A stretch of 64,000 bases of DNA. Origin: Rhizophagus irregularis (Eukaryota > Glomeromycota > Glomeromycetes > Glomerales > Glomeraceae). The notes beneath the pieces were generated by a model. The model searched no databases and was not told the origin of the DNA. It saw only the letters and a list, made by a program, of their open reading frames with translations. Below are positions 1 through 64,000 of this stretch, one piece after another. A program made the translations under genes and the position numbers. The DNA lies in the NCBI RefSeq assembly GCF_026210795.1, contig NC_089439.1, positions 2,294,001-2,358,000 of the forward strand, written 5' to 3'. How positions within the stretch are numbered: the stretch's first letter is position 1; the number at the start of each line of letters is the position of its first letter.

Positions 1-1218
1 AGAACGATTAAAGTTATAAATATTCCAATTGAAATTCCTAATTATCAAATTAGAGCTGTATTTAACAAATATGGTGAAATAGAAGAAAATGGCTTTTATA
101 CCAGAATTAGAAATTTATATATTCAAGCTTTCATTACATATAAAAAAGAAGAAAGTCTACAAAAATTTTACAAAGGCATATGGTCAGAATGGATTGGAAA
201 ACATCAAGTACTTATTGTGCCAAAAATTTTGTCAGAAGATGAAATAGAAAAAAGATCAATGTATACAGTTAAATTAACTGGATTACCATGGAATTCAACT
301 GCTTATGATATACATGAAGCTTTAGAAGTTAACAATCCTAAGTATATTTTTATACCACGTAATCCAAATAATAATAAACCATTGAATTATGCAATAGTTT
401 ATTATGAAAATGATGAAGATATAGGTATTGCAGCAGAAAGAAATATTATTTTTTGTAATAGAACGCTTCATTGGGGAACTCCAGGTGAAAAATCATGCCA
501 TAGATGTGGTTCCTTTGATCATTTAATTAGTAAGTGTGATATTGAACCATCTGCTAAACCACGTGTAATGAATAGAAAGCAAAAGCTTAAGGAATTTCGT
601 CAAGAAAATAACAAGAAGTTTAAAAAAGGCAGTTATGCAAATGTAACAAAACAAAATTCATTTGAAAAACGTCAGCAAAGTAATAATTCAAATAATTATT
701 CTAAATATAATAATGGAAATATCAATAGATATTGGAATAAAAATATTTCACGTGATAGAAATAATAACGTTAATGAAAAGTCACTTGATCAAGGAATTTT
801 CACGCAAATTAAACAACTTAATGAGAATTTGAATAAATTAGCTAATGATTTCAAAAAAATCCAACAAGAAAACTATCGTATTAAATCTGAATTTTATAAA
901 TATAAAGAAAACAAGTCTACAACAAGTTCAGGAAAAAATATTAAAGTCAATCAAGATAGAAGTACAATCGCCTTACAAAATGAGAATAACAAAAGATCAA
1001 GAGTTGATAATGAACAACTTGAAGCCTCAGGATCTTCAGATATAGAAAATAGTTTAAACAAACAAAATAACGAAATTAATAGATTCGGTGATGCTTTATC
1101 AACTATGAGTAAAAATATCTCAAAAATTATGGAATATTTTACTTCTGACAATAATAATGACGTTAATAATTTTCAAGGGGATAAAATTATTGACAATAAT
1201 GAATCCCATGAGGATTAA
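1..1218 (+). CDS. LINE ORF1 protein, partial at the 5' end
   Basis: The frame is open from base 1, so the start codon is upstream of the window; the GTG at 217 is not a real start. About 405 residues are present. An RRM-like fold is suggested at nt 7-213 (IKVINIPIEIP near its start) and a second at nt 268-480 (YTVKLTGLPW). A CCHC zinc knuckle, C-x2-C-x4-H-x4-C, lies at 496-537. The next 300 codons are Asn/Lys/Ser-rich, with a predicted coiled-coil stretch near nt 800-910, then an acidic Asn-rich tail. The family role is to bind element RNA and form the RNP used in retrotransposition. ORF2 starts 24 bases after its stop. No stop or frameshift is visible in the part seen. Confidence 0.88.
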   Translation, partial: RTIKVINIPIEIPNYQIRAVFNKYGEIEENGFYTRIRNLYIQAFITYKKEESLQKFYKGIWSEWIGKHQVLIVPKILSEDEIEKRSMYTVKLTGLPWNSTAYDIHEALEVNNPKYIFIPRNPNNNKPLNYAIVYYENDEDIGIAAERNIIFCNRTLHWGTPGEKSCHRCGSFDHLISKCDIEPSAKPRVMNRKQKLKEFRQENNKKFKKGSYANVTKQNSFEKRQQSNNSNNYSKYNNGNINRYWNKNISRDRNNNVNEKSLDQGIFTQIKQLNENLNKLANDFKKIQQENYRIKSEFYKYKENKSTTSSGKNIKVNQDRSTIALQNENNKRSRVDNEQLEASGSSDIENSLNKQNNEINRFGDALSTMSKNISKIMEYFTSDNNNDVNNFQGDKIIDNNESHED

Positions 1219-1242
1219 ATACCCCTTTAAATATTATTTTTA

Positions 1243-4200
1243 ATGATGAACAATAAAAAAACACATTCTTTTAAGAAAAAACATTATAATAATCCTTCCC
1301 CTGTTAATCAAAAATCACGTTCAAATTTAAATAATCAACAAATTTATCGTCCGAAAACACGTCAACGACTCATCAATTTATCAGATATAATTAAAATAGC
1401 TTCATTGAATATTAAAGGTATAACTGATGTTAAAAAACAATTCTTAATTGATATATTAGGTGAATATAATATAACTATTTTGGGTCTATCAGAAACTAAT
1501 ATATCAAACAAAATGGCAAAACATTCTTTTAATTTTTATAGAAATAATTATGTTACTTATTTTGCAAATGAGGAAACTAATTATAGGGGAAATGGTGTAG
1601 GTCTTATTATTAAGAAAAATTATGCACGGCATATAGTCAATTATAATAGCTTCAAAGGAAGAATTATATATGTTGATTTTATTTTTAGTGGAAATAAAAA
1701 AATGAGAATCATTAATTATTATGGAAAATCTGGACGAGTTACTTTAGACAATTTTAATCAAGAAGTTAAAATTTATTTTGATAAAATCAAAGAATTGGTT
1801 AGAGAAAGTAAAGCACAAAATGCAGAAATTATTCTTCTTGGTGATTTTAATCTTCATTATGAAAAATATTTGGATGATAAAAATAATAATCGTAAAATGA
1901 AAAAAGAATATAAACTTTTTGAATGGATTGAAGATGAACAAAATTTTTATGATCCTTTCTATATCATGTTCGATAATTTATCACAACATTCCTTAAATAC
2001 TTTCTATCCTTTTAATACAAATCAAAATCCTTCTAGAATAGATTACATTTGGGTAACAGAAAATTTATTTTCAGAAACACAAGAATGCAAAATTGTTAAT
2101 ACAACAACAATTAATACTGATCATAGAATGTTAGTGTATTCAATATGGTCAGAAGATTTGATTGGAAATATTGCTAATATCAAACGGAAGTAAGGATTTA
2201 AAGAAGTTTATAAGTATGATAAAATGGATGGAGAGCAATGGGAATTATTTCAGAATGATCTTAATAAATACATTTCAAATTCAGAAATTTTAAAATTTAA
2301 TTTTAACGATAAAAATAATATTAATCATATATGGGATAAGATCAAAAAAGGTCTTGTTCAAGCTAGTAAAAATTGTATTCCAATAGAAAAAATCAAATTA
2401 ACTAAAAGTCAAGTCAACCCAATGAAAATATCTAATGCATATAAAGTAATGAAATTTTTAATAAATTTCAGACGTTCAATTAAAGATTCAAGAAAAAGAA
2501 ATCATGTGATCAGAAATTGGATTACATATAGAAAAAAATTATTGGAAATTGGAAGAGAAAAAAGTGATTATTGTTGGAATAAAATTCCTAAGGATGATAA
2601 AAGTGTCAAGGAAATTTTTGAAGAAATAAAAAATTTATATCAAATTTATTTAATCCTATATAATCACGATCTTTTACAATTCAAAGAAGAAAAAAATTAA
2701 ACTAGCAATTGACCAACGCTGTGAAGATTTATTAGAAAATCAAAAACGTATGATTAATAGTGTAATGGAACGTGAAATTAAATCCATTGTATTAGACAGA
2801 GTTCTAATTAAAGAAAATAATGAAGATAAATTAATCACTGATGAAGAAAAAATAAAAGATATTGTAAATGATCATTTTCAAAATATTGCAGGATCAACAA
2901 ACCAACCTAAGATTTTATCAGAATATTGGGCAAAATTTTATTTTCCTCAAGATGAAATTAATGATAAAATTTATAAAGATTTGATGGTAGAGCCTACAAA
3001 TGATGAATTGAATGAAGCTTTAAATAAATTATCAAATAATAAAGCTTCTGGACCTACGGGTATTAGTAATGAAATGTTGAAACACGCATCTCCAGAATTT
3101 AAAGAAATTATTAGAAAATTAATTATTTTAATTTTTAATAATCAAGAGATACCATTAGAATGGAAATATGCTAATGTTTATCCTATACTGAAACCAAAGC
3201 CATGGGGTTGTCAACTAGTTAATACACGCCCAATAACTTTGTTGGAAACGGCTAGGAAATTAATGGTATCAATAATGAATGCAAGATTATCAACAATTCT
3301 TCAGAAAAACAAAATTCTTAAAGGTTTACAATTTGCTGGATTGCCTTTCAGTTCAACTTTTGAACCATTAAGGATTATTAATGAAATAATTCAAGATGCT
3401 AATGAGAATGATAAGGAACTGTGGATTTTATCATTAGACATGTCAAAAGCATATGATCGTGTTAATATTTTTATGTTAGAAAAAGCTATGCAACGTCTTA
3501 AAATACCAAGTTCTTTTATTAATTTAACAAAAGAGTTATTTTTAGGACGGAAAAATAGTGTATTTACAGCAGGAGGATTAAGTAATCCATATGATGTAAT
3601 GGTTGGAATCGATCAAGGGGAAATAATCTCACCACTTTTGTGGTGTATATATTATGATCCACTTCTTACTGCCATACAGCAAGAACACTTTGGATATCGT
3701 GTAAAAGCAAAAAAGAAAATCAATTTATATGAAAATATAGAGGTAGAAGTAAAACAAAACATTACCAGCATGGCATATATGGATGATACTAATATGTTAG
3801 CTGGCAATAAAGAAGAATTAGAAAAAATATTAAAAATGGCTGATGACTTCTATACTCTTAACGATATTCAAATAAATAAAGAAAAATCTGAATTGTTACT
3901 TAAGAAAAAGAATTTTAATTTTAATGAAAAAATAGAGTTAGAATTTGGCAATCAGAAAATCAAAATCAAACCTAAAGGAAAAACAGAAAGTCTTAGAATC
4001 TTGGGTGTTTGGTTCAATATATATAATGATAACAATTTTATCAAACAACAAGCCTTTGATGAAGTTAAAAATTTAAGTAATAACCTGCTGAAGAACAAAT
4101 GCATAACAGATAAAATTAGTTCCTATATTTTTAATGCTGTAATATTACCACGTATCGAATATAGGACACAAACGATAATACTATCAGAAAAAGATTGTGA

Positions 4201-6751
4201 AAAAATCATGGTTCCTTATAGAAAAAATTTTAAAAATAAATTAAAGTTAGCTTCAACTGCACCAAATATAATTATGGAATTGAATTTATTATATAATATT
4301 CGTTCAATTTTTGATAATCAATTGCAAGCTAAGGTTAATAATTTTATAATTCAAATTAATGATCAAGGAATTCTAGGAAAAATAATGGAGATTCGTTTAG
4401 TAGATATTCAAAATAAACTACTTTTACCTTTCAATCCTTTAATTAATTTTCCTTTTTCTAATAAAGATTTAATCTTTATGGGTCAACATTTGCGAAATAA
4501 TTTTATTATTAATAATTTATTATTAATGAAAAGTTATAATTTTAGTATAGAATTTAATAAACACAATATTGGGAAAAATAGTACTGTATTAGGAAGGGGT
4601 CGTCATATTATGGAAATTGTTGGAACTGAAAGTTTTTTGAAAAATATAAAAATTTTACGTATGAATAATTTATACTTTTTGGACCAATTTTTATCTCCTG
4701 ATAACAAAACTCTTCTGACATGGTGGAATATAAAAAATAAGATATTTGCTCTTAGTAATAATAGAAATAGTAATGTAGTTAATACGCCAAATATATATAA
4801 AAAAATTCAGTCTTTAGTTACAACTAATGGAAAAAATTATAATGTTAAAGAGGAATATATAGATAATAATGTAGTCACAAATTTGGGTGGTTATGAATTT
4901 TTACCAATTAATATTCATATTAATAATATTATAACATCTTTTAATATGTTTCATTTTAAAAATATTTATGGAAAAATAATTGAAGAAAAGCCCTTTACAT
5001 ATATTTTTGAACATTTTAAAAGAATATCAGACACAAGTGAAATTAATTTGTTTATTAAAGTATGTAATGGTTGTGAATATAATATTGGTCAAATAGAGGG
5101 TAAATGTATAATAGAATCAATGAAAACTGAAATATATGAAGTGAGATATAAAAGACTTATTAAATGGAAGGGATATAAGGCATATCTTCTAAAGGAAGCA
5201 CAACATAATTATATGGAAAATATTATAAGATATGATCAATTTTTTAAACGAAACCCTTTATATTACTCTTCATATGATAATTATCAATTACGTTTTGATG
5301 AAAATAGTTTAGATATTATTGAAAAATATATAGATTTATCATTAGATAAACAGAAATTATTTGATTCAAGAAAAATTTTATATGATTCAAACATTAAAGA
5401 TTTTGTTTGCTATACAGATGGTTCAATTAAAGATATTACCAAAGAATATGTATCAGCTACTTTTGGAACAACTTTTTATAATTTGTCCTTGCAAAAAATT
5501 TTGGAATTAATATCATCTTATAATAATTGGATTTCATCAACACGTGCAGAAATTTTTGCTTTATTAATTACTTTGCTAATAGCACCTTCTAATAGTAATT
5601 TAACAGTTTATACAGATAGTGCTAGCGTTATTAGTAATTTTGAAAAATTTAAATTTTATAATTTTACTTTAGTTACTAGACAAATTTTTAAAATTAGTAA
5701 TAACAACATTCTTTGGAAAATAATTATGGATATTATTAAAGAAAATAATTTATCTGTTAATATATTTAAAGTTAATGCTCATACAGATGATTCTTTAAAT
5801 AATTATGTCGACAATATTGTTTCTTTGGCACATAATGATCAAAATTTAGGAATTAATTTAAATTATAATAATTTTTATGATCTTCCTTGGATTCCCAAAT
5901 GGAATGGCATAGTTATAGAAAAATCTTTAAGAAAGTTAATTACATTAACAACCAATACGAAAAATTTGGAAAGGTTTTTAAATTTAAATAGAAATGATAA
6001 GTATAGAAAATGTGAAATAGATTGGTCAATTTTTTTTAATAATTTTTTGGGAGAAAAACAAAAATTATACACTGATTTCAAAGAATCAAAAATTAGAAGA
6101 CGCAAAATTCAGTTGATGATTGAAGAACTTCCTTGCATTGAACAAATTAAAAGAACTTTATTTTCATTATATAAAGAAAGGTTTTGTCCTATGTGTGAAG
6201 AGGATGAAGAAGATTTCAATCATATCTGGTTTTGTGAAGAAAGACGAGAGGATATGGATGATTTAATTTCAGGAGTACAAAATTGGCTTCTTTTAGAAAT
6301 TAATAAAATTTTAGATCCTATTAATCATATTACTCTTGAACATATTAAAAATCTCAATGATATTTGGAAACTTGAAGTATCAGAGGATCACATAACTTTC
6401 ATAGATTTAATTAAAGGTTTCTTTCCTTGTTCGTTAATTAATTTTTTTAAACAATTATTATCTACGAAATCAAAAGTTGAAATTTTGTCATATAATTTTA
6501 GGAATGAAATTTTGGATAAATCTATGATTTTTTGGAAAGTGAGGTGTAATAAACTTAATGAAATTGATAGAGGTTTGGGAATTGATAAAAATGTTAAAAA
6601 ACAACATTTTGGTAAAGAGCAGTTTATTGACAAAACGCGTAAATCAAAAAATAAGAAATACTTTAATCTACAAAGTCTTCAAAGTCATATTTATTTTGGG
6701 GGTAATACAATAGATTACTATAATATTGTTGATTACGGTAGTGTTTCGTAG
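1243..6751 (+). pseudogene. LINE ORF2 polyprotein: APE endonuclease, RT, RNase H; one stop, one frameshift
   Basis: The protein begins MMNNKKTHSF. The endonuclease domain (nt 1380-2160) shows SLNIKG, a catalytic Glu in LSETNIS, GDFNLH, DYIWV and TDHRM. An in-frame TAA at 2191-2193 interrupts it, but the same frame is open before and after (RK stop GFKEVY). Near 2640-2654 the reading moves from frame 1 to frame 2; frame 2 then stays open through AIDQRCEDLL to 6751. RT motifs include KASGPTGISNEML, LSLDMSKAYDRV, GIDQGEIISPLLW and YMDD (3776-3787). RNase H shows YTDGS (near 5411), TRAEIFAL, YTDSAS and a late Asp in NNYVDN. A C-terminal CPMC...H...C motif lies near 6187-6237. All catalytic residues I can place are kept. 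The two breaks would stop full-length synthesis unless they are sequencing errors or are read through. Confidence 0.93.
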
Positions 6752-7016
6752 TATTATTTTTATTATCTTTTGATGTTGTAGTAGTAATTAAAGGAGTTGT
6801 GGTGAGTTTTTATATAACATTACCGAAGTCCATACGAATAGTAGTAGTTATGCGGATAGTTTAGTGAACCTATTTGGGTGAGCAGGATGGTAGATAGTTC
6901 TTTTGAACATAAAATCTTAAGTCCCTAATAATATTATAGTACTAGTTCGATCGTGTTCTTTACTAAATGTTATATAATGTAGATCTTTTCCTTTTTTGTA
7001 ATTTTTCTTATTTCTA

Positions 7017-7050
7017 AATAAAGTTGACTTCGTTAAAAAAAAAAAAAAAA
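7017..7050 (+). terminator. LINE polyadenylation signal and poly(A) tail
   Basis: AATAAA at 7017-7022 is followed 12 bases later by 16 consecutive A (7035-7050). This is the expected 3' end of a LINE copied from polyadenylated RNA. The preceding 6752-7016 is the element's non-coding 3' UTR. Confidence 0.85.
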
Positions 7051-7074
7051 TAATTGCAGAATTGTACATCCCTT

Positions 7075-8045
7075 GTGCCAATTGTATGTGATATATAAAT
7101 ACTTATACAGTATCTACATATTAACATTTTTGAATGAGGGTAATGAAAGCGTAGATCAAATAACCTATTTTAATAAATTTGGATCCATTTTTATTATTGA
7201 TTTTAATAATAATGATCGGCATATATATATATATGGTACTATTATTATTTATAATAATTCTTGTTAAAGTTTATAATAAAAACTGTGGGGAATATATCTT
7301 ATTGTACAGTATATATCGGAAGTAATTTTTTTAAAAAAAAATAGATTGATGATTTTAGATTCGGGAATAAATAATTAAATATTATCAAAATGTTTATTAA
7401 GTTAAATTATCACAAACCATTAAATCATTTGAACAAGTGTTACTTCAAAAAAAAAACTTTTTATATTTTTTATTATAGTAATTAAAAATTGTCATTTTGG
7501 CTGGTAACCAAGTTATTAAACCTGTCCGTTGTGACATAAACTTTAGTAATTGCGCGAATTTTTATTGATTTAGTTGATTTGTTTGATTTAGCGGAGTGTA
7601 CAAATTCGTAATTATAAAACTGAATCAACACCAATTAAGAATTCAATATAAATATATAAATTACTATATATTTTTATGAGTGTTGCTAATCTTAGGAAAA
7701 TTAACCAGGTAAGGAATTAAGTTAATTCTGAAACAATCCAGTTTTGAAGCTTGACTAGGAATTATGTAAAGTCGGTTATTCACTATAAGCCTATCATAAA
7801 ACTTTAAATAAACTTTCTTTTATTAGTTAATGTGTTTAATTTAATTACACATTATTCAAAAAAAAAAGATTTTATCAAGTATAACGGTTGGATGGAATAT
7901 ATAAAAAGCGTCAAATTCACACCAAAAAAAAAAAAAGAAATTACTTCCTCAAAATAAAAAATATATTTTCCCAAACAAATAACAAAAATTTCTAAATTAT
8001 TTTCCTTCTCTCAAATAAAATATAAATAATTGTGTTAAGGCTATT
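7075..8045 (+). repeat. Inverted segmental duplication, arm 1 (partner 17990-19035)
   Basis: Read on the plus strand this block matches the reverse complement of 17990-19035 in order. Shared landmarks are the stretch with GAACAAGTGTT, the TGGCTGGTAACCAAG segment, the ACTGAATCAACACCAATTAA segment, TCACACCA followed by an A run, and TTTTCCCAAACAAA. The arms differ by substitutions and indels, including about 120 extra bases near 7140-7265 here. The partner arm lies between two MATA-HMG pseudogenes; this arm carries no HMG coding sequence. No gene is visible in it. Confidence 0.75.
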
Positions 8046-8840
8046 ATTTATATAATAACCTTGTGTTTCGTATTACGCATCAAACGTTTACATTTCTAAA
8101 AATGTTAATATTTGTGGTTAAACCATTGATAATTCTAATTTCTAATTCAAACAGATATCATCTGTCTCGATCCTCACCCTGACCATCATATTTTTCGCTA
8201 GACTAATGTGTGGCTAATGTACGCCACAAAATTACGTGGGTGGAAAAAAGTGACAGTAAATATAACCTGTTTCTGATCGCTTTAAGTGAAAATTATTGAC
8301 TTATTTATTTATATAACTAAATAAATTCTAACGTTTAGAATACCCTCCATATAAATAATTGAATTGCGCGACACGTCTGTGCTTGATCTATCTCATAAAT
8401 TATCCGAGAGAATTTTGTACATTGAAAAATTGAGCGCATTTTGATTAGTTTTTTTTAGTTTTTGCAATTAATCTAACCATAATTTCCAATTTGGACGAAA
8501 AAACTCTCATATATTGTTAGTATTGTTAGAGGTCAGTTCTTATAAGCTTAAAAATAAGCTATACATTAAAAAATGTTTATATTTAATAAAGCAGAAGGTA
8601 ATTTTAATGATCAACGTATATGTTAAAATCAATCCAATCAGATGTGAATAGAGAGTATCGCTTCACACTGGCGCATACAATCAGACACAAATAAGGGAAA
8701 GCAGATTAACCATATAAAACCAAACTTAAAATTAAGGTGTATACTAAAGGGTAAACATTTTATTAATTAAATTCTTCACACACGTTCTATATTGAATTTA
8801 GGTCTAATTACAGGTCTATATATACATAAATTTCCAAACT
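8046..8840. other. Gene-free stretch
   Basis: AT-rich sequence with no open frame of note, no terminal repeats and no recognisable motif. Nothing supportable seen. Confidence 0.5.
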
Positions 8841-8844
8841 AAAA

Positions 8845-9050
8845 ATGTTTAACATATGCTACATATGCTATATATCCTATATATGCTATATGTTCTATAT
8901 ATTCCATATATACTACATGTTCTATATATCCCATATATACTACATGTTCTATATATCCCATATATGCTACATGTTCCATATATTCTATATATTCTACATA
9001 TCGGACATATGCAACATATCGAACATGTCAAACATATTCGACATTTGCTA
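8845..9050. repeat. Degenerate short tandem repeat (ATATGY / ACATGTTCTATATATCCCAT units)
   Basis: A run of near-hexamer words (ACATATGC, TATATTCC, TACATGTTC) in which a 27-base unit containing ACATGTTCTATATATCCCAT repeats about three times near 8920-8975. Periodicity in multiples of three keeps several frames open on both strands, giving Tyr/Ile/Met/Cys-rich frames that are artefacts of the repeat rather than genes. Confidence 0.8.
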
Positions 9051-9880
9051 CATTGATCGGCATCACGGGTCCAGTTATATCACATGATTGCTGCGCAACA
9101 TTTTACTGCGTAACAGTATGGGTGAAGCTAACGTTAAAAAACTTCTCCCAAATTTCCATATTATCCGCAGTAAAAATTATACCGAAAAATTTATTATTAA
9201 TAGCCCAGCCCAATGCAAAGGTTTTTTAGGAATAAAGTTGGAAGGTTTCGGACTTATATTATAACCTATAACAACCTTTCCATCGTCACCTTTTCTTAAA
9301 TTTGGTTTAGTAAACCCTCGCCCTCGGCCTCTTATTAATGCCCAGACCCAATTGAAGATTAAGTGCAATAAATAAAGTTTGTAGAAATAAAAGCGTCCTA
9401 AAATTTAGAGGGAGAAGAGAATTAATGCGATCATTTGCAAAAATATACAAAGAGTTTTGAAATTACAGAAGGGAGATTGTGACAATTACGTCAAATTTAG
9501 ATAGAGCGAAAAGAATTTTCAATTTACTAAAACTGGTCTCTTAATTTTACTCTCTGAGATTTTTTGTCTTTAGAAGAAGAATAGGCAGAACAATGAATTC
9601 TACAGGCTCATGTGTATTTCATGTGTAAGGATATGATGACTTAGAACCGATACATATTTTGAGAATATTTACAAGAAAATTATTTTTGAGAAACGAAGCG
9701 AAAACGTACTATATTGTCACGTGAATTATCGCATGAACCATCGTAAATTTATGCAATATTCCATGGAGATCGAACCAATCGATATACTGGCAACATTCCA
9801 AATGAGGAGAGGCGGAAACATTCACAATGATAATCATATTTTTTGACTAGATATATTAGATATATTATTTTAGTTATTAG
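9051..9880. other. Gene-free stretch, GC-richer part at 9070-9370
   Basis: Positions 9070-9370 are less AT-rich than their surroundings. A 63-codon minus-strand frame (9177-9368, with RGRGRGFTKPN and KVVIGYNISPKP) looks less random than most in the window, but I cannot assign it. It may be a remnant exon. The rest shows nothing. Confidence 0.3.
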
Positions 9881-10205
9881 AAATTATCGTATGCCCTGGG
9901 AGTTTTAAAAATATCGTTATATCACTTATATGGTTTTGTTGATTTATATATTATTAGGGCATACTTCTTTGTAGCTACAATTGTTGTGTACCATAATAGC
10001 GTAGAGATTTTGTGGTGTAGTAGGGGTTTTCTTTTAACGCTATTGAGGCTGGTACGTCTTCCAGCAGTCCATCGGATAGGAGTTTATGGGTCAGCAGTAG
10101 GATTTACTAGATAGACTTGTAGGGCAATTAGATCTTATCCCCCAACATTTGTAGATACTAGGTTCTTTTATTTTATTTTAATGACCCAAAAATATATATA
10201 TAAGG
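9881..10205 (+). repeat. Possible truncated retroelement 3' end
   Basis: A non-coding stretch compositionally like the 3' UTR of the LINE at the left end (G/T-rich with GTAGTAGG and GGGTCAGCAG words), ending in a TTTATTTTATTTTAATGACC tract. It begins near a small inverted repeat (TATGCCCT at about 9890, AGGGCATA at about 9956). No reading frame and no clear target duplication were found, so the call is weak. Confidence 0.25.
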
Positions 10206-10242
10206 GTCAAGTGGCGAAAATTTTTTTACTATGAGCTGTACA

Positions 10243-10881
10243 GAACCTCTATACTCAACTACTTATGTATAGTAACAATTGATTGATTATAAATTTCTAA
10301 GAAAAAATTTTTTAATATTAAAATGAAAAATTTAATCGATAATTTTTATAGATATGATCATTAGCTTTAAAAATTATCAGTTATTTTTTTTCTAAATTAA
10401 ATTTTGGCTAAGTTTTAGCTGTTTAAAAATCTGTAATTTAAATATACTGATCAAATTTAGTTAAGTCTAAATTTTTGCATCACAGATTTTTTTAGCCACA
10501 TTTATTGTAATATTAATACTTCAGATTTTTTTTCAATATGCCAAGAAGAAAAAAAAGTTCTAAAACTGCAAAAAAAAATTTAATGAACAAAATTGTTTAA
10601 GTATAGGCCAATTTAATGTTATAAATAATGATTATATACCATCAAGTGAATATTTAGACAATAAATAAATATATTTTTATATCATATAATTTATAAAATC
10701 CTAATTTCTGATTGGCTAATACATATCACGTGATGCTTACATAATCTAAAAATTGAGACTTTTTTTATTTTATAAATCAATTCCTTTTAACAAATAGAGT
10801 TTAATTCTTTTTATAAAATTAAAATTCAATCATAGAATCAAATTTATTTAAATTTTTTTAAAGTTCCTATTATAGAGGTTC
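10243..10881. mobile_element. Non-autonomous DNA transposon with short terminal inverted repeats
   Basis: GAACCTCTATA (10243-10253) faces TATAGAGGTTC (10871-10881), an 11-base perfect inverted repeat 639 bp apart. A coding remnant sits inside (10538-10668). The short TIR ending in CTCTATA resembles Tc1/mariner or pogo termini, but I cannot define a clean target duplication. Confidence 0.4.
10538..10668 (+). pseudogene. Short coding remnant inside a TIR element, one frameshift
   Basis: The start MPRRKKSSKTAKK runs into a nine-A tract; shifting frame there gives NEQNCLSIGQFNV, INNDYIPSSEYLDNK and a stop at 10666-10668. Restoring one frame would give about 43 residues with a basic N-terminus. 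Such a basic start is common for DNA-binding transposase N-termini, so it may be what is left of the element's own transposase; that is inference. The family is not recognised. Confidence 0.4.
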
Positions 10882-12179
10882 ATAATTGACCCCGTTATCC
10901 TGCAAAAATACGCAAATAAAATTTTAGACATTAAGTTATTAATTATTTTATCATGGCTTCTATATTATTATATAACCAATTGCTGATATGAATAAATAGA
11001 ATTTATTCTATTTTACTATTTTTTCAATAATATTTTTCTAAAATTACACTTTTTAACCCTTAGAAATTTCCTTCAATTAATACTAAATATTACAATGCGG
11101 TTAACTACAGTAAATATACTGTATTATATATATAAGATTGGCAAAATTTAGGCCAAAAATACACAAACTAATTTTTTATATATAAAATTTTGATAAAAAA
11201 TACGCTTGGTGACCTAACTACGGACGAAAATTCTTAAATTGTACGCAAAGCAAAACTTTACTCCACTATTATGGCGATGCATCTGTGTACTCTACCCCTG
11301 TATATATATTTCTGGGTTCTATTTGAACCTCAAAAAAAAAAAAAGGTGAAACTAACGTTTTTAAAATTTTTTTTCATTAGAATGGATTGGATTACTTTCC
11401 AATTTTTGAACTAAATATTATATCTTTTCGTAAATGTGAAGTTTTCTTGAAATATTCAAAAAATATTTAAAATAAAAATGGAAATCGCTTCATTTTTTAA
11501 TCTTGAAAATTCATATAATATAAATAGAAACTGCTTTTCATTTTTGATTTAATAATTTACTCTTTTGTAAATCAAAGTTGTCGGATATCATACTAATAAA
11601 TATAATTATGATATATGATTCTCATTTTGAAAAAAAAAACAATAAAGAAAATTTCAATTGAAAACTCACAACGTATTTGAATTTTTTTTTAATATAAAAG
11701 AAGAACTTGCAGCAAAAAACTTTTAATAAAAAAAAACAAAATGTCAACTATTATAAACATTTTTCATTTGATAGAAACTAAATAAAAATCTGGTATTGAA
11801 TTTGGGGACATGGCATGGGCCACAGCATTGTGAGCATTATGAAAATTATAGAGATGTACGTGAAGAATTTAAATTCAATAATGAAAATCACTTAATTGGT
11901 TAATTGCAACTGTTTCAAAGAAGTGCAATAACAACCTTTTAATGAAAATGATATTGTACATATCTTTCATTTTAATTAATTACAGATACATTAATTTTAT
12001 ATTTATGATGATTAATGAAGAAGTTACGATCATCAAAAATTTCAGTTGAAAAAATCTTAGTAAAGTAGTAAATTTATTATTTTTTGATTTGATCAGAATC
12101 AAAAAATACTTATAGTAAAGAAATTGCTTGAGCGTAGAGAAATAGTCAGAGGTTTAAAATCGTATGGACATTCAATTAT
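10882..12179. other. Gene-free AT-rich stretch
   Basis: No open frame, terminal repeat or RNA-like structure seen. Homopolymer runs are frequent. The right part may be a diverged outer segment of the dispersed repeat that follows. Confidence 0.5.
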
Positions 12180-12640
12180 CACTTATTAAAAAAAAAATAT
12201 CAAATTATTCCATCCATCTTATTTATAATGGTTTCTAATAATATGAATTGTACATTTGTGAGCGTTAGAATTTAGTTTCTGAATTAAAATTGTGTTCTAA
12301 TAACAGACGATTTAAGGAATTTTAGAAAATTATCATAATGGTTACAAAACAATTAATTCAAATCATATTACATATTGAATTAGAATTTCTTAAATTATAG
12401 AGAACTATGGGAATGATGAATCAATTTCGAAAATTATTAATGTTGAAGATAGTTTGCCAAAATTATGATAATTCTGGCTAAAATTACCACGTTATCACGT
12501 GATCTAACAATTATTAAATGTTAAAATAAGAAATCATTCATGTTTCAGTATTTATTATCACATCAAAATTGAAACATGATTGTGCAATGCTGTTATGATA
12601 AGAAGGCTTCTAGCTCCAGCTCCCCTGATAAATCTATTTC
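12180..12640 (+). repeat. Dispersed repeat, copy 1 (inverted partner at 26885-27100)
   Basis: Words shared with the reverse complement of 26885-27100 include CATCTTATTTA, TGGTTTCTA, TGTACATTTGTGAG, CATGTTTCAG, ATCAAAATTGAA, TTGTGCAA and GCTGTTATGATA. This copy has about 280 extra bases between TTTGTGAG and the CATGTTTCAG segment. No coding sequence is recognised. Confidence 0.55.
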
Positions 12641-12951
12641 TTGTTCAAACTTCAAAGTACAAAATTTCTAAATCAGTCGGCATAAGCCCACATAACTGCA
12701 TATGACCGTAACACAATCGAAAATAGGAATTGGAAACAGCATGCAATATGTAAGACTATAGAATTCTTTACATGTTATATAGAATTCTTACAAACACTTC
12801 TTTGAAAATCGTATTTCTATTAAAGACTTCTAGGAATTGTGTATAGAATTCGAAAAAAGAATTCCTTTGTTTAAAAATTAAATTTAAAATATATATTAGA
12901 CAGCTGTTTTCTTGTCTCAAATTAATAAATCAATTTTTCTCTTTAAAAAAA

Positions 12952-14750
12952 ATGGAACAGCCAATTAACTACAATGATTTTTCATTATCAAACAATACAC
13001 CATTGATTCAACCAACACAAACTATTGTTAATTCAAAATACAAAAAAAGGAAGTGTGACGAATGTAATAAAAGAAGGAAACCTTTAGATGAAAGTCATCA
13101 GATTTGTCACGTCTGTTACAAAATAAAGAAGGTATATAAGTACGGTTCAAGTGGAAATAAAATTATTGATGATTTTATCAGATATACACAAATTAATTTA
13201 GTTCAAAAAAATGGAAAAATGGAGTTTGTTCCTTACGGACAATTCAAAAATGTAGTATTTATTGCTGAAGGAGGTTTTAGCAAAATTTATAAAGCTACTT
13301 GGATTGATGGTCCAGTATATAACTATATTCATAAAATTAGTATTCGTTCCCAAAATTATACAGTTGTTCTCAAAAAGCTCAATTATTCTAATAACATCAC
13401 ATCTAAGAAGCTGAACGAGGTACATAGTATACTAATTTGATAAAGAAATATTATCATGGATGAGATAAATAATTAATAAGCTTTCTTTAATTTAGCTCAA
13501 GATATTCTATGAACTTTCTTCAAAACTTAAAATCGGTCCTAATGATAATTTTATTGGAAAATATTTTGGAATTACTCAAGATCCTAATTCTCAAGATATC
13601 ATGATTATCATGCCATATTATGATTTAGGTGATTTGACACACTATATCACTAAAGATTTTTATAATACTTGTTGGAGAACAAAGCTAGAGAAATTAAGTG
13701 ATATAGCACGTGGGCTTACTCAAATACATGAGTTAAATATTATCCACAGGGATTTTCATAGTGGTAATATTTTTTCCAGCCAAGTACAATATGCATATGA
13801 GAAGTATTTTCTTAATTATACAGCAATAGGTGATCTTGGTATAAGTAAATCTGCAACTGAATCTGTAGATGATAAGGAGAATTATGGTATTATTCCTTAT
13901 ATGGCTCCAGAGATTTTTCGAGAACAAAAATATACTAAGGCTTCAGATATATATAGTTTTGGAATGATTATGTGGGAGTTAATGACAGGTAGGAGACCTT
14001 TTTGGGATCGAAATCATGATATAGAACTTATTATTGATATTTGTGATGGTTTACGACCACCAATTGTAACAAATGCACCTAAAGGCTATATTGAACTAAT
14101 GAAAAAATGTTGGCATTATGATCAAAAAAAAAGACCAACAGCTACTAATATAGAGGAAAGAATTAGAGGAATATGGAGTAATGAAAGATCCATTGAAACT
14201 AAAATTATAGAATCCCCAGATATTGGACTCATAACAAAAAATAATCCAGGTGCTATTTATAAGAGCAGACCTTTAAGTGGCATGATTAAATCTGCAACGT
14301 TTTTAATGAATTCAAGAAGTCAATCTATTAATTTAGAAAAAGCTAAAAGAAGGTTTGAAGATGATTTAATTGAAGATAATAATGACAATGATGGTATGAT
14401 ATTAAATGTTTTCAAGTAAATTTGAATTGGTAAAACTTTAATAAATCAAATATTTTTAATTGAAATTCATATATAGGTCAAAGTATTAAAAGAAAAAAGT
14501 TATATGAAGATGATGGTAATTAATTTTCAACAATGTGTCAATTTCATAATTTAACTCTAATAAAATCTTGTATATTCTTTAGATTATATTATAAAGGACG
14601 CCAAATTAGATATTGATACAAATTTTAATAATGGTATGTAAATATACTTTTTATATATAGATGGTAACTTTTAGTTTATATTACAAACCTAATTTCTTTA
14701 ATTTAAATTTAGGATATATTTCCAAGGAAATTGAATTCGATATTAATTAA
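12952..14750 (+). CDS. TKL-type serine/threonine protein kinase with N-terminal Cys4 motif, five exons
   Basis: Proposed exons: 12952-13419, 13496-14393, 14477-14515, 14583-14633, 14713-14750, giving 1494 nt and 497 aa. All introns are GT-AG (67-83 nt). The frame stays open, and the small last exons encode GQSIKRKKLYEDD, DYIIKDAKLDID and GYISKEIEFDIN. Residues 35-55 form C-x2-C-x13-C-x2-C. The kinase domain shows the Gly-rich loop AEGGFSKIYKA (105-115), Lys141 in VVLKKL, HRDFHSGN (240-247), DLG instead of DFG (269-271), APE (293-295) and DIYSFGMIMWELMTGRRPF. The catalytic Lys, HRD Asp, Asn and metal-binding Asp are all present, so activity is likely. Cys-motif TKL kinases form huge families in arbuscular mycorrhizal fungi. 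The partner is unknown. If the 14394 donor is not used, translation ends at 14419 instead. Confidence 0.93.
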
Positions 14751-15654
14751 TACCTAAATTATCGAGCCATTTATTTTAACAAGAATATTACCTCAATAGT
14801 AATTGGTTATGTATTAATATCTAGTATTATAGCGAAATCAACTTAGTACTTATAATTTACATTATAGTATATTTATCATTTGCTTAAGAATCTAACCTAG
14901 TGTGGAATGGACCACTAAGGATAGGCCTTAGTTGATACAGCTCTAACAGTCACATGCTGTTTTAGCCACAGTTAGAATTAGATTTGCGTAAAATTGATAT
15001 TTTTTGCCAATGTCATATTTTCATTTGCTTATTTTCGCAGAATTTTTGAAAAGTCATATGTTATAATTGCTTATTTTTTGGTTAAATTTGGCATTACCTA
15101 ATAATAGTGATGGTAGTATGCGAAAGTTAATAGGGAATGAAAAAAATTACCAAGGTGGATATTTTAGCTAAGATGATATTGAAAAAAAATGAAACGTTGT
15201 AAATCATAAATGTGAAAAAATTGATCAAATGATTTTTGTAAAAAAATGATATTATAAAGTCATATGGTTAGATTGCTGGCAATTTGTGAAGCCACATGTT
15301 GAGTTTGCTTATTTATCTTAATAAAAACCTTTCGTAGAGCGATTATAAAATTTTTGACCTTTCTTGTTACCTATATATGTATTGCATATTACTGGCATTT
15401 TTTTTTGGTTTAAAACATGATACTATATAACAAAATTTATACGCAGGTGCTACTGCGTAGCAACGCACCCCCTATATTATGTTTATATGTATTAAAAAGT
15501 CAAAATTAGTATACTAAACCCTTTTTAGTCTTGTAGAACAGGCAAAAATACACATAGAATGATTAGAACGTGTACTTTAAAGGCTCTATAACAAGTTCAA
15601 AAGGACATAAGGTTTGCACCGCGTTTATTCAAGAAATTTATGATATCACGTGAT
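14751..15654. other. Kinase 3' flank and gene-free stretch
   Basis: Contains a loosely repeated segment of about 60 bases (GTCATATGTT... TTGCTTATTTTT) near 15010, 15050 and 15260, and a small GC-rich hairpin near 15437-15470. No gene seen. The left copy of an 8-base target duplication (CACGTGAT) is at 15647-15654. Confidence 0.5.
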
Positions 15655-16029
15655 TAGAGTTTGGAATCGATTAAGGTTAAATGGGGTGATTAATTAATGG
15701 TTAATCGATTAAGGTATCTCAAAAATCGGTTAATCGATTAAAATTATCAACACATAATTCTGGTCAAATTATCTAATGCGGCCCAGAGCTGTGAATTTTT
15801 GGTCACGTGTTCTCCGAACTTGGAAGAATTTGTATTAATTTTTTAATGATAATAATAATAAATAAGACTTTCCTATAACTAAATGTATGATCAAAAACAA
15901 TTTGGTGCAATCTGCGGTCAAAAAAAAAAAATTTTAATATTTTAAAATTAATCGATTATTAATCGATTAAGGCCCTTGGTTAATCGATTATTAATCGGTT
16001 AAGGTTTTTTTGGTCGGTTCCAACCTCTA
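15655..16029. mobile_element. hAT-like MITE with 8-bp target duplication
   Basis: Termini are TAGAGTTTGGAATCGA on the left and, reverse-complemented, TAGAGGTTGGAACCGA on the right. The element is flanked by perfect 8-bp copies of CACGTGAT at 15647-15654 and 16030-16037. The interior carries several copies of the palindrome TTAATCGATTAA in direct and inverted order. An 8-bp duplication is the hallmark of hAT transposons. It has no coding capacity. Confidence 0.85.
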
Positions 16030-16037
16030 CACGTGAT

Positions 16038-17525
16038 CATAAATGATTCATATATAATAAATTCCAAAAAAGGCGCTGCGTAATTATTCTAATAATTACA
16101 GTTTGTCAATAACAAATATGATTTGAACGTTTTTCAAACAATAAAATCTTACTATGATAATTAAGTAATGTCAAAATTTCTTTGGAAACAAAGCATAAAT
16201 ACACAAAATATGTCAAATGATAGAATAAATTATAAAATTTCACTTTTTTTCTAATATTAAATATAAAGAAACAAATTTAATTATTATTTAAATAATTGTG
16301 AAATCAAACTTTAATAATACTAATTATACAACGTAATAGTCGCAATATGTTATGACTGACTCCGTTAAAAAGTAATATAATTATTTACGTCCTATTTAAA
16401 GAACTTTTACATATTGTTCAATAATTTATTTGTAATTTTTCCAATAAACTTTGAAGAAATTCTTATAATCTAAGTTTGTAATTAAAGTATTCAATTTTTC
16501 AATAAAAGAAAATGACAGTAATTAGAGATTATCAACCAAACCTTTATGTACAATTCAAATTCATTCATAGCTATTTGGGTCTAAGTAAATTTTTTTTTTT
16601 GGGCTAATATTTCTGATTGTCCTATTGGACTCCGATCTTATAATTATTTGGTAACCTTCAATAAAGTCAATGCATGAATATAATTTAGTGCAATAATTTT
16701 TAACAATTTCAATCACCATCAAAAATTGCAAAACAACACAACAAGATATATTATAATTTAAATGTGAATTCACCGTACAGTACATGTTCCGAGTTAATGA
16801 TCATGTATTCTATTCCCTCAATGTTTGGTTAATCTTTTGTAAAATGTTTGCAACTGAATTTGTACGTTATTATAATATAACTTTTTTGTGTAATTTGCAT
16901 GTATTATCAAATGTTTCTTACTATAATTGTAATTTTTTAACGGAATAAAATCGGAATTTTTTCCGTTATCGTGATAAAATTGGCGGAATAAATCTGGGTC
17001 TCTGTGACGGGTATTCAATTGTTGTTTTTTTAAAAAAATCTTGGTTATTTTTTGCAAAACCCAATAACCATTATCTTGTTTATTTATAAAAAAAAATTCT
17101 ATTTGTATTTTGCCTGTTGTCTGTTTTAACACTATACTTACGAAAAAGTAACTTGCCCGCTCAAAAAAAAAAAGAAAAGAAAAGATACGAAATAAATACG
17201 AAGTAAAATGAAAAAAAAATTTTTCGATAAAAATTTTTTTAGTATCCGAATAATTACTTTTATAAATAATAATAATCGAAATTTCGACATATTAAGAAAA
17301 TTTTTTGTTTAATTTAAATCTTACAAAAAAGGGTTGAAATTTTTATACATACATAAATGTTTTACATTCTTGGGATATACAGTATCTTAAAATTTTTTTT
17401 GTTTGCGTTTGTTCATGTTCTTTTAATAATAAAGAAAATTGGTAAAATGAGTAAAAAAAAAATAAATAAGAAAATTTGCTGTTTTGTTCTATGCCTTTTA
17501 CATTTACATAGGTGGATATATCGAG
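16038..17525. other. Gene-free stretch downstream of the HMG pseudogene
   Basis: Minus-strand frames of 74 and 104 codons occur at 16561-16785 and 16818-17132. They are Asn/Tyr/Lys/Ile-rich as expected from AT-rich DNA and show no domain. I do not call them genes. Confidence 0.45.
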
Positions 17526-17975
17526 TTAAATTTGTGGTTCTCCAAGTTCACTTTCTGATGGTGGGAATGTCATATAATACGGAATATTTTGCATCAAATC
17601 ATCAAAATAAAATAATGCATTTAAATTCGTATTATGGGCAGACGTCTTCAGTCTTCTTCGTGTTTGTCGAGGAGGTGATCCATAAACTTCCTCGTGCTTC
17701 ATCTTAGCTATGAGAGCTAATTTTTGACATTCCTCTCGTACCTCTTTTGATGCGTTCTTCCAAGCCGCCGCAGTGTTGGAAGTCAATAACCTTTAGATTG
17801 CAGGACCTTGATGTATGCAGTCCTGAATATTAAAAAATTATTTGGGGGCCTGGTCGGCTTTCCCCCGTCTAGGTTTGGCCAACAAATCGTCGTCCTCTAA
17901 TTTCAAAGGTAAGGATACCAAAATATTTTGCGGTATAACCGCGTTCTCATGGTAGTGAACGAAATCTAATTTCAT
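17526..17975 (-). pseudogene. MATA-HMG (mating-type-like HMG-box) pseudogene 1
   Basis: Read on the minus strand, MKLDFVHYHENAVIPQNILV opens at 17975 and runs to ADQAPK followed by a stop near a CCCCC run. In the next frame PPNNFLIFRTAYIKVLQSKGY continues the HMG box. After another one-base shift TSNTAAAWKNASKEVREECQ and LALIAKMKHEEVYG complete it, followed by a Phe/Pro tail ending at 17526. The PPNNFLIFR...SKEVREECQKLA...KMKHEE layout is typical of the MATA_HMG domain, a sequence-specific DNA-binding fold used in fungal mating-type regulators. Two frameshifts inside the box make this copy non-functional as read. Its upstream block is the duplicated 17990-19035 arm. A second HMG pseudogene lies 1.2 kb upstream in the same orientation. 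Confidence 0.85.
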
Positions 17976-17989
17976 GATTATAGATGATT

Positions 17990-19035
17990 ATTTTTTTGCT
18001 GTTTGTTTTAAAAGATATATTTATTTATATTTTATTTGAGAAAGGAAATAATTTTTTTTTACTAATAGGAAATTTTGTTGTTTGTTTGGGAAAATATATA
18101 TTTTATTATGAAGTAATTTTCTTTTTTTTTTTTGGTGTGAATTTAACGTTTCATAATTAATAACTGAAAATTCATTTTTGTGAATTTAACGTTTTTCCAT
18201 ACGTTAATTATGCTTAATAACTGAAAATCTTTTGTTCACAACATGATGCATATAATTCATGATGCATGCATGTGGCGCAGGTTAGAAACACAATAAGTAA
18301 CTAAGTAAATAATAAATAAAGTTCTATATAATGAATAAAGTCACAAAATTGATTTTTTTTAAAAAAAAACAATTATACCGTTATACGTAGAACTAAAGTT
18401 AAAGAAATTTTCGATTATCGTACATGTAAAAAAACTTCCAGGGGAAATTTTCAAGTCGTAACCCGACATATTTTTTTTTAATACAAAGAAATTAAACCCT
18501 ATTGAAATTTAATTTGATTTGATTTGATTTGATTTGGTTTTTAATGATTTTAATGATTTTTAAAATAATCATATATATTTATAGAAAGAAATCAGTATTA
18601 TATATATAAAATATATAATTTATATATTTATATTGAATTCTTAATTGGTGTCAATTCAGTTTTATAATTACGAATTTGTACATTCCAAAATTCGCGTAAT
18701 TACAAATAACATATATTTAGAATATTAAAAAGACTTCAACGAAAAAGACGATGGACAGGTTTAACAATTTGGTTTACCAGCCAAAGTGATAATTTAATTA
18801 TTATAATAGTAAAAAATATATAGATTTTTTTTTAAAGCAACACTTGTTCAATTTACTAAGATGATTTGATAATTTGTGATAATTTAAAAATTTTAATTTA
18901 ATGAACATTTTAATAATATTTGATTATTTGATCAAAAAAAATTACTAGACGCAGTTTTTATTCATTACTCTTATTCAATAATGTTAACAAACAATTACAA
19001 AATATTTTTATGCAGATACTGTATACCACATACAC
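17990..19035 (-). repeat. Inverted segmental duplication, arm 2 (partner 7075-8045)
   Basis: On the minus strand this block runs from beside the 3' end of HMG pseudogene 2 to just upstream of the ATG of HMG pseudogene 1, so it would contain the latter's promoter. It matches 7075-8045 collinearly when reverse-complemented. It includes a short (TTTGA)n microsatellite near 18513-18538. No gene is visible. Confidence 0.75.
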
Positions 19036-19153
19036 ATTGAACCTACATCGTGAAACGTCACGTATAACATATATATGTAATGTACCGTAACCTACTAACA
19101 TATATTATATACATACAGTATATATATATATTTATTTTATTTTTAGTTTATTT

Positions 19154-19840
19154 TTAACGAGGTTGAATCCTGCGCTTCCTTTCTTGTGGTCTTCTTGGAC
19201 GATACCTATATTCAGGGTATTTTTTCATACAGTATGTTCTTGCTTTGCAGCGTCTGCCATTTTTTGAAATTTCATACGAATTTCAGCTGGATCTTCATGC
19301 CACATTCTACCAATCTCTTTATGAAACTTCATTATTAGTAATTCCTTGATGACTGGCTACGATACCAGGTTGTTTAGCTCTACGATATAAGATGAAAGCA
19401 TTTGGTGGTCTTGGTGGTTTCTTAATCTTTGTTCTAGCGTTTGATGATGCAGCCTTCCGGCTACACCACATGGAAGAGTGAATGAGGGAGACGTACATCA
19501 GTATCAGGTAACATTCTAGGAACATTAGGAGCTGCTGATACAGGTTTCGCATTCTTCAATAAATTCGTTACAGTTGAGCTTTGGCATCGTTAGGAACTAA
19601 AACAGGTTCAAAACCCTCAGGGATGAAATACAAGGTACCCTTATTTTGTTCATATAAATCTTGAACTCGATCATATGAAACATATTCAAAATTTGGAACT
19701 GGATTACCACCTTTTGTAATTTTTACTCGTGGTTGTTGTGGCATTTGAGGTATGTAAGTATCTTGATCACCATTAGGGAACGTTATTTTGCGGAGTTGTA
19801 TTGTTACTTGTAGAAATATTTTCGTTGTTTTTACAACCAT
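19154..19840 (-). pseudogene. MATA-HMG (mating-type-like HMG-box) pseudogene 2
   Basis: The minus strand opens at 19840 with MVVKTTKIFLQ and continues through FEYVSYDRVQDLYEQNKG and FIPEGFEPVLVPNDAKAQL before a stop near 19568. After frameshifts the reading passes NAKPVSAAPNVPRMLPDTDV, then ARTKIKKPPRPPNAFILYRR and AKQPGIVASHQGITNNEVS (box start), then KEIGRMWHEDPAEIRMKFQK and MADAAKQEH, and lastly KKYPEYRYRPRRPQERKRR to a stop at 19154-19156. RPPNAFILYR...SKEIGRMW...KYPEYRYRPRR is the canonical MATA_HMG signature and is much closer to mating-type and Ste11-like HMG boxes than pseudogene 1. At least three indels, one of five bases after KQEH, break it. In mycorrhizal fungi MATA-HMG genes are highly expanded; that comes from general knowledge, not from this sequence. 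Confidence 0.88.
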
Positions 19841-20574
19841 ATCTTTAAGACTGTTAGCTTGTAAGTTTTGAGCGATAGAGGATGTTTTGTAACTGCATTT
19901 TTACAGCAAAATATTCTGTCATAATACAACGAAAAACTTTAAAAGAAAGATGACAAGAACTTTTCAAGTTGTCAATAAATACTTTGACACCAGGACGGAA
20001 AATGGTGTTAGGGACTTTCAGTTTTTTTTTTTAATGAATGGACACACTTGAAAAAAAATTTAGGGTATAATTATATAAAAAAAAAATATTTTTTTTTTTT
20101 TTTTTTAATGAATGGACACAAAAAAAAATTAAAAAAAATTTAATTATTTTAGGAAGCGAGGTTAATGATATTATTCTATATATGTATATATATATAATAA
20201 CAATATATTTAAAAAATGGAAAAAGTAAGAAAGAAAAGGGAGGAATATATAACAAAGTTAAACTATCATGTAATGTAATAATATCACATAAAAATTATAT
20301 ATATATACAGTATATATTAGATAACTAGATTAATTTGCGTCAATATAAATAAATTCGCTTGGGTATAAAAATAGCATCCTGCTCAAGTTCTTAAATGTTA
20401 TTCTTACCTTTCTTGTCTTCAAGCTAACAATGAATAAATTGGATTTTAAATGAAACTATTATCGTACTGAAACCCGATACTTTTTTTGGCAATAAGAGCG
20501 GCGCAGTTTGATCTTCATGTCAAGTGTTGTTGCACATTTCTTTACCTATTTTGGTAATTAACATGTGACGTTAT
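19841..20574. other. Gene-free stretch
   Basis: Upstream region of HMG pseudogene 2, then poly-T and TA-rich sequence. Two nearby copies of AATGAATGGACACA occur at 20033-20046 and 20107-20120. Nothing else supportable. Confidence 0.5.
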
Positions 20575-20963
20575 TTTCAATAACGACCAATCGAGTAAAA
20601 ACAAAATGAAATAATAATTTTTAATTTTTGGTTCCATTATGAAAAATGCGAAAAATGCCGATTATTTTGATTATTTTAAAATTGATATGACGTAGATAAT
20701 ACAGGCAAATATACTAGTATATATATATATATACACGTATAAGTAATACTTCTGAAAACAAAGATATTATTGTAAAAATTTGATGCAATGTTTAACAGAT
20801 AAAAATACGTATTTCTTGTATATTTATGTTTTTTTTTGTTTTGTATACTGTATATATATATTAAAAAAAATGGTTCATTTATCAAAATTTTATAAAAAGG
20901 GTTCGGAATTTGCAATGAAAAAACTTGCGTAATTTATTTCGTTATTCGCAGTATATATAAATT

Positions 20964-21073
20964 CAGTGTTGGCAAATGACCTTGAAATGACCTTTAAATG
21001 ACCTGATTACGTCATGATTTTACTATGAATATATCACGTGATCATATACGAAATGCAAAATTTGCCAACACTG
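20964..21073. mobile_element. MITE with 14-base terminal inverted repeat
   Basis: CAGTGTTGGCAAAT at the left end and ATTTGCCAACACTG near the right end form the TIR. The interior has three short GACCT words and ATCACGTGAT. It sits eight bases upstream of the A1 start codon and is absent from the otherwise matching inverted arm at 22870, so that arm is an empty-site control. A TATATAA word flanks both sides, but the target duplication is not clean because the flanks are TA-rich. Confidence 0.75.
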
Positions 21074-21080
21074 GTATATA

Positions 21081-21493
21081 ATGTCTCATAAACAAAGTTG
21101 AACGCATCCGTATATCCAAAAAATAAACTTTTATAATAGCAAATGAATTAGGAGAAACCCCCAAAAACTTTGTTATAATTGTGAAGAAACGATTGATTGC
21201 GTTAAATTAGTTTCCAACAAAGTAAATAAGATTGAGGAAATTGTGAATAATTTTAAAAACATTAAAAAGAAGCCTGAAAAGCTTTCTAAATTTAATGCAA
21301 AATTTACCTTAAATAATGTTCCCTGCGAATTGGAATACGACCTATCAAGTTTTACTTTAGAAAATCTACAAAAACTTGTTGCTATTACTACACAATTTAC
21401 AATCCTAATTCTCCCTCAAATAATTCTCCCTCGAGCAATTCTCCCTCAAGCAATTCTCCCTCAAGCGATGATGTTTCTGAATCATCTAACTGA
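21081..21493 (+). pseudogene. Family A copy A1: small CxxC protein, two in-frame TGA and one frameshift
   Basis: The frame starting ATGTCTCATAAA reads MSHKQS, TGA (21099), THPYIQKINFYNSK, TGA (21144), IRRNPQKLCYNCEETIDCVK, then LVSNKVNKIEEIVNNF, FNAKFTLNNVPCELEYDLSS, FTLENLQKLVAITTQ. A one-base shift then gives YNPNSPSNNSPSSNSPSSNS and a stop at 21491-21493. Both TGA codons align with Arg positions in related copies (QR, MRTRR), so each is explained by CGA to TGA. The tail comes from a 12-base repeat (AATTCTCCCTCA). Function unknown: one CxxC (LCYNC) could be half of a zinc site or a redox pair. Not translatable as it stands. Confidence 0.75.
21405..21466 (+). repeat. 12-base minisatellite in the A1 tail
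   Basis: About five copies of AATTCTCCCTCA/G encode a Ser/Pro/Asn tail in one frame and Leu/Pro/Ile in another. The inverted copy lacks this segment altogether. Confidence 0.8.
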
Positions 21494-21495
21494 AA

Positions 21496-22056
21496 ATAAA
21501 TACGAAACTTTTATTATTCTAATCTTTACAAATTAAATAATTAGCAAAATCTTTCTTTTGCTATTTTTAACAATTTATCGTTATTATATTTTCGTTTCAA
21601 ATTTATTTTTTTTAGTTATTACCGTAAAAAAAAGCCAGAATTAATATTTTGTGTATATTTTTAAAGAAAATTTATAATATTAATAGTTAAAAATGTCAAT
21701 AGAAAAAGGAGTGGAACCAATGAAATTGAACAGAGATCAAAGAATATTTACTCCGTGAAATAAAAATACAGATCTGCAATACGAAAAAAATTTTAAAAAT
21801 AGTTTGTTGTGATTGAAAAAAAAAATGAGATAGCCGAATCATTTTCGACATATACATAAACAATTTCGATAATCTACATAACGTGAAATTTTTATCATAG
21901 TATCTTAAATAATTTCTTAATAAACCTTAATTCATAAGATTTGTGTTTGTGATAAATTATTTGAAAATATTTTTTCTAATTGCCCGAGAGTCGATTTTGC
22001 CTTGATAAATTAACAGTGATTATTACGATATTTAGAATATGAACTATATTTTTGAA
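21496..22056. other. A2 3' flank and gene-free stretch
   Basis: Contains the segment CCCGAGAGTCGATTTTGCC near 21983, which matches in reverse complement the 3' flanks of family A copies A5 (about 44420) and A6 (about 53085). It is therefore the conserved 3' UTR of A2, read on the minus strand. No other gene. Confidence 0.55.
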
Positions 22057-22317
22057 TTAATTATGTAGGTTTCTAAAGATGTATTCTAATTCGTTGCTTA
22101 AATTAAATTTTGCATTGAAGATAGAAAATTGATTAACCTTATTCTGTTTTATGGGATTTTTATGAAAATTGTCAATGACTTCTTCTATTTTATCGCAGTC
22201 GTTCGTTTCCTTACAGTCTGGACAAAGTTTTTGAGATTTTCTCCTAGTTCTCATGTTACTTAAATTGTTTTTTTGAACATATGGAGTTCTTTGTTCGTGA
22301 TCATTTTTTGATGACAT
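22057..22317 (-). CDS. Family A copy A2: small CxxC protein, C-terminally shortened
   Basis: An uninterrupted 86-aa frame starts MSSKNDHEQRTPYVQKNNLS, then MRTRRKSQKLCPDCKETNDC, DKIEEVIDNFHKNPIK, QFSIFNAKFNLSNELEYIFR and ends NLHN. Compared with the family it lacks the segment between the CxxC and the helix, and VPC plus LSNFTLE of the C-terminal block, both by in-frame or near in-frame deletions. It also has no Ser/Asn tail. It could still be expressed, but loss of the conserved core argues for decay. The protein is basic, with no signal peptide or membrane segment. It lies between the two inverted A1 arms on the minus strand and keeps a 3' flank shared with A5 and A6. Confidence 0.55.
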   Translation of the reverse strand: MSSKNDHEQRTPYVQKNNLSNMRTRRKSQKLCPDCKETNDCDKIEEVIDNFHKNPIKQNKVNQFSIFNAKFNLSNELEYIFRNLHN

Positions 22318-22539
22318 TATAAAACGATTATAATAATAACGATAAATTGTTGGTTACCCAAATCAAAATAGCGAAAAAACTAATCTCTTAAAAAGTTGTT
22401 TAAATAGAATACAACGAAAAAAGAGGCTTACATAATAAATAAACGAAGTAAAAAGTAAAATCAAAAAAAAAAATTTAGATTTTCAACGAGATTTTGCAAA
22501 GGTTATCCGAATGCAATGAGAAAGAATAGTGAAGTTTTG

Positions 22540-22956
22540 TATTTCACTTTTCAGTTAGATAAATTGTGTAGTAATAGCAACAAGTTTGCTAAAGTAAAAC
22601 TCGATAGGTCGTATTCCAATTCACAGGGAATATTATTTGAGTAAATTTTGCATTAAATTTAGAAAGCTTGTCAGGCTTCTTTTGAAGGTTTTTAAAATTA
22701 TTCACAATTTCCTCAATCTTATTTACTTTGTTGGAAACTAATTTAACGCAATCAATCGTTTCTTTACAATTATAACAAAGTTTTTGGGGTTTCTCCTAAT
22801 TCATTTGCTATTATAAAAGTTTATTTTTTGGATATACGGATGCGTTCAACTTTGTTTATGAGACATTTGATATTGCGAATAACGAAATAATTTATGCAAG
22901 TTTTTCATTGCAAATTCGAACCCTTTTTATAAAATTTTTTGATAAATTAAGCCATT

Positions 22957-22999
<43 letters not shown>

Positions 23000-23172
23000 A
23001 AAAAAGAATAATTATACTGTATAAGAATACGTATTTTTATCTTTTAAACATTGCATCAAATTACAATAAAATATCTTTTGTTTTCAATCATCAAAATCAG
23101 CAGTATTTACTTATCTGCGTTTTAAAATAATCAGAACCAAAAATTATTATTTTATTCAATTGGTCGTTCCCA
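22540..23172 (-). repeat. Inverted duplication, arm 2, carrying family A copy A1'
   Basis: Reverse complement of 20575-21495 without the MITE and without the A1 tail repeat. It includes a (TA)n run at 22962-22997 that is much longer than in arm 1. Confidence 0.85.
22551..22866 (-). pseudogene. Family A copy A1' (inverted duplicate of A1)
   Basis: Minus-strand reading from ATG at 22866 repeats A1 almost base for base. It has the same two TGA codons after MSHKQS and after NFYNSK, then RRNPQKLCYNCKETIDCVK, LVSNKVNKIEEIVNNFKN and KPDKLSKFNAKFT. It then has its own one-base deletion after FNAKFT, and lacks the sequence between ITTQF and the final stop. Shared nonsense codons mean A1 was already dead, or at least already mutated, when the block was duplicated. 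The private frameshift is later. Confidence 0.8.
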
Positions 23173-23392
23173 AATTTTAATTATGGAAGTATATTAACGT
23201 TTATCAACAAAGTAGCCACAACGTACAATGCAGGAGATTTTATTTTTAAAACTTCACGCAAACAAAAAAAACCGTAAAAAATTTGTTACACAGTATATTT
23301 TGATATATACTATAAGTTTTCTGAATCGAAAGGTCTGTTTCATTAATTTGGATATATTAATTCTCTAGTAAATTTTCCGATTATTTCAATTG
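23173..23392. other. Gene-free stretch
   Basis: AT-rich spacer between the inverted duplication and the next foldback element. Nothing supportable. Confidence 0.5.
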
Positions 23393-23815
23393 CCATTTTT
23401 GGTTTTGGGGCGTCTAAAGAGAGTAGTCACGTGATCATGGGAAAAACTCATTTTTTCGTAATATAACTATTTAACATATGCATGGCTTTTAAATTAACTT
23501 ATAGTAAGTGCATTTTAGCTTGCTCCGCAAGTTTACTTAGAGCACAAAACGAGGTTTTGAATACCGTTTTTGAGTTATTTGACTTTTTTTTCGTTAAAAT
23601 GAATCTAACCATTTTTGGATATGATCAGCAAATTTCATTCGTTCATATGTCAAAATTCACTTTTTTTCCCCTAAGTAAACTTGCAGAGCAGACTAAAATA
23701 CTTTATCTTATTATTTTCAAGTTCATATTAATCTTAGTTTGTAAAAAAATTGTCTAAACATATAATGTTAAAAATCACGTGACTACCCGCTTTAGACGGC
23801 CCGCAGAGCCAAAAT
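23393..23815. mobile_element. Foldback element (MITE) with about 40-base imperfect terminal inverted repeats
   Basis: GGGGCGTCTAAAG... AGTAGTCACGTGAT on the left mirrors ATCACGTGACTACC... CTTTAGACGGCCC on the right. A second, inner pair is nested inside: GCAAGTTTACTTAG (23529-23542) against CTAAGTAAACTTGC (23671-23684). The single long frame inside (23482-23757) just reads through the palindrome. No target duplication could be fixed. Confidence 0.7.
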
Positions 23816-24360
23816 CCCTATAAAAAAGAAATAACAAAAGGTCTTTTTTCTTCTTGTTTACGCCTGTTCTTTGATAACATGCCATATTCGAACAAGCATT
23901 ATTTAGATAAAAAAAGCTCCGAATTTTAGGTAACTAATGCAATGTTTGACAGTGTCTGAGAGAAAATTTTTTTAATTATGTAACACATTAAAGCTACATA
24001 ATCATTTATAATCAATTTTCATAAACTAAAATCGTGCAAGATAATCAGATCATATTTTCCATTCTTAATGGAATTAAACAATGAAAGATTTGATTATCTA
24101 AAGGCATGATTTTATCATGTGATCGGTGTAACATTTCTCGTGATTTTTTTTATTTTTTTCCATTATCTAAAAATAAAAAAAATAAAATACTGCTGCCGAA
24201 TCCTGCCGTCATTTATCCGTCTACTCCGGCACATGATTAACCTTTTTTTTTCAATATTTTAACCTAAATAACAAATATAGACCTTTATAATAATGCATCA
24301 TTCTATACATGACAGTATTTACGTATAGTGCCATTTGATGGTAAAAGAAAAATATAGGCT
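23816..24360. other. Gene-free stretch
   Basis: No open frame or terminal repeat recognised. Confidence 0.5.
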
Positions 24361-24606
24361 CCTAGTTTAGTTGGAATTCTTTTTTTTTTATATGTGTTCG
24401 CTTCTCTAGTTAGTTGGGTTTTTTACCTAGACTAATAGCGTAGTATCTATTTTTTCTAGTGTCTCCTATCAAAGGGTGGGTCTCGTGTCAGGGATCATTT
24501 TAAACTAGATAGTTTATTTTTGTATTAATTTGTACAAATTACTATTTTTGTAAATGACTTTGGTAACCAACCTTTTGGAAATAAAATAAATAAAAAAATA
24601 AAAGCC
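24361..24606 (+). repeat. Possible truncated retroelement 3' end
   Basis: Non-coding sequence rich in TAGT and GGGT words, ending in ACCAACCTTTTGGAAATAAA and an A-rich tail (AATAAATAAAAAAATAAAAG). This is the look of a LINE or SINE 3' end, but I could not pair a target duplication or match it to the LINE at 1-7050. Confidence 0.3.
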
Positions 24607-24661
24607 ATGTTATTTCGTACAAAAAAAAAAAAGTTCATTATTTTCATTCGTTTCTTTTACG

Positions 24662-25010
24662 ATGTCATCAAAAAATTATGAACCAAGAACAGGCGGAGTG
24701 CCGTATGTTCAAAAATTAAACTATGCAACAACAACAAAAAAACTACGAGAAAGCCAACAAAATTATGATCTAATTGTAAAGAGGAGAAAGATGGTGTTAG
24801 CTTATTTTCAAGTAAATCGGACTGAAGAGATCGCTAATACTGTAATTGTCATAAACATTCAAAAAAGAAGATCGAACAAATTTCTAAATTCAACACTAAA
24901 TTTACTTTAAATAACATACCTGTGAATTGGAATATGATTTATCAAATTTCACGTTAGAAAATTGGCGATTTTCACAACCCAAAATTGCGATAATAATAAT
25001 AGTTATAAAT
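24662..25010 (+). pseudogene. Family A copy A3, several frameshifts
   Basis: Starts MSSKNYEPRTGGVPYVQKLN, the best preserved N-terminus of the family. A frameshift then separates it from KPTKL, TGA, SNCKEEKDGVSLFSSK (the CxxC block, first Cys now a stop). Later shifts separate KIEQISKFNTKFTLNNIP from CELEYDLSNFTLEN and a short tail QNCDNNNSYK. At least three indels and one stop are needed to explain it. It lies just left of a TIR element whose end is about 35 bases away. Confidence 0.7.
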
Positions 25011-25044
25011 AAAGGTAAACATCCCTATTAAATAAAAAGAATTA

Positions 25045-25749
25045 AGTAAAGTAGTACTGTACAGTAATACAAATTCGGACGGACGTTAATCCTTTTTGTT
25101 CGTGTACGTTTCTAACAGATAAATGTTTTTATACTAGTACGTACGAATGCTTTAAAAATTTTCGTACGACTTTGAATTTTCGTACATGTTTTGTTTTTTA
25201 ATAAAATACTTCATGTTAAAAAATATAAATATATCATTTATACTCTTTGAAGATAAGCTTATAAATTTCTATTTCTTTAATAATTGTCAGCTCTATAATA
25301 ATAAAATTGACTAATTAAAAATAAAACTAAATTTTTTATTGATTTATTTAATAATTACTACAAATTCTTTATCATACTTTTTATTTTATATATAAATTAA
25401 TACAATCATATTTAGCATTAGCATTTGCAAAATATAATTTTGGCAGCATGTACAAATTACAAAAAAAATATACAGTACAAAGATTAAAAAGAGATATTTA
25501 TGACAAATACATAATAAACAAAACGTTAAAATCATTACATTACAAAATATATAAATTAATCAGATCAATTATGTTACTCAAATATTATGTAATTGTAACA
25601 TTTTCATTCTCGAAAGTTCTATCACATGATGCTACGATGTAAAATTATTAGTACGGAAAATCAAATTTTACTTTTAATAGTCCGTCTGAGTACGGAAAAA
25701 TTAAAAAATTTTTTTCGAACGTCTTATTACCGTACAGTACTAGTTTACT
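25045..25749. mobile_element. TIR element, 25-base imperfect terminal inverted repeat
   Basis: AGTAAAGTAGTACTGTACAG at 25045 faces its near-complement ending at 25749 (reverse complement AGTAAACTAGTACTGTACGG). Only two mismatches occur in the 25-base TIR. The 705-bp interior is AT-rich with repeated GTACG/GTACGAA words near both ends, the usual subterminal repeat pattern of a non-autonomous element. The open frame at 25448-25642 shows no domain. Confidence 0.65.
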
Positions 25750-25865
25750 AGATGAGTTATGTACAAAAATGTCGGAATCTTGACATCTTATAATCAAATT
25801 TCATTTATATAACTCAGAATTGCTGTAATATAATGTAACTCATAATCAAAATAAGTTTTTTAATC

Positions 25866-26596
25866 GAGCATCCTTATCCTGGGCCACGGTCCAGATGCTT
25901 ATCCTGGACCAGCAAATCTAATTGGATGAGATTGTTTGTGTAACATTTGTCTTGGAAAAAAAAACAATTCGCGTTTTTTTTAAAAAAAAAGTTACGAAAT
26001 GCCTTTTTTTAAAGCATTTAATACTATCGTTTTAAAGTAATATGTTATTTAAAATTTGTATTTTGGTATGCATTTTATTAAACTTTATTAATAAATAAGT
26101 AAAATTGCATATATAACTTTATAAAAAAGGTCTTTACATTATTTTTTACTGTAATTTTATTATTAAAATTATTTTAACGTTAATATCAAAACAAAAGTAC
26201 AAAGTAATAGTATTATATTAGCTTTAAAAGTTTTGTTATAAATGTGTAATTTACAACCTTTTTTGAACAACTTTGCTTAACCCCAAAACTTAAAAAAAAA
26301 AACACTTGATTTCCAGAATAATATCAATATATCATAAAACTCTTCAAAAAGAAAATAAAAAACATTTAGTATTATCATAAAACTACAATAAATACAATTA
26401 AAATTAAAATATACAAACTGAAATGAAATATGAAATACTAAGTACTAACATAGAATAGAGAAAGAGTGAAAGATAGGAAGAGTAAGAGATAAAATAAATT
26501 ATGCCGGAGTTATGTAATAAAAGGGCTGATTAGCCAATCAAAAGTTGACTGGTCCAGAATAAGCATCTGGACCAGTGGATCAGGTTAAGGATGGCC
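25866..26596. mobile_element. MULE-like non-autonomous element with 9-bp target duplication
   Basis: TTTTTAATC occurs at 25857-25865 and again at 26597-26605, directly bordering inverted termini of about 65 bases: GAGCATCCTTATCCTGGGCC on the left and, reverse-complemented, GGCCATCCTTAACCTGATCC on the right. Both continue through GGTCCAGATGCTTAT and CTGGACCAG. Nine-base duplications are typical of Mutator-like elements. The interior is AT-rich and non-coding. A lone copy of the left terminus occurs at 56783. Confidence 0.75.
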
Positions 26597-26686
26597 TTTT
26601 TAATCACTCCTTATTCTTCACCCCTAATTTCAACACAGATTTTTTCACGTGATGACGAACATTTTTGTTATCAGAGCAACCATGTG

Positions 26687-26785
26687 ATGTCCCAAAACCT
26701 TACCATCGGAGATCATCGTTGGTACAGTCTTAAGGCATTATTAGATTGGGCCGATAATTTAGGCCGATGGTAAGGTTTGGGACAT
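26687..26785. repeat. Short perfect foldback (99 bp)
   Basis: ATGTCCCAAAACCTTACCAT (26687) faces its complement ending at 26785 with a single-base indel in a 22-base stem. The loop is about 54 bases and holds a smaller GGGCCGATAATTTAGGCC hairpin. It is likely a MITE or a hairpin-forming end of one. Confidence 0.65.
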
Positions 26786-26884
26786 GGTCAAGTTTGGTCC
26801 AAGAGGTACCTAAGTACTATATGCTAAAATAACTGACTAAAACCGCTCTCCCCATAAGTGGCCTACCCTTCGAAGCCAATAAAA

Positions 26885-27100
26885 GTGATCTATTGGAGAG
26901 CCAAAGGCCATTATATCATAGCAGCGTTGCACAATTACCTTCAATTTTGATATAGAACTGAAACATGATCTCACAAATGTACAGGTCATAATAGAAACCA
27001 CTTTTAAATAAGATGTATTAAATACATAATTTGATAATTTTTTTCAATATTATCCATTTGATAGTTTTTTTGATAACTGAAGACCAAATAATACTGCATA
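26885..27100 (-). repeat. Dispersed repeat, copy 2 (partner 12180-12640)
   Basis: Reverse complement shares GTGGTTTCTA, TGTACATTTGTGAG, ATCATGTTTCAG, ATCAAAATTGAAGG and TTGTGCAACGCTGCTATGAT with 12180-12640, but lacks the extra 280 bases present there. Confidence 0.55.
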
Positions 27101-27720
27101 TCTTTAACAATTTCCATAACTATTTGAATTTTTTTTTTTAATAAAAACTGAGATGAAAGAGAAATGATAAATCAAAAATAGGAAACGATTTTTTGAATTT
27201 TTGAATCAACCTTTTTTTATTACGAGAATAGTAATTTTCTAACAAAAAAAATAATTTAAAAGAAAGTTAGTTTCATCTATACTAACTAACAATATATAAA
27301 ATTATCTGGGAGGTTTGCGTCCAAATTGGGAATTATAGTTAGATTAAAAATATGAAAACTAATCCATAAAAATACCAAAAATACCAAAAATACGTTATCT
27401 CGTCATAATAAATCTCAGATAATTTGTTGTTTTAAAAATTATGATAATATCAATGTTATAATCAATTTTTATCGTAAAAAAATTTCACATAAGTTTTGCA
27501 TATAAAATAAATTCTTAAAAAAAAGATATAAATTACCACCAATAACATAACTTGCTTATTTAAAAATCTTATAAATTCATATTATTAATAAATAAAATAA
27601 GACAAAAAAAAATGAGCATAAAAGTGATTTCGTTTTTTTAAAAAAAAGAAAAGAATAAAGTGACGATCGAACAATTGTGTTAACGTGCCATTCATAATAT
27701 GAAATATTATGATTAATTTA
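27101..27720. other. Family B copy B1 3' flank and gene-free stretch
   Basis: The part at 27535-27590 (AATAACATAACTTGCTTATT, ATCTTATAAATT) matches 34287-34325 downstream of B3, so B1 and B3 share a 3' flank. Nothing else. Confidence 0.55.
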
Positions 27721-27990
27721 TTAATAAGGAAACGAAGACGAGGAAGGGAAACTCGCGGGTAAAATATGCTCGAAATCATTGGCACCATTAAAATCAGTGC
27801 CATTAAAAAAAGTGTGCACAAAATAATTATCGCTGGGTTGCGGTACAATTCGTGCGATTTGGTCCAAAGTTTTGGTATTATTGATCAAGCGAGGTCTTGA
27901 TCTATTTACTATATTATTTGCATTATTCGCATTATTTGCATTAAAACGCGACGTATCGCGTATCCTATTTTCATAGTTTTCTGACGACAT
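27721..27990 (-). CDS. Family B copy B1: small Asn/Arg-rich protein, intact
   Basis: 89 aa: MSSENYENRIRDTSRFNANN, then ANN repeats, RSRPRLINNTKTLDQIARIV, PQPSDNYFVHTFFNGTDFNG, NDFEHILPASFPSSSSFPY. The frame is uninterrupted, starts at ATG 27990 and ends TAA at 27721. Features shared with B2 and B3 are an Arg/Asn-rich basic N-terminal third with NANN triplets, the TLDxIARI helix-like segment, FFNGTxF, and FExxLPxxxxPSSS at the end. There is no signal peptide, membrane segment or Cys. The function is unknown and I recognise no domain. The start MSSxNY resembles the start of family A (MSSKNYEP), which may reflect a shared first exon or promoter region. Confidence 0.65.
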   Translation of the reverse strand: MSSENYENRIRDTSRFNANNANNANNIVNRSRPRLINNTKTLDQIARIVPQPSDNYFVHTFFNGTDFNGANDFEHILPASFPSSSSFPY

Positions 27991-28484
27991 GTTTTTTTAA
28001 AAAAATAGATCGGTGGAAATTTTTGCTTATACCTCAACAAAAATTAACGAAAGTGAACAAATTATATGTATAATTTATATGTCTTTTATGAACATAAATC
28101 AGAGTTGAAAAATTTCAAAGAAAATTTTCAGAGCTTTTATAAAAAAAATTTTTACATATTTCAATTAAAAATACCAAATAGATCAGACTAACTAAATTCG
28201 GAAATTTATATAAAGTATTATTTAAATTACACCCATTAAGCAATATCCGATTTTTTCAGTTCTGACTTTAAATTAAATTAAATTATTTTAATGAAGGGAT
28301 AATATTTAAAATCTTTTTTTAATTTTCGATATGCAGGAGAAAATTGATTTGGTCATACTTAAAATTAATGATTTTCCCCATATTTCCAAAATCGGTAAAA
28401 TAAAAAACGGTTTAGTAATTTCGACAAGAATTTATAATTTTAATTTAAGAATATTTTGTACAATCATTATTTATTTTTGATGAT
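27991..28484. other. B1 5' flank and gene-free stretch
   Basis: AT-rich upstream region; no motif I can name. Confidence 0.5.
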
Positions 28485-28815
28485 ATGGATTCCGGAAACA
28501 TTACCGGCATGTTTAGAATTCAAAAATGTATCCCGAAACCCCTATAAAAAATTTTATCCGTTATTTCTGTAAAAACTCCGTAAAAATGAGCCTTTCACGG
28601 ATTCATTCACGGAAAATGAAAATAATTCGATAAATTCCGCGATATAAGGTTATTAATTCCGGAAATATGAGCCTTTTACGGAAAAAAGATGGAATATAAA
28701 AAACGGATTAACTTTTTTTACAGGGAACTCGAAATCGGGAATTGACCGATTTCTTTTTACGTTTCGAGAACTTTGAAGACACGCTTTACATTTCCCGGAT
28801 GGTATCCGGATAGGA
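28485..28815. mobile_element. Possible MITE with CCGG-containing imperfect termini
   Basis: GGATTCCGGAAACATTACCGG on the left resembles, in reverse complement, CTATCCGGATACCATCCGG on the right. The interior has a direct repeat of ATGAGCCTTTCACGG / ATGAGCCTTTTACGG and is richer in CG than its surroundings. The TIR has several mismatches and no duplication was fixed. Confidence 0.35.
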
Positions 28816-30460
28816 AGCGCGATTATTTGGTGAATTAAATTTTTAAATATTTATCAATAAATTTTTGTTATCTGCTAACTCTGACATATAACATATATAA
28901 CACTTAATAGACATTATATTTTCCGATTCCCAATATTGACGCTATATTTTTCATATGCTTTTACGCGCTCGTTTTTCGAAATTCTTAAAATACAACGGAT
29001 TACAACCTTAATTACAACCTTAAAATCTTAATACAAATATGTATCTCATAATTATTGATCGTCAAATAAAACTGAGTTTACGGATAGTCATCCGTTAAAA
29101 TTTACTATATAAATATCGTTTCACAAATAAATAAACATTGATAAGGTCAAGAACTTTTTAGATTCTAAATTCTAGATTTCGAAATTTGCATTATTGGTAG
29201 ATAATCAATGGAAAATTATTTTTATATGTTTATATTTGGTTGCGCGAGTAAATAATTAATTATTGTCGATGATATCAATTTGCATTTGGTAACTTTCAAT
29301 CACGTATCATGACGAATTATGATTATATTTTTCAAGTTAACAATATTTTCGCTAAATTTGTTTTTTTTTAAAACCAGAAACGCCAATAAAAAGGGATTTA
29401 CTTTTAATGATTAAAACAAGTAATCTTGAATAAAAGATTTGTCATTGTTTGTTTCTTTAATAATAAGGTTAATTTTTATGCAACTTTATTTAAGGAGAGT
29501 AATAAAATATTAACTTTTCCCCCTAAAAGTTGGTGTCATTTCCGGTACCGCAAATATATTTTGTATACAATAAATCCAATGATTAAAGAGCGATGATCAT
29601 TCCATTTTTGTAAACCCGACCCGAAACTTTATAATCGATAAAAATTTTTATGTAATTGTTGGTTTTGTGGGTATCGCAAATTGGGGAATTGGGGAATTTT
29701 GATAAATAATATTACAATAATATTACTATATTAGGCATATAATCTCGGAATCAACTTACGTATATATCAAATACGGAAAAAACAAATTTTTAATTTATGC
29801 GAGTTTATCTAATTAATAAAATCATACGAAAAAATCCGAATGTTTCATTAACTTTAATTCTGTACACAAAAAAAGTAAGTTCTATTAATTATTAATTTTG
29901 GATTTTATCTTTGGATTAAGGTTGTATCTGTATATGATTGCCGAAATAAAAAATGATATATTAAACAGTTAAAAGGCAATCCGGATAAGATCGGCACTAT
30001 TTTTTTATATCAGATATTTGATTTTGGGGGATAATGATAAGGTTTGCGTATATTACCAATCTGGCTTACTATATCAAAACATTGATTATATATAATTTTC
30101 TTGATATTTTACAACTTTTTTTAGCAAGGAGCTCATTTTTTCTTGTTACACATTGAAAACAAAAGATCTAATATTATTATTAACTTGCTAAAAATAAACA
30201 TTTGCCACTGAACTGGAACGGTCCATGGAGTTATATTGGACTGGACTGTATTGAACTGATTATTTTAATAGATAAGCCCTTTGGTGTTTTGGTCTATTGG
30301 ATATAAAGACTAATTAATTTGGTTAGGTCTAGCCCCTGCGTAGATATTATATATTATCGTTCAGCCCAATAATAGGAATCATGCAGATTTTCATAGATCA
30401 ACATTTTTATTAGAGCAATAATACATGCTTGATATAATAAAGTGGAGTAAAAAAATATGG
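28816..30460. other. Gene-free stretch
   Basis: Long AT-rich region with no frame, repeat or terminal structure that I can support. Confidence 0.5.
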
Positions 30461-30463
30461 TGT

Positions 30464-30660
30464 AAATGAAATTTTTATAGGAAAAGTTTAAATAAAGCTT
30501 ATGCATAAAAATGAAATTTATAGAAAGTTAAATAAAGCTTATTTATTAATGCATGATCAAAAAACGTCAGAACGAGAACACTTTTATTGGATGTGTGTGG
30601 GGATATGTCGGTCACAGGACCGAATGATTGGGATATATCGGTCACAGGGTCTTCATTGAT
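30464..30660 (+). repeat. Two short local duplications
   Basis: AAGTTTAAATAAAGCTTATG and AAGTTAAATAAAGCTTATTT are tandem copies of a segment of about 50 bases. Just after, GGGATATGTCGGTCACAGGA and GGGATATATCGGTCACAGGG form a second pair. Confidence 0.7.
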
Positions 30661-32690
30661 TGGTGAAAATGGCTACTATCAAAGAGAGAACGAAAAAAAA
30701 TGCATAAAGATAGTTCTTGTTTCAAGAATAAAGTGTATGTTATAAATAGATTGCGATATTGCAATTATAATTTATTTTGCAAAAATAGAAAACTATTGGT
30801 TAACTAAATCTTTCACGCAATACTTTTAACTACCACGTCCATAAAAATCAACTGTCACGTGACTTTGGCTGGCATTTTGTATGAAAAAATGCTGTTACAC
30901 ACCTTTTCAGGGCCGGAATTATGATAAAGTCGGTCGGTTTCTAAAATGTAGCTTGAATTATCTAAAAAAAGAATGATCTACATATGACTTTTTCTCGTTC
31001 TAATTAAAGACATTCGTTATTTGTTACCGTGCTATAATTTTAGAAAATAAATCTATTTAAGATAGAGCAGCTATACATTTTAAAACCTTCTTCAAAGACT
31101 TTACAAGCAATATAAATATTTATGCTTTCAAAATCAGTAAATATAAAACGAAAATATTTGGTATATTTTATATAACATACATATATTTATTTATTTATCA
31201 ATAATAGAGAGAAAATATCAAATACTGATCTAATTCTGGTCGAGCACAAATTAATCTTATATTGAAAATTAATGTTTGTGATATAAATAATCTAAACCGT
31301 TGAGGGAATATGGGGAATTACGCGGCTATCTCCTAATTTACCTTTTGTATCACATTTTATGCGTTTAAGCTTTTACCAATAAAATAAAAATATTTTTTGT
31401 TTAATTGAAATAGTAATTTTTCGATTTATTTGTTTACATTTACGGAATATACAATGGAACTGTATTTTGTATATGTAGATTTAAATAGTGCATTGTTTTT
31501 TATTAAATTTTTTTTTGCAAACCAATACTTTCTTGGAAAATAACAAAATGATTACTTAATCGTAAATAAGACAAAAGTCCGTCCATTCATTAATTGTTTA
31601 TTTAGTTATAAATTATGGTTCTCAAATTTTACTAGTTTACAAATAGCATTTTAATAATTAGAAAAGTAAGTTATCTTTATAAAAAAAAAAATTGATACGT
31701 TCTTAATATGTTTTGATGTTTTTGATACTGAATGATAAGTATTGAAATGTGCAAAATTAATAATATGAAAAATTGACCAATTCCGTATCTCATAAGTATG
31801 TAAAGATATAGAGAGAAAACGTATTTTTCAGCACAATTTCAGTATCCAATTTTTTTTTTTTATGGATATGCCAAGCCAACTTTTTCTAATTCATTTACAA
31901 TATTATTATTATATAATTCGGTATAATTTCTTATTATTATTACCAATTAAATGTTTTTTGGATAGTTTGTTAAATGACACACTCAGCGGTTTCCTAATTT
32001 AGTTAGTTTTGTTTGACAAATGACACAATCTGGTGTGACCATTCTCGAATTTTGTTCCAAGAGTTAATGATTGGACCAGTTAAATTCAACTTCAGCAGAT
32101 ATGTCATGTATGTTATACAATTTACGTAAAAATTTACACTTTGATTGTCGAATCAATCAACATTATACATACGTACGAATAAAATATCATTACCGAAGGA
32201 AGATTTTTCTGTCTCATTATTACCTACCCTTTGGTCGTTACAAACAAAAATCATTCAATTTGTCAACTTTCCAATTCGGATTATCTAATCACTTTCTTTT
32301 GTAAACACATAAAATGCCAAGGGATTTAACACAGTTGCATTGTTTATTATTTATAATCAAAGAAATTTCGACGGAAAATATATATTTTTTTTTTTAATAA
32401 ATAAACTGCTGTATATGATATGCGATTGAAGACCAACATCTTGACCAAAGAATAAATGGTAGAAGAATCTAAGGGAAAAAAAAACAAATCTAAAATTCAA
32501 TTGGTCGCATTTATTAATTGGGGAGATAATGATATAAAAATCAGAGAAATTCCTTTAGCGAATTTTTTCAACCAAAAAAAAAAAAATAATAATACTAAAA
32601 AAAACAAGAGAAAAATTTGATTAACTTAAGCTATATACAATTATACATCGATTCTTTACTAACATCGATTCTTTACTATAAATTTTAAAA
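30661..32690. other. Gene-free stretch upstream of B2
   Basis: Contains a copy of the recurrent GGCCGGAATTAT motif at 30909. Two tandem copies of ACATCGATTCTTTACT lie at 32646-32678, just before the B2 start codon. The 77-codon frame at 32071-32304 has no recognisable feature. Confidence 0.5.
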
Positions 32691-33038
32691 ATGTCAACAT
32701 CAAGAAATACTAATAGACAAAGAAGTTATAATCGAAGAACTTCGAGAAATACTAATCGATTAAGAAGTCATAATCGAAGAACACGCGGGGCACCCCGTCT
32801 TATAAATATGACAAATAATGCAAATAATATAAACAGAAATATCAATCGCATTTTGCGAATTCGGCTTTTAAATAATGCTGATACAATTAATCGAATTGTT
32901 CAAATCAATACGCCGCAAATTATGAATAATACTCTGTGGAGTAATTTCTTTAACGGGACAACCTTCGATAGTAGCAACAATTTCGAATCTTTGATCTTAC
33001 CTTCGGGATGTTTTCCTACTTCATCGTTTATTATTTGA
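32691..33038 (+). CDS. Family B copy B2: small Asn/Arg-rich protein with N-terminal duplication, intact
   Basis: 115 aa from ATG 32691 to a stop at 33036-33038. The N-terminus contains two tandem 14-residue units, SRNTNRQRSYNRRT and SRNTNRLRSHNRRT, which explain its extra length over B1 and B3. Then come RGAPRLINMTNNANN, INRNINRILRIRLLNNADTI, NRIVQINTPQIMNN, FFNGTTFDSSNNFESLILPS and GCFPTSSFII. The first half is strongly basic (many Arg), which could suit nucleic-acid binding; that is inference only. It has the same C-terminal FFNGTxF...FESLILPxGxxPxSS motif as B1 and B3. No signal peptide is seen. It is on the plus strand, whereas the other three copies are on the minus strand. Confidence 0.7.
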   Translation: MSTSRNTNRQRSYNRRTSRNTNRLRSHNRRTRGAPRLINMTNNANNINRNINRILRIRLLNNADTINRIVQINTPQIMNNTLWSNFFNGTTFDSSNNFESLILPSGCFPTSSFII

Positions 33039-34522
33039 TATTAACGACCAATATTTAATAATAATACAATTTAATTTTCGAATATTTAAACCGTCAATCG
33101 TTTTTTTTTTCATAAAATTTCTATTTAATAAGAATTCAAATTTTTTTCGTTCGATAAATTATCACAAACACAAAGAAATTAATAAATTTTAAGATTTTCA
33201 TAAGCGTAATAGGGTATTAAATTTTTAAGTTTACTCCGTAATTAGGCAGGTATATACAGTATGTCGGCATTCCTGACGATTTTTAAATTTTAATCATTAT
33301 AAGATTATTATATGTCCAGTAAACAACATAGAATTTAGTGCTAGTATAATAACTAAGAGGAAATGTGCAATATGGATTAGTCTCATAATATATCAAATTT
33401 ACTTTAGAGACTTGCTACTTAAGTTAATTACTTTTTAATCTTGTTCGATAGTTATTTGTACTATAATTAATACCACCTTGTCTTTTTTCTTCTTTTGTCG
33501 ACAAGATGATCAAATTTGAAATAATAAATTACTGGCAGTATTCTTAAATTTTCTCGCCATTTTGCTAAATTTACTAAAGAAATACTAAAAAAGTTTTTTA
33601 CGTGGGGATTCTTTTTAAAGAAGATCTGCAGACGCGATAACAGTGATGTATTATGCAACTCCAGTTATTTAAAAATTATCTGAAATTTTATAGCCAAAAA
33701 TTAATTTTCTTTTGTACTCTATGACGCCATTTTTTTAGGTGTTGCTAACTTGTGCACTATTTATTCTTTTTTTTTAATTATTAGTATTATATTTCGTATT
33801 TATCTTAGAATAAAAATGTTTGTATAATTTTTTTAGTGATCATAAAAATGCCTAAGGTTAAATCAAGTGGCTGATCTGTTAAAATGTTACTTGAATCACA
33901 TGATACAATTGATATATAAATAAGGGGCTTTCGAATTTTTCACCATTACAACTTGTAATTCATTTATTTTATCATTGTAGACGTGACGTCGTGACGCGTC
34001 GGACAAACGGAAATCGCCACGTGATACTGTCGTTAAACATACAGTATATAGCACTTTATATAATTAGGGCAATCATTTATAAAATACAATATTATAATTA
34101 GCAATTATAGTTTATAATTATAATATTTAAAATTTTTTCTTAAATTGAAGATAGTTTATTAGAAAATAAAAATTCGAATTTACTATGCATATTGGATTCC
34201 GTTTACTAATAAAAAATAATAGTAATTTGTTCCTTTCATGATTCTTATATGAATTGTGAATTAAAGAATTTTCTTATCGCCATATAACATAATAACATAA
34301 TTTGCTTATGTGAATCTTATAAATTTTGTTGGTAAATAAATAAATTTTAAATAAGAATAAAAGTTAAAATTACCCTAAACTAAACAAACTCAAAGTTATT
34401 TTGCTTACCATAGAAAAAGAAAGAAAGAAAGAAAATAATAACAAAGTAAAATAATATGTCGAAACTTAGATTTGAAAAAAGTTCTATCTTAAAATTGCTT
34501 GAAGAAGATCATGTTTAATATA
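33039..34522. other. Gene-free stretch between B2 and B3
   Basis: Includes 3' flanks of both genes: TAACATAATTTGCTTATGTG near 34290 is shared with the B1 flank. A short (GAAA)n run lies near 34417. A 63-codon minus frame at 33467-33658 has no support. Confidence 0.5.
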
Positions 34523-34792
34523 TTAGGGAAACAACGAAGAAGGTAAACATCCCGCTGGCAAAATTAAAGACTCAAAATTACTGGTATCATTAAAATTTGT
34601 TCCGTTAAAAAAAGCTTGCTCAAAAGGATTATGAGTAATTTGTGGTTCGATAATTCTGGCGATGCGGTCGAGAGTATTAGTATTATTTGTTAGACGAATT
34701 CGTGAAATACGATTTCGATTTATATTATTTGCATTATTTGCATTAAATCGCTTCGTCCTATGTATTCTTCGTCTATAATTTCTTGGTGGCAT
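34523..34792 (-). CDS. Family B copy B3: small Asn/Arg-rich protein, intact
   Basis: 89 aa: MPPRNYRRRIHRTKRFNANN, ANNINRNRISRIRLTNNTN, TLDRIARIIEPQITHNPFEQ, AFFNGTNFNDTSNFESLILP, AGCLPSSLFP. The frame is uninterrupted from ATG 34792 to the stop at 34523. It is the same length as B1 and aligns with it throughout, including the NANNANN core and TLDRIARI. Conservation of the frame and of the C-terminal motif between B1, B2 and B3, despite synonymous-looking differences, is the best argument that this is a real gene family. Function unknown. Its 3' flank is shared with B1, so the two belong to one duplication lineage. Confidence 0.7.
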   Translation of the reverse strand: MPPRNYRRRIHRTKRFNANNANNINRNRISRIRLTNNTNTLDRIARIIEPQITHNPFEQAFFNGTNFNDTSNFESLILPAGCLPSSLFP

Positions 34793-37723
34793 TGTTTTAT
34801 GAAATTTTTGTGAAGTTGTAATTTTGACTTGTTATCAAATTGTACAAGAATCGTACAATATGAATTGTTAAAATAAATTTTATTTGTTTATTTATTTATT
34901 ATAGTATTTATTTAATTTTTACTAAATAAAAATATGATTTGAATAAAGAACTTCAAAGGAAATTTTTAATGTTTATATAAGAAAAATTTAAATATTCCAC
35001 TAATTCGAATATAAAAAAGGAGCTTCACTAAAGCTTATTGTTGTAACTAATGAATTAGTTAAATCAAATCTGTTCAAATTTATCAAGTTACCTAATAAAA
35101 CCTCCTTTAATATTGTACATACACTTCTATTTTTAAGAAATGATCTTGTATATTTAATTGGAAATGAACAAATGATCATGTGGCTTATGTATGGGGTTGC
35201 TGATCGCTTGAAATGACAATTTTTCTCAAAATAAATTTTCATTTATGAGTCGCATATGTATGAATTATCATTATTCCGTTAATATTTATTAAATACTTAG
35301 TTCTCAATGATTTTAATGATAAATGGATTTTCCGGCTGTCCGCATACTTATAAAGTATTATGTCTAATAATGGTCCATAACGGTCTTCGCCTTTCCAATG
35401 AAGTTAGAATGTGATTGAACTCGAACTATTCTCTCTGAATCAATATGTTCTGTTTGACAGTTGGAATAGTAATTAATATCTTTATTTGTATATTAAATAA
35501 AAATATCAAAGAATGTAAGAAACTGGTATTTTGTGATGAATTCTCTTTCTAGTACATATTACTAATAATTCAACTTAATATATAGTGTATTGAACTACTG
35601 GACGACTATATCTAATAAAGTGGACAAAGATTCAATTTTTATATTACTGGATCTCAATTTCATTGTTTTTTTTTTGCATAGAAGTTAAATATTAAGCGGA
35701 ATGAATAATTAACACCGAAAAAAGAGAAATTAATTCACCAACGGTCTTTGAAACTAGGAGAATGTCGATCCGATCAAAACAAATCATTAAAAAAATATTA
35801 ATTGATTCATTTCGATTGTTTAATTGTATTTGTATCGGATTAATAATATAATAATAATATAATGAATTGGATATCGGTCATCGACGATACTTTACGTATA
35901 CAATAATATGGTATTTCTTTCAATAAACATCGCATTAGCTCAAAATTTTTGGTTTCGTATAAGCAATTGTTTTCTAAAAGTCATACTTTACGGAAAGCAC
36001 GCATGCAAAAATAAAAATTTGTAAATAAAATAAAAAGAAAATCAAATTCATTATGACTCATGTAATCCAATTCCCAAATAATATGCCGGACTTTACCGTG
36101 TCAATCGCTATGGAAAGTGTATTGCACCGCATATGCGTATATATTTTTTATGAATATTATCAATTAGTTTACAAATATTATAAGAATTGGTAATACGTGA
36201 AGTCGAATCAAAGGCCTCTCTTCCTAATCAAAGCTCAATACGTTGACAATCAAGTTGATGATCGCATATCGTATAAACAAAGAATTAAAATTTGATATTA
36301 ATTTTTGAATATTTCCACGGAGAAAGATTCATTTGATTACTGCGGAGGATAACTAAATAGTGTATTGACATTACTTAATTAGTTAAAATTAAATATGTAA
36401 TGTTACATCATGCCAAATTGCCAAATTGCCAATTAAAGTAATTTTTGCCGATTGGTATAATTTCCATTACAATATTTGAATTCTTTATCATGAAGATATT
36501 TACATAAAATTTGACTTATTTGCATAAAATCTGACTGACATTATTAGTAATATATCTATGAAGGGATATATATACGTGCCGTTGGAATTACAAAATTATT
36601 AATTCGGCATTTTAAATATGCCACATATTATTCATAAATACATATTCAATAGTGCCATGATAAATTGTAAATCTATAATGCTAATGTTGATTTTTTGGTA
36701 AATCTTTAAATAGATTTCTTTTTTTGTATCACATGACCTTTCTATATGCAGTAATTAATTCCGACGAACAAGTATAATAAAGGGATAACGTAAATTGTAG
36801 TACACGTTTATATAATTTTCATTCGGTATAATTGGCTGCACTTGATTTTAAACCGAAATTATTCTAAAGATGTGGGGTATGTAATTTGAATTTTTTTTTG
36901 TATAATTATGCTCTGCATTATCTGACAAACAAATGACATTATATTACGTAACATTTTCTAGTGGATATGTACGATAAATCTAGACCAAATTAAATAAATT
37001 TTCAATGATCCAATGATCCAATCAAATAAGCTCTAAAAGAGGGGTTATAATAAACGCGTAAATGCTAAAATAAGCGACTACCTTTGGACATTTTCAGTTT
37101 TCTTTGTTCTATATGATCATAATAATAATTCCAAAGAAATTTCGCGCATTATTAATAATGGTGCAAGATGTGATTTTGAAATTGTTTAAATGTAGTAATG
37201 TACCAGGTTATTACATGAATGTAGTGATGGAATTTGCAGGAATTTTATCGGGATCTGTGCAAATTTTGCATTAGTAATACTGTACAAATCTCATAAAATT
37301 CCGCGTAACGGAATTAACCCTATCCCTGCATGAATGTGTTTTTGTAGTAGTAGTACAGCGTACATTTATATATGTAACTATATCTAATAATATTTAATTG
37401 GATTAGTAAACTTAATAATATACAATATAAATAATTAAAAAATATATTTACAGTCAACTCTCGAAATTTTCCAAACACGTGACATTTAACCAATCAAATA
37501 CGTTATTATAATTTTGAATATTGGATTTTGACAAAAAAAAAAAAAAATTTAAAATAAATTTATTTACCCAAATGTTCTAATCTGATAGTGATAAATCATA
37601 ACTTTTGTTGTATGAAATGAAATGATAGCAAGTAATAATTTTATTTTATTAAAATTTGAAACAATTTTATATATTAATTTAATATATTTTTAAATTTTTT
37701 CAAAAGAAAAAAAAAATTAGGGT
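34793..37723. other. Gene-free stretch
   Basis: About 2.9 kb of AT-rich DNA. Short features only: three GCCAAATT-like words near 36411-36431, and a weak inverted pair (GGAATTTTAT / ATAAAATTCC) near 37236-37303. The 80-codon frame at 35000-35242 is unsupported. Confidence 0.5.
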
Positions 37724-37868
37724 ATTGCTAAATATCACTGGTGACGGTCACCAGTGGTGGATTTATGATCATGTAATGCCGGTCAGTGTTTTATTAGATT
37801 TTAATTCGGGCCAAAAGTGCATCATAATGCTGGTATGGTGACAATCACCACTGGTGAGCTTTAGCAAT
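37724..37868. mobile_element. MITE of 145 bp with ATTGCTAAA termini
   Basis: ATTGCTAAATATCACTGGTG on the left pairs with the complement of CACCACTGGTGAGCTTTAGCAAT on the right, with two or three mismatches. A second palindrome, CACTGGTGACGGTCACCAGTG, lies just inside the left end. Non-coding. Confidence 0.65.
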
Positions 37869-38418
37869 TTTCAAAAAATTATATTGAAATAAATTTGGTA
37901 CTTTAATATCTGATATATAGTTCTATAATTAAAATAATAATTGATTTGATACTCTTATTGGAAAATATTAATGTTTCATACCTAAAAAAAATTATTTATT
38001 ACTTGCTTACTGTAAATATTATTAAGGTATTTATTATTAGTAATCCACATAAAACAATCTTTGCAATTAGTTTTAAATTCTATTATTATTATAAATGTAT
38101 TATTTTTTTTATTTTTTTTACTAATAATATTTATTATTATTTTAAAACAAAAAAAATTTATATTTTAAACACATTAAAAAGAAAAGTTACGATTCATTAT
38201 CATCAAATTAAATATAAAAATTGGGCCAAAAATCCCACAATTCAAAAAATATATTAATAAAATATATTAATTCAGAATTAATATATTTCGTGATAAAATT
38301 AATATTTCTTATCAGAAAATATCAGAAATATATAAGAAAAAACAATATGTATATGAAGAATTGTGTGTATATGAAGAATTGTGAAGTGTGCGGAAAGCAC
38401 ATACTGCAGCAATAAACC
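37869..38418. other. Gene-free stretch
   Basis: Very AT-rich. Frames at 37946-38257 and 38221-38415 are Ile/Tyr/Lys/Phe-rich and have no domain. Confidence 0.5.
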
Positions 38419-38419
38419 A

Positions 38420-38615
38420 TAAGAGGAGCACGATGTCGGACAAAATCCCGACATCCATTTTCCCGACAGGACGTTTGCCCGACACCGTTGGTCTTACATT
38501 AGTTTTAATGCTGGTCAAAGTTGTCGGGAAAATGTCCTGTCGGGAAATCGTCTGTCGGGAAATCGTCTGTCGGAAAATCGTCTGTCGGGAAATCGTCTGT
38601 CGGGAAATCGTGGTG
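38420..38615. repeat. CCCGACAGG inverted repeat with 15-base tandem repeat
   Basis: Left: ATTTTCCCGACAGGAC near 38456. Right: GTCGGGAAAATGTCCTGTCGGGAAAT-type sequence from 38522, followed by about five tandem copies of CGTCTGTCGGGAAAT to about 38610. The two sides are reverse complements, so this is probably a small foldback transposon whose right end expanded as a minisatellite. Similar TCCCGACA words fill the element at 57499-57915. Open frames on both strands here are products of the 15-base period. Confidence 0.65.
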
Positions 38616-38649
38616 TAACATACTCCCTGTATTCTGGAAATGATCATCA

Positions 38650-39112
38650 TTCACATGATGTATGTAAATCAAGTATGAACAAGCAGAACAAAAACGATTT
38701 AAAAAGCAGTTAAAGGAAAGAAAACGACTTGAAGAACTGAAGCACAGAAAGAATATGATATGTACATGGGACCAAAAATTCAAAGACATGAAGATGCATT
38801 TCAAGAATGGGAAGACTATTGGATAAATAAATCATATGATACAATGATACATATTAGCAAAAGAGGATAGAGCAAATCATAGTCTATGCAGAAAGATTGG
38901 AGTATACAATAAAAAATGTCCGAAACAAAAGGATGTGTGTGAAATGTGACATAACAATGAAAGAAGAAAAACTTGAATTATTTAAACTACCAAATTGGGA
39001 AGGATGGCATCAAGAGATATTTGGTAGTTGTAAGGAGTGTAAGTTATGGTTAATAGAGATTGTTTTTAATAAATTCTTTGGTAGATCTTATCACATGATT
39101 AGAATAGATTAA
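38650..39112 (+). pseudogene. Remnant of an unrecognised coding gene (two CxxC pairs)
   Basis: Coding-like sequence in more than one frame: AEQKRFKKQLKERKRLEELK at 38678 (charged, helical), then QKEYDMYMGPKIQRHEDAFQ and EWEDYWINKSYDT after a frameshift, a stop, then EYTIKNVRNKRMCVKCDITM, KEEKLELFKLPNWEGWHQEI, FGSCKECKLWL to the stop at 39110. CVKC and CKEC could form one zinc site. Base composition is less AT-rich than the flanks, which supports past coding. I do not recognise the family; at least one frameshift and one or two stops make it a pseudogene. Confidence 0.5.
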
Positions 39113-39861
39113 TTTCTAGTAAAAAATTATTTATCACTCGAGGGTGATTTGTGGTTAGATCGTTCATTGTTTAGAGTTAATTATAAATTTATAGCATATT
39201 TTTATGTTCAACTTATGATGTAAGTTACTCCTATGACATTCGAAATAAAAATAATTTTTTATTTTATTTTTTATTTTTATTTTTAACATGACGACAGAAA
39301 CTAGTAATAGAAAAAGCCAAGCTATATCCTAAACTAAAAAAAAAACGAAATGTTTGAGGCCATAATATAAACTTAAATATTATATATTATCGAAAGATGT
39401 TCTCGTTCTTCTATATTGTCGAAGTTGTCATCTAATGAGCGCCGCAATGTAGTCAAATAAAAATATTACATAATTGATATTCAAATCGATGTCAGCCTTT
39501 ATTTTCGGTAGCAGGCACACGTTAATCCAAGAAAATGACAATAGATTTGGTAAATTCTTGTATTAGCAATATTAGCAATCATGCATCAGCGACTAGAAAA
39601 AAAGCTACACCACATAAAATATGATGGTACAATTCCGGGTTACCGATCTCTTTAATTACCAACTTTGCTACGCAAATATCGGCGCAGTTGCTGTATATGT
39701 GTTCTTTCTTTCTTGCGCATTATTAATATATGACGTCACTTGTGTCATGATAAATTGCCCGTCAAATATCCCTTGTTATAACGGATCAGCCAAGTAAATT
39801 CTTTGAATTCTTCGCTGTAATCTTATAGCGAATTTGAGATGAAAACCGGATGGTTCGTTTA
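39113..39861. other. Gene-free stretch
   Basis: AT-rich. A T-rich (TTTTTATTTTA)n-like run lies near 39252-39290. Nothing else. Confidence 0.5.
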
Positions 39862-40104
39862 AAATACTACTTTTTATTTAAGCTTTTTAGTTGCAATTGC
39901 ATATATAAGATCGGCTTCTTTTGCTTTGAAACACAATGATAAAATTGTAAGTTTTACGGTTTGGCTGAAAATTTTTAATAGGATCAGTTCATTGTGAATA
40001 AAGATCGAAACATAGATTTTTTTTGTTTTGTCATATTTGATTCGTATTGATCAACCAATAAAATTTAATCATATTTTTTATATTATTTTTCAAAATAAAC
40101 TATA

Positions 40105-40278
40105 ATGCACCATGTGAAGTGGACTATGATCTACCAAAATTCAAATTAGAGAATTTACAAAAATTAGTAATTTTTACGACACAAAATTGCGATAATAGTA
40201 ACGGAAATAATAAATATCCATCTTCTATATATTCTAAATCTTTTATCCCTTCCTCTTCTACATCTTCTAACGACTAAA
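40105..40278 (+). pseudogene. Family A copy A4, C-terminal half only
   Basis: Plus strand reads NAPCEVDYDLPKFKLENLQK, LVIFTTQNCDNSNGNNKYPS, SIYSKSFIPSSSTSSND and a stop at 40276-40278. This is the conserved C-terminal block (PCELEYDLSxFxLENLQKLV) plus the Ser-rich tail, without any N-terminal part upstream. The matching N-terminal half is found inverted 230 bases downstream (40510-40740). An inversion breakpoint inside the gene would explain this; the same split exists in the duplicate at 47.8-48.2 kb. No start codon is available. Confidence 0.7.
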
Positions 40279-40504
40279 ATCTCTCGAAATTCTATTATAC
40301 ATCGAAAACTTCAGGTTTATTATATACATAAAAATTATTTTATCGAAAAAAAACATGGTTTTGATACTAAATTACCGACATTTTGGAAAATATTTTTTAC
40401 CTTTTTTCACAAACATAAATTATTATTTAGATTTTATTATAAGATATAATAATTAAACTTTAATATATTTATATATACTATATATTGTATTATTTGTATA
40501 TGCG

Positions 40505-40742
40505 TTAAAAGTAGAAATTTGTTGAATGTTCTTTTTAGGTAAATTCGTGTAAAAGTTGTTAACGATCTCTTCTATTTTATTTACTTTACTAGAAAAAATT
40601 TTAACACAATCACTTGTCTCTTTACAGTCAGGACATAGCTTGGGAGGTTTTCTCCTAACGCTCCTATTGTTATTGCTGTTAAGAACGATTTTCTGAACTT
40701 ATGGAGGCGTCCCGCATGTCCTTATTTTGTTTGAAATATCTT
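40505..40742 (-). pseudogene. Family A copy A4', N-terminal half only, inverted relative to A4
   Basis: Minus strand reads SNKIRTCGTPP, stop (TAA for Tyr), VQKIVLNSNNNRSVRRKPPK, LCPDCKETSDCVKIFSSKVN, KIEEIVNNFYTNLPKKNIQQ, ISTFNA and then leaves the family sequence. The expected ATG is ATT here. It carries the PPYxQK, CxxC and helix segments and stops exactly where A4 begins, so A4 and A4' together make one gene cut by inversion. Confidence 0.7.
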
Positions 40743-40892
40743 GCAAATAACGAGTTGCAATTTATTGAAGTATTATTTTTTTTTATTTTTTATTTTATTT
40801 TTTTGTTTTTTCTCTTAGTGCATAAGGTTAATCGGTTTTTTAAAAATTACATTCATCAAAGAAAATTTCAATGATTTAAATATATATTTTCC

Positions 40893-41120
40893 AGAACCAA
40901 TTCAATGATCCAACCTATCAGATTTTCATAAATTCTTTATTTATTTGTTTTTAAAAATAATAAAATTTAATCTGTAACAGGGGTACGAGCTATTTTTCGG
41001 CATCGCCATCTTACCATAAGACTGACCTTGTGTTATTCCCTTGTTTCAATATGATAATAATATCGTAAATAAAAAATTTATATTCATTTGACCGTTTTAG
41101 TAAGATCGCTATTCACATAT
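40893..41120. repeat. Shuffled duplicate block (partners 51465-51680 inverted, 51905-52310 direct)
   Basis: CAATGATCCAACCTATCAGA, AATCTGTAACAGGGGTACGA and GCTATTTTTCGGCATCGCC recur in reverse complement at 51470-51675. GACTGACCTTGTGTTATTCC and CATTTGACCGTTTTAGTAAG recur in the same direction at 51911 and 52255. Confidence 0.75.
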
Positions 41121-42270
41121 TTACAATCAAATACATATGCTAAGACAAAATTTTTTTTTTTAAATTATATTTAGGCCATAATTGGTACTTACTTATTTGG
41201 TATGATCTGCAGTCATAAATCAGAATCCCTATATTATATATTTGTCTAAGGGCGCCAAAGATTGTGAAGCGATAATGCTAGCTAAAATCGTACCGGATAA
41301 ACTTAATTACTCACTATCAAGTATCAACTAAATTAAATTTGACGATAAAATTCACTTCTGGTAAAAGTATAGAGTTAATGTATTTTTTCGAGAAAAAATA
41401 TTATATTATTTATTTTTAATTTGCTATTTAGTTGGACAAATACATGTATTCTCGATCCACGATGTAATTTTTTGATTATAAATTCCTTTCAATTAATTTA
41501 TCAAAGAGAAAAATTCAAGTATACTAACCTCAAAATAATTATTGATTCTTCGTCTTTTGTAATTCAGCTTGAGGAGGTTTTGTTCGGGATATTCATTTCT
41601 TTTTTTTCATTGATGTCTAAACTGTCCAATGCCGATCTAATTTTTTTTATATCGAACTTTTTTTAAAAAAAAAATATTGTGTAAAAAAGTATTTTTCAGA
41701 AAGTAGAATCAAATTAAAAGCGAAAAATCAAATGGCAGTATAACTTCTTTGTATATATAAAGAATACATAACCAATCTTTCCTCCAAGATTAGTAGACCT
41801 TTATTCAAAGAAGTACTAATTTAACTACTTGCAAAGGCAGGTCCATCCTTATCAAGTCGAAGTTAACAAGGACCTGGTATTAAAACCAAGGATCTTACCT
41901 ACCTTCATCAAGTCGAAGTTAACGAAGGTGCAAGAATTAGCAGAATACTACCACTTTGATCACTACTAACCTTTTTTTGTTGCAAAAGTTCTCTAGCACG
42001 TTTAGCTTACGAAGACACACAATTTTCGATGCGTTGTAACTCCCCGTAAAACTCTCAATGGGCTTTAGTTTTATCCACATAAATGTCCTTACAGAAAGCA
42101 TATGTCACAAAACTTTTGAGTGACCAAATCCCATATGGGATAATTTTAAAATATTCGGTATAAACATTTTCTCCTGAAATGATGTGAAAACGAGTTCGCA
42201 AAGATTACGTTATATTTTCACATAAATTATATCAGATATACCATACTTACTCTCTGTGTTACAACTCATT
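41121..42270. other. Gene-free stretch
   Basis: Contains a pair of related short palindromic segments, CCTTATCAAGTCGAAGTTAAC and CTTCATCAAGTCGAAGTTAAC, at about 41847 and 41902. The 81-codon frame at 41421-41666 is unsupported. Confidence 0.5.
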
Positions 42271-42395
42271 TTTAACTCCAAGCTAAAAGTTATTAAGAAG
42301 TAAGAACGTCAAAAAAATATTTTTGACTCCAAGTTAAAAGTTACTAAGAACGTTAAAAAAATATTTTGACTCAAAGTTAAAAGTTATTAAGAACG
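42271..42395 (+). repeat. Tandem repeat, three units of 43-50 bases
   Basis: Unit: GACTCCAAGTTAAAAGTTA followed by YTAAGAACGTTAAAAAAATA; three consecutive imperfect copies. Confidence 0.8.
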
Positions 42396-42900
42396 CGATG
42401 TATCATATATATGAGTTACGCGTAAGCAAATATACTCAAAAACAAAATTAAACTAAATTTAAAATAACTTTAGTCTATCGGTAATTAAAAATTGTTGATA
42501 TCATTGATATCATTATTAATTTTATAACTAATCAAATAGCTAAAGTGACTGAATTTAAAATTCTTATTCTTATTTAATATACTTTTTCTCTCTTAATATA
42601 GCTAATACTGTTTATATAAAAAAAGCTGAATTAATTAAATAATTTTCTACCAAATACATATAGAAAAAATTCCAATAAATATAGATTATCTACCTAATAG
42701 GGATTTCACGTGATTTGAACCAGGTTTTAAAACAATTTAAATCAGTTTTTTATTGTTTAAAACGTTTTTTTTTTGTTTTAAAATATTATAATCAAATTAC
42801 AAAAAAAGATTACATAATATTTTAAAGAAAACAATTTAAAAAATTAAATTACCTCTATAACTAAAAAGATCTCTATCCTAAAATTATCTAAAAAACTAAT

Positions 42901-43056
42901 TTAAAATACCCAATATTTAGTAATTGATTTTCCGTCCGTCACATCTTGTATTAAACTATCCTTCGTTACTAAACTAATATTTTTTCCTAAATTTTTTTCT
43001 ATTTCTTTTTCTAACTTTTCTCTTGTTTTAGTATTTTTTTATATATTTTTTCTCAT
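42901..43056 (-). pseudogene. Short coding-like fragment, unrecognised
   Basis: Minus strand reads MRKNI, TAA, KNTKTREKLEKEIEKNLGKN, ISLVTKDSLIQDVTDGKSIT, KYWVF and a stop. The 45-residue part has a balanced residue composition unlike random AT-rich frames, with a charged helix followed by a mixed segment. It may be the end of a small gene or an exon (a GTATTT donor follows KYW). I do not recognise it, and one in-frame stop follows its only Met. Confidence 0.3.
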
Positions 43057-43148
43057 GATTATTTTAATCAATAACAACCTTTTTTGTATTTTTAAGCAAC
43101 CTTAAGTGATCTCTTTGCAAAACAGCTTTTTAAAATTATTTCTCGTAG

Positions 43149-43272
43149 AAGACACCATCAGAAGACATCAGCAAGTACTTTGAAAAAGCTACAGAAGTTG
43201 ATGAACGTGATCGAAAAACACCTCATCAAAAGTGTAATTATTGTGGAAATGACATTATTGACTGTAAATCGG
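43149..43272 (+). pseudogene. Possible exon of a BED-type zinc-finger protein (hAT-like transposase remnant)
   Basis: After an acceptor-like TTTCTCGTAG the frame reads KTPSEDISKYFEKATEVDER, DRKTPHQKCNYCGNDIIDCK, SG and meets a GTAAAA donor-like site at 43273. The aromatic IxKYF followed by KCNYC resembles the start of a BED zinc finger (aromatic pair, then CxxC), found in hAT transposases; the later His residues are not present here. Assignment is tentative. A family A duplication begins about 100 bases further on. Confidence 0.35.
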
Positions 43273-43600
43273 GTAAAATATAAACTGATTCATTTGTTAT
43301 TTGTATGCATGTGTAAGATTGAATATAATCAATCATTCGTAATTTCTAGATATTTTCTTTACAAAAATTTAATATACTATGAATGGCATTTTAAAATGAA
43401 TAATAAGTTATTAATCGTACAATTAATACAGTAGTATATTATACTTCAGACTCGGATGTTATATATCTCCATCTATTTAATTATCTAAATCGATAAATTG
43501 CCAAAAAATAAATAAACTTATATAAGTCCTAGCAACCCACAGTTATATTTAATAATCAATAAGTTTCAAATTTTTGATTCCTTTTTTATACTTCGTTATA

Positions 43601-44400
43601 ATGTCGTTAAACTGAAAAATTATGAACAAAAAACTTGCGGAACGCCACCATATGTTCAAAATATCTGTTTCGAAAATAATGCTTGCAAGATAATAAAAGA
43701 AAGTAAAACTCCAAAGGTTTGCTCTGATTGTAAAGAAATGAGCGATTCTGTCAAAAATCATTATAATAAAGCAAATAAAACAGAAGAAGTAATTGACGAT
43801 TTTTATAAAAATCCCATAAGAAAGAGTAAGATTAATCAATTTTCTATCTTCAATGCAAGATTTACCTTAAACAATGTCTCTTTGCGAATTATAATACGAT
43901 TTATCAAAATTTCTTTAAAAAAATTACATAAATTAATACAGTCTGACCTCGATATAACGAACCCACGATATAACGAACTCTTGACTTACCGAACTTTTTT
44001 TTAAAAACCGGGTTCATATTATTTAAAAAAATCTCGATATACCGAATTTCATATAAACTCGATATAACGTATACCGAACTTTTATGATTTACCGTTTATA
44101 ATAAAGCATATAAAAAAAATTCTTTATATACCGAACTTGATCACGTGGTTGAAATTTCACATAATTTATACTGTTAAATCTTAATTTCTGGCCAAAATTA
44201 ATATTCTTTAATCACGTGATAACTTTATATACCGAACTGCTACTGTAAAACTTATGGAGTTCGGTACACAAAAAAAATTTACATACCGAACTTCTACTAT
44301 ATAACGAACTTTTGCCCTTGAACCGCGAGTTCGTTATATCGAGGTTTGACTGTAATTTTTCGACTCAACATTGCAATACTATCTCTAATGACAATCGTTG
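43601..44400 (+). pseudogene. Family A copy A5, interrupted by a pogo-like MITE
   Basis: ATGTCGTTAAACTGA carries five extra bases compared with A6 and shifts the frame at once. Beyond it the family frame reads NYEQKTCGTPPYVQNICFEN, NACKIIKESKTPKVCSDCKE, MSDSVKNHYNKANKTEEVID, DFYKNPIRKSKINQFSIFNA, RFTLNNV. A one-base insertion and a GAA to TAA change follow in the CELEY block. Right after the LHKL segment the element at 43939-44352 is inserted at TA; on its far side STQHCNTISNDNR resumes the tail. At least four lesions, so not functional. Its sister A6 lacks the insertion. Confidence 0.75.
43939..44352. mobile_element. Pogo/Tc1-mariner-like MITE, TA target site, inside A5
   Basis: CAGTCTGACCTCGATATAAC on the left and, reverse-complemented, CAGTCAAACCTCGATATAAC on the right, both bordered by TA. 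These are classic pogo-type termini. The interior is built from many copies of ATATAACGAAC and TATACCGAAC in both orientations and has no coding capacity. It contains two CACGTG sites. Confidence 0.88.
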
Positions 44401-44765
44401 TCTATATTTACAATTTATCAAGGCAAAATCGATTCTCGGGTAATTAGAAAAAGTCTTCTTTTCCTAAATTTATTTTAAAAATAAATTTATCACAATTTAT
44501 TTTATGCATTAGATTTATTAAGAGATTATTTAACAGTTAAGACATTTGAAATTTTTACGTTATAAAATCATTTTTGTGGTTTGTACATTCATTTTTCCTC
44601 ACTAAGTTGGTTTAATCGACACTTTTTTCATTAAACATATAATAAATTATTATTACAAATTTACGATATATTACGATATATATGAATAATGTGTTTTTTA
44701 ACATTTGGCTCCTAGTTTTATCATCTTTGATTACTATTAATAACCAACTTAATATATTTTATTTA

Positions 44766-45281
44766 GCCATAACCAACTAAGTTCATATAGGTAAGATGCA
44801 GCCAAAAATTGTCACTTTCAGGGCCAGAATTATTAATAACGCCGGCCAATAAAAGCATGAATAAAAATGTCTGTATATTATTGTCACGTGCGAATCTGTT
44901 TGTCCGCACGTGACACTTTGCATATGTCTGATGAATGGGCCTAACAAGAACAATAAAAAAAATGGAATGGAAAAGAAGGTAAAGTTCTTATAAATTAGTA
45001 TTGAAAACAACTAGATTCAATATAATTATATACTACAAAATTGAATATAAATCATAATTTGGTAAAGTAAATAAATAGAAGAAATTATAAATCTAAAAAG
45101 AAAGCTTAATTGGGCCCTAAAAATACCAAAGTTTGCCTTAGAAAATTTACCAAGTCAAAAAAGTAGCGCAGTTAATGATCGTTCAAGGTAAATTCAAACT
45201 TTTACGATCAATTAAAGGATTTTTTAATTTTATTCGTCGTTTCTTCTTATAAAATCGCCGGCAGTTCTCTTTAAAAATGAT
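44766..45281. other. Gene-free stretch with a hairpin
   Basis: TGTCACGTGCG at 44883 and CGCACGTGACA at 44905 form an 11-base perfect stem. The recurrent GGCCAGAATTATTAATAACG / GCCGGCC motif lies at 44821-44848. No gene. Confidence 0.55.
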
Positions 45282-45703
45282 TCAATAACTAAAGAAACTT
45301 AAACTTTTTTCTAACAGATACGTCGATAGGAACGACAAATAATGATCTGAAAGTTCAACAGATAAATTTGAAGAATCGAATTTATTATCGTTGTTAAAAC
45401 TTTGCCCATTAAAAAAATTGTTTACGAAAGGATTAGTTTAGTATTTGTAATTTGTGGTGTAGAAATACGGAAGATTCGGTTAATTTCCCACCAAAAGAGG
45501 ATTGAAAAGTTATTGGTGAATATCGCGCAAATAACCATAGAGTATTATTACAGGTTTATTATAATTTTGATCTCGTTTATAATTGATTTCATCCAATGAT
45601 TTTTTCTCTTTAGACCAACATTATCAATCAAACATATCCATAAGGCACAGTTGTGGTTTCGTGACGTTCCACGCGTTCTTCGCACAAAATTTCTTGGTAA
45701 CAT
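45282..45703 (-). pseudogene. Family B copy B4, degenerate
   Basis: Minus strand opens MLPRNFVRRTRGTSRNHNCA from ATG 45703, loses frame through KRDQNYNKPVIILYG, and later shows RIFRISTPQITNTKLI, then in another frame VNNFFNGQSFNNDNKFDSSN and LSVELSDHYLSFLS to a stop near 45282. The RIxRI...PQI...NNFFNGxxFNNxNxF pattern is that of B1-B3. Stops and frameshifts in the middle make it a pseudogene. Confidence 0.6.
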
Positions 45704-47205
45704 TGGAGTAAAAAATAGTTGTTTCTCTTCCTTTACTAATGTAATGTTAAGTTTTTGAGTAAACTTACAAAAGGACTAGATAAGAACCTAGCATTATAAT
45801 AATTCTAGCAACTCTATTCAAAAACTACAAAATGACAATTTTCATTTATTCAATTATAAACACAAAAACGTTAATTATAACAGAGAAATGGATATGGTGA
45901 TTAGAGAATATTCTTTGGAAAGACTTCTTGTGAAAAATAATTCGAAAAATCGACTAATATTATAGCTTTGATGATTTTATTCACAAATTAATCTTTTATC
46001 ATCTTTTAAAGTATCTCATCCAAATAAATAGCGAAATACCATCAAAGAATTCCTTTTTTCATTTTAATTATAAAAAAAAACAACATAAATCGCTATGATA
46101 AACTAATAACATAATCTATACCGTTTATCTAACGATTCCCGTTAGTAATACAATTTATGCTGTGAGTTAGAGTATTTCAGAGATCTACAAATCGAAAAAA
46201 TTTCACATTATTATTAATTAAAGACATGAAAAAAAGAAATGAAGAAATTTAAAAATAAATGGATAAACGAGAAAGAATATAGTGGAAACAATAAGAATAT
46301 AATGGAAACAATAGTGAACAAGAAAAACAGCATGAACAATAGAAAAAACGTTTGAATTATATAAAACTATTTTTAGTGAACATTTTAACAATTGCTTATA
46401 ATAAATAGTATCATATTCTTGTATAAATTAGAAGCAATTTTGTTGATTTCAAAAGGTCATATTTATTCAAATATATTTAATTAAAACATACAGTCTTAGA
46501 CTTGCGTCAGGGTCTTTAAAAATCAAAAAATCCTTAATGTTACAATTGTTACATGTTTAAGGACTCCATCATATAAAGAGATTTCTTATTAATTTATATA
46601 TGAGAAGAATATTACCACTAAAAAAATTATGATTATGAAAGGCTTATAAATAACATAATACTTGTAATAGCTGAACTAAATTACGATTATTTATTTTAAA
46701 ATATTTTTTAATAGATGCAAAATTCCAAGTATGATCTGAAAACCAATCTAATTAAAAAAAATTTTTTTTTTTCTAGAAGCAATTTCTATTTGTACGTGTT
46801 TCCAAATTTTTATGCCAATCATTTAATGCTGGCCGGAATTAAATTTAACGGAAAAAAAAGATTCGTCTTAGACACTTTAACAGTTAAACAGTTGAGTATA
46901 AAACTTACAGAACAGGCAAAATACACTTACTGTAAATATTTTTTTTTTAAGATACTGTACTTGTTTTTTTTACATTATCAGTTATTTTCTGTTGATGAAA
47001 ACGCCCGTGTATATTAAGAAATCTTCTTATCTTAATTAGTATTAAATCAAAGCAACAATTTCTTTTAGATACATTACAACATTGCGTCATTGTTGATGTT
47101 GATCATTTGTCATTAAATTCGCCTTTTAGTTTTACTTTTGAGAACATTATACTATTTGAGGTTTGTTTAACGTAGTGCAAATGATTAACATGATGATAAA
47201 TCGAC
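45704..47205. other. Gene-free stretch
   Basis: AT-rich. A small local duplication of GAATATAGTGGAAACAATA lies near 46275. The 100-codon frame at 46715-47017 has no domain and biased AT-type composition. Confidence 0.5.
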
Positions 47206-48384
47206 TAAATACTTTTTATTTAAGCTTTTACTTTTTTATTAACTTTAAAACACATAAAAAGTTTCAATTTATTTTTAATTTAATTTTTAATAGGATCAGT
47301 TCATTGTTATTGGAATAAAGATCGAAACATATCTCCGTGTACGCTTACATCAGGAAATTTTTTATGTGTAGAAAATATGCAAAATTTCGTGCATGAAAAG
47401 ACTGATTTGCACACCCTGAAAATGCACATTATTTTCATATTTTCTATGTGATATATTGTAAAAAATTTGTACAAAAAATTACATCTATAATATTGTTAAC
47501 TATATTGCATAAATTTTGAGAAATTTAAGTGTTTGTGCAATATTGAATACCCTAAAAATTTGGTTTAGTAAACTAAACCGGATGAAATTTTTACGAAATC
47601 CGTTTGTTTAAAGTTTTGGCTTTTTTTTTTGTTTTGTCGCAGAGTAATCAGATCGTATTGATGATCAACCAATAAAAATTTAATCATATTTTTTATATTA
47701 TTTTTCATATAAATCTTAAAAAACTATATCTTATAATAAAGTAATGAAATAATAAATATCCATCTTCTATATATTCTAAATCTTCTATCCCTTCTGCCTC
47801 TTCTACATCTTCTAACGATTGAAATCTCTCGGAATTCTATTATACATCGAAAACTTCAAGTTTATTATATATCAAAAAAAAAAAATTTATCGAAAAAAAA
47901 ACACAGTTTTGATATTTCTAAATTACCGACATTTTAGAAAATATTTTTTACTTTTTTCACAAACACAAATTATTATTAAGATTACTAAAATTACTAATTT
48001 TAAAGCAAACTTGCGTTAAAAGTAGAAATTTGTTGAATATAAAGTTGTTAACGATCTCTTCTATTTTATTTATTTTACTAGAAAAAATTTTAACTTAATC
48101 ACTTGTCTCTTTACAGTCAGGACATAGCTTGGGAGGTTTTCTCCTAACTCTCCTATTGTTATTGCTGTTAAGAACGATTTTCTGAATATATGGAGGCGTC
48201 CCGCGTGTCCTTATTTTGTTTGACATATTTTGCAAATAACGAGTTGCAATTTATTGAAGTATTTTATTTTTTATTTTTTGTTTTTTTTTTGTTTTTTGTT
48301 TTTTCTCTTAGTGCATAAGGTTAATCGGTTTTTTAAAAAATTACATTCATCAAAGAAAATTTCAGTGATTTAAATATATAATCG
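47206..48384 (+). repeat. Direct segmental duplication II, copy 2 (partner 39862-40885)
   Basis: Same order of landmarks as copy 1. About 280 additional bases at 47335-47620 have no counterpart in copy 1, which gives an empty site for that insertion. The plus-strand family A C-terminal half is shorter here (only AATAAATATCCATCTTCTAT onward, ending at the stop near 47821). Confidence 0.85.
48020..48226 (-). pseudogene. Family A copy A7, N-terminal half only, inverted
   Basis: ATG is present at 48226: MSNKIRTRGTPPYIQKIVLN, SNNNRRVRRKPPKLCPDCKE, TSD, TAA, VKIFSSKINKIEEIVNNF, then frame is lost near QQISTFNA. It is the duplicate of A4' and retains the start codon that A4' lost, while gaining a stop where A4' has Cys. 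Each copy therefore decayed independently after duplication. Confidence 0.7.
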
Positions 48385-49080
48385 TTTGAGTTGAATAGTG
48401 CGTTATTGGTGCTAGGTGCAAAGTTTTTTTTTCCAGATTAGATAACCGATCGGCATCACACATAATCGGGTTACTATTGATTCCAAATTTTTATACAGTC
48501 AAAGCTTTTGGATTTGAAATAACTGGATGTTTATTTATGTGATAGGTGAATTGAATGGTCAATAAATGTAAATAAATATTATATTAATATATTATAATGA
48601 ACCTGAATAGAGAATTGGTCCAAGATTTTATAACCAGAAATCTTTTGATGGATTTTATATTATAAAAAATCAATAGAAAGCCTCTTAATGAAATACTTTT
48701 TTAGTACTTGATGGCGCTATTGACATAAAAATAAGAGAATGAAAAATTAAATGAGTATTCATAAATTATTCGTAGAAATTGGGTATTTAAAAAGATTAAA
48801 TCAAAATCTATGTTTAGAGGTATAAATATACTTTGCTAACAACTTGAAATTTTTTAAATGTATTGTAAAATTAATATTACAGTACATTATATACAAACCA
48901 TGTTAAGATACTCGTTATTGGTCTTGTAGGGACAGTACAATAGTTAGTATAACATCAATTGTAATATTAATTTATTCATGTATATTTAATATAAATTATA
49001 GCAAATTATTGTAAAATATATTGTAAAATTTAATTATGGTAACTTTAATTATAAAATACATTTCCTCTCATTGGTATTTA
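48385..49080. other. Gene-free stretch
   Basis: AT-rich; no frame or repeat supported. Confidence 0.5.
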
Positions 49081-49099
49081 AAAAAAGAAAAAAAGCGAA

Positions 49100-50770
49100 A
49101 CATTAATAAAACGTTTTGCCAAAAAAAAATCATTTCATCAAAATCTTGCTAAAAGAATTAAATTCAAAAAAAAAATATAGTCCTGATTTCTTTTTCCATG
49201 TGCCCAGACCCGTCTAAAAAAAAAAAATTTGAAACGTCAATATATGTTTCATTATAATAAATAAACTAAGACGAAAAAAAAACTTACTATAACAAAATCT
49301 TACGCATCCAAAAAGACTCGAAGAAATATCTATAAAAAAAGAACTATTAATATCTGTTCGTTAAATTAAAGGAAATTTTTGAAAACTTACAAATTGTCAC
49401 ATCCAGGAGACCAAAAAGCCGTCTAAAAAAGAAAAAGAAATAAGTAACCATTTTTAAAAGACGGAATAAAGAAATTTAAAAAAAAATAATACTCCACCAA
49501 AGTCCCGCGTCTAAAGAGCTGAAGAACCGCCTAAAAGAAGAAAAATTGAAGCATTAGGAGATGTTTTGTTAAATAAACGTTTCATCAAAGAATAATTCAA
49601 AAAAATCTCTACCCTACCGAATTGTTACATGTCCAAAGACTCAGTCATCTAAAAAAAAGAAAAAATCAAAACATTAGTATATGTTTCGTTGTATATGTTT
49701 CGTTGAAATATAGATACTTCTGATTTCTTACCGAATCTCACGTGTCTGAAGGGCGAAACGAAGTCAAAATCTAGAAAAAGAAAAATTAGTATCAAAGATG
49801 TCATAAAAAATAAATATGCAATAAAAACAAAATCTTTCTTCTGCTAAAACCTCAAAAAAAAGAAGCATTGAAACCTACAAAGAAGAAGGACAACTATTAG
49901 TAATTAAGACAAAAAGATAAAATAAGAATAGAACACACTCACCTAGAAATCGACAAAACCTAAAAAAGAAACACGGAAGAGCCACCAAAACCTAAAAGTA
50001 AAAAGAAATCGAAGTCTACATCTACAAAAAAAAGAAAGGAGAAAGTTAATAACAAAGACAAAAAATATAAGAAAAACCAGAAGAAATGACACTTACTACC
50101 ATTTTCAGGGACAGAGGATCGGCAAACCCTAAAAGAAGAGAAAACTAAGAAAAACGAACTGTTAATAAAGTTCGTTAAAATAAAATAATCAAAGAAAAAA
50201 AATTAAGAATTACCATGCTGAAATCCCATTTCCAAAGAGACCTTAGAGAAACGCCTAGATGAAGAAAGTAAATGAACTGTTAGAAAATGTTCATTAAAAC
50301 AAAAACAATTAAGGAAAAAAATTTAACTAGCTTACTGAAATTTCACGTCCAAAGAGACCAAAAGAACCACCTAAAAAAAAAACTAAACCGTTAGAAAACG
50401 TTTCATTAAAATAGATAAGAAAAAAAAATTTCTCACACGTCAAAATAGCCAAAGAACCAAGTCGTCTAAAAAAAGTTAAGAAAATGAGCTATTAGAAATT
50501 GTTCATAAAATAAAAACAATTAAATAAAAAAAATAATGAAAAACTTGCCAAAATGCCATGTCCAAGTAGACCGTAAGAACCATCTAAAAAAAAAGAAAAA
50601 ATTGGTAAAATAGATAATTAAGATTTAAGAAAAAAAATTTTCACACCATATTCCCACGTGTCTAAATACTCGAAGTCTAAAAAAAATTAGGAAAAATAAC
50701 TATTAGAAATCGTTCGTTAAAATGAAACAATTAAAAAAAAGACAAACTTACCAGAAATTTGGGAAACGCT
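49100..50770 (-). repeat. Degenerate tandem array of about 110-bp units resembling mini-exons and introns
   Basis: Roughly 12-13 units with starts near 49189, 49304, 49396, 49502, 49621, 49736, 50101, 50223, 50341, 50431, 50553 and 50652. On the minus strand each unit reads as a T-rich tract ending in TAG, a core of 30-40 bases related to GGTTCTTTTGGTCTCTTTGG then ACGTG, then a GTAAG-like donor and a spacer with AATGAACATTTTCTAACAG. Cores translate to related Gly-rich peptides, for example GSFGLFGREIS and GSYGLLGHGIL, though many are broken. It may be a decayed gene made of repeated mini-exons, or simply a satellite; the splice reading is inference. Confidence 0.5.
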
Positions 50771-50773
50771 TAA

Positions 50774-51018
50774 GATTTCTTCAACAAAAAGTGCGAGAGA
50801 AGCGGGAAAAGAGAAAGAAAAGAGAAGGGAAATGTAAAAGTAAAGGGAAAAGGGAGAAAAGAAAAGGAAAGAACAAGGGAGAGATGAAAGAAGGATACGA
50901 AGGGAAGTAAAAGGGTGAACGAAGGAAAAGGGAAGAATGAAAAAAAAAGTAAAAAAAAGTTTAAAAGAAAAAAAAAAAGTTTAAAAGAAGAAAAAAAAAG
51001 TTTAAAAGAAAAAAAAAT
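50774..51018 (+). repeat. Polypurine tract with AAAAAGTTTAAAAGAA tandem repeat
   Basis: About 245 bases almost free of pyrimidines on the plus strand (GGGAAAAG, GAGAAAAG words), ending in three or four copies of AAAAAAAGTTTAAAAGAA. The Lys/Arg/Glu-rich frame at 50722-50910 is a by-product. Confidence 0.8.
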
Positions 51019-51464
51019 GATCGCGGATTATATCACATGCACGTGATACATAATTTTATATAAATAGGGCCATAGGGGTTTCTCCGAAATTTGAATTCTT
51101 TTTTTTTATATTTTTAATATATAAATTTTACGAAAAGCCCGTAGGGTTTTTAATGTAATTAGATTATACACCTAGTATATATTAACGTTAATGGTAATTA
51201 GATTATATTATAAATAATTAATTGTGATATTCATTATACAATATTTTGTACAATATACACATAAGTAAAATCTTGTGAAACATTGTAAAAAATTATAAGA
51301 CTCATTGAAAAATGTATCAGAATTATATATTTTACAATTGAATGTGAATAAATTAATATTAAAAATGGATTGTTAGAAATATTGTACTATATATTTTCAG
51401 ATTTAAAATACCTTGTACAAGGCTTGTACAAGGATCGCACAATGCATTATGAAAATTTAGCATT
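51019..51464. other. Gene-free stretch
   Basis: AT-rich; includes CACGTG at 51040. Nothing else supported. Confidence 0.5.
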
Positions 51465-51680
51465 GTTAGCAAAGTAGATGGCGATGCCGAAAAATAGCTC
51501 GTACCCCTGTTACAGATTAAATTTATTATTTTCAAAAACAAATAAATAAAGAAATCTGATAGGTTGGATCATTGATCATTTAAATAAAGAATTTATGATA
51601 GGTTGGATCATTGAATTAGTTGATCATTTAAATAAAGAATTTATGAGAAATCTGATAGGTTGGATCATCACCTTTTTTTA
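51465..51680 (-). repeat. Inverted copy of 40893-41010 with internal triplication
   Basis: GATGGCGATGCCGAAAAATA and GCTCGTACCCCTGTTACAGA are the reverse complement of 40975-41010. The GATAGGTTGGATCATT segment is then repeated three times at about 51560, 51599 and 51654, with AATAAAGAATTTATGA between copies, whereas 40.9 kb has a single copy. Confidence 0.8.
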
Positions 51681-52520
51681 GTTATATTAATTAAATCTAA
51701 TACAATCTAAAGCGTCCTATAAAATATACAGCAATTTGTGATACGCGCACTATTGATCTTCTAATAATAACGCGTAAATATCCAAAATTATTTAATTTGA
51801 TTTTATCAATCATAATACGCTTGAAATTATTACAATCTCCGAAATAAAAATAAAGTTAAATCTAACTGCTTTGAGCCTCATTTGTTAGTTAATGCACAAA
51901 TAATTCATATGACTGACCTTGTGTTATTCCCGCCCTTGTTTTAATATGTTTATAGCCGAAAAAAATCATTAAAAAATTAAAAATCTTTTATTTATAGAAT
52001 AATTAACTTATTTATTTACTATTATATAATTAAAATTTTTTTAAAAAATAGAATTTCTTGAAAAGTACAAACTCAATAAAGAAAGCAGAAAGAACTGAAT
52101 GAATGAATGAATAACCTTGTAAGCATCGTGCATTTGCATATGATTATACAAGTAAAATTATTTTTCAAAATATTTTTTATTAATAGGTATTTAATTTGAT
52201 AGATGCTTTCGTTTATCAGTTGATAATAATATCGTAAATAAAAAAATTACAATCATTTGACCGTTTTAGTAAGATCGCCGAAGTTATTCACATACTGTAT
52301 TAACAGTATAATGCAGTCATAAATTCAAAATAATGATAAGTTAGCTAATCAATGAGAGAATGAAAATTAATATTGTGTATTACCGTCTAATACTGCATAT
52401 AGTATCCCCTTTGATGATCGTACCCCACTTTATTTATAAGGCCCAGGTATTTTACTAGATACAATTGTATAATACCCGGGTATTATATGCAGTGCTAGAT
52501 GGTACATATGCTAAGATAAG
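51681..52520. other. Gene-free stretch with fragments of the 41-kb block
   Basis: GACTGACCTTGTGTTATTCC near 51911 and TTTGACCGTTTTAGTAAGAT near 52256 match 41027 and 41090. Between them about 300 bases are unrelated, so the block was split by insertion here or lost sequence at 41 kb. Confidence 0.55.
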
Positions 52521-53440
52521 ATGAATGGCATTTTAAAATGAATAACAAGTTATTAAAAACTCGGATGTTTTATATCTCCATCTATTTAATTATCTAAATC
52601 GGTAAATTGCCGAAAAATAATAATGTCAAAAAAAAAAAATAAATAGATAAACTTATATAAGTCCTAGCAACCCACAGTTATATTTAATAATCAATAAGTT
52701 TCAAATTTTTGATTCCTTTTTTATACTTCGTTATAATGCCATTAAAAAATTATGGACAAAAAACTTGCGGAACGCCACCATATGTTCAAAATATCTGTTT
52801 CGAAAATAATGCTTGCAAGATAATAAAAGAAAGTAAAACTCCAAAGGTTTGCTCTGATTGTAAAGAAATGAGCGATTCTGTCAAACTTATTTCTAGTAAA
52901 ACAAGTAAAACAGAAGAAGTAATTGACGATTTTTATAAAAATCCCATAAGAAAGAGTAAGATTAATCAATTTTCTATCTTCGATGCAAAATTTATTTTAA
53001 ACAATGTCCCTCGCGAATTAGAATACGATTTATCAAATTTATTTAGAAAATTTACATAAATTGGTAATTTTTAATGAAATGTTTAGCAAAATCGACTCTC
53101 GAACAATTAGAAAAATATTCTTTCCAAATAATTTATCACAAACACAATTTATTTTATACATTAAGATTTATTAAGAAATTATTTAAGACACTTGAAATTT
53201 ATGGACAATATTATTACGTTATAAAATCATTTTTGTAATTATTACATGATATATAAGCAACCATTTACTCCTTTTTTATTAGACAAATAATAAATTTATA
53301 TTATTATGATATATATGAATAAATGTGTTTTTTAACATTTGGCACTAGTTTTTGATGGTCTAATTTCATCATCTTTGATAATTTAACTTATTACTATCTT
53401 TTTGCACTCAATAAGCATTAATAACTGCTTGATATACTTT
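52521..53440 (+). repeat. Direct segmental duplication III, copy 2 (partner 43379-44765)
   Basis: As described for copy 1; this copy lacks the pogo-like MITE and so shows the empty TA site (ACATAAATTGGTAATTTTT). Confidence 0.88.
52736..53059 (+). CDS. Family A copy A6: small CxxC protein, C-terminus truncated by frameshift
   Basis: From ATG 52736, 107 aa: MPLKNYGQKTCGTPPYVQNI, CFENNACKIIKESKTPKVCS, DCKEMSDSVKLISSKTSKTE, EVIDDFYKNPIRKSKINQFS, IFDAKFILNNVPRELEYDLS, NLFRKFT. I prefer this start to the in-frame ATG at 52709 because it matches the M-x-x-K/R-N-Y start of related copies. All family blocks are present up to ELEYDLS. A small deletion then shifts the frame, so LENLHKLVIF is lost and the protein ends early; the conserved Cys of VPCE is Arg. 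There are no stops in 300 bases, so it may still be made. Function unknown. Confidence 0.6.
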   Translation: MPLKNYGQKTCGTPPYVQNICFENNACKIIKESKTPKVCSDCKEMSDSVKLISSKTSKTEEVIDDFYKNPIRKSKINQFSIFDAKFILNNVPRELEYDLSNLFRKFT

Positions 53441-55250
53441 CCTTAACCCTAACTTCACGTAATTTACAACCAAGTTTTATTTGACGAAATAATATTCAGG
53501 GCCCGGAAAAGTACGTCTCTCTCAGTGTATAAGGAAAAATTTACTATTAGCTCGGTCAAGGCCGGAATTATAGTAATGCCGGCCAGCTAGTTTTTTGACT
53601 AGAATTATCAAGAATTATCCATCTAAGGAAAGATCTACGTAATTGCTGCTATAGCCGGGTTCGGCAAACGGCGAGATCTGAACGAACCTAAATACTTATG
53701 AGTTGCAAGCATCACAACAAAAATCATAAAGATTAAAAATCTAATTTTTACTAATAAATTTGAAATCTCACCAGCATTTTAAAATTTCTTGTTCAAATCG
53801 GATTTTAAGGTATTTGGAAAGGAAAGTGTTATGTTTTATTTTTTTTTTTCATCATTTAATTGATTTAAGAAATGTTTCTAATAATGTTTCTATTTTTTGT
53901 ATTAGGGACATAATTTAGACTTAGCGGTTAGGTAAATAAAGAAAAATTATGTAAATGGGAAAGGGATAGTAAATTATTTTTCATTTTCATTTCGTTTTGC
54001 TAATCTTGATTTACTGTAATAAGAAAAGGTTACGGTACGATTTCCTGGCTGCTATTTTCCCGAATATAACTTCTCTAGAAGTCAATTACCTGAATGCCAA
54101 TTTCTTGAACTGGACATTAATCATGCTAAATAAATTTCCATTCATTATTAGAGGAAAAAAAAAATCAAAATTTTTAACTTTTTTTTATATTGTTTCTTTA
54201 TTAAACATTATATAATGTGTAAAAATCAAATAAATGGATTTTAATTAAACCTTTATATTATTTATTAATATAAGCAAGTCTTTAATAAATTTTTTATTAA
54301 ATTGAGAATCAAAGATTTTAGGACTTTACCAATAATTTATATTATAACATTACAGAATTTGTTTTTACATTGTAAGACCTAAGCTCGCGATAAATCACGT
54401 TGCCACCTTAGGACTTAACAAAATAATACAATAATATGCTTGGTTTAATAATACTAAATAATAACTAAATATTTATCCAAATAATTTCACAAATCCTTTT
54501 CCACAATGTTGATATTTGCGGCTATTTATATGAATCTATACATAGTACCGTAACGAAACTTCTGCGGCTTTTAACACTATGTTTTACTGCAAAAACCTAA
54601 AATATCCTATCTCATATAACTTCATACTTCATACGAACTACAAGTATTAGTCATATTTTTGAAATTTTCATTTTCCTTCGTTTTTGACCTTCAAAACCAT
54701 TTCCAAATATGTAAATATTCTAATAATAGATTCTTTCATCATGATCTACAAATTAATCATCTGATTTCCTAAATCATCTGACTCAAATCTTTCATCCCGA
54801 ACGTATAAACCTTAATCATCTGATTCATAGTTTAACGTCATCGCGGACCATAATCCTTTAATCCTTTGTTTGGTAGTTTAACGTCATTCCGGACCAATTA
54901 AAATACAATTTTAAAACTAAAAATTTATACACTAACTCTAAATATAATACTGCGCCTCATAATTAATAAATTTACTAGGTAAACTACGGCATTACAACAG
55001 GCCGATCAATTTTCTTGGTTTTTTTTAAAAAAAATATTTTTTAAAAAACAAATTTAATTTTAATTGACATAATATTTTTAATTCCGACGCTATAGAATGA
55101 TTTTCATTTGATCAGCAAAATCTAAAGCAAGCTAATAATCTCCATGATTAAATATTTATTTATTTATTACATAGAGAAACAAGATCAAAATAGACCATTT
55201 AATTTTACGAAGGATTCTAGTCCTTTATGTAATTTGAGGATCTAAAAACA
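53441..55250. other. Gene-free stretch with small repeats
   Basis: Holds the recurrent GGCCGGAATTATAGTAATGC motif at 53551 and a local duplication of AGTTTAACGTCATYSCGGAC near 54831 and 54887. AATCATCTGATT recurs near 54756 and 54813. No coding sequence recognised. Confidence 0.5.
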
Positions 55251-55712
55251 TTATTGCCGTTTTCAGAAATGTTGACATTAGAATGTCGATCATTTCTATA
55301 AATCGAACACACCGAACACACACCGAACACAGCAATTAAAATTAAAAAAAAACAAATTTTCCTTTAAAAAAAGCAAAATTAAAACTTTAGTAATCTATTT
55401 TTAGGTAGTGTGCATAAAAAAATGTATAAAAATTATATTATTTGCATATATGTATTCACTTGTATTTGCTTGTATTTGCCAATGTTCGGTGTGTTCGGTG
55501 TGTTCGTTTGTGTTCGGTGTGTGTTCGGTACAAATTTTCATATTTTCAATTTTATTCATATCTAAAAAGTGACAAAAATAGTTTTTATATAAAGTTATGC
55601 ATGAATACTTCAAGTTTGCATAATTTTTTGTATGTGTTCACGGTGTGTTCGGTGTGTTCGGTATAAAATGGTCAAAATTTCAGATTGTCAACATTTCTGA
55701 AAACGGCAATAA
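55251..55712. mobile_element. Foldback element with 27-base perfect terminal repeat and GTGTTCG subterminal repeats
   Basis: TTATTGCCGTTTTCAGAAAT begins at 55251 and its complement ends at 55712, a 27-base perfect TIR. Just inside are clustered CGAACACACCGAACACAC words on the left and GTGTTCGGTGTGTTCG words on the right and centre. Interior frames (55401-55613 minus, 55442-55666 plus) read through the repeat and are not genes. Confidence 0.8.
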
Positions 55713-56259
55713 ATCATGATGGGCATACCATGGGCTATTTTGTAAATGTAACCGGAGGTCCAACGAATCTACTATTATGTGAAGGGTAGCGTTTGGTTTT
55801 TGTAGGCACGTCAAGTAGTGTAAGGTGTGATGGCCATTTTTATTCGTTTTAATCCTTTTTCTTCATACGCCGATTAATATTGCATCTTTCCCCCATTGAA
55901 TAACTGTGAGTGTTCTAAATAATTTTTTTAATTCATTCCGCGAAAATTTTGTAACATGTAATGGTCACGTGATGAAACATCTGAAAAAAAAAAATAGAGT
56001 TGAAGATCGATAATCTACTATCTATTGTATGAATAAATCAAAGGGCTTTAGGTGCAGCTTTATTTACAAAGTATGTTTTCTATCCGGTTAACGCTGAAGT
56101 GATTTGATGTCTACATCCGGAAAAATTATCTTGAACTTGCATGCGCACACGATCATCCTCCCATTATTCGCAATCAGGTCTAGACCCTAGCAATAGAAGT
56201 TCGAATATTTAGCAATATTCCTGAATAATTTCCATCCAATTTTCAATCCCATCAGATTA
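55713..56259. other. Gene-free stretch
   Basis: Moderately less AT-rich toward the right; no frame supported. Confidence 0.45.
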
Positions 56260-56398
56260 CCTGTGCCCTAATGGGTCTAGTGCTCGCTTGGCTCATCAAA
56301 GACTTGAAGCATTAGGCAAACCCAAAGATCACATGTGCCCTAGCACTAGTTTTTGGCTCAACACGAAGACTTGAATGATAGAAGAACCCAAAGATCAT
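56260..56398 (+). repeat. Tandem duplication of about 70 bases
   Basis: Two copies of a unit with RTGTGCCCTA at the start, AAGACTTGAA in the middle and ACCCAAAGATC at the end (56260-56332 and 56333-56398). They lie in the 3' flank of the minus-strand remnant that follows. Confidence 0.8.
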
Positions 56399-56646
56399 CT
56401 ACATGCCATTCTCTATATTCTTATTAGTAAAACTAGTAAACCTAATACCTGCCTCCTTATACTTATCAAAGAGATTTTGCGCTTTTTCACATCTTTGACT
56501 TGTCTCAGTGCTCTTAATCCTCTTGAGAGAACAAAGGTAGCATACTGTTATTTGTTGAAACGGCTCCAGCTCACATGCGTTAAGGAATCCATTCTGATGT
56601 TCTTTTTTCGAAGTATTCGTGCAGTACTCTATTAGAAGACATTTAC
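56399..56646 (-). pseudogene. Terminal exon or fragment of an unrecognised gene
   Basis: On the minus strand an uninterrupted frame without a start reads RKCLLIEYCTNTSKKEHQNG, FLNACELEPFQQITVCYLCS, LKRIKSTETSQRCEKAQNLF, DKYKEAGIRFTSFTNKNIEN, GM and TAG at 56399-56401. It is preceded by a TTTTTTTTTTTAG acceptor-like tract, so it may be a last exon of about 82 codons. The composition (Cys, Glu, Gln, Trp-free, varied) is protein-like and less AT-driven than other frames. CYLC could be part of a metal site. The upstream exon is not recognisable. Family unknown. Confidence 0.45.
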
Positions 56647-56811
56647 GTCTAAAAAAAAAATAGTGAAAAAATCATATGATATCCTTTTTTCTAAGGCACT
56701 TCCGTTTTGTGGGCGTGGCGGGCACGTCATATAAACAACACGAATCCGCAATCACGTGATCGGGTTATACCTTAGACATCACGAGCATCCTTATCCTGGA
56801 TGCTGGCAACA

Positions 56812-56964
56812 CCCGGAGGGTGAGGTCCTTTAGATATGATCTTAGATCTAGTTTACGGGATTTTTAACCACAGCACTCTTAATTGTATAGTTATTCACTA
56901 GTAATAGTTGTTTACTTCTTTTATGTACTTGTCATTGGTTACTCCTCTCTGAAATAAAAAAAAA
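56812..56964 (+). mobile_element. Short retroposon (SINE-like or 5'-truncated LINE) with 15-bp target duplication
   Basis: TGGATGCTGGCAACA occurs at 56797-56811 and again at 56965-56979, bordering a 153-bp insert that starts CCCGGAGGGTGAGG and ends GAAATAAAAAAAAA. A long target duplication plus an A-rich 3' tail is the signature of target-primed reverse transcription. The insert is non-coding. I see no clear tRNA-like head, so a truncated LINE 3' end is as likely as a SINE. Confidence 0.8.
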
Positions 56965-56979
56965 TGGATGCTGGCAACA

Positions 56980-57489
56980 ATTAAAATTAGTTATTGATAT
57001 AATGAAATTCTAAATTTCGTATTTTGAAATGGATAAGAACTATGAAACAATATATTAATTTATATTTTTTTTTTATCTTCATGCCTACTGTACAAAAGTA
57101 TGCAACTAACCTTTTTTTTTATTAATAACACGTATTTCATTAATCTAGTTTTTATTTGTAATATATACTTTTGTCGTTTTTAAAAAAATATGCATTCATA
57201 ATGTATTACATTACTGAATACTAGTATGATCAGGTAATAAGCAGAATAAATGTGTAAATAGCATATTAAAGCTATGACTAGTTATCGAACGATAATAATA
57301 AATAATTTATCTTGTAGTTTGTGAAAATAAAATTTATTATCGACCTTTAAATATTACTGACTCTTTGGTCAATTAGTAATGTAAGAATGCTAATTTACAA
57401 TTAACAAAGCATGCTTAACTAAGATTCAAACACAAGCATGCTCCAATATTTATCAATTATGCTTTTAAAGCATTTTCAACTTTTTAATG
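56980..57489. other. Gene-free stretch
   Basis: AT-rich spacer; nothing supported. Confidence 0.5.
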
Positions 57490-57498
57490 TCTCCAATT

Positions 57499-57915
57499 GG
57501 GTTTACCACAAAATCCTGACAACCATAAAATCGACAGCCGACACTAAGATCCCGACAAACCCAAATCCCGTTGAAATAAAATCCCGATAGTCACAAATTC
57601 TGACAGTTAAAAATCTTAAATCCAAAAGTTTTTTTTTTAAAAAAAAAATTTATAAATTTTCCATAATTTTAAAAATGCAGTGACGCAATAACGGGTTAAT
57701 TTATTCTAGTTAAAAGGATTATGTACAGTATATTACTAGATTACTAAACTGTTCCTTATCTTCTAAAATTAGAAATAATTGCATTAAAATCAAGTAATCT
57801 CAAATTCATCTGATCGATAATCGTGATTCTGTAATTGTCAGGATTTTGATTCAATTGGGATTTGCATTTATCGGGATTTTGAATATTATGGATGTCAGGA
57901 TTTTTGGGTGATCCC
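57499..57915. mobile_element. MULE-like MITE with 9-bp target duplication and TCCCGACA subterminal repeats
   Basis: TCTCCAATT at 57490-57498 and 57916-57924 is a perfect 9-bp duplication. Termini GGGTTTACCACAAAATCCTG and, reverse-complemented, GGGATCACCCAAAAATCCTG continue for about 30 bases. Inside each end lie several AAAATCCCGAYA words in inverted order. Non-coding; the 64-codon minus frame at 57756-57950 runs through the right end. Confidence 0.85.
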
Positions 57916-57924
57916 TCTCCAATT

Positions 57925-58675
57925 ACAATTATCGTAGATTCATAGAACATTGGTATTTATATTTGTTAGATTGATGTAAAAACTTCATAATATACAAAAT
58001 CTAAGCAAGTTAAATAATTTTCATAATTTGATTAGGAAATATTCTACATTACGGACGGGAAAAACAGAAATTTATTGAGCAAATTTACATTAATAGTATA
58101 TTGTTTACATCGAATTTAAATTAGTCAAACTTAGGTCAAACAAATTAACGTCCCCAAGTTAATTAAATGATATCTAACAATCCGCTTTATGACACATTTT
58201 GCCAATAAAGGTAGTAACTGGAAAATCATCCTAAGGCCATGTCATGTCTCAACAAAGAATCTAGTAAAAATTGTAATAAAAAAAAAGGAGAAATAACAAC
58301 AGATTGAATTTGTTATTCATCAGATGAATTTTCAATCCCTATGAAAAAAGAATTCCAGAATTTTGTTCTCATTGACCAGCGGAATCTCTCCCATTTCGTA
58401 CATTTTCCGGATATCACTTTTCTTTTGTTCTTATTATATCATATTGTGTATTAAGAAAATTCTTGATTTCAAGAGAAAAACCATTACTCATCACCTTATC
58501 TCAAATGATGTCAATATTTACAAATATTAAATAATAAACAAAAAAAACTCCTAAATAGGCAAAAGCATGTGGATCTACGATTCCTAATTTGGAAATTTTC
58601 TATTAATAAAATTTTTAAAAATAACGATAAACTAAATGACGTTAGGGATTATTTATAATTAATTTTTAATTATTT
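57925..58675. other. Gene-free stretch upstream of A8
   Basis: AT-rich; no feature recognised. Confidence 0.5.
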
Positions 58676-59173
58676 ATGCAATACAGAAAAAAACGGAATT
58701 ATGAAAAATTATTTAAAGGCTTTTTTTCTGTTTTTAACCTTTTAACCTCACCATACATATGTTATAAGCTTAATAAGTTTTCAATGTCATATATACGAAA
58801 AATTGATTTATGTAATGATAACAAGAGAACTAGGAATAAAAAAAATTCACTAGTATGCCCTAGTTGTATCGAAACCAATGATTATTTTAACCTATTTTCT
58901 AAAAAAATAAATCAAATCGAAGAAATTGTCGATAAACTTCGTAAAAATTCAAATCTTCCATCAAAAAAGGCAGATCAATTCTCAATATTTAACGCAAAAT
59001 TTACTCTAAATAATGTACCATGCGAATTAGAATACAATCTGTCAAAATTTTCTTTAGAAGATTTACAAAAACTCGTAATTGTTACGACTCCAAATTGCAA
59101 TAATAAATATCCATCTTCTAATACAAGTAATGAAAGTGATAGCTCTGAATATTCAAATAATGAGAGCCCTTAA
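58676..59173 (+). CDS. Family A copy A8: small CxxC protein, intact
   Basis: The only copy whose frame is open through every family block: NSLVCPSCIETNDYFNLFSK, KINQIEEIVDKLRKNSNLPS, ADQFSIFNAKFTLNNVPCEL, EYNLSKFSLEDLQKLVIVTT, PNCNNKYPSSNTSNESDSSE and a stop at 59171-59173. The whole frame has 165 aa from ATG 58676. An internal ATG at 58784 (MSYIRKIDL) would give 129 aa and lies where others have PYVQK, so the true start is uncertain. The tail is Ser/Asn-rich and acidic. No signal peptide or membrane segment is convincing, although the longer form has a hydrophobic stretch (FFSVFNLL). One CxxC plus the Cys in VPCE are the only conserved cysteines. Function unknown. Confidence 0.72.
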   Translation: MQYRKKRNYEKLFKGFFSVFNLLTSPYICYKLNKFSMSYIRKIDLCNDNKRTRNKKNSLVCPSCIETNDYFNLFSKKINQIEEIVDKLRKNSNLPSKKADQFSIFNAKFTLNNVPCELEYNLSKFSLEDLQKLVIVTTPNCNNKYPSSNTSNESDSSEYSNNESP

Positions 59174-60878
59174 GAAATTACTTTTCTTCCCATAAACACT
59201 CGAATATAAATTATTATTTTACCTTACCTCGAATAAAATAAATTCTGGATTGTTTCGTTTATTTAATCATTTCGATTCTTTCAATTATTTCGACCCTTTC
59301 GATTATTTCGATTATTATTATTTCAATTATTTATGACTTATCGCTTATCGTTATTTTTGATGTTAAGAATTTATATAAGATAAATTACACTGAAATTTTT
59401 AAGATTTTAATTAGTATGGCTACTTTTATAGTTCAGTTTAAATTAAATAATTGATACAAATAATTAATTAGTTGTCAATAATATTACTATGTAATTATGG
59501 TTTTTAATAAAATTTGATACCTTTATTGATTTGATGATTCTTTACGTTATAAAATTAATAAAAATTTCTTCATTAATTTGATTACATTTTCATATTTGAT
59601 ATTCAAGTTTATGTATTAATTTGGTCGTAAATATGAGAAACAAACAAAACAAACAGTACATATTTGCCGCAAAGTTTGTTTATAGCTTGAACTTTATTAA
59701 TTATTAAGCTTATCATAAATATGCGTAGGTTATATTAAAGGCATATTACAAATATCGGAAAAACGCATTATCTGTTATCAAAGATTAGCAATGTAAACAC
59801 AGAGATCAAATAGCTATGTATGATGAATATCTAAGTTTGTGAATGTTTTATTACATCATAGTAATTAAGTCATGTGATTTAACTTCAACTTTCCTTGATT
59901 TTAAATACTCAAAAATCTCTTGATAGAAATTTATTATGTTTATAATATTTAATAAGAATAATTTCCCACAGAATCGAGGAGAGTTCTCAATCTGTCAAAT
60001 TTTTTATTATCAGTAATTTAGTATGATAATAACATTAAGAATTCGAGATTCTTTCAATTTCATTCATCCAATTAATTTTATTTTACGAAACGTATTTACT
60101 GTATACATTTAATATAATTATTATAGCAAATGAGAATAGAAATTCATATATATTATTTCTCTTTATAAAAAAAGTTAATAATTTGTCTTATTATTTCTAA
60201 GTTATACTTAAGTTATAATTAAAGAAAATTTTAAATTATGATCTGAAAAATAATAACAAGGAAGAGTGAAATCCTAAATATTTGCAAAGTTTAATAAACT
60301 ACTATGTATATTTGTATAATAATATTAATTGTATATAATATTTTTGTTTCTTTATTTTACTTGATATATAAATTTTTGTATTGTGTAAAAATTAAAAATA
60401 GTTACAATTTTTATTTAGTAATAAGTTTATAATATATTAATAAAAGTGAGAATTTTATATCAGATATTAATTATTATTCATTAAATTATAGTATATATAT
60501 ACAATAAATAATAAAGTATAAAATAAATCAGTTTTCCATCTTTTCATGTAGTGCTATATTATGGTATTTAGCGTAAAAAAAAATATAGTTTTTGAATCGT
60601 GAACATTAAATTTTTCTAATTTCTAATTTTAGCCCAACAAGAATCGATCTGTTTTGGCCAAAATTACAAAATCACGTGGATAAAATTTGGAGCGTGAAAA
60701 AATAAATCACACAGCATTTAGTTGTATACATTAAAAATAGAGATTCATTCATACTTAAATTATATTAATTATACTTAATTTAGCTTCACTTTAATGCTTC
60801 CAAGTTCCAACTTGCTGTACACATTTGATTGATATTCAACGCTCAGACAATTAAAAATTTACAAATCTTATTCATTGC
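59174..60878. other. Gene-free stretch
   Basis: A low-complexity TTTCGATTATTTCGATTATT run at about 59264-59330 is the A8 3' flank. The rest is AT-rich without features. Confidence 0.5.
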
Positions 60879-61358
60879 GGCGGATTTATGAAATTTGGCA
60901 AAAACCGACTACCAGCGTACCCTACAAAAATGCCACGAAACGGCCGGCATTAAGAAATTAAGAAATTAACAATGTGACAAATAATGAATGACAAATTTAG
61001 GATTAAACACCTCGAAAAAATCTTAAGTCCCCCCAGATACTTATGAAAGATGAAGGGTGTGACGCATGTGACCAAAAACAGTCACGTGATTTTTCGGGAC
61101 ATTTTTGTAGGGTACGCTGGGTAATCGCTTTTCCTAAGAATGTCAAATAATGACGCGACTTTAACACTGGAAAAATTGGTTAGATAATGGGAAAATTGGT
61201 TAGACGCAAGATTTGGGGTACAAAAAATTTTCAGAGCTCATTTTTGACTGTTCACTAATAAATTTGGGACTTAAATAGAAATTTGATGACTAAAATACTG
61301 TCAAATCTTTATTTAATTTGACATGACGAACAAATTTTGGGTATTTCATAAATCCGCC
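60879..61358. mobile_element. Foldback element, two nested inverted repeats
   Basis: Outer pair: GGCGGATTTATGAAAT (60879-60894) against ATTTCATAAATCCGCC (61343-61358), 16 bases, perfect. Inner pair: CCAGCGTACCCTACAAAAAT from 60912 against its complement ending at 61120, 21 bases, perfect. The spacing between outer and inner repeats is 17 bases on the left but 222 on the right, so one element may be nested in another. Non-coding. Confidence 0.7.
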
Positions 61359-61409
61359 ATGATGTATTTACTGCATTTATCCACTCTAATTATATTAACT
61401 TATTGTTTT

Positions 61410-61567
61410 CCCTATAAAAACGAAACTCATGTGTAATAAATGTCTAAAAAACACCATTTTGTTTAATTTTTGTTTTTTTGTAATAAGACATAAATCGGAC
61501 AAAATGGTGCTTTTTTGGACGTTTTTTACACATGATCACAAATTTAACACATTTCATTTTTATAGGG
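61410..61567. mobile_element. Foldback MITE of 158 bp with CCCTATAAAA termini
   Basis: CCCTATAAAAACGAAAC on the left matches, in reverse complement, CCCTATAAAAATGAAAT on the right. Further in, CATGTGTAA, GTCTAAAAAACACCATTTTG pairs with its near-complement CAAAATGGTGC. Nearly the whole length folds back on itself around a T-rich loop. Non-coding. Confidence 0.75.
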
Positions 61568-64000
61568 TTTATTATCTATTATACTAAAGAAAATAATAAT
61601 TTGCTGTGAATCTACCGATTTATTAATGTAATTTAGATCTGAAAATTTTAATAATTTCCATGAATATAAACCGGATGTCTTGTTCATTGAAATAAACGGA
61701 TGTCAATCATGTTTACAAATTACAATAATAAATACCCCGTTCGCATTTATTACCTATTTTACACCCGCTTTGATTAATTTTGAAATATTAAGGGAACTTT
61801 AAACAAACTAAATTATATATATACAGTGTTAAAGAACATCTACAACGCATTTCTTCGTATTTATTCAATATACAAAATCAGACTTATAATTATTAAATTC
61901 CTTTATGACTAAAATTTTTTTGAGGAACGATAAATAATATCAGATATGGATACTAATTTGTTACGAGAAGTTATAATTGTTCAAAAAAATTAACATCATC
62001 TATTAAAACGAAATAATAAAGTCAAATGAATGATTATTATTATACGCAAATAGATCATTAGCTAAAATAATAATAAGACGACGAAGTAAATATATTTTTA
62101 GAAGATATCGGTCCTTTGTAGTAGAAAGAAAAAAAACTGCTGGAAAAAATAAAAAATGAGTTAATACTTAGTAATTCGCAATTCAATGTAAGCATCGCTC
62201 GGTGAAATGCTAGGGGCAAATTATTATTATTTTTTATTAGTAAATGGTATTCAAAGTGCATTATAGTAGATAGACCCTCTGCTGATTCGTTACTCACCGG
62301 TACAAAATGATCGGGCAAAATAGAATGCTGATTTCCAATTCGTCAATTTCTAACTAAATCGCTTGAAATTTTTACTGAAAAAACTTTTTGAGATTTCAGT
62401 TTTTTATCCAAATATTTTAACATAATTTCCTTAAAGTTAAAAATTTTACAAATAGTTCAAATAGTTCCTTTTAGCAAATCCCGTTAGCATCTTTTATTTA
62501 ATGAAAGTATTGGCTAGAAGTCTCAAAATTAACACATCATACTGTACACTTTTAATATATATTATATTTATAAAAAAAAGTAATTCAAAAAACATGAAAT
62601 TTTTCACAAATTTGGATTAATAGCTTTGAATCCCTTTAAAAAATCGGTAATTTTACGAAAATTTCATTTTTTCCTATTTTTAAAGTTAAATAACTTAATC
62701 AAATCGAAAATTTGAAACTTACTTAATTAATACGCAACTCCTACTGCAAACAAATATTCTAAATATACACAAAGTGTTTATTTTATAATTATTAAAGCGA
62801 GCATGAGTGGTTGAGTGGCAGATCAGAAATTGAGAAATTATTGACACCAAGAAAAAAGATATTTTAGCTATAAAACATTTGACCAATAAATGAAGACTCA
62901 AGATTTGAAATCCAAAAATTTGAGTTTTTAAATGTAAATTTAATTTAATTTGTATTTTTCGGTTAAATGAAACATGTTACACGAGTTTAAACCTATCGTG
63001 AAAACTCAAACCCCACGTGTATCAATGCTGCGAGAGTTTCCCCTATCTAAAAACTTGTATGTTGTATGACGAAAGTTAAAAATGAAGAATTATAGAACTG
63101 AAATTATATTTTGTAAGGAAAAAAAATCAGATATTTGAAGGAGGAACAGATACTTATAACTGAACTTTGATTTACTACATAAAATGTTCCTAAAAGAAAT
63201 TAAAATAAATTTTAACAAAGCATACCAAGAAAATAATCACAAATCTAAATTGCTTTTTGGAAATAATTTATAAAACTCGGCTGTTGCCGGGTCCAATCGA
63301 TTAGTTTTGTGCATAAAACAAATATGCATGCGAGTATTTAAAATCCAATGATCCCATTATTAGCACTTTTTAGTTTTAAGTGATTCTATTTATAGTATTC
63401 TTACACGTTATATTTATATTAATTTTTTTTTTCTATTCTGTAACAAATAACAAATATTAATTCATTAAATTAAGTTATAGAATCGATCAATCTATCTTGA
63501 TCAATAACATTCTATGTATTACGTTACGAAAAAATATTCAATGCATAATATGATTATTATGATTAAAGTATTAAAAATGTCGATAACTTATTAAAATAAA
63601 TAAATTATTAAATAAAATTTGGAAGCTAATGGGATTGAAATAAGTCCGGACTTAATAAAAATAGAAATAAATTCCAAAAATATTTCATAAACATTTTTAT
63701 CATTTGACACTATTGTATTATTACCATATCTAGCATCTACAACGGATAAATTTTCAATCAAGAATTCGGAAATTAATTATAACGAAAAATTGATTACAAT
63801 ATTACAATATAAAATAAATACTACTACAATAACGCGTAAATCTCACAAATAATTATTGTATGCGATTTAACTAAATTTTGGTATTTTGTATATGCACATA
63901 ATAACAATAAAAAGAAGAAAAGAAGGTATTTTCGACTTCCATTAATTAATAATATTAAAATCAGAGTTTTTAATACATTTAATTATGAATATTTTTAGAC
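61568..64000. other. Gene-free stretch to the window end
   Basis: AT-rich. The minus-strand frame at 62058-62318 starts MPDHFVPVSNESAEGLSTIM and shares TTTACTAATAAAAAATAATA with the B3 3' flank near 34189, so a decayed duplicate of that flank is likely at about 62220-62260. No gene is supported. Confidence 0.4.

Follow-up and report, generated by a model that had tools for sequence, protein, structure and literature searches.

What is encoded by the short, mostly broken gene copies that recur across one region of the Rhizophagus irregularis genome, and do they belong to a genuine protein family? The stretch of DNA we analysed (64,000 nucleotides, hereafter the window) had been described from its sequence in a first-pass annotation as holding about nine copies of an unrecognised small-protein family, here called family A. 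We asked which of these copies are intact, how copies arise, whether selection acts on the protein, and what a protein of this layout could do.

Family A copies in the window

Searches by tblastn recovered ten stretches in the window, each found by 20 of 20 family proteins, A8 among the queries (Table 1). The best E value per stretch ranged from 1.6e-23 to 2e-81, the latter being A8 against itself. All nine places originally listed match family A, and the one at 40105/40505 consists of two pieces on opposite strands, giving ten stretches. Because these two halves of A5 lie on opposite strands and hold complementary parts of the protein, they would fit a single copy split by an inversion. The N-terminal half sits inside a 710-bp stretch that is 83% identical to the one bearing A9.

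Table 1. Features of family A, family B and distant relatives of family A (window positions unless a contig is given).
Feature	Position	Strand	Basis or remark
A1, pseudogene	21081..21476	+	nearest copy L016, 79.5% protein identity
A2, shortened subtype	21979..22317	-	tblastn
A3, pseudogene	22561..22866	-	tblastn
A4, frameshifted pseudogene	24662..25028	+	nearest copy L008
A5, C-terminal half (NAPCEV... to tail)	40104..40277	+	tblastn match 40104-40250
A5, N-terminal half (start to FNA)	40435..40737	-	tblastn
A6, long open frame	43606..43965	+	tblastn
A9, N-terminal fragment with internal stop	48032..48226	-	nearest copy L003
A7	52736..53056	+	tblastn
A8, intact gene, 129 aa + stop	58784..59173	+	tblastn match 58763-59170
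Family B short gene, unrelated body	27724..27990	-	A-like start block, score 22.7
Family B short gene	32691..33035	+	start block not in common with A, score 0.8
Family B short gene	34526..34792	-	weaker start-block match, score 17.2
Distant relative	C8:1.650 Mb		profile match
Distant relative	C8:1.653 Mb		profile match
Distant relative	C11:0.589 Mb		profile match
Distant relative	C11:0.620 Mb		profile match

As first described, A8 is the sole intact copy in the window: no other frame there is both full-length and equipped with a start codon, and its blocks run in the order CxxC, heptad helix, hairpin block, LQKLV helix, Ser/Asn tail. The description of A2 and A6 as open but shortened stands in part. 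A2 is open from an ATG at 22317 to a stop at 22057-22059 (86 residues, MSSKNDHEQR...), yet it belongs to a recurrent subtype of about 85 residues and is not a single case. A6 does have a long open frame, but the usual ATG is missing and the frame departs from that of the family within the hairpin block. The other copies had been called pseudogenes, which holds apart from A8, except that we do not assign the shortened A2 to that class. A1 has stops near the start of its frame and a frameshift ahead of the tail; A7 is open through the hairpin and loses the frame where the LQKLV helix begins. Several copies are close to one another: A3, which is inverted relative to A1, matches 320 bp of it at 93.4% DNA identity, A6 and A7 are 88.8% identical over 511 bp, and A2 and A3 form a two-copy unit that is found elsewhere too.

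Family A is interleaved on contig C11 with a second family, B, several members of which share its first ~21 coding bases. Beyond that start the two show no similarity, and an hhalign comparison of A with long B (probability 0.2%) did not support a common origin over the whole length. Separately, long B compared with HMG aligned in the expected region (P 0.035, probability 1.5%), from which we claim no kinship.

Genome-wide copies, duplication and selection

With A8 as query, the 147-Mb genome (32 contigs) gave 87 matches, merged into 73 loci, so that the bulk of family A lies outside the window. C11 makes up 3.6% of the genome and holds 63 of the 73 loci; 56 are packed into 0.42 Mb of it (C11:1.959-2.382 Mb), in agreement with the local birth and death of copies proposed at first. 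Twenty genes are intact, all intronless and 112-143 codons long.

The dN/dS among intact copies, named in the first-pass annotation as a check, is far below 1, and 19 copies besides A8 are intact. Of 190 pairs, 136 were usable; by NG86 all 136 had dN/dS below 1, with a median of 0.22, and YN00 gave a median of 0.33 over 90 pairs; the median dS of 1.36 is near saturation. The hairpin block is the most constrained part (pN/pS 0.11) and the tail the least (0.68). Intact members of family A are under purifying selection, and chance open frames are ruled out by dN/dS and the 20 conserved full-length frames. The shortened subtype, seen at the ten places inspected, is missing part of the helix; its pooled dN/dS over eight copies was 0.47 (column bootstrap 0.28-0.87).

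These values also bear on the idea that the copies are by-products of repeats or mobile elements, gene-like pieces spread as satellites without protein function. Many copies are broken, and C11:2.113-2.118 Mb holds arrays with units of 127 bp (5 copies, twice) and 383 bp (7.8 copies), which consist of family sequence and whose lengths are not divisible by three. However, 20 genes are open with median dN/dS of 0.22-0.33, not near 1, and the duplicated stretches differ in their limits, with no fixed ends as in an element. We consider this explanation very improbable.

Duplication at the DNA level is visible in the C11-C16 pair: collinear DNA common to the two starts more than 1 kb before the gene and runs on for 0.3-0.4 kb beyond it, which implies DNA duplication and rules out retroposition as the dispersal route for this pair. 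Common flanking DNA likewise makes retroposition look unlikely for the C11/C28 pair. A search for a promoter motif common to the family found only A- and AT-rich words above mononucleotide shuffles; TATAWA occurred at -100 to -50 in 9 of 20 genes, against 1-7 in nine other bins, a weak signal.

In its grouping in one region, family A resembles the young genes of R. irregularis, which, according to the sections of PMC10234402 devoted to them, are clustered, genes restricted to the lineage being gathered in particular regions. No family with the layout of family A is named in those sections, nor is the C11 region. Judging by titles and abstract openings, we found no paper on family A.

Domain searches, distant relatives and protein layout

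We searched Pfam with 21 members and seven exon pieces, NCBIfam with 21 members, and the PDB twice by profile. Curated cut-offs were applied to A8 and the proteins run singly, none of which reached one; other alignment members were judged by E values. The best matches were to pyrrolysine--tRNA ligase in NCBIfam (E 4.9e-5, three of the 21 members) and DUF4080 in Pfam (E 0.0016, one of 21), one relative matched a viral nonstructural protein (E 0.00094, 19.1 bits against a cut-off of 27.2), and the PDB searches reached E 0.27 and 0.57. We read these weak matches, scattered over different families, as composition effects. With no convincing relative in Pfam, NCBIfam or the PDB, family A remains, as first described, unrecognised. 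Nor was a bacterial, archaeal or viral origin confirmed by any of the pattern matches in genome and viral contigs (12 and 43).

Four distant relatives were found. Their conserved pieces lie in two frames, which would be brought together by splicing out a GT-AG intron just downstream of the helix. Candidates are present there in each relative, the best-scoring or chosen ones spanning 85-111 nt; at C8:1.650 several choices of 77-179 nt have equal or similar scores. Among 824 frames, the first pieces of all four matched the family A profile (E 1e-9 to 3e-8), as did the second pieces (the L..LQKLV block) of the C11 pair (E 1.6e-5 and 0.0038); those of the C8 pair gave no match and resemble the block by eye. 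Reversed frames gave no match at E up to 10. Family A stands apart from these relatives in the tree with support of 94/87, below the mark for strong support, and long branches meet there. The four relatives with their likely intron suggest where family A may have come from, and the intron difference may reflect an old retrocopy.

In all 24 proteins, these relatives and the 20 intact members, the register between the CxxC and a helix of three heptads is constant. When residues are numbered from the first Cys, 10, 13, 17, 20 and 24 are hydrophobic in all and 27 in 23; the second Cys falls on an a position; and g16 is K/R and e21 is E in every protein. Among 44 control CxxC windows, from frames without a match to the profile, one had the six hydrophobics and none had the K/E pair as well. 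The sequence thus has the a/d heptads and opposite g-e' charges of a parallel coiled coil that is predicted to be dimeric. Hydrophobic residues also occupy c12 (22/24) and g23 (23/24), so another oligomer or packing within the chain is possible. An AlphaFold model of A8, aligned with eight window sequences, was too poor for a fold search (mean pLDDT 45); residues 32-54, the heptad region, are modelled as a helix, which is no proof.

From the single CxxC, the first-pass annotation had suggested that either dimerisation or the VPCE Cys would be required for a metal site. The strict register of CxxC and helix lends indirect support to dimerisation. The other option appears weaker: the VPC Cys is present in 19 of the 20 intact proteins, IPC and IQC counted (it is absent in L020), but none of the four relatives has a Cys at that place. 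This bears equally on a redox or metal-handling monomer, in which the CxxC and the VPC Cys of a single chain would work together, buffering copper or zinc for instance. The CxxC is indeed present in all 24 proteins, and two relatives do have a Cys a few residues later (DLTRC, DLSTC), yet there is no invariant third or fourth ligand; we think such a monomer improbable, if less so than the other rivals. On its own, the CxxC may bind nothing.

Ahead of the CxxC the segment is basic and Asn-rich, with 4-8 K/R within 16 residues (20 proteins); a single helix follows. The N-termini of all 20 intact proteins lack a strongly hydrophobic, signal-peptide-like start, as judged by hydropathy and not by a dedicated predictor: within the first 42 residues, the most hydrophobic stretch of 12 averages below zero in 15 of them and at most 0.83 (L017), and over the whole length the maximum for 19-residue stretches is 0.52. 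This tells against small secreted or host-delivered effectors, tandem, fast-turnover proteins of a biotroph acting in the plant, as does a core that is strongly constrained (the hairpin pN/pS of 0.11) rather than fast. Small size, the Cys pair, clustering and quick turnover of copies would suit an effector, and unconventional export is a possible form of this reading, which we nevertheless hold to be unlikely.

A putative dimeric nuclear adaptor

The explanation we favour, at about even chances, is that family A, intronless and multiplying locally, is one branch of a small basic CxxC/coiled-coil family and acts as a dimeric nuclear adaptor or regulator. The CxxC would cap a short parallel coiled coil through which two chains meet, so that a single zinc could be bound by their four cysteines, or a redox pair formed. 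Directly ahead of the CxxC, the Lys/Arg patch may direct the protein to the nucleus, a location suggested by charge alone, or towards a partner that is acidic or a nucleic acid; the highly conserved hairpin and LQKLV helix would form the partner-binding end. The product would be a small, perhaps heterodimeric protein. Its gene has been copied in short stretches, mostly in one C11 region; on this view new copies are born by DNA-level duplication, and the majority decay.

This layout recalls two known systems. In bZIP proteins a basic region is followed by a coiled coil, the leucine zipper. Family A likewise has a basic patch, a short heptad helix and a g-e charge pair, but the CxxC lies in between, the patch is short and there are only about three heptads. 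In the Rad50 zinc hook the CxxC forms the bend that links two long helices, the coiled-coil arms. Family A similarly has one CxxC per chain by a coiled coil, so that a four-Cys site would need two chains; unlike in Rad50, one short helix follows the CxxC and a basic, Asn-rich segment precedes it. Rad50 is absent among the PDB matches of the family A profile, and neither bZIP nor the HMG box is among the 25 of 31 Pfam families listed for the 21 members (E up to 1). A Zn2Cys6 or classical zinc finger was rejected, since only the CxxC cysteines are invariant and all Pfam matches of A8 are below cut-off, and so was HMG-box kinship (A against a profile of four of the genome's own HMG boxes, hhalign probability 0.1%). 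HMG-box proteins are numerous in this genome.

Another reading is a recognition or conflict system, in which nuclei or strains are marked by the differing pairing preferences of paralogues, or in which some members act against others. The rapid local gain and loss of genes whose cores stay conserved would be in keeping with it, a coiled coil leaves room for pairing codes, and the shortened subtype is somewhat constrained though part of its helix is missing. However, the proteins have no membrane part, and the core positions of the helix are conserved, not hypervariable; we rate this, too, as unlikely. In a related long shot, the cluster would generate pairing-competent nuclear coiled-coil proteins whose paralogues heterodimerise through the CxxC-capped coil, with shortened copies as dominant blockers and combinations differing between nuclei or strains. 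If true, this coenocytic, multinucleate symbiont would thereby possess a code for regulation or recognition that evolves fast.

What had looked like pseudogene-like pieces is now a defined family: 20 of its members are intact and testable, four more distant relatives are known, the domain layout is clear, and there is strong evidence of protein-level selection despite rapid copying and loss in one region. For arbuscular mycorrhizal fungi, it is a compact case in which to study gene birth, copying, shortening and perhaps fusion in one region, and the part that small CxxC/coiled-coil proteins play in these organisms.

Family A turns over locally on contig C11

When we searched the genome (146,748,485 bases in 32 contigs) with A8, the intact family A copy in the window, we found 87 matches at E values up to 0.001. 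After merging, these make 73 loci, of which C11 carries 63. With the limit set at E 1, two further family queries gave at least 120 and at least 139 matches, and these genome counts are all lower bounds. A single interval, C11:1,959,005-2,382,231, holds 56 loci separated by a median of 4.2 kb; one array stretch accounts for nine of them. Within the window, a search with 20 family proteins matched exactly ten stretches. These are the nine places at which the first-pass annotation had found the family, the place at 40105/40505 being two halves on opposite strands.

We fetched all 73 loci except a 28-residue match at C11:2110911. Our open-frame scan covered the window plus 97 of the 103 loci fetched, leaving out five repeat fetches and locus L055, which overlaps L018. 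The scan returned 20 full-length frames with a start codon (A8 and 19 others), three nearly full-length frames lacking one, and 80 partial frames, with several per locus and the exons of distant relatives counted in. As first annotated, A8 is intact, and it is the sole intact A gene within the window. Seventeen of the intact genes lie in the main C11 cluster, and the other three are single genes on C2, C16, and C28. In the A gene tree, where resolution is mostly confined to the shallower branches, these three dispersed genes nest within C11 clades (bootstrap 95-100), and the C11 cluster is thus the likely source of dispersed copies. In the C11-C16 pair, L008/L011, both copies have collinear pieces as far as 1.16 kb upstream of the start and for 0.3-0.4 kb past the end of the gene. 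The C11-C28 pair, L004/L009, has pieces in common about 0.6 kb upstream and, on the downstream side, 0.6-1.3 kb away. Such common flanking sequence indicates DNA duplication.

Copies within the window have stretches of 0.27-0.71 kb in common, at 70-93% identity and with differing limits. Pieces of the type of L016, an intact A gene, repeatedly adjoin the shortened A2 subtype (window 22561-22866/21979-22317 and loci L032, L036, L052, and L055). At 8 of 10 places examined, the reading frame of the A2 subtype is preserved for most of the sequence; the start is absent in L056 and L060 and is ATA in L052. For the eight frame-keeping copies, pooled dN/dS was 0.47 (column bootstrap 0.28-0.87), a value biased downward by the selection of open copies, and the subtype is likely under some constraint. 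The tandem arrays of family A coding sequence at C11:2.113-2.118 Mb are a gene turning into a satellite; they cannot keep frame, since neither unit length is divisible by three. The HMG-box family is expanded in Rhizophagus, and at least 150 HMG-box matches were found in this genome.

Features in the window (positions without a contig) and elsewhere in the genome
Feature	Position	Strand	Remark
A8	ATG at 58784		129 residues; start shorter than in relatives
Tandem arrays of family A coding sequence	C11:2112800-2118800 (L021 512-1145, 1969-4951, 4824-5463)		units 127 and 383 bp
B gene	27724-27990	-	start score 22.7
B gene	32691-33035	+	start score 0.8
B gene	34526-34792	-	start score 17.2
B loci elsewhere	L041-L051, L069-L083
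Open frame	45548-45775	-	starts MLPRNFVRRTRGTSR; A/B-like start, different body; start score 9.1, under the control maximum
HMG-box fragment	19319-19417	-	weak (E 8.2e-4); internal stop; close to open frame 19568-19900 (-)
LINE-like frames	1231-6751	+	endonuclease-like piece, then 1365-codon open frame, reverse-transcriptase-like, by eye
Protein-kinase-like gene	12847-14419	+	two frames; Cys pairs in the first (KCDECNKRRK...ICHVCYK), by eye
15-bp tandem repeat	38522-38611		5.9 copies; repeat peptide in frames of both strands

Family A has distant relatives

Searches with two other members found relatives at C8:1.650, C8:1.653, C11:0.589, and C11:0.620 Mb, some of them at weak E values (0.003 and 4.3e-5 with one query, 0.12-0.79 with the other). 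Searches started from two of the relatives linked the relatives with each other and with A copies, at E values from 3e-7 to 2e-4 and weaker. The relatives have a longer, partly low-complexity N-terminus, then the CxxC and helix, a frame end, and the LQKLV block, and a candidate GT-AG intron would remove the frame end between helix and LQKLV block. The candidates taken are 85-111 nt long and sited 4-13 residues past the helix; C8:1.650 permits other choices. Intact A genes have no intron at this site.

Run against 824 frames, a profile built from family A proteins matched the first pieces of all four relatives (E 1e-9 to 3e-8). Among the second pieces in these frames it matched the two from the C11 pair (E 1.6e-5 and 0.0038) and neither from the C8 pair, and it gave zero matches to reversed frames. 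One C11 relative has, by eye, an A-like N-terminus (EQIRGSNCSRVQRIKL vs YGSRTCGKPYVQKIKL in locus L005). We read A as an intronless branch of a family that would include the four relatives. As a single group set apart from the relatives, which are long branches, A has support of 94/87, which is not strong. The profile also matched L048 984-1136 on the plus strand (E 2.5e-5), close to a B gene of C11, and L091 338-658 on the minus strand (E 5.4e-5), on C5; both frames are probably A fragments.

Family B and a start block common to A and B

The second family, B, gave 35 genome matches, comprising long forms of about 150-180 residues (C12, C21, C2, and C11:0.4-0.5 Mb) and, at C11:2.0-2.5 Mb, short forms of about 90-115 residues that are interleaved with A. 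The short forms end near FFNGTxFxDxxSFESLILPAG. Seven longer forms had no Pfam match above cut-off, and the stretch IWNS..LTxSQRxxFxxLANNAN looks HMG-like, yet its hhalign P is only 0.035.

The first ~21 coding bases are nearly identical in many A genes and in some of the short B genes (L048, L050, L069, and L071). With at most one mismatch, this block occurs at 19 places in the genome and, as assigned by comparing positions, all 19 are copy starts, 14 of A (including a weak remnant, E 0.04, at C11:2122134) and 5 of B (including L067, a remnant by eye). This distribution suggests that gene starts were fused within the cluster. Allowing up to two mismatches gave 49 matches, compared to 5 for the reversed pattern; several of the two-mismatch matches, including seven on C4, lie in neither A nor B as far as seen. 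To score starts we built a matrix on the A starts, using 16 of the 20 and omitting A8, L002, L003, and L016, where the block is absent or shortened. Besides the three B starts in the table, four others scored 28.8, 27.3, 24.6, and 13.5, and the control maximum was 13.0 in 1816 ATGs. The block was absent from seven long B genes checked, and upstream of A and B starts, the start itself aside, all matches were of low complexity. The simplest reading of these sequences is that the short B genes are chimeric, with an A-type start.

Protein layout and selection on intact genes

Family A proteins begin with MSSxNYxxRTxxxPYVQKI, a Lys/Arg patch, the CxxC, an amphipathic helix, and a Lys/Asn linker, followed by SIFNAKFTLNNVPCELEYDLS, FTLENLQKLVIFTTQNC, and lastly a Ser/Asn tail that varies. 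Counting by raw spacing from the first Cys, without gaps, in the 20 intact A proteins and the four relatives, residues 10, 13, 17, 20, and 24 are hydrophobic in 24/24 and residue 27 in 23/24, with K/R at position 16 and E at position 21 in all 24. The spacing is that of a heptad pattern, in which the second Cys takes an a position and the charged residues are a g-e' pair. The non-a/d positions 12 and 23 are hydrophobic too (22/24 and 23/24). In a small control of 44 CxxC windows from frames without an A-profile match, the six hydrophobics occurred in one and the K/E pair as well in none.

NG86 gave usable values (dS defined and below 2) for 136 of 190 pairs of intact genes, and the direction was uniform, with dN below dS in every usable pair. 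Median dN/dS was 0.22 at a median dS of 1.36, YN00 gave a ratio of 0.33 on 90 pairs, and pN/pS was 0.53 in the basic N-terminus, 0.27 in the CxxC, 0.38 in the helix, 0.52 in the linker, 0.11 in the hairpin that follows it, 0.23 in the second helix, and 0.68 in the tail; these values are descriptive because gene pairs are non-independent and dS is near saturation.

The first-pass annotation remarked that a metal site at the single CxxC could call for dimerization, and the remark is apt. Family A chains may oligomerize through the coil, a paired CxxC could have a metal or redox role, and the proteins would act in the nucleus.
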